Counted from the first letter of the stretch, positions 1-40,027 are shown. The stretch is DNA of 40,027 nucleotides from Betaproteobacteria bacterium (GCA_013298045.1 JAAFJI010000006.1:1-40027); one strand, 5' to 3'. Notes: generated by a model not told the origin, from the letters alone. Numbers and translations are program-made.

Positions 1-312
1 TTTTCACATCCAGAGTTGATTCGAAATACAGCTCCATGCAGTATCGCCCAATTAAACTGGGCATATGGCGAAAATAATATTCAGAAAGTGTCAGAGCAAA
101 TACAGCCGCTAGCCCAAAAATTATCGGGCGATATGAGAAAAAGCTGGAAAACAACGAGAATGACTGGCTCCGGAAGCGCTTACTTCGCTCGAACCCCCGA
201 TTTTTCGAGTGCTGCGGCGGGCGCGCAAGCACTTCGGGGCGCTGGCTACGACGCCTGGGCAGTCCACTCTAGCGAACACCATCCGCTGCAATCGTTCGCG
301 AAAAATTGCTAG
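1..312 (+). CDS. ispE: 4-diphosphocytidyl-2-C-methyl-D-erythritol kinase, C-terminal part (truncated by window start)
   Basis: In-frame from base 1: FSHPELIRNTAP...RMTGSGSAYFA, the GHMP-kinase C-terminal motif typical of IspE. The neighbourhood ispE / tRNA-Gln / prs / rplY is the classic beta/gamma-proteobacterial order. Confidence 0.88.
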   Translation, partial: FSHPELIRNTAPCSIAQLNWAYGENNIQKVSEQIQPLAQKLSGDMRKSWKTTRMTGSGSAYFARTPDFSSAAAGAQALRGAGYDAWAVHSSEHHPLQSFAKNC

Positions 313-398
313 AATTTAGGGCTTCGCTGCGAAAACACGTTCTTTCGGGAATGTAAATTCAAGGTGTAGCGGTTCGGCGATGAGTCGATACCGTGTGT

Positions 399-473
399 AG
401 GGGAGTCGCCAAGTGGTAAGGCACCGGATTTTGATTCCGGTATGCGTAGGTTCGATCCCTTCCTCCCCTGCCA
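399..473 (+). tRNA. tRNA-Gln (anticodon TTG)
   Basis: Acceptor stem AGGGGAG/CTCCCCT, anticodon arm CCGGA-TTTTGAT-TCCGG, T-arm with GGTTCGATCC, encoded CCA at 471-473. Confidence 0.95.
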
Positions 474-525
474 AAACGAACTACTCGCCCAAAGGGCCTT
501 CGCCCAAAGGGTAACTTCTACCGAG

Positions 526-563
526 AAAGCGGTCTTGCAGACAAATCAAGACCGCTTTTTTTT
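526..563 (+). terminator. Rho-independent terminator between tRNA-Gln and prs
   Basis: AAAGCGGTCTTG-cagacaaat-CAAGACCGCTTT followed by a T tract. Confidence 0.8.
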
Positions 564-596
564 CGATGAACTCCGCTCCGCATTAGAGATCGCACC

Positions 597-1556
597 ATGA
601 GCTTTCACGACATGATGGTTTTCACCGGCAACGCGAACGTGAAGCTCGCGCAATCGGTGGCGGAACATCTGAACCTGCGGCTCGGCAAGGCGAAAGTCTC
701 TGCGTTTTCCGACGGCGAATGCGACATCGAGATTCTCGAAAACGTGCGCGGCAAAGACGTGTTTGTGTTGCAATCGACCTGCGCGCCGACCAATCAAAAC
801 TTGATGGAATTGGTGATCATGGTCGACGCGTTGAAACGCGCGTCCGCCGGTCGGATCACCGCCGCGATGCCGTATTTCGGTTACGCACGTCAGGACCGTC
901 GCCCGCGTTCCGCACGCGTGCCGATCTCGGCGAAAGTGGTGGCCGACATGCTCTCCGCCGTTGGCGTCGATCGCGTGCTTACGATGGACTTGCATGCCGA
1001 TCAGATTCAGGGTTTTTTCAATATTCCGGTTGACAATATTTACGCGACGCCGATTTTGCTCGCGGATATTTGGAAGCAGAAATACGAAAACCTCCTGGTC
1101 GTATCGCCCGACGTCGGCGGCGTCGTGCGCGCGCGAGCGGTTGCGAAACGTTTGGATACCGATCTTGCGATCATCGACAAGCGTCGCCCGAAAGCGAACG
1201 TCTCGGAAGTGATGAACATCATCGGCGATGTTGCGGGTCGAACCTGTTTGATCATGGACGACATCGTTGATACCGCGAACACACTTTGCAAAGCCGCGCA
1301 AGCGCTCAAAGACAACGGCGCTGTGAAAGTCATTGCGTATTGCACGCACGCGGTGCTCTCGGGTGAGGCGGTGGCGCGTATCGCGGGTCCGTCGCTTGAT
1401 TCGTTGGTAGTCACCGACACGATTCCGCTTTCAAACGCAGCGGGCGATCTGCTCAAAACCGGCAAGATTCGCCAGATTTCAAGCGCGCAATTGATCGCAG
1501 AGACGATGCAGAGGATTTCGAACGAGGATTCTGTTTCGTCCTTGTTCACAGAATAG
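597..1556 (+). CDS. prs: ribose-phosphate pyrophosphokinase
   Basis: 319 aa, [19 protein letters not shown]..., PRPP-binding motif [21 protein letters not shown] motif. Confidence 0.98.
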
Positions 1557-1557
1557 C

Positions 1558-1658
1558 GTCATCCCGGCGGAGGTCCGGGATCCATGATGGCAAAGAGCGA
1601 GATACTGAATTGAAAGTCGCTACATGCAAGGATGGATTCCCGTCTTCGCGGGAATGAC
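1558..1658. repeat. REP/MITE-like imperfect inverted repeat
   Basis: GTCATCCCGGCGGAGGTCCGGGATCCA (1558-1584) pairs with TGGATTCCCGTCTTCGCGGGAATGAC (1633-1658). Resembles the widespread 'gtcattcccgcgaaggcgggaatcca' intergenic repeat of proteobacteria. Confidence 0.75.
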
Positions 1659-1787
1659 AAGAAAAGAATTTTTCGCCTCGCAGGTTGCGAGACGATTTTG
1701 ATGCCGCAGTGGTCGCGCTGCCGCAACAAAACTAATCGGGGTGCCGCGTTTCGCTACGTGACCGCCCCATGAACTGGAGATACTGAA

Positions 1788-2486
1788 ATGGCAACTGAAT
1801 TTACCGCGTTCGCGCGGACGCTACAGGGCACCGGAGCGAGCCGCCGCCTGCGTCACGCTGCGAAAGTCCCCGGCATCGTCTACGGAGGCGAAGCCAAACC
1901 CGAAATGATCGAACTCGATCACAACGCGCTCTGGCACGCACTCAAGAAAGAAGAGTTTCACAGCTCGATTCTTTCCATGACCCTTGATAGCGCGAAGACG
2001 CAGGTGCTTTTGCGCGATGTGCAATACCACCCGTTTAAGCAACAAATTACCCACATCGACTTCCAGCGCGTTCAAGCCGACAAGAAACTGCACATGAAAG
2101 TGCCGGTGCACTTCGTCAACCAGGACGTTTCGCCCGCCGTAAAGCTCTCGGCAGCCATCGTCAACCACGTGCTCTCTGAAGTCGAAATTACCTGCTTGCC
2201 GAAAGACCTCCCGCGCTTTATCGAGGTCGATCTCAAAGACCTCAAAGCTGGCGAATCGGTGCACGCAAAAGATGTAACGCTGCCCGCAGGCGTTGCGCTC
2301 GTGTTCCACGGCCGCAATAAAGATGCCGTATTTGCGACCGCGTCGATGGTCAAGGAAGAAGCGGCTTCGGCAGATGGTGCCCCAGTCGCAGCCGCCGAAG
2401 TTGCGGCATCGAAACAAAAAGCGCCTGCTGCGCCTGCTGCTGCTCCAAGCAAAGAGAAGCAAGGCGTCAAAGACGGCAAGAAGTAA
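1788..2486 (+). CDS. rplY: 50S ribosomal protein L25/general stress protein Ctc
   Basis: 232 aa, [26 protein letters not shown]25 and TL5 domains; Ala/Lys-rich tail; downstream of prs. Confidence 0.96.
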
Positions 2487-2498
2487 GCACTTCGCTGC

Positions 2499-2532
2499 CA
2501 AAAAAAAACCCGCAGCTGCGGGCTTTTTTATT
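2499..2532. terminator. bidirectional Rho-independent terminator
   Basis: AAAAAAAAACCCGCAGCTGCGGGCTTTTTTATT; lies between the convergent rplY and DAHP synthase genes. Confidence 0.9.
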
Positions 2533-2562
2533 AACGGGTCAGTGACTAACGAGCCAGCGCGC

Positions 2563-3639
2563 TCATTCCGGTTGCGCCAGGCGACGCTTTTGAACGTCGC
2601 TTGCGAGTTGCCGCAGCACGCTCTCGGTAGCCGCCCAATCGATACAGGCGTCGGTGATCGACACGCCGTATTCCAGCGCCTTTCCTGGCGTCAAATCCTG
2701 TCGGCCACCGTTTAAGTGCGATTCGATCATCACGCCAAAAATGCGCTCGTCGCCCGCAGCCATCTGACGGCCGACGTCGGCGGACACTTCGATCTGTTTC
2801 TCGTGCTGCTTGCTTGAATTGGCGTGGGAGAAATCGATCATGATGCGCTGCGGCAGCGCCGCTTTGGCGAGTTCAGAAGCAGAGGATTGCACGCTGGCCG
2901 CGTCGTAGTTTGGCGCTTTGCCGCCACGCAAAATCACGTGACAATCCTCGTTGCCGTTGGTGGAGATGATTGCGCTGTGCCCGCCCTTGGTCACCGAGAG
3001 AAAGAAGTGCGGCGCGGCGGCTGCTTTGATTGCGTCCACAGCGATTTTGATGTTACCGTCGGTGCCATTTTTGAAACCCATCGGGCAGCTCATGCCGCTT
3101 GCGAGTTGTCGATGCACCTGACTCTCGGTCGTGCGCGCGCCGATTGCACCCCAGGAAATCAAGTCGGCGTAGTACTGAGGCGTGAGGGTGTCGAGAAACT
3201 CGGTCGCCGCCGGGACGCCAAGCGCATTGATTTCCAGAAGCAGGTCGCGCGCAAGACGGAGACCTTCGTTGATCTTGAAGCTGCCGTCCAGGAGGGGGTC
3301 GTTGATAAGCCCTTTCCAGCCGACCGTCGTGCGTGGCTTTTCAAAGTACACGCGCATCACGACCACCAGATCGTGCGCCAGCTCATCGCGCAGCGCCTTG
3401 AGCCGCGTTGCGTACTCAAGCGCCGAGCGTTTGTCGTGCATCGAGCAGGGCCCCACAACTACAACCAGACGGTCGTCGGCACCGTGCAGGACCTTGTGGA
3501 TGTCGCGCCGCGTGTCATAGACGAGTTGCTCGACTGCGTCGCTCGGTTTGAACTCCCGCAATAAATGAGATGGCGGCGCGAGCTCAAAAATGTCGCGGAT
3601 GCGAACGTCGTCGACTTGTCGATTTAAGGCGTTTGGCAT
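2563..3639 (-). CDS. 3-deoxy-7-phosphoheptulonate synthase, class I (AroF/G/H type)
   Basis: 358 aa; VVVGPCSMHDKRSALEYA, MRVYFEKPRTTVGWKGLINDP, GARTTESQVHRQLASGMSCPMGFKNGTDG. Confidence 0.97.
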   Translation of the reverse strand: MPNALNRQVDDVRIRDIFELAPPSHLLREFKPSDAVEQLVYDTRRDIHKVLHGADDRLVVVVGPCSMHDKRSALEYATRLKALRDELAHDLVVVMRVYFEKPRTTVGWKGLINDPLLDGSFKINEGLRLARDLLLEINALGVPAATEFLDTLTPQYYADLISWGAIGARTTESQVHRQLASGMSCPMGFKNGTDGNIKIAVDAIKAAAAPHFFLSVTKGGHSAIISTNGNEDCHVILRGGKAPNYDAASVQSSASELAKAALPQRIMIDFSHANSSKQHEKQIEVSADVGRQMAAGDERIFGVMIESHLNGGRQDLTPGKALEYGVSITDACIDWAATESVLRQLASDVQKRRLAQPE

Positions 3640-3658
3640 AAGAACCGGTATTGTTGCA

Positions 3659-3768
3659 ATGCCGCAATTGTACTTTATGCAGGAAAATTGCGTTTACATT
3701 TGATTGAGGCTATACATTTGGCAGAAAATGCCTAAATCAAGATCGAAGTTTGATGAAAATTGCGGCAT
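3659..3768. repeat. 110-bp element bounded by perfect 11-bp inverted repeats (variant J of the intergenic element family)
   Basis: ATGCCGCAATT (3659-3669) / AATTGCGGCAT (3758-3768); upstream of the DAHP synthase gene. Confidence 0.6.
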
Positions 3769-3798
3769 CACGCATTTTTTGCACAACAAATAAAGGTA

Positions 3799-3885
3799 AT
3801 GCCCCATAAAAAATACTTTTGGCGTATTAATTTAACAATTCGAGATTAAATGAAAAATTACTACAAATCATATTTGATGGGGCAT
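3799..3885. repeat. 87-bp AT-rich intergenic element (copy A)
   Basis: Perfect 9-bp ends ATGCCCCAT (3799-3807) / ATGGGGCAT (3877-3885). Confidence 0.75.
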
Positions 3886-3941
3886 AAATAGTAAGTGCTG
3901 GACGTCGAGCCTCATGCGATGTTCGTTCGACCGTGCGGGCA

Positions 3942-3967
3942 AAAAAAACCCGCGCGAGGCGGGTTGG
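3942..3967 (-). terminator. Rho-independent terminator
   Basis: Minus strand AACCCGC-ctcgc-GCGGGTTTTTTTT. Confidence 0.8.
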
Positions 3968-4100
3968 AGGGACTTTGCATGAATTCCGTGGAGGAAGTCG
4001 AAACACATGCGCGCGGCCAGTTATCGAAACAACGGCAGACGCGTGCCGACTTGGAGGAGGTCGGCGCGGCGACGCTCGGTTGAACGTCCCCATGAACCAT
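3942..4100 (-). ncRNA. candidate small RNA ending in a Rho-independent terminator, with CCUCC motifs
   Basis: Minus strand: hairpin GCCGAC-CTCCTCCAA-GTCGGC (4045-4065), further TTCCTCC and TCCCTCC motifs, then AACCCGCCTCGCGCGGGTTTTTTTT (terminator, about 3942-3967). The 5' boundary is not determined. Confidence 0.45.
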
Positions 4101-4197
4101 GAGTCGCGCAGGCGCGCAGCGAGGTTCACTGATAAAGACGCAGACGGTGCGCAAATTACGACAGGCGTATGTGTTTTTTTAGCGCGGGTTTTCCGCG

Positions 4198-7161
4198 TCA
4201 CATAAAGTAGAACCCGGGCAATGGATCGAGCAGGCGCGTGGCGTCCGGGTGTCCGAGCGCGCGCGCAAGCGCGTTGCGTGCCTGTCGCCGCGCCACCACG
4301 CTAGACGCGGGGTCGATCAACATCGCGACGTACTCGACCAGCGCGCGTGCGTAGTGGGTGTCCGGGAGGCCCGGCGGCAGCGACCTTCGCGCAGTTTCTA
4401 CTGCAACTTTCGCCGTCGCAGGCTCGGTGCCGGCAACTGCGAGCGCATATTCAAGATAACTGCCCACTACGCGTTGCGAGAAGCCGCCGCTTTGCGCCCT
4501 CGCTAAGCGATCGAGCGAGCTTTTGAGTGCCTCAGTGACATCGCGACCGCCCAGCCGCCGATCCATACTCGCCTCTGTGCGCTCAATGCGCCGCCGCCAC
4601 GGTCCGTCGGGCAGCGCAATCGCGAGTGCAATTGCACGTGCAGAAGCGAGAAGCTCACGCGCTGCTTCGGCGTCGCCGCAGGCATCGAGTATGACCGCGA
4701 GTCGGGTCTGAAGCCACACGCCGCGATCGCTCTGCGAGCGATCGAGCGCTGCAATTTGCGACGAAACCGCTTTCGCACTGGCCGCGTTGTCGGCAAGTGA
4801 GCGGCGGCCGAAGAACAACTGAATTTCGATTAAATCGATCTCGGTGCTCAGTTTGCGCAGCGGCTCGAAGTCCGGGAGCTGCTCTTGCAATGCGCGCAGT
4901 TCGGTGTAGGCGAGCTCCGCCTTCGCGCCTTCCCCCAAGCGGTAGTAGAGATAGCCCAGGTCGTTGAGCGCGTCGAACACCTGCGCGCTGCGCGAGCCGG
5001 CCAATCGTTGCCACGCTGCCCGCACTGCCAGCAGCCGCGCCTCCGCACCTTCGTAGCGACCGAGTACCGATTGCGCGCTCGCAATCGATTGTCGATTGTG
5101 CAGGGCCACTTTCTCCTGCCCGGGCGGCGGGGCGTTGTATAGCGCTTCGTTCTTCGACAGGATCGCGAAGGCGTCACCCCAGCGCCCCTGCGAGGTGAGG
5201 GCGCGGGCATAGTCGCCATCGGCTACGGCGCGCGCCCAACGATCGCTCGGTGCGTCCCCAAGCGCGGTGAAATAGGCCTGGAAAGCGCGCTCGCTCTCGT
5301 CGTGTTCCAGAAGTCTTGCGAGCGTATTGGCGTATCCCAGCTGTGCTGCACGCAGTCGGCCGTCGCCTGCTGCAAGCCGAGTGACGAGCGTAGGCAGCGC
5401 GAGCTCGTAGTTTGCGAGCGCCTCTCGTTCGCGCTCCAGCCAATAGAGCGTTTCGGCGAGCACCGCGCGCGCAAGCGCCGTTTCAATCGCGTTCGCGCCG
5501 TTGATGCGCTCCGAAATCTCAACCGCCCGCTGTGCGACCGGAAGCGCTTCGGTGTCCCTGGAAAGTGAACGAAAAGTTGATGCGAGCAACGAGGAGAGTC
5601 GAGCCTCGGTCGCTGGATCGTCGCGAAAACGGATGCCGACATCGGCCTTCGCCTGTTCGAGCAAACGCAGCGCCGTAGGCCAATCGCCGCCATGCAGATC
5701 GGGGTCTGCGTTCGCAAGCAGTTCGACCAGATAATCGGCGGTTTTGTTGGCGCGGCTTGCCTCAATTCTGGCGCGCTCGGCCTGCCAGATTGAAACACCG
5801 AGACCGCTGGTTAACGCGAGTACAAGTGTCGCGCCGAGAGTCGATGCAAGCCAATTGCGTCGCAACCATAGCCGCGCGCGGTAAGCGCGGTCCGTGCGTC
5901 GCGCAGCAATCGGGCGGCGCTCTGCGTAGCGCCGCAAGTCCGCCAGAAATTCGTCAACCGTGCGGTAGCGAGCCGTCGGATCGCGCCGCATCGCGCAGGC
6001 AAAGATCGCGTCTAAGTCGCCACCGATGCGCAGGGCGTCGCTCGGCGCTGCGAAATTGTCGACGGCCGCGACCTTCGACGGCGTACGCGCGGCCTCGGAA
6101 AGGCGCGCCGGATCCGTATGCAAAACGGCGTGTTCCAGCGCTGCTCGTCCTGCTTTTTCCGGAAGGTGTGCACGGTGTCCTGAAAGTAGATGGTAGCCGA
6201 GTGCGCCCAGCGAATAGACGTCGCTTGCAACGCCGGTTGCCTCACCTGTAATCTGCTCCGGCGCGGCGTATTCGATGGTCAATCCGCGTCCCGCAAGGCG
6301 CGTGGCAGCAGACTCGGTGGTCTCGTCTCGGTTTTCGCCGCCCAACAAACCGGCCACGCCAAAATCTAGCAATTTGACCTGTCCACTCTTCGTCACGAGC
6401 ACGTTCGAGGGCTTCAGATCGCGGTGCACAACCAGCTGAGTGTGCGCGTAAGACACCGCCTCGACAATCGATCGGAAAACGGTGAGTCGCGCATCCAGTG
6501 TGGGTGCGTGACCCACAAGATACTCGAGCAGCGGCATGCCTTCGACGTATTCCAACACCAAAAACGGATGTCCGAATTGCCGACCCGCGTCCAGCAGTCG
6601 CGCAATGCCCGGATGGTTGAGTCGGGCAAGAAGTAGCCGCTCCTGGGCGAATCGCGCCTCGAATGCATCCATGTTCGAGTCCGGGCGCAGGAACTTAACC
6701 GCCGCCTGAGCGCTATACAGACCGTCGGCGCGCTCGGCTAACCAAACCTCGCCCATACCACCTGTACCAATCACGCTTTTCAGTCGCCAAGCGCCGCAAA
6801 GCTCGCCTTGATAGCGCGCGCTCTTCAGCGCAGTGCGTTCCGCACGCAACGCACGTTGCAGCAGACCATCGAAGCCGCGCTCGGCCAGGGGCGTGCCGGG
6901 TTTGAAGACGGTTGCAAGTTCGGTGGTGAGTCCGCCGGCGTCCCGTCTTTCAGCGGTCGCACGATCGGGCGGCAGCGTGAGGTTGTCAGGAAGTCGCGTC
7001 AGCAGGCGTCTTACCTCGTCGCCGAGCGGCTCGCTCTCATCGGCGAGCGCGCTGAGAAACGCGACACGGTCGGCACCGTCGAGTTCGAGCGCTTGATCGA
7101 GCGCGTCGTTAACGCGTCGCCAATGTGCGGCATCGAAAGCCGTGTTGTTCGCCGGGATCAT
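4198..7161 (-). CDS. Hanks-type serine/threonine protein kinase with TM segment and C-terminal TPR-like region
   Basis: GTGGMGEVWLAER...AAVKFLR, VHRDLKPSNVLV, LLDFGVA, EYAAPEQITGE; TM LASTLGATLVLALTSGLGVSIW; helical repeat C-terminus. The likely start is the Met of MIPANNTAFDAAHW (7161). The ORF is open to 7314, but that would overlap the upstream sigma gene. Confidence 0.93.
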   Translation of the reverse strand: MIPANNTAFDAAHWRRVNDALDQALELDGADRVAFLSALADESEPLGDEVRRLLTRLPDNLTLPPDRATAERRDAGGLTTELATVFKPGTPLAERGFDGLLQRALRAERTALKSARYQGELCGAWRLKSVIGTGGMGEVWLAERADGLYSAQAAVKFLRPDSNMDAFEARFAQERLLLARLNHPGIARLLDAGRQFGHPFLVLEYVEGMPLLEYLVGHAPTLDARLTVFRSIVEAVSYAHTQLVVHRDLKPSNVLVTKSGQVKLLDFGVAGLLGGENRDETTESAATRLAGRGLTIEYAAPEQITGEATGVASDVYSLGALGYHLLSGHRAHLPEKAGRAALEHAVLHTDPARLSEAARTPSKVAAVDNFAAPSDALRIGGDLDAIFACAMRRDPTARYRTVDEFLADLRRYAERRPIAARRTDRAYRARLWLRRNWLASTLGATLVLALTSGLGVSIWQAERARIEASRANKTADYLVELLANADPDLHGGDWPTALRLLEQAKADVGIRFRDDPATEARLSSLLASTFRSLSRDTEALPVAQRAVEISERINGANAIETALARAVLAETLYWLEREREALANYELALPTLVTRLAAGDGRLRAAQLGYANTLARLLEHDESERAFQAYFTALGDAPSDRWARAVADGDYARALTSQGRWGDAFAILSKNEALYNAPPPGQEKVALHNRQSIASAQSVLGRYEGAEARLLAVRAAWQRLAGSRSAQVFDALNDLGYLYYRLGEGAKAELAYTELRALQEQLPDFEPLRKLSTEIDLIEIQLFFGRRSLADNAASAKAVSSQIAALDRSQSDRGVWLQTRLAVILDACGDAEAARELLASARAIALAIALPDGPWRRRIERTEASMDRRLGGRDVTEALKSSLDRLARAQSGGFSQRVVGSYLEYALAVAGTEPATAKVAVETARRSLPPGLPDTHYARALVEYVAMLIDPASSVVARRQARNALARALGHPDATRLLDPLPGFYFM

Positions 7162-7207
7162 CGGAAAGAAAGACGCTATCCGTTGAGAAAGAGCGACACC
7201 GTCGAAT

Positions 7208-7819
7208 TCACGCCGTGCCGAGTTCCAACCATTCGCCCAATAGTGCCCGAGCTTTGAGAATTTCGCGATTGACCGTGCGCGCCGACACCCCGCGCGCATC
7301 GGCCGTCTCTTCAATCGTCATCCCGCAGAAAAAATGCAATTCCGCCGTCTGGTACATCCCTTCGTCGATCTGTCTGAGCTGGGTCACGGCACGATCGAGC
7401 GCAATCACATCCACGGCCGGGATTGACGCATCGGCGGTTGCATCGGCATGCGAGAGTGTGAGCAAGGTCGCGCCGCCCCCGCGTTTCTCGGAATCACGTG
7501 CACGCACAAAGTCGATCACAATTGAGCGCAAGACTTTCCCGATATAGGCAAAAAACTGAACTCGCGTGTTGCCCTGCAATCCCTCGCGGTCGGCCATTCG
7601 CATGAATCCCTCGTGAACCAGCGCAGTCGCATTTAGCCCAGTGACACCGCCGGCTTGCGCAAGCCGCGCTCGCGCCACACGCTTGATTTCCGGATAAAGC
7701 AGCGCATAGAGCTCGCTCATTGCGCCGTCATCGCCTGCCGATGCGCGAGCGATCAATTCGGTTGCACCGATGCCCCTGGCGGCCGGTGCGCCCGAATTAT
7801 TCGCCGGTTGATCGACCAT
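7208..7819 (-). CDS. ECF-type RNA polymerase sigma factor (TIGR02999/ECF43-like)
   Basis: 203 aa, ATALVHEGFMRMAD, VQFFAYIGKVLRSIVIDFVRAR, MTIEETADARGVSARTVNREILKARALL; directly upstream of the kinase gene. Confidence 0.9.
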   Translation of the reverse strand: MVDQPANNSGAPAARGIGATELIARASAGDDGAMSELYALLYPEIKRVARARLAQAGGVTGLNATALVHEGFMRMADREGLQGNTRVQFFAYIGKVLRSIVIDFVRARDSEKRGGGATLLTLSHADATADASIPAVDVIALDRAVTQLRQIDEGMYQTAELHFFCGMTIEETADARGVSARTVNREILKARALLGEWLELGTA

Positions 7820-7901
7820 GTTCGCTTTTCCCCCAAAGTCCCGCGAGTTTATCCGTGCTGCGGCAGTTGTGCTCGCAGCGAGCCTCGCCCCTGGCGATCT
7901 T

Positions 7902-8663
7902 TCATTCGACGACAGAGCGCTGCCGGACTTCGCTTCCTACCGGTCGCGACACGCTTGCGTGACCGAACACCGGTCCGAGACCGACCCCGCGCAGCCGCTC
8001 GCGCAACACCCAGAGAATGAAAAGCCGCTCCATGAAATAACCCACGGCTCGTGCCTTGTTGTCGCGTGGACCTTTGGGTGACGGCAAGTCGAGGTAAGGA
8101 TGGCTCATCAGAAGCGATCGCGAGACCAGCGGCCACGACCAATTCATGTATCGCACAAAGTGCTCGGTGCTCATCACCCAGTAGTTTGCGTAGGGTACAA
8201 AACGCTCAAGATAAAAGCGCGATGAAACCTCGATCCCTGCCTCGGTCAGCACATCAACGATGAAATCGTGGATACCCGGATGATTTGCTTCCGAGTGACC
8301 GGCAAGTCCGGTGAGCCCACCGTAGTTCACACCTGCAAGATCCCAGACGTACCACGACAAGTAGTCGCCGCCCGCGAGCAGGCGTTCGACCTCGGCGACG
8401 CCCGAAAACACGACAGGCGTTTTCTCAAGCTGGCGGTATGACGTAAAGCCAATCCACGGCTCGGTGTGGCGATCCGGGTTGCGCCAGATGTGCAGCATCG
8501 CCCCGTACTCTGCAAGTGCCATTCGAACCCGAGGATCCGCGAGCTCGGGGCAGTTCCGCGTCAGCTGCGCATTGACTTCCGGCTCAAGTCCGAAACCGAC
8601 ATAGGGCGCATGACTGAACAATCGTGATCGATGCGCCGCATCAAAATAGCATTGGTAAATCAC
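7902..8663 (-). CDS. hypothetical protein (possibly glycan-biosynthesis/DUF4422-like)
   Basis: 253-aa ORF, MIYQCYFDAAHRSRLF...GYFMERLFILWVLRERL. The family call is a weak impression only. Confidence 0.6.
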   Translation of the reverse strand: MIYQCYFDAAHRSRLFSHAPYVGFGLEPEVNAQLTRNCPELADPRVRMALAEYGAMLHIWRNPDRHTEPWIGFTSYRQLEKTPVVFSGVAEVERLLAGGDYLSWYVWDLAGVNYGGLTGLAGHSEANHPGIHDFIVDVLTEAGIEVSSRFYLERFVPYANYWVMSTEHFVRYMNWSWPLVSRSLLMSHPYLDLPSPKGPRDNKARAVGYFMERLFILWVLRERLRGVGLGPVFGHASVSRPVGSEVRQRSVVE

Positions 8664-8696
8664 ACACGCAGAAGACCGATCCCGTGGTCGGCGTTC

Positions 8697-9770
8697 CTAA
8701 AGTTGCTCGGAGATGTATTTTCCCACTTCGACGGTCGTCGCGGTGCCGCCGAGATCAGCGGTTTTTGGTCCGATTGCCGTCGATTGCTCAATCGCGCGCA
8801 GAATCGCGTCGTGCGCCGTTTTGTGCCCTAACCATTCGAGCATCATCGCGCCACACCAGATTTGACCGATCGGATTGCAGACGCCTTTGCCAGCGATGTC
8901 CGGCGCGCTGCCGTGAACGGGTTCGAAGAGGGAGGGGAATTTGCGTTCGGGATTGATGTTCGCCGATGGCGCGATGCCGATGGTGCCGGTGCACGCGGGA
9001 CCTAAGTCGGAGAGGATGTCGCCGAAGAGATTACTCGCCACAACGACGTCGAAAAACGATGGACGTTGCACGAAATGCGCCGTCAAGATATCAATGTGAA
9101 ATTTGTCAACGTTGAGCCTGGGATATTTCGTTTGAATCTCGGCGACTCGCTCGTCCCAGTACGGCATCGAGATCGAGATGCCGTTTGATTTCGTTGCACT
9201 CGTCAGATGCTTTTTCGGACGCGATTGCGCGAGATCGAATGCGAATTTCAGAATGCGATCTACGCCAGTGCGCGTGAAGACGGATTCCTGCAGGACGAAT
9301 TCGCGATCGGTGCCACCAAACATGCGACCACCGACCGAGGAATATTCGCCTTCGGTGTTCTCGCGAACAATGTAGAAATCAATTTCGCCGGGTTTGTAAG
9401 GCGAACCATCCTTTTTGACAACAGGTGCGACTACGCCCGGCATTAACCGTGCTGGCCGCAAGTTCACGTATTGATCGAACTCGCGACGAAACAAAATCAA
9501 CGAGCCCCAGAGCGAAATATGGTCCGGAATTTTCTCGGGCCAACCGACAGCACCGAAATAGATCGCATCGTGTCCACCGATATGCGCTTTCCAGTCGTCG
9601 GGCATCATCTTGCCGTGTTTCTCGTAGTAGTCCCACGATGCAAAATCGAAGTGATCGAAGTGCAGTGGAATGTTGAACTTTTTGGCAGCGGCTTCGAGAA
9701 CGCGAATGCCCTCCGGCACGGTTTCTTTGCCGATGCCGTCGCCGGCGATAACTGCGATTCGTTTGGTCAT
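8697..9770 (-). CDS. tartrate dehydrogenase / D-malate dehydrogenase (decarboxylating), IMDH family
   Basis: 357 aa, MTKRIAVIAGDGIGKETVPEGIRVLEAAAKKF, YVNLRPARLMPGV, NLFGDILSDLGPACTGTIGIAPSANINPE, EPVHGSAPDIAGKG. Confidence 0.92.
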   Translation of the reverse strand: MTKRIAVIAGDGIGKETVPEGIRVLEAAAKKFNIPLHFDHFDFASWDYYEKHGKMMPDDWKAHIGGHDAIYFGAVGWPEKIPDHISLWGSLILFRREFDQYVNLRPARLMPGVVAPVVKKDGSPYKPGEIDFYIVRENTEGEYSSVGGRMFGGTDREFVLQESVFTRTGVDRILKFAFDLAQSRPKKHLTSATKSNGISISMPYWDERVAEIQTKYPRLNVDKFHIDILTAHFVQRPSFFDVVVASNLFGDILSDLGPACTGTIGIAPSANINPERKFPSLFEPVHGSAPDIAGKGVCNPIGQIWCGAMMLEWLGHKTAHDAILRAIEQSTAIGPKTADLGGTATTVEVGKYISEQL

Positions 9771-9799
9771 GGTGTGTTATGTCAAAAAATGAGAAGAGG

Positions 9800-9834
9800 G
9801 TAGGATGGGTATCGCTTCGCTCCACCCATCCTAC
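9800..9834. repeat. short palindromic repeat (hairpin)
   Basis: GTAGGATGGGT-atcgcttcgctcc-ACCCATCCTAC; a very common 'gtaggatgggt' bacterial interspersed repeat type. Confidence 0.75.
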
Positions 9835-10724
9835 GAATCGACCAAAAACGGTAGCGCTGCCTGCAATAGCGCCTCGGGATTTTCCTCGGGAATGTAGTGC
9901 CCGCAAGATACCGGTTGTCCGCGCACATCGGTCGCCACACGGTTCCATTCGTCGATCGGTTTGAAGCATTTCTCGATCACGCCATTCGCGCCCCAGATCA
10001 CTTGTAGCGGCTGCGACACTTTGCGCCCTGCATCGCGATCGGCTCGATCATGTTCGAGATCGATCGTCGCTGCGGCGCGATAGTCTTCGCAAATCGCGTG
10101 CGCAATGCCCGGCAATTGAATACAGCGCCGATATTCCGCGAGCGCTTCGGGCGCAAACGCCGAGAGCCCGGCGTGTCGATTTGCCATCATTCGCTCGATA
10201 AAAAACACAGGGTCACGCTCGATAAGCGCTTCTGGGAACGGTTCGCGTTGAATGAGAAAGAACCAGTGAAAATACGCCTTCGCAAACTCCATATTGGTTT
10301 GCTCATACATTGCAAGCGTCGGCGCGATATCCAAGAGCGTCGCGCGTTCGACCGCATGCGGATGATCCATCATCATGCGATGTGTCACCCGCGCGCCGCG
10401 ATCGTGCGCGAGCACTTTGAATTTAGTGAAACCGAACGACGCCATGAGTTCCACCATGTCTTTCGCCATCTCGCGTTTGCTGTAAGGCGCGTGATTTAGG
10501 CTCGCGTCGGACACTGGCTTATCGCTGTCGCCGTAGCCTCGCAAATCGGGCGCGACCAGCGTGAAGTGCTTCGCAAGCGCAAGCGCGACTTTGTGCCAAA
10601 TGACGTGGGTTTGCGGATGACCGTGCAGCAACAGCAGCGGCGGTTTGCCGCGCTCGTCGCTCACGCGCACGTTGAGCGCGATGCCGTTGGCGCGAATGCG
10701 ATGCAGACTTGTGTGTTCGAACAT
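9831..10724 (-). CDS. alpha/beta hydrolase, haloacetate dehalogenase-like
   Basis: LLLLHGHPQTHVIWHKVALALAKHFTLVAPDLRGYGDSDKP, nucleophile region AHDRGARVTHRMMMDHP, LDIAPTLAMY, AYFHWFFLIQ. Confidence 0.88.
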   Translation of the reverse strand: MFEHTSLHRIRANGIALNVRVSDERGKPPLLLLHGHPQTHVIWHKVALALAKHFTLVAPDLRGYGDSDKPVSDASLNHAPYSKREMAKDMVELMASFGFTKFKVLAHDRGARVTHRMMMDHPHAVERATLLDIAPTLAMYEQTNMEFAKAYFHWFFLIQREPFPEALIERDPVFFIERMMANRHAGLSAFAPEALAEYRRCIQLPGIAHAICEDYRAAATIDLEHDRADRDAGRKVSQPLQVIWGANGVIEKCFKPIDEWNRVATDVRGQPVSCGHYIPEENPEALLQAALPFLVDS

Positions 10725-10904
10725 GGCGCGGCGATGAAGTGGGATTTACGATCGTTGACGATGTTAAGAGCTTTCACGCAAATGCTCCGCTTGTCGATCT
10801 CGATTTTTGGCGGAACGATGCGCTGGACACTCGACCAAACTGTAACTGAGCCAGCGTGCAAAGTGGTTAAACTCATTTAACTTTTCAATTCAATTCGGCT
10901 TAAT

Positions 10905-11840
10905 ATGAGTACGATGCGCGAAACCGACGATCCGCGCTTTTTTCTCTGTATCTTTCGCGAAGGATCGCTCGCCGCGGCTGCGCGAGCGCTCAACGTCACC
11001 GCCTCGGCGGTGACGCAGCGATTGCAAGCGCTCGAAGCGAAACTCGGACTTCGTCTCATCGATCGCGCGGCGCGCAAATTCCAATTGACCGACGAGGGCG
11101 AACTCTATGTCGCGGAAGCGGAGAAAATCGTCGCGCAGTACGATGCGTTGATCGATGCATTGCACGCGCGGCGGTCGCTGGTACGCGGGCACTTGCGGGT
11201 GCGCGCAACATTTGGGTTCGGACGCAAATACTTAGCGCCCGCAGTCGCGGAGTTTCAGAAACTGCATCCGCAGATCAAAGCGAGTTTGAATCTCAGCGAT
11301 CGTTGGACAGAGACTGAAGAGACGAGCTACGACGTGCTTGTTCATATCGGTGGCTTGACCGATTCATCGCGCGTCGCTTTTCCGATTGCACGGAACGGGC
11401 GCTTTATGCTCGCAGCGCCGTCGTACTTAAGGCGTCGGGGTACGCCGAAATCGCCGGATGAACTCGCGAGGCATTCTTGCCTGCTTTTGCAAGAGAATGA
11501 CGAAGATGTTGGACTCTGGCGGTTGCGTAATGCACGTGGTCGGGAAGAGGCGATCCGCGTGCAAGCGAGTTTGCTCTCGAACGATGGCGATGCCATCAAA
11601 CAATGGGCACTAGCCGGATGCGGGATCATGCTGCGTTCTGAATGGGATACGGCGGCTGAAATCGCAAGCGGAAAGCTCGCGCGCGTGTTGCCAGAATGGA
11701 CATTACCGGAAGCAAACATCTACGCGCTGGTGCCGCAGCGCAAGGGACTCTCAACGCGCGCACGCGCCTTCATCGATTTTTTGTCGGCTCGTTTTCAGCC
11801 TGAACCGCCCTGGCAGCAGTCCAGGCGGAAGCCGAAATAG
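10905..11840 (+). CDS. LysR family transcriptional regulator
   Basis: N-terminal HTH REGSLAAAARALNVTASAVTQRLQALEAKLGLRLIDR; LysR substrate-binding C-terminus; divergent from the hydrolase gene. Confidence 0.95.
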   Translation: MSTMRETDDPRFFLCIFREGSLAAAARALNVTASAVTQRLQALEAKLGLRLIDRAARKFQLTDEGELYVAEAEKIVAQYDALIDALHARRSLVRGHLRVRATFGFGRKYLAPAVAEFQKLHPQIKASLNLSDRWTETEETSYDVLVHIGGLTDSSRVAFPIARNGRFMLAAPSYLRRRGTPKSPDELARHSCLLLQENDEDVGLWRLRNARGREEAIRVQASLLSNDGDAIKQWALAGCGIMLRSEWDTAAEIASGKLARVLPEWTLPEANIYALVPQRKGLSTRARAFIDFLSARFQPEPPWQQSRRKPK

Positions 11841-11852
11841 CACTGCAAATAT

Positions 11853-11940
11853 TTGCCCCATCAAAGCTTTGAATAAACACCGAAAACACTTATAACGATA
11901 TAGCGCAAAAGCGGGTTATGTTTCTTATTTGACGGGGCAA
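11853..11940. repeat. 88-bp AT-rich intergenic element (copy B)
   Basis: TTGCCCCATCAAA (11853-11865) / TTTGACGGGGCAA (11928-11940); 12 of 13 bases complementary. Confidence 0.75.
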
Positions 11941-12122
11941 TGGATTAAAGCGTTGATCATGCGTTTCTCAGCGGATCAATCAGATCGAGTCAGAACGATT
12001 TGATTTGGAGTGTGTTCATGGTTCGATCCATCGGCGGACTCTGGACGAGCTGAGTTCAACATGCTCGGCACCGGGTGCTGAGTGCACAAGCCTTGCAGAT
12101 CGCGATCAGCTCCGAAGTTTCG

Positions 12123-13517
12123 CTACACAAACCCCAAACCATTCGCGCCGTTCGGAAACCGCAACCGATTCGGCAGGATTGTCGAGAGTGCATTTGTATC
12201 GGTGACCCCAAACCAGCGCGCGAGCGTGACCCCGAATTCGTCCACCGAGGTTGTTGGAATTAAGCGACCGTTGCCGGCGTCCGTTGGAGTGTTGAACGCA
12301 ATCGTTGGAAAGCTGCCGTATATCCGATTGCCTTGTACGGCACCGCCGAAGACGAACTGATGACCGCCCCAACCATGGTCGCTGCCGCGGCCGTTGTGCC
12401 GCAGCGCGCGACCGAATTCGGAGGCGGTGAACGTTGTCACCGAGGAAGAAACATTGAGCGTATTCATCGCAGCGTTGAATGCGCCCAGTGCGGCATCCAA
12501 TTCGCCCAGCCGCGCATTTTGATCGGCCACTAAGTCGTCATGAAAATCGTAGCCGCCCTGTTGTACGAAGAACACTTGCCGACGCTGGCTGAGGTTTGTG
12601 CGTGCCGAGATCATGCGCGCAACCATTTGCAACTGGCGGCCAATGGAGGTCGCAGGAAACACGGTCGTAACTGCGGGCGCGTTCGCCAAGGAGGTGGTGA
12701 CGATGTTTTCGGTATCCACAGCGCGTTTGCCGATCTTTGACCACTCGCGCTCCATCATTCCCGCGCGCGAGTCGGTCAACAAGCGGCGCAGCGCCTGCGC
12801 GCCCGCAGTCGATCCGTACAGTCCACCGTTGCCGAGGGTAAGCGCGTTCACGGCAATCGCACCTTGCGGCGTGATCTGATATTGGATCGTATCCTCGCCC
12901 GCTTGAATCATGTTGTTGCCACCGATCGACATGCAAATGGATACACCGCTATTGGGGTTGTATAGCGGTGCGGTGACGTCGCCCAGACGTCCCAGCCAGC
13001 CGGTGGGTGAACTGCGATCGGGCAGCCCAGTTTGCCACTGCGCTTGCTGATCGGAATGCGAAAAGAGTTGAGCCGGCACCTCAACCAGGGAGTCGCCGCC
13101 GTTCCATTGCGCGAGCGTGATCGGATTGGTGAGTGTGCCCAAGTTGGCGAGCACCGCAGCACGACCGCTCGCGATCATCGACTGCATGTTTGCCATCGCC
13201 GGATGTAGACCGAGCGGCGCTCCCGTGTATCCAGTCGGGCTGATCGAGCGCAGGCTCGCCTGCGAAATGGCGAGCGTCGGTCGCGCGTTCATGTAGTCGG
13301 TATAGGCTTGACCCGTGCGCGGCACAATCAAGTTCGCGTGATCGTTGCCACCGAACAGAAACACGCAAACGAGGGCTTTGTAGTCGCTGCCCGCCTGCGC
13401 ACTCGCAGCGCCGATGGTTGCGAGATTGGCCGCAAACGGCGTGCCCGCCAGCGCCGAGAGTGAGCCGAACTGTTGCAAGAAGCGACGACGAGCCGCGTGG
13501 CGTGAAACGTAGGCCAT
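12123..13517 (-). CDS. DUF1501 domain-containing secreted protein
   Basis: 464 aa, Tat-like N-terminus RHAARRRFLQQFGSLSALAG, VCVFLFGGNDHANLIVPR, SEFGRALRHNGRGSDHGWGGHQFVFGGAV. Confidence 0.92.
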   Translation of the reverse strand: MAYVSRHAARRRFLQQFGSLSALAGTPFAANLATIGAASAQAGSDYKALVCVFLFGGNDHANLIVPRTGQAYTDYMNARPTLAISQASLRSISPTGYTGAPLGLHPAMANMQSMIASGRAAVLANLGTLTNPITLAQWNGGDSLVEVPAQLFSHSDQQAQWQTGLPDRSSPTGWLGRLGDVTAPLYNPNSGVSICMSIGGNNMIQAGEDTIQYQITPQGAIAVNALTLGNGGLYGSTAGAQALRRLLTDSRAGMMEREWSKIGKRAVDTENIVTTSLANAPAVTTVFPATSIGRQLQMVARMISARTNLSQRRQVFFVQQGGYDFHDDLVADQNARLGELDAALGAFNAAMNTLNVSSSVTTFTASEFGRALRHNGRGSDHGWGGHQFVFGGAVQGNRIYGSFPTIAFNTPTDAGNGRLIPTTSVDEFGVTLARWFGVTDTNALSTILPNRLRFPNGANGLGFV

Positions 13518-13531
13518 GACTTGATCTCCGC

Positions 13532-15565
13532 TTATCGTTGAATGAGGAATTCGGGTGCGAGCATCGTGAGCGCAACTGCCGTATAAACGCGCCGAGCCTG
13601 CCAGTTGAATTCCGTCGTCGCGATGGCGTTGATTGCGTCGAGGATGATTTGCTGCGTCTGCGTCGTGAGCTGTCCGTAGGCGAGCAGCGCATTTAAATCG
13701 GCAATCATCGCCGTCGGATTACTTACATTCGCGAGATAGCGCGCGTAGTTGGGCGCAATTTCATCGTTATTGCCGCCGTATCCTCGCTCGATCACAGAGA
13801 GCATGAAATTGGTGTACGCCGTCGTGGTAGTTTCATGGGTAATCTGGAATTCCGGTGCACTCGCACGTCGATTCAATATGGCCCCAGGCGGCGCGTACTC
13901 CGGTCGATAGAAGTTGAACACCGACGGCGAGCGCATTGGGTTTTGCCCCAGCGCATCGGCTGGATCCTCAAGATTCCAGATACGGTAGCGACCGGAAGCG
14001 GGTCGTGCAGTGAACGCGCGCATCCACGCACCGAACCGAAGCACGGGCTCACGAAGTTTGCCGAAGCTCTCATCGGCTAATTTCTGCTCGTCGCGCGCCT
14101 CTGGGTCCATGAGCACCGCGCGGATGACCGCCTTCATATCGCCGCGTATGTTTGATCCGTTGTTGTTGAATTTTTCCGCAACGCGTTGCACATACGCGGG
14201 TGATGGATTACTTGTCACCAAGCGCTTAATGAGTTGCTTGCTAATAAACGGTCCAACGTTTGAATGGTTGAAGATTCGATCGAGCGCAGTGGCGAGCGAT
14301 TGGTTTGCTTGCGCTTGCGTGATCGTGCCGCTCATCGCCGGAATGGTGATGCCGAGAAACGTTTTCGCGGATGTTGAATGTCCGCTCGGATACATCTGCA
14401 TCGGATATTTCCACGAGCCGCCACCCCAGCGGAAATTGTCGTCCGTGGGCGCGGGCGACGGATCGTCGCCCCACGCGAGTCCGGTGAACACCTTCGCCAA
14501 ACCGATGATGTCGTTTTGGTTGTAGGTTGGAATGTCCTTGCCGCTTAGATCCTTCTTACGCGTGCCGTCGATGTTGAGTTCCCACAGACCGATTGAAAAC
14601 AGCTGCAGGACTTCACGGGCATAGTTTTCGTCGGGCGTACGACCTGTTGCCGGATCTTCTTTCTCATTGCGAAAGTGTGAGAGATAGATTCCCATGGTTG
14701 GATGACGCGTGACGTCTTCGAGCAGCGTGCGGAAATTGCCGAACGCATTGCGCGCAGTCATATCTAGAAAGCTCGCATGTGCATCGGCCTGGATATCGAC
14801 ACCGCTATTGACGGTCGAAACGACGAATATTTGTTGTAGTGCAAAGGCGACGCGTTGCCGGAGCTGATCGGGGCCCTGCATCGCTTGCAGCCAAAACGTT
14901 TCCATCGTTCCGTTGATGAAATTCGAATCGCAGCCAACCGTGTCGGTTGCGCAGCCAATCGGACCTTTGCGTGCGACGTAGTCCCAGTGCGGTTCAATTG
15001 AAGCGGTATTGAACTGCGCAGTGATCCACGCGTTAAAGGCTGTATCGTTTGCGCCCGCTTGAACAAGCGCATCGATCTCGCTCCAGGTTGGTCCCCACGT
15101 CGCTTGCGTGAGGAAGCGCGCCGCGCGCTCCTGAGCCGTCATCGCTCTCCCGGGGCAGTTTTGCGCGATGTAGGCTTCGATCAGCGCGGGCGTTAAGCGT
15201 GCGGCGTACGCGCCGCCGCCGCCGAGCGAGCTGCCCCGAAAACCGAGCAGGTAGCGCTGAATGATGCGCGCGTCGTCGTGATCGAAGACGCCATTTCCAT
15301 CGAGGTCAAAACGGCGCAATCGCGACGCAGCGGTTGCCTCCGCGGTTGACGCCAGAGACGTTGCGTTATCAAGCGCTGGGCTACCGCGCTGACCAAGCGC
15401 GTAGCGCATCAGATAGAGCCCGTCCGTCGTCGCGCTCGCGGTGCCAGCGTCGAGCGAGAACGGGCAGCCGCTTTGTGCGAACGTGAGGCACGGAAGCGCA
15501 AGCAAAAGTGCGAGTCCTTTTGCCAGCGAAAGGGATGCGCGAAAAAACATATGCGGAGGCTCCAA
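13532..15565 (-). CDS. DUF1800 domain-containing protein with N-terminal dockerin/EF-hand-like segment
   Basis: 677 aa, RFLTQATWGPTWSEIDAL, PDENYAREVLQLFSIGLWELN, SPSVFNFYRPEYAPPG; adjacent to DUF1501. Confidence 0.92.
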   Translation of the reverse strand: MEPPHMFFRASLSLAKGLALLLALPCLTFAQSGCPFSLDAGTASATTDGLYLMRYALGQRGSPALDNATSLASTAEATAASRLRRFDLDGNGVFDHDDARIIQRYLLGFRGSSLGGGGAYAARLTPALIEAYIAQNCPGRAMTAQERAARFLTQATWGPTWSEIDALVQAGANDTAFNAWITAQFNTASIEPHWDYVARKGPIGCATDTVGCDSNFINGTMETFWLQAMQGPDQLRQRVAFALQQIFVVSTVNSGVDIQADAHASFLDMTARNAFGNFRTLLEDVTRHPTMGIYLSHFRNEKEDPATGRTPDENYAREVLQLFSIGLWELNIDGTRKKDLSGKDIPTYNQNDIIGLAKVFTGLAWGDDPSPAPTDDNFRWGGGSWKYPMQMYPSGHSTSAKTFLGITIPAMSGTITQAQANQSLATALDRIFNHSNVGPFISKQLIKRLVTSNPSPAYVQRVAEKFNNNGSNIRGDMKAVIRAVLMDPEARDEQKLADESFGKLREPVLRFGAWMRAFTARPASGRYRIWNLEDPADALGQNPMRSPSVFNFYRPEYAPPGAILNRRASAPEFQITHETTTTAYTNFMLSVIERGYGGNNDEIAPNYARYLANVSNPTAMIADLNALLAYGQLTTQTQQIILDAINAIATTEFNWQARRVYTAVALTMLAPEFLIQR

Positions 15566-15805
15566 AAGATACGTGGAGCCCGAGTCGTTTCGGTGCGACG
15601 TACGCCGCGTAGTGGGTACGTTTCATCGCGAACGATCCTGCGCACACTGTTGCGTCGGTGGAGCGTTCGATCAGTACTTGGCTCTCGTTCAGGGATTATG
15701 CCATTGGCATGATTTCTGTCTTCTTTGTCTAGAGCAAATTTCGAACCGACGTCACTTCAATGCGATCATCGTCATAGATGATCTTCCAACAACTTTTTAC
15801 TGGAA

Positions 15806-15893
15806 AGCCGCAATAAATAATCCGCTAAAAAGAAATAAATATCTTACAGAAAAGCAAACAAATTCGCCCATAACTACAATTTAACGGGGCGAT
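15806..15893. repeat. 88-bp AT-rich intergenic element (copy C)
   Basis: Left AAGCCGCAATAAATAA, right ATTTAACGGGGCGA. Confidence 0.55.
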
Positions 15894-15921
15894 ACGGACG
15901 AAAACTATAGTCGATATCGCA

Positions 15922-17649
15922 CTACTGCGCGAGCTTCGACCGCAGTAAGGACGCGACCTCAGAAATCGGCACTTTCGCCGCGACCGTATCGCGCCGCGCC
16001 TGATACTCAACGACGCCCTCTTTCAAACCGCGATCGCCGACGGTGATGCGATGCGGAATACCGATCAATTCAAGTTCGGCGAACATGACGCCTGGGCGTT
16101 CGCCGCGATCGTCTAGCACGACATCGACGCCGGTCGCTGCGAGTTCCGCGTAGAGTTTGTCGGCAGCGGCTTTCACCTCCGCGCTGCGGTCGTAGCCAAG
16201 CGCCGCAATCGCCACCGTGAACGGTGCCATCGCTTCGGGCCACACGATACCGCGCTCGTCATGGTTCTGCTCAATTGCAGCGGCGACCACGCGTGTGACG
16301 CCGATACCGTAGCAGCCCATCCACATGACTTTTTCGGTTTGATCTTGCGCCAGGTAGTTGGCTTTGAGCGCGTCAGAATATTTAGTGCCGAGGGCGAACA
16401 CATGACCGACTTCGATACCGCGACGCATCTTCAACACGCCCTTGCCATCGGGCGACGGATCGCCTTCGAGGACGTTGCGAATGTCTGCAACCACATCGGG
16501 CTCTGCGCAATCGCGTCCCCAGTTGCCACCGGTGACGTGGTAGCCCGATTCGTTTGCGCCGCAAACGAAATCGCTCATCGCAGCCGCTGTCCGATCGGCG
16601 ATCACGATCACTTTTCCGGGGTGCGCCTTGCCGTGGCGTGGGATCGGCCCGCAATAGCCCGGTTCAACGCCCAAATGTGCTTCGATTTCTTCCGGCGTTG
16701 CAGGACGCGAATTGGCAAGCTCTTTCAATTTGCCGAGTTTGACTTCGTTCACCATGTGATCGGCGCGCAGCATGCAAAGCACGAAGCCCGCGTCGCTCAT
16801 GTACATCATCGCCTTAAGCTGCTTTTCGAGCGGCAACTTAAGGAAGTTGCCCACGTCCTCGCAGGTCTTTTGCCCAGGCGTGTGAACGAGCTCGAGCGAC
16901 TTTGTGGCTGCTGCGCGAGGCGATGCTGGTGCGACCGCTTCCGATAGCTCGATATTCGCCGCGTAGTCAGAGTCGGGGCAATACGCAATCACATCCTCGC
17001 CGCTCTCTGCGAGCACTTGAAATTCGTGCGACGCGAAGCCGCCGATGTTGCCGGTGTCAGCGGCAACGGGGCGGAATTCCAATCCGAGGCGTTCGAAAAT
17101 TTTCACGTAAGCGTCGTACATGACTTGATAGCTCTTGGTGAGCCCGCCTTTATCGACGTCAAACGAATACGCATCTTTCATGATGAATTCACGCGAACGC
17201 ATCACACCGAAACGCGGGCGACGCTCGTCGCGAAACTTCGTCTGGAGGTGATAGAAGTTGCGCGGCAATTGACGCCATGAGCGAAGCTCTTGCCGTGCGA
17301 TATCGGTGATGACTTCTTCGGAGGTAGGCTGCACGATGAAATCGCGATCATGGCGATCTTTGATCCGCATCATCTCCGGGCCCATCTTGTCCCAGCGGCC
17401 TGATTCTTGCCACAGCTCTGCCGGCTGAATCACCGGCATCAAAAGCTCAATCGCGCCCGCACGATTCATCTCCTCGCGAATCACGTTTTCCACCTTGCGC
17501 AAAACACGCACGCCCAGCGGCATCCACGAATAAATGCCAGCGCCCAGTTTTTTGAGCATGCCAGCGCGCATCATCAGCTGGTGCGAGATGATTTCCGCTT
17601 CAGCGGGGGCTTCTTTGGTTGTAGAAAGGAAGAAGTTGCTTAATTTCAT
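15922..17649 (-). CDS. proS: prolyl-tRNA synthetase
   Basis: 575 aa, [66 protein letters not shown]. Confidence 0.98.
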
Positions 17650-17700
17650 TTGATGATGCGGACGAATAACAGGTGCAAAAGACGAATGCGCTCCGCGCTA

Positions 17701-17767
17701 GACGAATGACGAGTGACGCAATGCAGAGGTAAGTTGACTCCCCGACCCAAGTATTTCGTCATTCGTC
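17701..17767. repeat. inverted repeat upstream of N-formylglutamate amidohydrolase gene
   Basis: GACGAATGACG (17701-17711) / CGTCATTCGTC (17757-17767); extra partial GACGAAT copies at about 17661 and 17681. Confidence 0.6.
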
Positions 17768-17825
17768 ATTGGTCTTTTCGACCTGTCGCGAAGCGACAAA
17801 CAACATTTTCCCCTATTCTTGACTC

Positions 17826-18692
17826 ATGCTCGATTTCAATCCGGTTCGTGTACTTCTGCCGCCATCAGGCATCGTGGCGATGCCGCTGGTGCTTGACTCG
17901 CCGCACAGTGGGGTTCAATACCCGAAGGACTTTCACTACGCCTGCGATTTCGCGCGGCTTCGCAAGGCCGAGGATACCGACGTTGACGATCTATATGCTC
18001 CGGCTACAGAGCTCGGCGCGACGCTGGTCTGCGCCGAATTTCCAAGAAGCTATATCGACCCGAATCGTCGCGTCGAGGATGTCGATACATCGATGATCGA
18101 CGGTCATTGGCCACACGTGGTTGATCATTCGCCAAAGACGAAATCCGGCATTGGGCTCATCTGGCGCTTGCTTGATATCGATGTGCCGATTTACTCGCGA
18201 AAGCTCTCGGTCGCAGAGATCGAATCGCGCATCGCAAATTGTCATGCGCCTTACTGGCAATCGGTTCGCGGTGCGATTGAGAAAGCATTCGCGCAGCACA
18301 GGCGCGTGTTTCACATTAATTGCCACTCGATGCCCGAAGAGGCGGGCGGTTTGTCGTGGGTGAAAAAGGGGACGAAGTTTCCCGATATCGTGCTTGGGGA
18401 TCGTGACGGATCGACCTGCTCGTCGGGATTCACTGCAATGCTGCACGACGCGTTTCGCGGCGAAGGGATGAGCGTCGCGATCAACGATCCGTACAAGGGC
18501 GTTGAGATCGTCAAGCAATTCGGACGACCGTTTGAGGATCGACACAGCGTTCAAATCGAGATCAATAGGCGGCTATACATGAATGAGGCGACCCGCGAAC
18601 GCAATGCAAACTACGAGACTTTGAAGCGCTCTCTGCAGCGAGTGCTGAGCGCCACACGCGCATTCATTGTGAACTCGCAAGTGCGACCCTGA
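17826..18692 (+). CDS. N-formylglutamate amidohydrolase family protein
   Basis: 288 aa, LVLDSPHSGVQYPKDF, EDTDVDDLYAPATELGATLVCAEFPRSYIDPNR, HINCHSMPEEAG. Confidence 0.93.
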   Translation: MLDFNPVRVLLPPSGIVAMPLVLDSPHSGVQYPKDFHYACDFARLRKAEDTDVDDLYAPATELGATLVCAEFPRSYIDPNRRVEDVDTSMIDGHWPHVVDHSPKTKSGIGLIWRLLDIDVPIYSRKLSVAEIESRIANCHAPYWQSVRGAIEKAFAQHRRVFHINCHSMPEEAGGLSWVKKGTKFPDIVLGDRDGSTCSSGFTAMLHDAFRGEGMSVAINDPYKGVEIVKQFGRPFEDRHSVQIEINRRLYMNEATRERNANYETLKRSLQRVLSATRAFIVNSQVRP

Positions 18693-18743
18693 CCGAAACC
18701 AATTTTTTTAGGCGATTTCGACGAGTGTCGCTCCTACAATTGC

Positions 18744-19889
18744 ATGATGCAGTTTTCCATCCCCGACCCGCGCGCTTTTCCTATCTACGAAGCAAGCGCG
18801 AGCAACGTGCTCATTGATCAATCGCTCGCTTCTCTCGGCGCTGAAGTTGCGGTCATCGCCGAGAAAGAGGAAACCGAACTTCGCGAACGAATGCGCGCTT
18901 CGCTGCTCGCCGGCGACGTCGGTGAAATCGGCGATGCAGTCGCGCGCGCGCCATCGCTTGCGGTGCTGCGCATGCTCTTGCGTGTGCTCGCCAGCGCGCA
19001 CGTAGAGGCCGGGCGCTTGCGGGCAGGCGAGACGGCGCTTCCGACGACGGTGTTCGCAATGCCGATCGTCATTGTTGCGGCGAACGCATCGCCGATCCAA
19101 ATTCCTGGCGCGCTACCAAACATCGCGGAATTCATCGAGGTGATGAAAGCCAACGGCGCATTGCGCGGCAATCAGACGTTTACGATGTCCAACGCTCTTG
19201 CGTCAACGAACGCGTTTTCATTGGAGAAATTGCCGAGTACGCTCGCTTGGTGGCAACTTGAGAAGCAATCGCAAATTGCCGTTGAGAAAGCATCGATGCA
19301 GTTGCCGGCAAATCAGGAAAGTGTTTTTCTACGCTTTCTCGTCGGCACTGCGCTTGCTGGCCCCGGTGTTGATTTGCTCAATGAAAAAGACACAGGCAAA
19401 TGGGGGATGCCGTTGACGCAAGCGTTTTCGAAGCAACTCGGCGGCGGTTCGATGTCGTTACTTGCGCTGCCACGGCCACCGCGCACGCCGCTCGCGGCGC
19501 TCTTTCAGGGGCGTGCCGCGCAGCGCGAAGTCTCGTTGCAGCTCTTTGCCACGAACGCGATTCGAAAGTTTCGTTCGAGTGTTGGCGAGCCAGAAGCTGT
19601 CATCTCTGCGCACAGAACAACTGACGGCGGCGAAGTTCGCCTCTCGCTATCGAATGCACTCGATGAAAAAGGTGCTGAAGGTTTTCGCGCTGCGCTTTTC
19701 CCCACCGATCGTGCGCAAGACATCGTGACTGCAATGCAAGATTTGCTGCGCGAATGCAACGTGGAGAACGTCACAGTGCTCGCCGATGTTTTCCCCGATC
19801 ACGATCCGGAGACGAATCTACCGTGGTTCTTTCGTGCCGATGTGTTGGAAGAGAATGTGGCAAGAGCGTTGCGCTCGACCTTGCACTAA
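18744..19889 (+). CDS. hypothetical protein
   Basis: 381-aa ORF with codon usage like its neighbours; no family recognised. Confidence 0.75.
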   Translation: MMQFSIPDPRAFPIYEASASNVLIDQSLASLGAEVAVIAEKEETELRERMRASLLAGDVGEIGDAVARAPSLAVLRMLLRVLASAHVEAGRLRAGETALPTTVFAMPIVIVAANASPIQIPGALPNIAEFIEVMKANGALRGNQTFTMSNALASTNAFSLEKLPSTLAWWQLEKQSQIAVEKASMQLPANQESVFLRFLVGTALAGPGVDLLNEKDTGKWGMPLTQAFSKQLGGGSMSLLALPRPPRTPLAALFQGRAAQREVSLQLFATNAIRKFRSSVGEPEAVISAHRTTDGGEVRLSLSNALDEKGAEGFRAALFPTDRAQDIVTAMQDLLRECNVENVTVLADVFPDHDPETNLPWFFRADVLEENVARALRSTLH

Positions 19890-19921
19890 TTCAGATCGGT
19901 CACCCATAGAATATTCCGCTT

Positions 19922-20009
19922 GTGCCGCATTAAACATGAGTTTAGCGAGCATTTTTGCGCATAGCATAAACGGTATTTTAGTCAACTTTGGATCGCTTAA
20001 ATAGGGCAT
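19922..20009. repeat. 88-bp AT-rich intergenic element (copy I)
   Basis: Left GTGCCGCATTAAAC, right CTTAAATAGGGCAT. Confidence 0.5.
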
Positions 20010-20192
20010 AGGCAGGAAGTGCCATATCCCGCCACGGAAATCACGGTTGTGGCGCGAAACAGGAACTACGTAGACGTTTTGGGCTCCAAATTCCCTTGCT
20101 TGATGAGCCCAAGCAGCATTCAACTCATCTCTCTCGCCACCCGGTGACCACTGTGGTGTAGCACTAGCGCCCCGCACCTAGAATCTTCTTCC

Positions 20193-20702
20193 ATGAACCC
20201 GCTCAATCTGTTTCCTTCGCGCCGCACCGCCTACGCCTTCGGCTTCGCCGTCTGCGCCGCGTTGATGGCCTACGCCTACTACCTTCAGTACGTGAAAGCG
20301 CTTGAGCCCTGCCCGATGTGCTGGTTTCAGCGCGGCGCTTTGCTTTTGATGGCGATCGTGTTTTTAATTGGCGCGATCGTGAAAACCGAGCAACGCGGCG
20401 CCCGCGTGCTCGCGCTCGGAACCCTGCTCACCGGCGGTCTTGGTGTCGGTCTCGCGGCGCGTCATCTGTACATCCAGTCGCTGCCAGCCGACCAATTGCC
20501 GAGCTGCGGAATGGGCATTACCTACATGCTTGAGTCGCTACCGTTCCTCGACGTGTTTTCGCGCGCCCTCAAAGGTTCGGTCGAATGCAACAAAATCGAT
20601 TTGATCTTGGGGCTGCCAATTCCCGCGTGGAATTTGATCTTCTTCGCGCTCGCCGTGATCGCAGCGTTTCTACTGATCGGTCACAAGGCACGCAGATCAT
20701 GA
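20193..20702 (+). CDS. dsbB: disulfide bond formation protein B
   Basis: 169 aa, YVKALEPCPMCWFQRGALLLMAIVFLIGA; second Cys pair (SCGMG...VECN); four TM segments. Confidence 0.95.
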   Translation: MNPLNLFPSRRTAYAFGFAVCAALMAYAYYLQYVKALEPCPMCWFQRGALLLMAIVFLIGAIVKTEQRGARVLALGTLLTGGLGVGLAARHLYIQSLPADQLPSCGMGITYMLESLPFLDVFSRALKGSVECNKIDLILGLPIPAWNLIFFALAVIAAFLLIGHKARRS

Positions 20703-20737
20703 TTTACGCCAGATTAGAGAAATGACTTCTTGTGCGT

Positions 20738-20825
20738 AAGCCCAATAAAACGGAGCCGAAAGTCAAAATACATATTACACAAATATCGCGATAAGTGGCG
20801 AAAAATACCATATTCTTCGAGGCAT
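20738..20825. repeat. 88-bp AT-rich intergenic element (copy D)
   Basis: Left AAGCCCAATAAAAC, right ATATTCTTCGAGGCAT; arms weaker than A/B/G. Confidence 0.4.
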
Positions 20826-21000
20826 TGATACGTGAATATGTAAATACTAAAATAGTAGCGACCGTAGCCAATCGCACGGAAAGTCGAAAAACCTTTTATA
20901 ATCACTAGCTTACTTCGAAAACCATATCGCCTTATCGGGGTGTTTTGAGCAATCAAAAACTCTCTCCGTTTGGCGGCTAAAAGAGAAAGAGAAATCACTA

Positions 21001-21269
21001 TGGCACTCACGCCAGCACAAACCGCCGAGATCATCAAAACGCACGGTCGCGGCGCCAACGACACCGGCTCCACCGAAGTGCAAGTGGCACTGTTGACTGC
21101 AAACATCAATGGTCTGTCGGATCACTTCAAGAGCCATGCCAAAGATCACCACAGCCGTCGCGGTCTGCTCAAGATGGTTAACAACCGTCGCGCATTGCTC
21201 GCGTACCTGAAAAACACCGATCGCGCGCGCTACCAAGCGCTCATCGAAAAACTCGGACTGCGCAAGTAA
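21001..21269 (+). CDS. rpsO: 30S ribosomal protein S15
   Basis: [64 protein letters not shown]. Start at 21001 rather than the ORF start 20970. Confidence 0.98.
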
Positions 21270-21285
21270 ATTTGCGCGAATGCAT

Positions 21286-21326
21286 GAGGCCGCAATCTTC
21301 TTAGAAGATGCGGCCTTTTTGTTTTT
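21286..21326 (+). terminator. Rho-independent terminator downstream of rpsO
   Basis: GGCCGCAATCTTC-tta-GAAGATGCGGCC followed by TTTTTG. Confidence 0.9.
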
Positions 21327-21340
21327 GCGCCGCGCAAATT

Positions 21341-21529
21341 TAGGACGTCGCTACGCTAGGACGACGCGCTACGCGCTAAGACGTCGCTTCGGCAAGACGG
21401 AACAAAAGCCTCTGAAATTTCACGAGAGAGTTATGGATAAAGCAGAACAACGATTGCACAGCTTTGCGTCCTAGCACGCAGTGCGTCGTCCTAGCGCGAA
21501 GCGCGTCGTCTTAGCGAAGCGACGTCCTA
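21341..21529. repeat. long inverted repeat made of about 20-bp repeat units in the rpsO-pnp intergenic region
   Basis: Left arm TAGGACGTCGCTACGCTAGGACGACGCGCTACGCGCTAAGACG (from 21341). Right arm about 21467-21529 reads, in reverse complement, TAGGACGTCGCTTCGCTAAGACGACGCGCTTCGCGCTAGGACG. Confidence 0.85.
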
Positions 21530-21616
21530 GTGCGCGAGTCTCCGATCCAAATCAAGATTTCTTCACTGTCGTAACAACCCGCGCAAGACGCGCACTAAAA
21601 AGAAAGGTACCAGCCG

Positions 21617-23755
21617 ATGCTGACCGCAATTAAAAAGTCCATTCAATATGGCGCACACACACTCACATTAGAAACCGGCGAAATCGGCCGCCAAGCCGAC
21701 GCCGCCGTCATGGTGAGCTTGGATGACACCGTGGTGCTTGTCACCGCCGTGGCAAAAACGAGCGTGAAAGAAGGGCAAGATTTCTTCCCGCTCACCGTCG
21801 ACTATCAAGAGAAGTTCTACGCTGCCGGAAAAATTCCAGGCGGCTTCTTCAAGCGCGAAGGTCGTCCGACCGAAAAAGAAACGCTCACCTCGCGTTTGAT
21901 CGACCGTCCGATTCGCCCGCTGTTCCCGGACGGTTTCTACAACGAAATTCAAATCATCGCGACCGTGATGTCGATGGATCCGGAAATCGATCCGGATATT
22001 CCTGCGATCATCGGCGCGTCGGCTGCGCTCGCACTCTCTGGCGTGCCGTTCGCTTCGCCAATTGGCGCAGCACGCGTCGGTTACGCGAATGGTCAATACA
22101 TCCTGAACCCGACCGCAACGCAACTCAAAACTTCCGAGATGGATCTTGTCGTTGCCGCCACCGAAACCGCTGTGATGATGGTGGAATCGGAAGCGCAGGA
22201 ACTCGCCGAAGACGTTATGCTCGGCGCGATCTGGTGGGGCCACGCGCAACAGCAAGCCGTGATTGACACGATTCACGCGCTCGTTGAAGAAGCTGGCAAA
22301 CCCGCTTGGGATTGGCAACCACCGGCGAAAGATCCAGCGCTCGTTGCCAAGTGCGTCGAAGTCGCGGGCCTAGGCTTCGATGAAGCCTACAAAATCAAAT
22401 CGAAGAGCGCGCGCAGCGCGAAGCTCAAAGAGGTGTACGCAGCCGCTTACGAAGCACTGGTGCCAGCCGATGCGGAGTCAGGCTTGAAAAACGTGGTCGC
22501 GGGCGAACTCTTTGCCATCGAAGCAAAAACCGTTCGCGAACAAATCCTTCGAGGCGAGCCACGCATCGATGGTCGCAACACGCGCACCGTGCGTCCGATC
22601 GCTGTGCGCACTGGTGTGCTTCCACGCACCCACGGCTCGGCACTCTTCACACGCGGCGAAACGCAAGCGCTCGTGGTCGCCACACTCGGCACCAAGCAAG
22701 ACGAGCAAATCATCGACGCGCTCGGCGGCGAATACCGCGATCGCTTCATGCTTCACTACAACATGCCGCCATACGCGACCGGCGAAACGGGTCGAGTAGG
22801 ATCGCCCAAGCGCCGCGAAATCGGTCACGGTCGTCTTGCGAAGCGTGCGTTGATTGCTGTGTTGCCGCCCGAGAAAGATTTCTCATACTCAATGCGTGTC
22901 GTCTCCGAGATCACCGAATCGAATGGCTCGTCCTCGATGGCTTCCGTCTGCGGCGGCTCGCTCGCGCTGATGGACGCAGGCGTTCCGCTCAAAGCACCGG
23001 TTGCGGGTATCGCGATGGGTCTCATCAAGGATGGTGGACGTTTCGCGGTACTCACCGACATCTTGGGTGACGAAGATCACTTGGGCGACATGGATTTCAA
23101 AGTGGCAGGCACCGATCGCGGCGTCACCGCGTTGCAAATGGATATCAAAATCCAGGGCATCACCAAAGAAATCATGGGCGTTGCGCTCGCGCAAGCGAAC
23201 GAAGCGCGTTTGCACATTCTGAAGATCATGCACGACGCGCTGCCGCATGAGCGCACCGAGATGAGCGCTTACGCGCCGCGCATGGTGACCTTCAAGATCA
23301 ATCCAGAGAAGATTCGCGATGTGATCGGCAAAGGTGGCGCAGTCATTCGCCAGTTGACCGAAGAAACCCGTTGCCAAATCGATATTCAAGACGACGGCAC
23401 AATCACGATTGCTTCGCCGAACGCAGACGATCTCGCCGAGTGCAAAAAGCGCATCGATGCGATTACCGCTGAGGTTGAAGTCGGCAAGGTCTACGAAGGT
23501 CCGATCATCCGCATCATGGACTTCGGTGCCGTGATTCAGCTGCTCCCAGGTCGCGACGGTTTGCTGCACATTTCGCAAATCGCCAACGAGCGCGTGAACG
23601 CGGTGACGGACTACCTCAAAGAAGGTCAAGTCGTCAAAGTCAAAGTGCTTGGTTTCGACGACAAAGGCAGAGTGAAGCTTTCGATGAAAGTGCTGCTCGC
23701 CGAACAGGCCGAAGCCGACAACGCCGCAGTCCAGCAAGGTCAGCAGCAACAGTAA
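21617..23755 (+). CDS. pnp: polyribonucleotide nucleotidyltransferase (PNPase)
   Basis: 712 aa, two RNase PH domains, KH ([22 protein letters not shown]) and S1 ([35 protein letters not shown]). Confidence 0.99.
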
Positions 23756-23818
23756 TTAGAAGAAGAACGGGGGATGCGCGCGACGGTGAGCCTAAAACCC
23801 AGTTAGCGCGCCACTAGC

Positions 23819-23855
23819 AACGCCTGCTTTCGGTAACGAATGCAGGCGTTTTTTC
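23819..23855 (+). terminator. Rho-independent terminator downstream of pnp
   Basis: AACGCCTGC-tttcggtaacgaat-GCAGGCGTT TTTTC. Confidence 0.85.
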
Positions 23856-23862
23856 TTTGCCA

Positions 23863-25479
23863 CTAAAATCCCCAACCCTGCGACTGCACCCGTTTCGAGC
23901 CGCTGCGTACTGCGTCGGTCACTTCATCGAACTTCGCGCCGTTCCATTCAAAAAAGCGGGCGTCGGGGAGTTTTGCCAGATCGTCAGCGATAAGTCGATA
24001 CCGATAGCGCACCCCGCCCCAGGCGTAGTCCGGTTTCGGTGTGCCTTTGCTGTCGAGCGGGATCGTTGGTAAATTGATCTCGGCAAGCGGCGCGTTTTCA
24101 GGCGAAATGAAAATCCACGGCGTGGTCTCGCTGAGAACCTGGCAGCGCCAGGTTCTCAGTGGCTCACGGGCGAGCGCTTTCACGGTCACGTCGGCGAATT
24201 GTCGAAACCAGGGGTGGTTGACTTGCGTTCCGAGCATGACCACGACACATTGCGAACTCTTTGCGTCCAACGCGACACGCTCGACGATGTCGGTCGCCGC
24301 GATCGATACTGGGCGAATTTCGCTACGCGTCCAGCTTGCGAAACTCTCGCTCAGATCGCGCACTTGCAACCCGAGTGCGCATGCACAGAAAAAGACAATC
24401 GCGCTCGAACTACGCCGAAATCGTGCGCGCGCAAGAAGCAAACCGGCAAGCACGGCGAATGCCGCCGTAGGCAGGTAATAGAAGCGCGAAAAAGTCACTG
24501 CGCCGAACGCGCCACCGTCCAACATCGGCGCGAAGATATGTGCAAGTGGCCACTGGGTGAAGGCGCTCGCAAGTGCCACCATGCCCGCGACGAGCAAGAG
24601 CCCGTACGGTACACGCGCTTTGCGCTCAGCGTTCGCCGCATAGAGCGCGGTGATAATCGTCAGCGTGCCGATCCCGAGAAGCAGGATTGTGAGGAACCGC
24701 ACCCACGCGTCCGCCCCGACCGAGTGACCGAACAGTACCGGTATCGAGGACCACCACGCACTCGCGCCATTTTGTAGCGCAGTAGAAATATCGCTGCTGG
24801 CAGCCGCGTACGGGAGCGGCAACATCCAATGCCTCCAGACAAACGCGAACGCGATGAGCGTGCCGAGCAGAGCGAAGAGGATGGCCCGACGTTGCCAGGC
24901 GACCGAACGCGCGAAGAGTACGGCGCAGGCCAATACGGTCGCCACCGGAAAGGAAAGCTCTTTGCTCCAGCATGCCGCGAGCGCTGCGACACCCGCAGCG
25001 ATCCACAACTCGGGCTTCCCATCGCGCAAGAATCGCACCGCAGTGTGAGCGGCGCACAGCAAGAAAAACGTAGCCAGAAGATCGAACCGATTCGATGGCC
25101 ACAACGTCGCGGCAAGGGAGAATGGCAGCAGCGCAAATAGCGCGGCAGATGCAAGAGCCGCAGACGTACGTTCGGTGAGCAGGCGAACGAGTAGTGCGAG
25201 TAGCGCAACGTTCGCCATATGCAGAAAAAGATTGATCGCGCTATGAGCAGCGTAGTTCGAATCGAGCACGCGCGCTGCGATCCACCATAGTGCGACGCCG
25301 ATTGGTCGAAAGTAAACCGGTTCGTAGAAATGGTTCTTCCAAAATGCCTCCCAAGGCGCATCGATCATCCGCGACTGCGCGAGGAACACATAGTCGTCGA
25401 TGACGAAATCGCCACGTGTTACGGGCCAAAAACACAAGGCGAGCGCAAGCGACAAGAGAAAAACAGCAAATCGAAACAT
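23863..25479 (-). CDS. polytopic membrane protein, glycosyltransferase (GT39/TMTC)-like
   Basis: 538 aa, many TM segments, N-terminal FVIDDYVFLAQSRM...FRPIGVALWW pattern typical of GT-C glycosyltransferases. Confidence 0.75.
   Translation of the reverse strand: MFRFAVFLLSLALALCFWPVTRGDFVIDDYVFLAQSRMIDAPWEAFWKNHFYEPVYFRPIGVALWWIAARVLDSNYAAHSAINLFLHMANVALLALLVRLLTERTSAALASAALFALLPFSLAATLWPSNRFDLLATFFLLCAAHTAVRFLRDGKPELWIAAGVAALAACWSKELSFPVATVLACAVLFARSVAWQRRAILFALLGTLIAFAFVWRHWMLPLPYAAASSDISTALQNGASAWWSSIPVLFGHSVGADAWVRFLTILLLGIGTLTIITALYAANAERKARVPYGLLLVAGMVALASAFTQWPLAHIFAPMLDGGAFGAVTFSRFYYLPTAAFAVLAGLLLARARFRRSSSAIVFFCACALGLQVRDLSESFASWTRSEIRPVSIAATDIVERVALDAKSSQCVVVMLGTQVNHPWFRQFADVTVKALAREPLRTWRCQVLSETTPWIFISPENAPLAEINLPTIPLDSKGTPKPDYAWGGVRYRYRLIADDLAKLPDARFFEWNGAKFDEVTDAVRSGSKRVQSQGWGF
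24131..24159. other. perfect 13-bp-stem hairpin within a CDS
   Basis: CTGAGAACCTGGC-AGC-GCCAGGTTCTCAG. Confidence 0.9.
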
Positions 25480-25566
25480 GAATATCAGCCGCGTCCCTAG
25501 GTGGCACCCGCGTCGTAGCGGCGAGTCATCCGGTCAATCGTATGCATTTATAAAATTACTTGCTAT

Positions 25567-25654
25567 TAGCCTCATAAAATATGTGCAAAATAATATAAAG
25601 CGGATATCTCGATGATGCGTACATTTGCGTTGAAAAGCAGAGTACAAAGGGCAA
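25567..25654. repeat. 88-bp AT-rich intergenic element (copy E)
   Basis: Left TAGCCTCATAAAATA (strong), right GTACAAAGGGCAA (weak). Confidence 0.4.
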
Positions 25655-25750
25655 ACGTTACGAAAGTTGTTATCGAGAAATAAGCCCAGCGTTTGGCGCT
25701 GAACTTCATTCTACGGAGGCATCCGATCGGGATGCCAGCGCGAGGTTGGC

Positions 25751-26995
25751 TTGACCCACTGTGCTCAAATGCTCGGACGCATGAGTTTCGATCTTGCAGT
25801 TGCCCCGCCGTCAACCACTGCCACACCGCCGCGCGGTTTTGTGTTGTGGCTTTCGCTCGCACAGCTCATCAGTTGGGGCACCTTGTTCTACATGTTCTCG
25901 TTGCTGCTGGAACATTTCGAACGCGATCTCTCGCTCACGCGCGTCGATGCTTCGCTCGCGTTTTCGCTCGCGCTGTTGTGCGAAGGCGTGCTCGCTTTTC
26001 TCGTCGGTCGCTTGATCGATCAAGGCAAAGCCCGCGCCGTCATGTGCACAGGCTCTGTGCTCGGTGGCACGGCATTCCTGGCTATGGCCTTCGTGCAGAA
26101 CCAGTGGCAGCTCTATGCGGCATGGACGGCGGTCGGCATCGCCATGTCGGGCACCCTGTATCAACCCGCGTTTTCAGTTTTGATTCGTCGCTACCCACAC
26201 GAATTTCGACGCGCGATCATTACGCTCACGTTTCTCGGTGGACTTGCGAGCACAGTGTTCATCCCGCTGGGCGCATGGCTCATCGCCAACTTAGGTTGGC
26301 GCGGCGCGCTTCTCGCACTCGCGTCGCTGCATCTTTGTATTTGCCTCCCGATTCACGCCTATTGGTTGCGTGGGGAACAGCCCGCACAACCGCATACACA
26401 TGAGGCGGCGCAGTCGATTCGCTATTTCACGAAACAATTTCCGTTCTGGGGACTCGCGGCATTTTTCGTTCTATTCTCGGGAATTACGACGAGCGTCGGC
26501 GCGCATTTGGTGTCGATTCTGCGCGAGAGAAATTTGCCAGCCGGTTGGGTGATTGCGATCCCGGCGTCAATTGGTGTGCTGCAAGTGGCGGGTCGGCTCG
26601 TGCTGTATTTCACGGAAAAGCGCATTGATGTACATAAGGCAAATCGCTGGATTCCGACGTTTCTGCCCGCCGCGCTCTTCGTGCTTGCGCTCGGGCTTGC
26701 CTCGCCCTATGTTGCAATTGTCTTCGCACTGCTCTACGGTATGGCCAACGGCATGATCACGATCGTAAAGGCGACCGCCATGGCGCAATACGTCTCGCGC
26801 GAACGCGCCGCCTCGCTCAACGGTTTGCTCGGATTGCCAACCGCGATCATGCGCGCGGTTGCGCCCTCGCTGCTCGCGGTGCTTTGGACGATCACCGGGA
26901 ACTATTTGCTCGGGCTCGCTTTACTCACGGCGACTGGCGCGGTGGCGGTCATCGCGTTTTGGATCGCACAACAGCGCGCTCTCCTTAATCGGTAA
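25751..26995 (+). CDS. MFS transporter
   Basis: 414 aa, about 12 hydrophobic segments; start may be the internal Met of MSFDLAVAP. Confidence 0.92.
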   Translation: MTHCAQMLGRMSFDLAVAPPSTTATPPRGFVLWLSLAQLISWGTLFYMFSLLLEHFERDLSLTRVDASLAFSLALLCEGVLAFLVGRLIDQGKARAVMCTGSVLGGTAFLAMAFVQNQWQLYAAWTAVGIAMSGTLYQPAFSVLIRRYPHEFRRAIITLTFLGGLASTVFIPLGAWLIANLGWRGALLALASLHLCICLPIHAYWLRGEQPAQPHTHEAAQSIRYFTKQFPFWGLAAFFVLFSGITTSVGAHLVSILRERNLPAGWVIAIPASIGVLQVAGRLVLYFTEKRIDVHKANRWIPTFLPAALFVLALGLASPYVAIVFALLYGMANGMITIVKATAMAQYVSRERAASLNGLLGLPTAIMRAVAPSLLAVLWTITGNYLLGLALLTATGAVAVIAFWIAQQRALLNR

Positions 26996-27071
26996 AAGCA
27001 ATCCCGGTCGCTAACTATTTTTGCACTCAGTTTCGCGACTTGATTTGAATTGATCGAGAAGAGCGTCGCTC

Positions 27072-29393
27072 CTACCTTTTCTTGAGCGCGGCGAACGCAT
27101 CGGCCATGGCACCCTGCGGTTTCTGCCCGCGCGGCGGTTGCCATGCGCGATTGCCGCTGCCGCCGCGACGATCATCATGCTGACTTGGATCGCGAACGGG
27201 CGTAGGTGCGTCTAGCCGCATGGTGAGTGCAATCCGCTTGCGGACGATGTCTACCTCGACGACTTTCACCTTCACGATTTGCCCAGTCTTCACGACCTCT
27301 TTCGGGTCTTTCACAAATTTGTTGGCAAGCTGCGAGACATGCACCAAACCGTCTTGATGCGCGCCGACATCGACGAACGCACCAAACGCCGCGACGTTGG
27401 TCACGGTGCCTTCAAGCACCATGCCTTCGCGCAGGTCTGCAATGCCGTTCACGCCGTCGTTGAAGCGTGCGACTTTGAATTCAGGACGCGGATCGCGACC
27501 CGGTTTTTCGAGCTCTGCAAGCACATCTTTCACCGTTAGCTCGCCAACGCCTTCAGCAGCGAACGTATTGATCGGAATGCTTTTTAGTGCAACGCTGTTG
27601 CCAAGAATTTCGGCGAGCGGTCGCTTCGCGCGCGCAATGATCTGCTCGACAAGCGGATAGCTTTCCGGATGCACCGCGCTCGCATCAAGCGGATTCGTGC
27701 CGCCTTGAATGCGCAAGAACCCAGCGCATTGTTCGAACGTCTTCGGGCCGATGCCCGGGACTTTGCGAATCGACTCGCGATCAGCAAACGCACCTTCGCG
27801 TTCGCGATGTGCAACGATTGACCGCGCGTTACTAGCAGACAGACCCGCGACGCGCGCGAGCAACGGCGCGCTCGCGAGGTTGACATCGACACCGACCGAG
27901 TTCACGCAATCTTCGACGACTGCATCGAGTTTTTTTGCGAGCAGCGTTTGATTCACATCGTGTTGATATTGCCCCACACCAATCGATTTCGGATCGATCT
28001 TCACCAGTTCCGCCAGCGGATCCTGCAAACGGCGCGCAATGCTCACCGCGCCGCGCAAACTGACGTCGAGATCGGGTAGTTCTTGTGATGCATATTCGCT
28101 TGCCGAATACACCGATGCGCCTGCTTCGGAGACGACGACTTTCGTCACGCCGCCACCGAGTTGCTTGATCAAATCCGCCGCGAGTTGATCGGTTTCACGA
28201 CTCGCGGTACCGTTGCCAATCGCAATCAATTGCACGTTGTGAGCGTCGCAAATTTTGCGCAAAGTGTTGAGCGATCCGTCCCAATCCTTGCGCGGTTCGT
28301 GCGGATACACCGTGTTCGTTGCGACGACCTTTCCGGTTGAATCGACGACAGCGACTTTGACGCCCGTGCGAATGCCCGGGTCAAGTCCCATCACCACTTT
28401 GTTGCCCGCAGGTGCGGCGAGCATCAAGTCGCGTACGTTGTCGCCGAAGACCTTGATCGCAACTTCTTCCGCACTTTCGCGCAGTTTCGCGAAAAGATCG
28501 CGTTCCAGCGACGGCGCGAGCTTTACTTTCCACGTCCAACTCACCACGCGTTTGAGCCAATCGTCGGCCGCGCGAGACTGATACGACCATTTCAAGTGCG
28601 AAGCGATCATGCCTTCACAGGGATTGAACGCGCTCACTTTCCTTGTCACGTCGGAGGTATCGGTAAGCTCGGGCAACGCCAGTTTAATTGTGAGCATCTC
28701 CGCCATCCAACCTCGAAACACGGCGAGTGCCCGATGCGATGGCACCTTGCCGATTGGTTCGGCATAGTCGAAATAGTCGCGAAATTTTTCACCGTCTTTT
28801 TCTTTGCCTTCGACCAGTTTGCTCTCGAACAAGCCGTTCGCCCAAAGCCATTCGCGTACCTTGCCAACGAGCGCCGCGTCCTCTGCCCAGCGCTCGCTCA
28901 AGATGTCGCGCGCGCCATCAAGGCAGCTTGCGGCGTCGCTGAAACCCGCATCCGTATTGACGAATTTCGTAGCCTCGTCGAGCGGCACCAAGCTCGGCGT
29001 CGTGCACAACAGGTCGGCCAACGGCTGCAACCCAGCTTCGCGGGCAATTTGCGCCTTGGTGCGGCGCTTCTGTTTGTACGGTGCGTACAAATCTTCAATC
29101 TCTTGCTTCGTGTTGGCGCGATCGATTGCGACCGCGAGTTCATCGGTGAGCTTACCTTGCTCTTTGATCGATGAAAGCACCGCATCGCGACGCTCGTCGA
29201 GCTCGCGCAAGTACACAAGCCGTTCGTCGAGCAAGCGAAGTTGAACATCGTCCAGACCTTGCGTGGCTTCTTTGCGATAGCGTGCAATGAACGGAACGGT
29301 CGCACCGCCGTCGAGCAATTCGACGGCTGACTGTGCTTGTTGTGGGGAAATCGCGACTTCGCGCGAGAGACGTGCAATCAGTGACTCAGGCAT
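27072..29393 (-). CDS. tex: Tex family RNA-binding protein (transcriptional accessory protein)
   Basis: 773 aa, VPFIARYRKEATQGLDDVQLR, VMGLDPGIRTGVKVAVVDSTGKVV, YSASEYASQELPDLDVSLRGAVSIARRLQDPLAELVKIDPKSIGVGQYQHDV, C-terminal S1 domain. Confidence 0.98.
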   Translation of the reverse strand: MPESLIARLSREVAISPQQAQSAVELLDGGATVPFIARYRKEATQGLDDVQLRLLDERLVYLRELDERRDAVLSSIKEQGKLTDELAVAIDRANTKQEIEDLYAPYKQKRRTKAQIAREAGLQPLADLLCTTPSLVPLDEATKFVNTDAGFSDAASCLDGARDILSERWAEDAALVGKVREWLWANGLFESKLVEGKEKDGEKFRDYFDYAEPIGKVPSHRALAVFRGWMAEMLTIKLALPELTDTSDVTRKVSAFNPCEGMIASHLKWSYQSRAADDWLKRVVSWTWKVKLAPSLERDLFAKLRESAEEVAIKVFGDNVRDLMLAAPAGNKVVMGLDPGIRTGVKVAVVDSTGKVVATNTVYPHEPRKDWDGSLNTLRKICDAHNVQLIAIGNGTASRETDQLAADLIKQLGGGVTKVVVSEAGASVYSASEYASQELPDLDVSLRGAVSIARRLQDPLAELVKIDPKSIGVGQYQHDVNQTLLAKKLDAVVEDCVNSVGVDVNLASAPLLARVAGLSASNARSIVAHREREGAFADRESIRKVPGIGPKTFEQCAGFLRIQGGTNPLDASAVHPESYPLVEQIIARAKRPLAEILGNSVALKSIPINTFAAEGVGELTVKDVLAELEKPGRDPRPEFKVARFNDGVNGIADLREGMVLEGTVTNVAAFGAFVDVGAHQDGLVHVSQLANKFVKDPKEVVKTGQIVKVKVVEVDIVRKRIALTMRLDAPTPVRDPSQHDDRRGGSGNRAWQPPRGQKPQGAMADAFAALKKR

Positions 29394-29480
29394 GAAACAG
29401 TTTTATCTAGAACGCGGGACACATTCGAGCGCCTGCGAGCCGCTCGAAAAACGAAGGCGCGAGTGTAGCCGCTATAGCGG

Positions 29481-30758
29481 TTACACCTGCTGCGGGAGCA
29501 GTTGAAAAACGCGCTGGGATTGTGCTAAGCGAACGCCGCTTTGTCGAAAGGCGGCGAGCAAAGCCGTGTGGATGCTCGAGCGCAGCGCGAGCTGCCCGTT
29601 CTCCGGATCGGCGATCCAGCACACCACCGTGAACTCGATGCCGTCAATGACGATCTCGGATACCAGTACGCCGGGTGCGGGATCTTTCAAAACACGAGTT
29701 TCGGCTGCCAGCACTGCGGAAATGAGTCCGCGTGCGAGCTCGACGTCGGTGCCGTGTTCGACGACAAGCTTGGTCGTTACCGCAACGCTTTTGTCGGACA
29801 GAGAGAAATGTTCGACGCGTTGCGTAATGAAGGTATCGTTCGGAATCACCGATTCGCGACCGTTCGCGGCGAGTACCACGGTATAGCGGGTATTGATCTG
29901 TGTGATTTTCCCCTCGAATCCGTCGAGCTTTACGTAGTCGCCTACACGAAAGCTCCCCTCAACCAGCATCGCAAAACCGCTGACATAGTTCGCCGCAATT
30001 TTTTGCAAACCCAGACCCAAGCCAACACCCAGCGCCCCGCCGAAAACCGACAGCACGGTGAGGTCGATGCCTACTGCCGCGAGCGATAGCAGCAGCGCAA
30101 GAACGAACAAGCCCGCGCGCACCAGCCGCGAAAGCAAAAGGCGCATGCTCACGTCAATGCGCGAGGCCATCAATCGAGCCTCGATCATGGTCGACACCCA
30201 GAGCGCACCAAGTAGCGTCACGGCAATCAGCGCGAGCCCTTGCAAAAGCGCGAGCACCGTGATCCGCGCTTTACCAATCGGCAACTCGGTTTGTTCCAGT
30301 TCGTGCGCGATGACCGGCCACAGGTCCGTGAGGTGTAGCACGAGCCCAATCCAGACCAGCACACTGGTGACGTTAATCAACAGTTGCGCAGGCGCAGAAG
30401 CTGGAAACATGGCACGCAGAACGCGCGCCACCGCTCGAATCGCAGTGAGCGAAGCGAACACCGGGACGGCCATTTTGAGAATTGCTCCCGTGCTTGCGCC
30501 GCCGATCGGCAGCACGCGACAGAGCCAGAGCAGGGCGCAGGTTACGAGCGGGAAGCTCACCCCGTAGAGCAGTGCCTGCGCGAGTGCATGTTTGCGCGAG
30601 ACGCCAGGCTTGCGTCTGCGGGCGACCAAAAACCCGACGATGATGCCGAGCACGATGGTCGCGGCAAGAAGAGCGATTTGTTGGCTCGCATGCGCATCGA
30701 AACGCGCGAGTTCGTCTAGGAGCTGCTGAAACGGCGAGTTCATGCCGACATTATCCAA
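29481..30758 (-). CDS. MscS-family mechanosensitive ion channel
   Basis: 425 aa, SVFGGALGVGLGLGLQKIAANYVSGFAMLVEGSFRVGDYVKLDGFEGKITQINTRYTVV...IPNDTFI. Confidence 0.95.
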   Translation of the reverse strand: MDNVGMNSPFQQLLDELARFDAHASQQIALLAATIVLGIIVGFLVARRRKPGVSRKHALAQALLYGVSFPLVTCALLWLCRVLPIGGASTGAILKMAVPVFASLTAIRAVARVLRAMFPASAPAQLLINVTSVLVWIGLVLHLTDLWPVIAHELEQTELPIGKARITVLALLQGLALIAVTLLGALWVSTMIEARLMASRIDVSMRLLLSRLVRAGLFVLALLLSLAAVGIDLTVLSVFGGALGVGLGLGLQKIAANYVSGFAMLVEGSFRVGDYVKLDGFEGKITQINTRYTVVLAANGRESVIPNDTFITQRVEHFSLSDKSVAVTTKLVVEHGTDVELARGLISAVLAAETRVLKDPAPGVLVSEIVIDGIEFTVVCWIADPENGQLALRSSIHTALLAAFRQSGVRLAQSQRVFQLLPQQV

Positions 30759-30805
30759 CGCATAGAATCGGAGGCATACCGTCGTATGGATATCTCCCTC
30801 TCGCC

Positions 30806-31225
30806 ATGTCGATTCAGCCCTTTCATCTCGCCTTCCCCACCCACGACCTCAACGCGAGCCGCGCGTTCTATCTGGATTTGCTCGGCTGCACGGAAGGTCG
30901 TGCCAGCGACCATTGGGTTGACTTCGATTTCTATGGTCATCAAATCGTGGCGCATCTCGCACCCGAGGAGTGTTCGATGGCAAAGACCAGCGATGTTGAC
31001 GGCGACAATGTGCCGTGCCGTCATTTCGGTGTGGTGCTCAACATGGAGCAATGGCACCAGCTCGCCGATCGGCTCAAAGCGGCAAAGACTGAATTCATTA
31101 TCGAGCCGCACATTCGTTTCAAGGGCGAGCCTGGGGAACAGGCGACGATGTTCTTTCTTGACCCCTCTGGAAACGCAATTGAGTTCAAGGCGTTCGAAAA
31201 CATGAGCAGCCTCTTTGCGAAGTAG
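30806..31225 (+). CDS. VOC family (glyoxalase-like) protein
   Basis: 139 aa, HLAFPTHDLNASRAFYLDLLGC...FFLDPSGNAIEFKAF. Confidence 0.93.
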   Translation: MSIQPFHLAFPTHDLNASRAFYLDLLGCTEGRASDHWVDFDFYGHQIVAHLAPEECSMAKTSDVDGDNVPCRHFGVVLNMEQWHQLADRLKAAKTEFIIEPHIRFKGEPGEQATMFFLDPSGNAIEFKAFENMSSLFAK

Positions 31226-31272
31226 ACGCATGTTGATCTTGCGCGAACTCGCTTTCCGTCGCTACGCCTCTC

Positions 31273-32238
31273 ATGCTTGAGTTCGCAGAGGTACAAGCCG
31301 CCGCTCGGCGCATTGCCGGTCATGCGCATCGAACGCCCATTCTCACGAGCCAGACGCTCAACGAGCGCCTTGGCTGTGAGGTGTTTTTGAAGGCAGAGAA
31401 TTTCCAGCGCATGGGCGCGTTTAAGTTTCGCGGCGGGTACAACGCAATCGCTGCGCTATCGCCCGAGGTTCGCGCCAGAGGTGTGGTCGCGTTTTCTTCG
31501 GGCAATCATGCGCAGGCTGTCGCACTGGCTGCGCGCTTGCATGGCATTGCCGCGACCATCGTTATGCCAAACGATGCGCCCGTACTCAAGATTGATGCGA
31601 CCCGGGGCTACGGCGCAAGTGTCGTGCTCTTTGATCGCTACACCGAGGATCGGGTCGCGATCGGCACGCGAATCGCGAGCGAAAAAGGCGCGACACTGAT
31701 TCCGCCGTTCGACTATTTGCCGGTCATGGCCGGTCAAGGTACGTGCGGGCTCGAAATTGCCGAAGAGCTGCCCAATCTCGATGCGCTGATCGTGTGTACC
31801 GGTGGCGGCGGTTTTCTCTCCGGCTGCACGGTTGCGATGAAAGCTCTGCAGCCGAATGTGAAGTGTTACGGTGCGGAGCCGCAAGCGGGCAACGATGTGC
31901 AGCAGTCGTTGGAGAAGGGTGAAATCGTCTCGATCGCGGTGCCGAAAACGATTTGCGACGGACAGCAAACACAAGCCGTTGGCGTACATCCGTTTGCTGT
32001 GATTCGCTCCCAGGTCGCAGGCGTGCTCACCGCTAGCGATGCGGCGGTGCTGGATGCGATGCGATTTGCGTTCGAGCGGATGAAGATTGTGCTCGAACCA
32101 TCGGGCGCGTGCGCATTGGCCGCGCTCACCGTCAATCGCGAAGCGTTTGTTGGCAAGCGCGTCGCGGTGACCCTCTCCGGAGGCAACATCGATCTCGCGC
32201 GCTTTGTGGCGCTCACCCAGCACACGTCGCAGCACTGA
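31273..32238 (+). CDS. PLP-dependent threonine/hydroxyaspartate dehydratase-like or serine racemase-like enzyme
   Basis: 321 aa, LKAENFQRMGAFKFRGGYNAI (PLP Lys), SSGNHAQAVALAA, TGGGGFLSG. Confidence 0.93.
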   Translation: MLEFAEVQAAARRIAGHAHRTPILTSQTLNERLGCEVFLKAENFQRMGAFKFRGGYNAIAALSPEVRARGVVAFSSGNHAQAVALAARLHGIAATIVMPNDAPVLKIDATRGYGASVVLFDRYTEDRVAIGTRIASEKGATLIPPFDYLPVMAGQGTCGLEIAEELPNLDALIVCTGGGGFLSGCTVAMKALQPNVKCYGAEPQAGNDVQQSLEKGEIVSIAVPKTICDGQQTQAVGVHPFAVIRSQVAGVLTASDAAVLDAMRFAFERMKIVLEPSGACALAALTVNREAFVGKRVAVTLSGGNIDLARFVALTQHTSQH

Positions 32239-32283
32239 CCGAGGATTCCACCGACAGTTGCAGGCAAACAGCTTTTCGCCGTT

Positions 32284-32371
32284 TTGCCCGATAAAATAAT
32301 GTGTATGTGTGATTTTAGTGAATACGCAATAAAATTTTAAAAATCAAAACTAAACATATTGAATGCGGCGA
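32284..32371. repeat. 88-bp AT-rich intergenic element (copy F)
   Basis: Left TTGCCCGATAAAATAAT, right ATATTGAATGCGGCGA. Confidence 0.55.
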
Positions 32372-32690
32372 TTGCTTGATAAGTTTATTGGTTGGTTCTT
32401 GCTGCGACGGTAAAACGCCGATGCTTCGTTGAGTGGATGCAGGCCGCGGTTGGCGGCACCGAGATCAGTGCGCCGCGCCCGCTCGTTTGTTGCAATTCGC
32501 GTAGCTGCAACAGGCGTAAACCGAATTTCATCGTCGATTGAGGCTGCCGCGAGAAACTCGCCAACAAACGCTAGTATTGATAGTCGCCGCGCGGCAAGCC
32601 CGCCGGGGCATTTGGCGGCGAGTGAGTGACGAAGTGCGCCGAGCGTACGGGCAGTTCCGCCGTAAGGCTTTGAAGTGAAAACGAAGTAAG

Positions 32691-33794
32691 GTGATTGATT
32701 CGATGGCGCAGCACTCCTCGGTCTATGACGAAGGCTACGATTCGCTCGACGTCAGCACGCGCGCGGCAATGGCCTACGTGCAGCAGCATCGACCGCGCTC
32801 AGAGCCGGCGAGGCTTGCGGAGCTTGCGCCGAAGATACCGCCCGAAGTGGCTCGAACGCTCATCGTTGCCGACACAGCGTGCGATTTGCCACAGGCATGG
32901 CTGGATCAACATTCGGTGTCGATCCTGCCGCGCAGCGTCCGCGTCGAAGGGCGCGAATTTCTCGAAACTCGTGCCAATACCAATGTGGTGAAGCTGCTCG
33001 ATCATTTCGCACGGGGCGGTGAAGCACCGTCGCAGAGCTTGCCGCTAGCCGCCGCTGCGATGCGCAACGAAATGCATCAGTGGCTCGGCGTCAATACCGA
33101 CTCGGTGCTTCTGCTTTGCCTGTCCGCGCGGCGCAGCCGGATGTACGTCAACGCACTTGCGGCCACCCAATCGCTCGTGCTCATTCACAACAAAGTACGT
33201 CGCCTCGCCGGAAATCGCGCACCGCTGACCGCGTGGGTGATCGACTCTGCAAACGCCCTCGGGGGTGTCGGCGTTTTGCTGTCGCACGCCGTGCGCTTGC
33301 GCGAATCCGGCATGATGCCGGCGAATATCGCGGTGACGCTTAATACCTTTCGCAACAGCGTTCACACCCTGGTTGCGCCACATGACATGGCATTCGTCGC
33401 ACGTAGCGCACGCAGCATCGAGCACCGACCGATCGCGGGCTGGAAGGTCAGCCTGGCGACGCTGCTCGATTTCAAGCCGATTTTGCATTTCAATGCGGAT
33501 CGGGTGGCTGCCATTGCTCGGGTTCGAGGGCAGCTACGTGCGGTGGAGGACGTTCTGACGCGATTGATGCATGTCGTCGAGGCTGGCGCGCTTGCCACGC
33601 CTTTCATAGCGCTGAGCTATGCCGGAAAACTCGAAGACATTGAAAGTCTGCAGAGCTACAAAGTGCTGCGTGCCTGGTGTAATCGTCATCAAATTGCGAT
33701 GTCGCTCACCATGATGAGCGCCACTGGCGTGCTGATGTTGGGTCCGCGCGCGCTTGCCGCAAGCTTTGCGAGCCAGCAATTCCGCGGCGAGTAA
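32691..33794 (+). CDS. DegV family protein
   Basis: 367 aa, TLIVADTACDLPQAWLDQHSVSILPRSVRVEGREFLE...; start codon uncertain (possibly 32703). Confidence 0.85.
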   Translation: MIDSMAQHSSVYDEGYDSLDVSTRAAMAYVQQHRPRSEPARLAELAPKIPPEVARTLIVADTACDLPQAWLDQHSVSILPRSVRVEGREFLETRANTNVVKLLDHFARGGEAPSQSLPLAAAAMRNEMHQWLGVNTDSVLLLCLSARRSRMYVNALAATQSLVLIHNKVRRLAGNRAPLTAWVIDSANALGGVGVLLSHAVRLRESGMMPANIAVTLNTFRNSVHTLVAPHDMAFVARSARSIEHRPIAGWKVSLATLLDFKPILHFNADRVAAIARVRGQLRAVEDVLTRLMHVVEAGALATPFIALSYAGKLEDIESLQSYKVLRAWCNRHQIAMSLTMMSATGVLMLGPRALAASFASQQFRGE

Positions 33795-33826
33795 ATCGCA
33801 CCGGTGAATTGGTTGCGCACTAGAAT

Positions 33827-34756
33827 TTGCCGATGAACGCACACCCGCCCATTCGCCTAATTGGCGCACCGACCGACATTGGCGCGGGCTCGCGCGGCGC
33901 TTCAATGGGCCCCGAGGCGATGCGCGTCGCGGGTATCGCCGCAGCGCTTGAAGCGCGCGGTTTGACGGTCTACGACGACGGTAATCTGGTCGGTCCGCCC
34001 AATCCGTGGCTACCGCCCGCCGATGGCTATCGGCATTTGCCGGAAGTGCTCGCCTGGAACGCGGCGGTGCGCGACGCGGTGCGCGATGCACTGCGTGCCA
34101 AAGAGTTCCCGATGCTGCTCGGTGGCGACCATTGTCTTGCGATCGGCTCGATCACCGCTGTTGCCGCGCATTGTCGCGAGCAGAAGAAAAATTTGCGAAT
34201 CTTGTGGCTCGACGCCCACGCCGATTTCAATACCAGCGCAATTACGCCGTCCGGCAACATTCACGGGATGCCGGTGGCGACGTTATGCGGCTTCGGTGCT
34301 GCGGCGCTTGTGAATCTTGCAAATCCGGCGCCTGCGATTCGACCGAGCGAAATTTCGCAGATCGGCATTCGCAGCGTCGACGAACATGAAAAGCGCTTCG
34401 TCAACGAGCAAGGGCTTGAAGTGTTCGACATGCGCTCGATCGACGAGCTCGGCATGCGAACGGTGATGCAAGACGCACTACATGACATTGACGATAACAC
34501 CCATCTACATGTGAGCTTCGATGTCGATTTTCTCGACCCCGATATTGCGCCAGGGGTTGGCACAACAGTGCGCGGTGGGCCGAACTACCGCGAAGCGCAG
34601 CTCTGTATGGAAATGATTGCCGACACGGGGCGGCTTGCGTCGCTCGATTTGATGGAGCTCAATCCAGCACTAGACGAGAAAAATCGCACGGCCGAACTGG
34701 CGCTCGACCTCATCGAGAGCCTATTCGGCAAATCGACGCTGATGCGCGAACGCTGA
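33827..34756 (+). CDS. rocF: arginase
   Basis: 309 aa, GGDHCLAIGSI, WLDAHADFNTSAITPSGNIHGMPVA, SFDVDFLDPDIAPGVGTTVRGG. Confidence 0.95.
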   Translation: MPMNAHPPIRLIGAPTDIGAGSRGASMGPEAMRVAGIAAALEARGLTVYDDGNLVGPPNPWLPPADGYRHLPEVLAWNAAVRDAVRDALRAKEFPMLLGGDHCLAIGSITAVAAHCREQKKNLRILWLDAHADFNTSAITPSGNIHGMPVATLCGFGAAALVNLANPAPAIRPSEISQIGIRSVDEHEKRFVNEQGLEVFDMRSIDELGMRTVMQDALHDIDDNTHLHVSFDVDFLDPDIAPGVGTTVRGGPNYREAQLCMEMIADTGRLASLDLMELNPALDEKNRTAELALDLIESLFGKSTLMRER

Positions 34757-34902
34757 GCGGGTGGGTCGGTTCTCGCCGCGCCCAGCGCGCGGTACGGGTG
34801 TTGCGTGAAGTTAGACATTTGTGGGCGGTGATTAAGTCGCGAGGGCGCGTTTTTGACACGTGACGCAAATTACTGCTGCCGCCGCAGTAACTTCATAAAG
34901 CT

Positions 34903-34989
34903 TTGCCCCTATAAATAAGGTGCCCAATAAGAGAAAAATCAATTAAACTGGTCAATTAAACTTTCAAAAAGTTATATTTAATGGGGCAT
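34903..34989. repeat. 87-bp AT-rich intergenic element (copy G)
   Basis: Left TTGCCCCTATAAATA, right TATTTAATGGGGCAT. Confidence 0.7.
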
Positions 34990-35035
34990 ACACTGTAAAA
35001 GCTGTTGTTGCGCAAAGGCTGTTTATAATCACAGT

Positions 35036-36169
35036 ATGCGTGATGCCTCGTCCTCGTCTCCGCCGCCGCACAACGCATCCTTCGTTCAGAAAGGACGCGG
35101 CGCAACGCTCAACATGCCCGGTCGCTTCGAATCGCGTGAGGTGGAATCGATCTACGATGGTTGGTACAGCGCAGCGCCTGGGGCCGAAAACTCGGCGCAC
35201 GAAACGCGGGCAAAGACCGTGATTCACATCGAGAATGCGCGATCGATCATCTCGAAGAACGATTCGCCAGATATCCGATTCGACCAGTCGTTAAACCCGT
35301 ATCGCGGTTGCGAACATGGTTGCATTTATTGCTATGCGCGGCCGTCTCATGGGTACGTCAATCTCTCGCCCGGCATCGATTTCGAAACGCAACTCTTTGC
35401 CAAACGAAACGCCGCCGAACTGCTACGCAAGGAAATTTCGAAGAAAAACTACGTGCCTTCGCCGATCAATTTCGGGGCCAATACCGATCCGTATCAACCG
35501 ATCGAGCGCGTCGAGAAAATAACGCGTGCCTGCCTCGAGGTGTTGCTCGAAGCGAATCACCCGCTCACCATCGTGACTAAAAGCGCACTTGTCACGCGAG
35601 ATATCGATCTGCTCGCCGCGTTTGCCGAGAAGCGGCTGGTCAACGTCTTTGTTTCGATCTCGCAACTCGATAACGAACTCACGCGTATCCTCGAGCCGCG
35701 TGCAAGCACACCCGCGCGTCGTTTGCACGCGGTGCAAGCGCTCGCCGCTGTCGGCGTGCCAACCTGCGTGTTGGTCGCGCCGATCATTCCGTTCATCAAC
35801 GACGAATATCTGGAGCGCGTGCTCGAGGCGTCGAAGGAGGCCGGCGCAGTCGCCGCGAGCTACACGATTCTGCGCCTACCCTACGAGGTAAAAACGCTGT
35901 TCAAGGATTGGCTCGCGCAGCACTTTCCCGATCGCGCTGAGCACGTCATGAATCGCGTCCGCGATATGAAAAATGGTCGCGACAACGTGTCCGAGTTCGG
36001 TCTCCGGATGCGCGGCAGTGGCGTGTACGCCGACTTGATTCGCCAACGATTTCGCAAAACCTGTGCGCGTCTCGATCTGCGTGCTGAAAACCTGGTCAAG
36101 CTCGATGTCGCGGCGTTCCGCGCGCCGCGCACCGACGCCTGCGATCCCGCGCAAGCCTCGCTGTTTTGA
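35036..36169 (+). CDS. PA0069 family radical SAM protein (SplB-like)
   Basis: 377 aa, NPYRGCEHGCIYCYARPSHGYVNLSPGIDFETQLFAK. Confidence 0.95.
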   Translation: MRDASSSSPPPHNASFVQKGRGATLNMPGRFESREVESIYDGWYSAAPGAENSAHETRAKTVIHIENARSIISKNDSPDIRFDQSLNPYRGCEHGCIYCYARPSHGYVNLSPGIDFETQLFAKRNAAELLRKEISKKNYVPSPINFGANTDPYQPIERVEKITRACLEVLLEANHPLTIVTKSALVTRDIDLLAAFAEKRLVNVFVSISQLDNELTRILEPRASTPARRLHAVQALAAVGVPTCVLVAPIIPFINDEYLERVLEASKEAGAVAASYTILRLPYEVKTLFKDWLAQHFPDRAEHVMNRVRDMKNGRDNVSEFGLRMRGSGVYADLIRQRFRKTCARLDLRAENLVKLDVAAFRAPRTDACDPAQASLF

Positions 36170-36335
36170 GCGGACTGTCACGGTTGACCGCGCGGGCGCG
36201 ACTCGAACGGCTCGCGCGTGACGCCCGCACGCGTCGCGAAGGACAATTTCGCATTGTGACGAAATAACGATTCGTGCATTCGTTTATTCCAAAACAGAAT
36301 GATAGTGAGCGAGTGATCGATTTCACAATGCTCGC

Positions 36336-38051
36336 ATGTATCAGTACACCGATTTCGATCAAACGATCGTGGACGAGCGGGTCGCGCAGTTTCGCAACCA
36401 GACAGAGCGCTTTCTTTCGGGCGCGCTCTCGGAAGACGAGTTCCGTCCGCTTCGCCTGCAAAATGGGCTCTACGTGCAAAAGCACGCGCCGATGCTGCGC
36501 GTCGCAATTCCGTACGGCCTGCTCAACACGAAGCAGCTGCGAATGTTCGCGCACATCGCGCGCACTTACGACCGCTGCTACGCGCACTTCACCACGCGCC
36601 AGAACATTCAGTACAACTGGCCGGCGCTCGCCCGCGTGCCCGACATCTTGGCCGATCTCGCGAGCGTACAAATGCACGCGATTCAAACAAGCGGCAACTG
36701 CATTCGCAACACGACGACCGATCAGTTTGCGGGCGTCGCACCGGATGAAGTCGTCAATCCCCTCATCTGGGCCGAGATCATCCGGCAGTGGAGCACGATT
36801 CATCCGGAGTTTGCGTACTTGCCGCGCAAATTCAAAATCGCCATCAGCGGCTCCCGCGAAGATCGCGCGGCGATTCTGGTGCATGACATCGGCCTGCAAG
36901 CAACGCGGGACGCAAACGGACAGATCGGCTTTCGCGTCGCAGTCGGCGGCGGTCTCGGGCGCACGCCGGTGGTGGGTGTCGTCATCAAGGAATTCCTGCC
37001 GTGGCAGCACCTGATCACCTACCTTGAGGCGATCCTGCGTGTGTACAACTTGACCGGTCGTCGCGACAACAAGTACAAAGCGCGCATCAAGATCACGGTG
37101 AAAGAAACCGGTGTCGCCGAGTTCGCCAAGCGCGTGGACGCCGAGTTCGCGAGAAACGAAAACGGTGCCACACGACTCAGCGACGTCCAGGTCGATGAAG
37201 TCGCCGCGCGTTTCAGCGCAGCCACCTATCTCGACTTACCGCAGGACGATGCAATCGTCGTTACGCTTGCCGCGAGCAACAATGCCTTCGCTCGCTGGCT
37301 CAAACGCAATACCCATCCCCACCGTGTTGCGGGATACGCCGCTGTCAGCCTGTCGCTCAAGCGAAAGGGCGTACCGCCGGGCGATGTGACCGCCAACGAA
37401 ATGGAGGCGATCGCCGCGCTCGCGGATCGCTACGCGCAGGGCGAGCTTCGCGTCACGCACGAACAGAACCTGGTGTTCGCCGATGTCGAACAGCGGGCGC
37501 TGCCCGAGCTCTGGCGCGAGCTTGACGCACTGGGTTTTGCGACGGCGAACATCGGACTCATCGGCAACATCATCGCCTGTCCAGGCGGCGATTTCTGTTC
37601 GCTTGCCAACGCCGTGAGCATCCCTGTTGCCCAGGCGATTCACGAACGCTTCGAGTCCCTCGACTATCAGTTCGACATTGGCGAACTTGACTTAAACATT
37701 TCGGGCTGTATCAACGCCTGCGGTCATCATCACGTCGGCCACATCGGCATTCTCGGCGTCGATAAGAACGGCGAAGAGTGGTATCAGGTCACCATCGGCG
37801 GCGCGCAGAGCATCGCGCAGGGCGGTGCCGACAGTGGTTTAGCCGCAAGCGAAGCTCTCTCGCAGCGCACCGCGCGCATCGGAAAAATCATCGGACCATC
37901 GTTTGCGCGGGCCGACGTGCCCGAGGTGGTCGAAAAACTCATTCAAACCTATCTCGGAGCGCGCGAGCGCGACGACGAACGCTTCGTCGACGTGGTCGCG
38001 CGGATTGGAATCGAGCCATTTAAGGAAAACGTATATGCCGAAACTCATTGA
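36336..38051 (+). CDS. cysI: nitrite/sulfite reductase, hemoprotein (CysI-type)
   Basis: 571 aa, TTRQNIQYNWP, NCIRNTTTDQFAGVAPDE, NIIACPGGDFCSLANA, LNISGCINACGHHHVGHIGILGV (siroheme/4Fe-4S). Confidence 0.95.
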   Translation: MYQYTDFDQTIVDERVAQFRNQTERFLSGALSEDEFRPLRLQNGLYVQKHAPMLRVAIPYGLLNTKQLRMFAHIARTYDRCYAHFTTRQNIQYNWPALARVPDILADLASVQMHAIQTSGNCIRNTTTDQFAGVAPDEVVNPLIWAEIIRQWSTIHPEFAYLPRKFKIAISGSREDRAAILVHDIGLQATRDANGQIGFRVAVGGGLGRTPVVGVVIKEFLPWQHLITYLEAILRVYNLTGRRDNKYKARIKITVKETGVAEFAKRVDAEFARNENGATRLSDVQVDEVAARFSAATYLDLPQDDAIVVTLAASNNAFARWLKRNTHPHRVAGYAAVSLSLKRKGVPPGDVTANEMEAIAALADRYAQGELRVTHEQNLVFADVEQRALPELWRELDALGFATANIGLIGNIIACPGGDFCSLANAVSIPVAQAIHERFESLDYQFDIGELDLNISGCINACGHHHVGHIGILGVDKNGEEWYQVTIGGAQSIAQGGADSGLAASEALSQRTARIGKIIGPSFARADVPEVVEKLIQTYLGARERDDERFVDVVARIGIEPFKENVYAETH

Positions 38052-38541
38052 CTCACACGGCGTACGCCTGAACGATCCCTGGCTCACCTATGCCGGAGAT
38101 GCCCACGCGATCGCTGCGGGCAGCTGCGTGATTCTGCCGCTCACCGAATTTCGCGAATTTGCCGGTACGTGGAAGAACCATGCCAAGGCAATTGGCGTCT
38201 TGCTGTCACCGTCGGACGACCCGGCGGCCATCGCGGGCGATTTCGATAAGTTGCGTGTGATTGCGATCGACTTTCCGAGCTTTACCGACGGACGCGGCTA
38301 TTCGCTCGCGCATCAGCTTCGCGAACGCCACGGCTGGACCGGCGAGCTTCGCGCGGTCGGCGACATTCAGCGCGACCAAATCGATCTGCTCTCGCGTGCG
38401 GGATTCGACACGTTCGGCTTGCGAGACGACCAGGATGCGGCGATTGCACTCACCGGGTTGAAGGATTTTTCGATTGCCTACCAATACAGTGCCGGTCGTC
38501 GCACGCCGCGTGTCGCACTGAACGGGCAGCTCACGCGCTGA
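38035..38541 (+). CDS. DUF934 domain-containing protein
   Basis: MPKLIDSHGVRLNDPW...DFPSFTDGRGYSLAHQLRERHGWTGELRAVGDIQRDQIDLLSRAGFDTF. ATG at 38035 overlaps the cysI stop codon. Confidence 0.92.
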   Translation: MPKLIDSHGVRLNDPWLTYAGDAHAIAAGSCVILPLTEFREFAGTWKNHAKAIGVLLSPSDDPAAIAGDFDKLRVIAIDFPSFTDGRGYSLAHQLRERHGWTGELRAVGDIQRDQIDLLSRAGFDTFGLRDDQDAAIALTGLKDFSIAYQYSAGRRTPRVALNGQLTR

Positions 38542-38572
38542 ATTGGCGGCGATCTCGTAGCTTTGTGCAAAA

Positions 38573-38660
38573 ATGCCTCATAAAATAATATTTATGTGGA
38601 ATAAATCTTAGCTATTGAGAAGTCGCAAAATACATGTTCAGAGCTTTATCCGATGCGGCT
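38573..38660. repeat. 88-bp AT-rich intergenic element (copy H)
   Basis: Left ATGCCTCATAAAATAATA (strong), right TTTATCCGATGCGGCT (weaker). Confidence 0.45.
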
Positions 38661-38693
38661 AAGCGCAAGCAAGCTACATCTCATAGCGTCCGA

Positions 38694-39458
38694 TCACACG
38701 TGTAGCCCTTTGTAGACCGTGTTGTGATGCTCAGGCGCGCCATCGGCGGGGCGCGCGGCCGTGTAGTAATACATCGCGAGCGACGTGCGCCACTCAGCTT
38801 TCGGCGAGACGATCGGGTCGGGGTGACCGTGAAAGGTATCCGAGCGCGAATTAAACACAACCAACCGATTAAACAATGGCGCGTAGCTCGCCACTGCCGC
38901 GCCGTGCGGACCGTCCCACAGCTCGAGCTCGCCGCGCCATTCGGGTCGCCAGCGGGGATTGAGATACAAAAATACGTTGACCCGGCGGTAGGCGTCCAAA
39001 CGTTTTGAGTAGTTGAAGTCGGCGTGAATCTGCAACACGCCGCCACTGGGCACCAGGTGCAGACCGGCTCCTTCGAGGTGCGGGTCGGGCAGCAAATGAT
39101 CGATCCCAGTCAGCGTTTCGAGAAAGCCGATGAACCGGCTCGCATTCATCTCTGCGACCAGTCGATTGAGCGGCGTCGGCAGCGACGCCTCGTCGGAGAT
39201 CGCCCACTTGTCCTCAAAGCCCTGCGCGAAATAGCGATCCCACTTTCCAGGGCTGCCCGGCGAAGGCAGCGATTCGACCAGCGCCTCGGCGCTGTCTCTC
39301 GGCAGGAAATCCTCGATCATGCTGTGCGGATAGGGCGCACGGCTCCGATGCGAAGCGGCGTGTTTCGCAGCCAGCGTCGATAGTGTCGCGAAGGGAAGGA
39401 TTTCAGTCGGGTTCGTTTCGACCGGACGTCGAAACAAGGATTGCAACAGTGATTTCAT
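38694..39458 (-). CDS. 2OG-Fe(II) oxygenase family protein
   Basis: 254 aa, LQIHADFNYSKRLDAYRRVNVFLYLNPRWRPEWRGELELWD (HxD), FHGHPDPI (distal His). Confidence 0.9.
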   Translation of the reverse strand: MKSLLQSLFRRPVETNPTEILPFATLSTLAAKHAASHRSRAPYPHSMIEDFLPRDSAEALVESLPSPGSPGKWDRYFAQGFEDKWAISDEASLPTPLNRLVAEMNASRFIGFLETLTGIDHLLPDPHLEGAGLHLVPSGGVLQIHADFNYSKRLDAYRRVNVFLYLNPRWRPEWRGELELWDGPHGAAVASYAPLFNRLVVFNSRSDTFHGHPDPIVSPKAEWRTSLAMYYYTAARPADGAPEHHNTVYKGLHV

Positions 39459-39498
39459 GTCGCAATTCTCCCATTCCGCCGCCCAGCCCAGCTTTGCG

Positions 39499-40027
39499 CT
39501 AGGTCAAAGGCAATCGCAGCCGAAAGGTCGACCCAACCCCGGCATCGCTTTCGATTTCGAGCGTGCCGCGATGGCGCTGCGCCACGTGCTTGACGATCGC
39601 AAGCCCGAGCCCAGTGCCGCCGGTCTCGCGAGAGCGCGATCGGTCAACCCGGTAGAAGCGTTCGGTCAGTCGCGGGATGTGTTCGCGCGCAATACCGACC
39701 CCCGCGTCGGTAATTTCGATGATCGCATCTTCGCCATCGGTCCGAACCGACAGCGCGATGCGGCCGCCGTCGGGCGTATAGCGCACTGCGTTTGACAGCA
39801 GGTTTGAAATCGCCGAACGGAGCTCCGCGCCGCTGCCGTTGAACGTCACCTCACCGAGCTCGCTGTCGAGCGGATGGCGACCATTGGAAAGCGCACTGGC
39901 ATCGGCGAGTGCCTCGGCTGCAATCGTGTGCAGTGACACCGGTGCCGCATCTACCGGCACCTGGTCGTTTTCAAGCCGCGCCAGCGTGAGTAAATCCTCG
40001 ACCAGGCGGCGCATGTTCTCGGTTTGT
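39499..40027 (-). CDS. sensor histidine kinase, C-terminal part (PhoR-like; truncated by window end)
   Basis: NMRRLVEDLLTLARLE, NLLSNAVRYTPDGG, ITDAGVGIAREHIPRLTERFYRVDRSRSRETGGTGLGLAIVKH. The frame remains open to the window end. Confidence 0.93.
   Translation of the reverse strand, partial: QTENMRRLVEDLLTLARLENDQVPVDAAPVSLHTIAAEALADASALSNGRHPLDSELGEVTFNGSGAELRSAISNLLSNAVRYTPDGGRIALSVRTDGEDAIIEITDAGVGIAREHIPRLTERFYRVDRSRSRETGGTGLGLAIVKHVAQRHRGTLEIESDAGVGSTFRLRLPLT

Follow-up and report, generated by a model that had tools for sequence, protein, structure and literature searches.

The stretch of DNA analysed here (the window; 40,027 nt) comes from an uncultured member of the Burkholderiales, whose own genome assembly (G000) holds 3.7 Mb in 346 contigs. 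Between its genes, among them a dsbB-like gene, the PNPase gene and an rlmN-like radical SAM gene, lie ten copies of a dispersed element, which are given here with their scores from a PWM trained on 58 copies, all outside the window.

44..131, unstranded: tenth copy, missed by the sequence-only reading; 62.2 bits with the leave-window-out PWM; 88-bp core, the conserved unit reaching ~17 bp further on each side
3799..3885, unstranded: copy A, with the best arms in the window (1 mismatch in total); 52.4 bits
11853..11940, unstranded: copy B; 62.9 bits
15805..15892, unstranded: copy C, in a register 1 bp to the left of that first reported; 66.7 bits
19922..20009, unstranded: copy I, in the gap upstream of the dsbB-like gene; 50.2 bits; orthologous gap of G007 and G002 occupied
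20738..20825, unstranded: copy D; 50.5 bits; matching intervals of G007 and G002 occupied
25567..25654, unstranded: copy E; 56.9 bits; orthologous gap of G007, G002 and G010 occupied
32284..32371, unstranded: copy F, the top score; 78.2 bits
34902..34989, unstranded: copy G, upstream of the rlmN-like radical SAM gene; 33.1 bits; corresponding gap of G007, G002 and G010 occupied
38573..38660, unstranded: copy H, between convergent genes; 31.4 bits

Copies I and D are merely 816 bp apart. The sequence-only reading had reported the nine blocks A to I, and all nine are present where it placed them, the register agreeing within 1 bp and the scores (31–78 bits) standing against a best shuffled-window score of 14.8 in 20 shuffles. 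Genome-wide in G000, the arm TGCCYCATNAAATA has 470 matches with at most two mismatches, compared to 31 for the reversed control. An excess of arm pairs spaced 86–89 bp had been set beforehand as the result on which the family should stand or fall, and it is found: in 388 kb of G000, 18 of the 23 pairs with at most four mismatches in total are spaced 87–89 bp, as are 34 of the 72 pairs with at most six, the remaining spacings being background. A symmetric PWM applied to the same 388 kb finds 68 copies, against four when the sequence is reversed and none after local Markov shuffling. This extrapolates to ~650 copies in G000, and element-bearing genomes carry roughly 300–700 each. The spacing test and the reversed and shuffled controls answer the worry, voiced when the blocks were first described, that their constant length was partly a product of how the weaker copies had been sought.

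The block of 87–88 bp originally described does have a fixed arm spacing, but it is the inner part of a larger conserved unit of ~121 bp that is two-fold symmetric and sharply bounded, with conservation running from −16 to 105 in the register of the 88-mer and none beyond. From its outer AACAGCTTTT the unit passes through an arm palindrome into an interior where AT content peaks at ~10-bp intervals, and ends at the dyad centre TATCGATA; spelled out from the edge inward, AAYARCTTTT is followed by a few free bases, WTGCCYCATNAAATA, the ~10-base AT maxima and the dyad TATC/GATA. The maxima lie about 3.5, 12.5, 22.5, 31.5, 43.5 and 53.5 bp to either side of the dyad; GC-rich positions fall mostly in between, the conserved GC-bearing ones being TCGA at the dyad, GGGC at ±26, GCC at ±40 and AGC at ±56. 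The ~10-bp phasing of AT is significant by block permutation both without the arm palindromes (p 0.0005) and with them (p 0.013); the fitted period is 9.9–10.3 bp, from broad fits. The interior had been called AT-rich and impossible to align, and it indeed carries no sign of common descent, but in view of this phasing and of the dyad it is not featureless. The symmetric ~121-bp architecture is constant in five species with large samples and in two more with a different arm dialect. A built-in orientation, suspected at first from differences between the two arms, is not upheld: a symmetric matrix fits the copies, and in tandem gaps they show no strand bias relative to gene direction.

Within a genome, interiors are as alike as column-shuffled copies (identity 0.374 versus 0.370), and the closest pair among the 68–83 copies per genome reaches an identity of 0.59–0.67. 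Across five species and 278 copies, the two arms show no covariation (pooled z 1.4), and Rfam holds no match to the element. Within the arms, a weak hairpin signal at centre 11 (z 3.5) is accompanied by similar values at other centres and was not taken as structure. Between orthologous copies, any descent signal is saturated (identity 0.371 versus 0.356, p 0.05). Since the interiors behave like column shuffles, with no close pairs and no compensatory changes, the copies appear to be independent realisations of one positional preference. Such a pattern is what a DNA-binding complex would select and not what mobile repeats or RNA stems would leave, and the lack of arm–arm covariation suggests that the site acts as DNA, not RNA.

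The positions of the copies are shared between relatives. The comparison of orthologous gaps that the sequence-only reading had proposed gives, for G007 and G002, 21 gaps occupied in both genomes, eight in one and 56 in neither (p 5e-13), and the G000/G007 and G000/G002 comparisons show the same trend. Copies lie a median of 30–57 nt from stop codons and 104–147 nt from starts, and they are enriched between convergent genes (in G007, for example, 20 of the 31 convergent gaps over 110 bp are occupied). Occupied gaps are ~115–125 bp longer than their unoccupied orthologues, relative to controls, which may reflect gain and loss of the element as a unit or, in part, a selection effect of the room it requires. 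That all copies are non-coding holds within the window but not beyond it: regions of cross-species protein homology are overlapped by ~10%–15% of copies in three genomes (8–12 of 72–85) and by none in two. The overlapping copies include high scorers at places where the interval would otherwise be ~11–15 kb, as on the C12 contigs of G007 and G002 (e.g., G007 289994–290082). Intrinsic terminators are about equally frequent with and without an element, and the idea that the element replaces terminators was dropped.

Spacing is the most informative property of the family. Against a null that drew eligible gaps at random, with weights for context and size, the elements avoid one another and are evenly laid out. 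The coefficient of variation (CV) of spacing is 0.50 versus 0.87 expected in G007 and 0.29 versus 0.77 in G010 (0 of 4000 in both), 0.69 versus 0.89 in G002 (p 0.009), and 0.66 versus 0.83 in G000, where the signal is weak (p 0.04); in G005, all elements keep at least 2.5 kb from one another (p 0.01). Median spacing is 5–6 kb in G000, G002 and G007, 8 kb in G010 and ~10 kb in G005. Sites in G005 are distributed all round the chromosome, with the origin placed at position 1 by dnaA-dnaN-gyrB, and matches at 1.9–2.95 Mb rule out a restriction to the origin half or an exclusion from ter. The sole large element-free hole, 104 kb in G005 (C1 ~110–215 kb, L243–L248), is an integrative conjugative element: besides conjugation proteins (TraC and TraG/TraD-type), it encodes a type IA topoisomerase and a Tn3 transposase as well as proteins resembling HerA and SNF2.

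The element is found in 15 of the 17 genomes of one Burkholderiales genus, with 48–384 copies by a pattern free of arm sequence and 0–10 for the reversed control. The same arm-free pattern stays at background level in the other two genomes of the genus (G009 and G016) and in six sister genera, sampled by 47 genomes; the arm-containing pattern, the one used for another ~235 genomes of Burkholderiales, is at background there as well. Viral contigs, phages and plasmids yielded no copies at the sensitivity used. Strict patterns missed most relatives, owing to low sensitivity and to differences in dialect: length, architecture and dyad are the same across relatives, and the arms differ. They read GCCYCATNAAATA in G000, GCCTTATGAAATAAGGGC in G010 and GCCCAATTTAATTGGGC in G007; they are dominated by GGGCTAG in G002; G005 (type I) has GGGCTT with the centre GTCGAC, and G008 and G012 (type II) have AACGACC..GGTCGTT. 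G003 is probably of type II too. Species thus use dialects as different as GCCCAAT/ATTGGGC and AACGACC/GGTCGTT on an unchanged scaffold. One copy in G011 is a hybrid with an arm of each type, type II and mosaic copies are also present in G005, and three G008/G005 pairs have matching positions and different arms (type II and type I, respectively). In a tree of RlmN, G009 and G016 form an outgroup clade, so that a single gain (or a single loss) of the element suffices, and G012, of type II, has the type I genomes G005 and G011 as its neighbours, which indicates that dialects can change over short distances.

Of the explanations that the sequence-only reading had offered, the protein clamp or wrap is supported by the fixed length in seven species, the sharp edges at about ±60 bp, the ~10-bp AT phasing and the base-specific GC contacts between AT maxima; the recombinase or cassette substrate and the structured RNA are not supported. 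The sites are flanked by syntenic core genes of vertical inheritance, their arms lack pairing covariation, and no copies are near-identical, which argues against a cassette and, in particular, against integron attC sites with pairing arms. From the phased bending signal and the symmetric, bounded length we infer that each element is a site in double-stranded DNA, ~121 bp long, occupied by a sequence-specific, multimeric and two-fold symmetric protein or complex. The DNA would be bent or wrapped along the surface of the protein, much as it is in a nucleosome, with AT-rich minor grooves facing inward at the maxima given above and base-specific contacts mostly between them, at the dyad TCGA and the GGGC, GCC and AGC positions. 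It seems to us quite probable that a dedicated multimeric protein reads the element as a nucleoprotein wrapping site. The ~300–700 particles per chromosome, one per ~5–10 kb and preferably just behind gene ends, could then serve as regularly spaced anchors that partition the chromosome into loops or supercoil domains, shield adjacent transcription units from one another, or do both. A role as regularly spaced anchor or insulator is a tentative assignment, to which we give somewhat less than even weight. It draws support from enterobacterial supercoil domains, which average ~10 kb (range 2–66 kb; PMC3820752), the same order as the element spacing of 5–10 kb. Under the same reading, the part of the protein that reads the arms would have shifted its specificity during the history of the genus, with the sites following suit. 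Taken as a whole, a protein-read wrapping site acting as a regularly spaced anchor strikes us as evenly poised between right and wrong. No reader candidate emerged among the proteins considered (histone fold, H-NS and GyrA). No histone-fold protein was found, and H-NS has the wrong pattern, with H-NS-type genes in both element-free genomes of the genus yet in only four of the 15 element-bearing ones; they also occur in one of the 47 sister-genus genomes.

The even spacing, the dialects and the absence from acquired DNA are common to DNA-uptake sequences too, and to that extent count against an anchor. As a reason for the sites to exist, the strongest rival is an uptake or species-recognition signal, in which the element would mark self DNA for a competence or other import receptor and would spread by biased uptake and recombination among kin, so that individual sites would need no chromosomal function. 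The DUS and USS of Neisseriaceae and Pasteurellaceae likewise come in hundreds of copies with dialects that follow the lineage (PMC3630211), and they are evenly spaced according to a passage of PMC1939737 that refers to Karlin et al.; in our data, the lack of orientation relative to genes, the location often near gene ends and the absence of elements from the integrative conjugative element of G005 would also suit such a signal. However, DUS and USS are short and asymmetric (a core of 9–12 bp, or ~31 bp for USS with flanking AT tracts) and often intragenic, with 35%–65% in coding sequence, whereas the element is 121 bp long and symmetric, with a dyad and ten-bp phasing, and is mostly intergenic, with the coding overlap described above. 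We consider this rival improbable. Another rival is that the elements are preferred sites of DNA gyrase, similar to BIMEs. Gyrase takes up ~130 bp in a symmetric wrap and works downstream of genes, and its E. coli motif, with GC phasing of ~10.75 bp against the 9.9–10.3 bp fitted here, is found at transcript ends (PMC6379681). That motif, strong gyrase sites and BIME-2 share with the element a length of ~120–130 bp, two-fold symmetry, ~10-bp phasing and an intergenic location downstream of genes, here near stop codons and in convergent gaps. In most genomes of the family, GyrA is also the single type IIA A-subunit, ParC being absent (GyrA loci L308–L337), suggesting that gyrase does the decatenation as well. 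Yet the GyrA C-terminal domain (CTD) keeps 96% identity between element-bearing species of different dialects and 90.5% identity with that of element-free genomes, and the length of GyrA is ordinary. With a CTD that hardly varies while the arms do, gyrase cannot be the reader of the dialects. The element motif is also far stronger and more base-specific than gyrase's degenerate preference, is confined to one genus and recurs at regular intervals. Gyrase cleavage centres prefer A four bases from the centre (PMC12324340; cleavage-centre bases −2A/+6T, −4G/+8C); at that position G000 has T, against the preference, though G005 has −2A, in agreement with it. Gyrase sites are, in our judgement, more doubtful still than an uptake code.

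An ancient mobile family of the REPIN or MITE type, its ends kept by transposase recognition, would explain inverted ends and a fixed spacer length, which the element shares with REPINs (PMC3116915), as well as occupied gaps that are longer by about one element. REPINs and REP doublets, known with RAYTs from Pseudomonas and E. coli, are similarly intergenic, number in the hundreds and have fixed-length, variable spacers, and Y1 transposase-like genes are present in exactly the 15 element-bearing members of the genus and absent from G009 and G016. This tracking of the element by Y1_Tnp (RAYT-like) genes in all 17 genomes is an unexplained co-occurrence. REPIN spacers, though, are hairpin-capable with compensatory changes, and the mobile doublets are highly conserved. 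The element instead forms a phased 121-bp unit at conserved positions, without covariation and without any pair among 68–83 copies above 60%–67% identity, and its interiors lack shared ancestry. Orthologous positions are kept while the dialect changes genome-wide, a shift that transposition could achieve only by homogenising the interiors. Nor do the 13 Y1 loci compared have elements at their flanks beyond background, nine lacking one within ~2 kb and four having one ~2 kb away. The failure of the descent, covariation and Y1-flanking tests leads us to reject a decayed MITE or REPIN (the sequence-only reading had called the constant length unusual for a decayed MITE) and gives the mobile-family reading very little probability. 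We think it equally improbable that the element is a structured RNA, a protein-dependent terminator or a 3′-end processing element. Sites 30–60 nt behind stop codons would fit such a role, but the Rfam and covariation results, the absence of strand bias relative to genes and the equal frequency of intrinsic terminators with or without the element all speak against it. A bidirectional protein roadblock is possible as a variant of the wrapped anchor.

Two further known systems bear comparison with a wrapped anchor. The matS sites of MatP, together with ~10-kb supercoil domains, offer a precedent for dispersed specific sites of an architectural protein (the role proposed here for the putative reader) and for domain-like spacing. 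However, matS is 13 bp long and confined to Ter, and the element is ten times longer and found all round the chromosome. Nucleosome positioning sequences and Lrp-type wrapping sites share the dyad and the AT minor grooves every ~10 bp; the element differs from them in its ~121-bp length and base-specific arms, and in the lack of a histone-fold protein in our searches. A search of open-access full text, a scope that leaves out most subscription journals, returned nothing matching the element. No family with which it was compared has all of its properties, and the claim that it is of a new kind is limited to the open-access literature.

Whether bacterial supercoil domains have fixed, sequence-defined boundaries is a long-standing question, the published domains having stochastic ends. 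From the sequence alone, candidate boundaries emerge here in the hundreds for each genome, spaced about as far apart as supercoil domains are long. It may be that these are lineage-specific, sequence-encoded and nucleosome-like anchors, one per ~5–10 kb, which set the boundaries of loops or supercoil domains, and that their reader switches specificity and drags several hundred sites along; we offer this fuller picture as speculative, with the weight somewhat against it. The switch of dialect at shared positions is also a rare natural experiment on the co-evolution of a DNA-binding protein with hundreds of targets. If the element were a code for uptake or self-recognition instead, its form would be without precedent, and we know of no such code outside the Neisseriaceae and Pasteurellaceae.

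Some other repeats were seen in passing. Internally repeated local sequence at ~21–24.7 kb of G005 and at L089 2240–3615 probably belongs to a repeat-protein gene. In the window, positions 21341–21534, upstream of the PNPase gene, hold dense nested inverted repeats of the TAGGACGTCGCTACGC / GCGACGTCCTA type, with 47-nt arms that are 89% complementary, which fall outside the element family.
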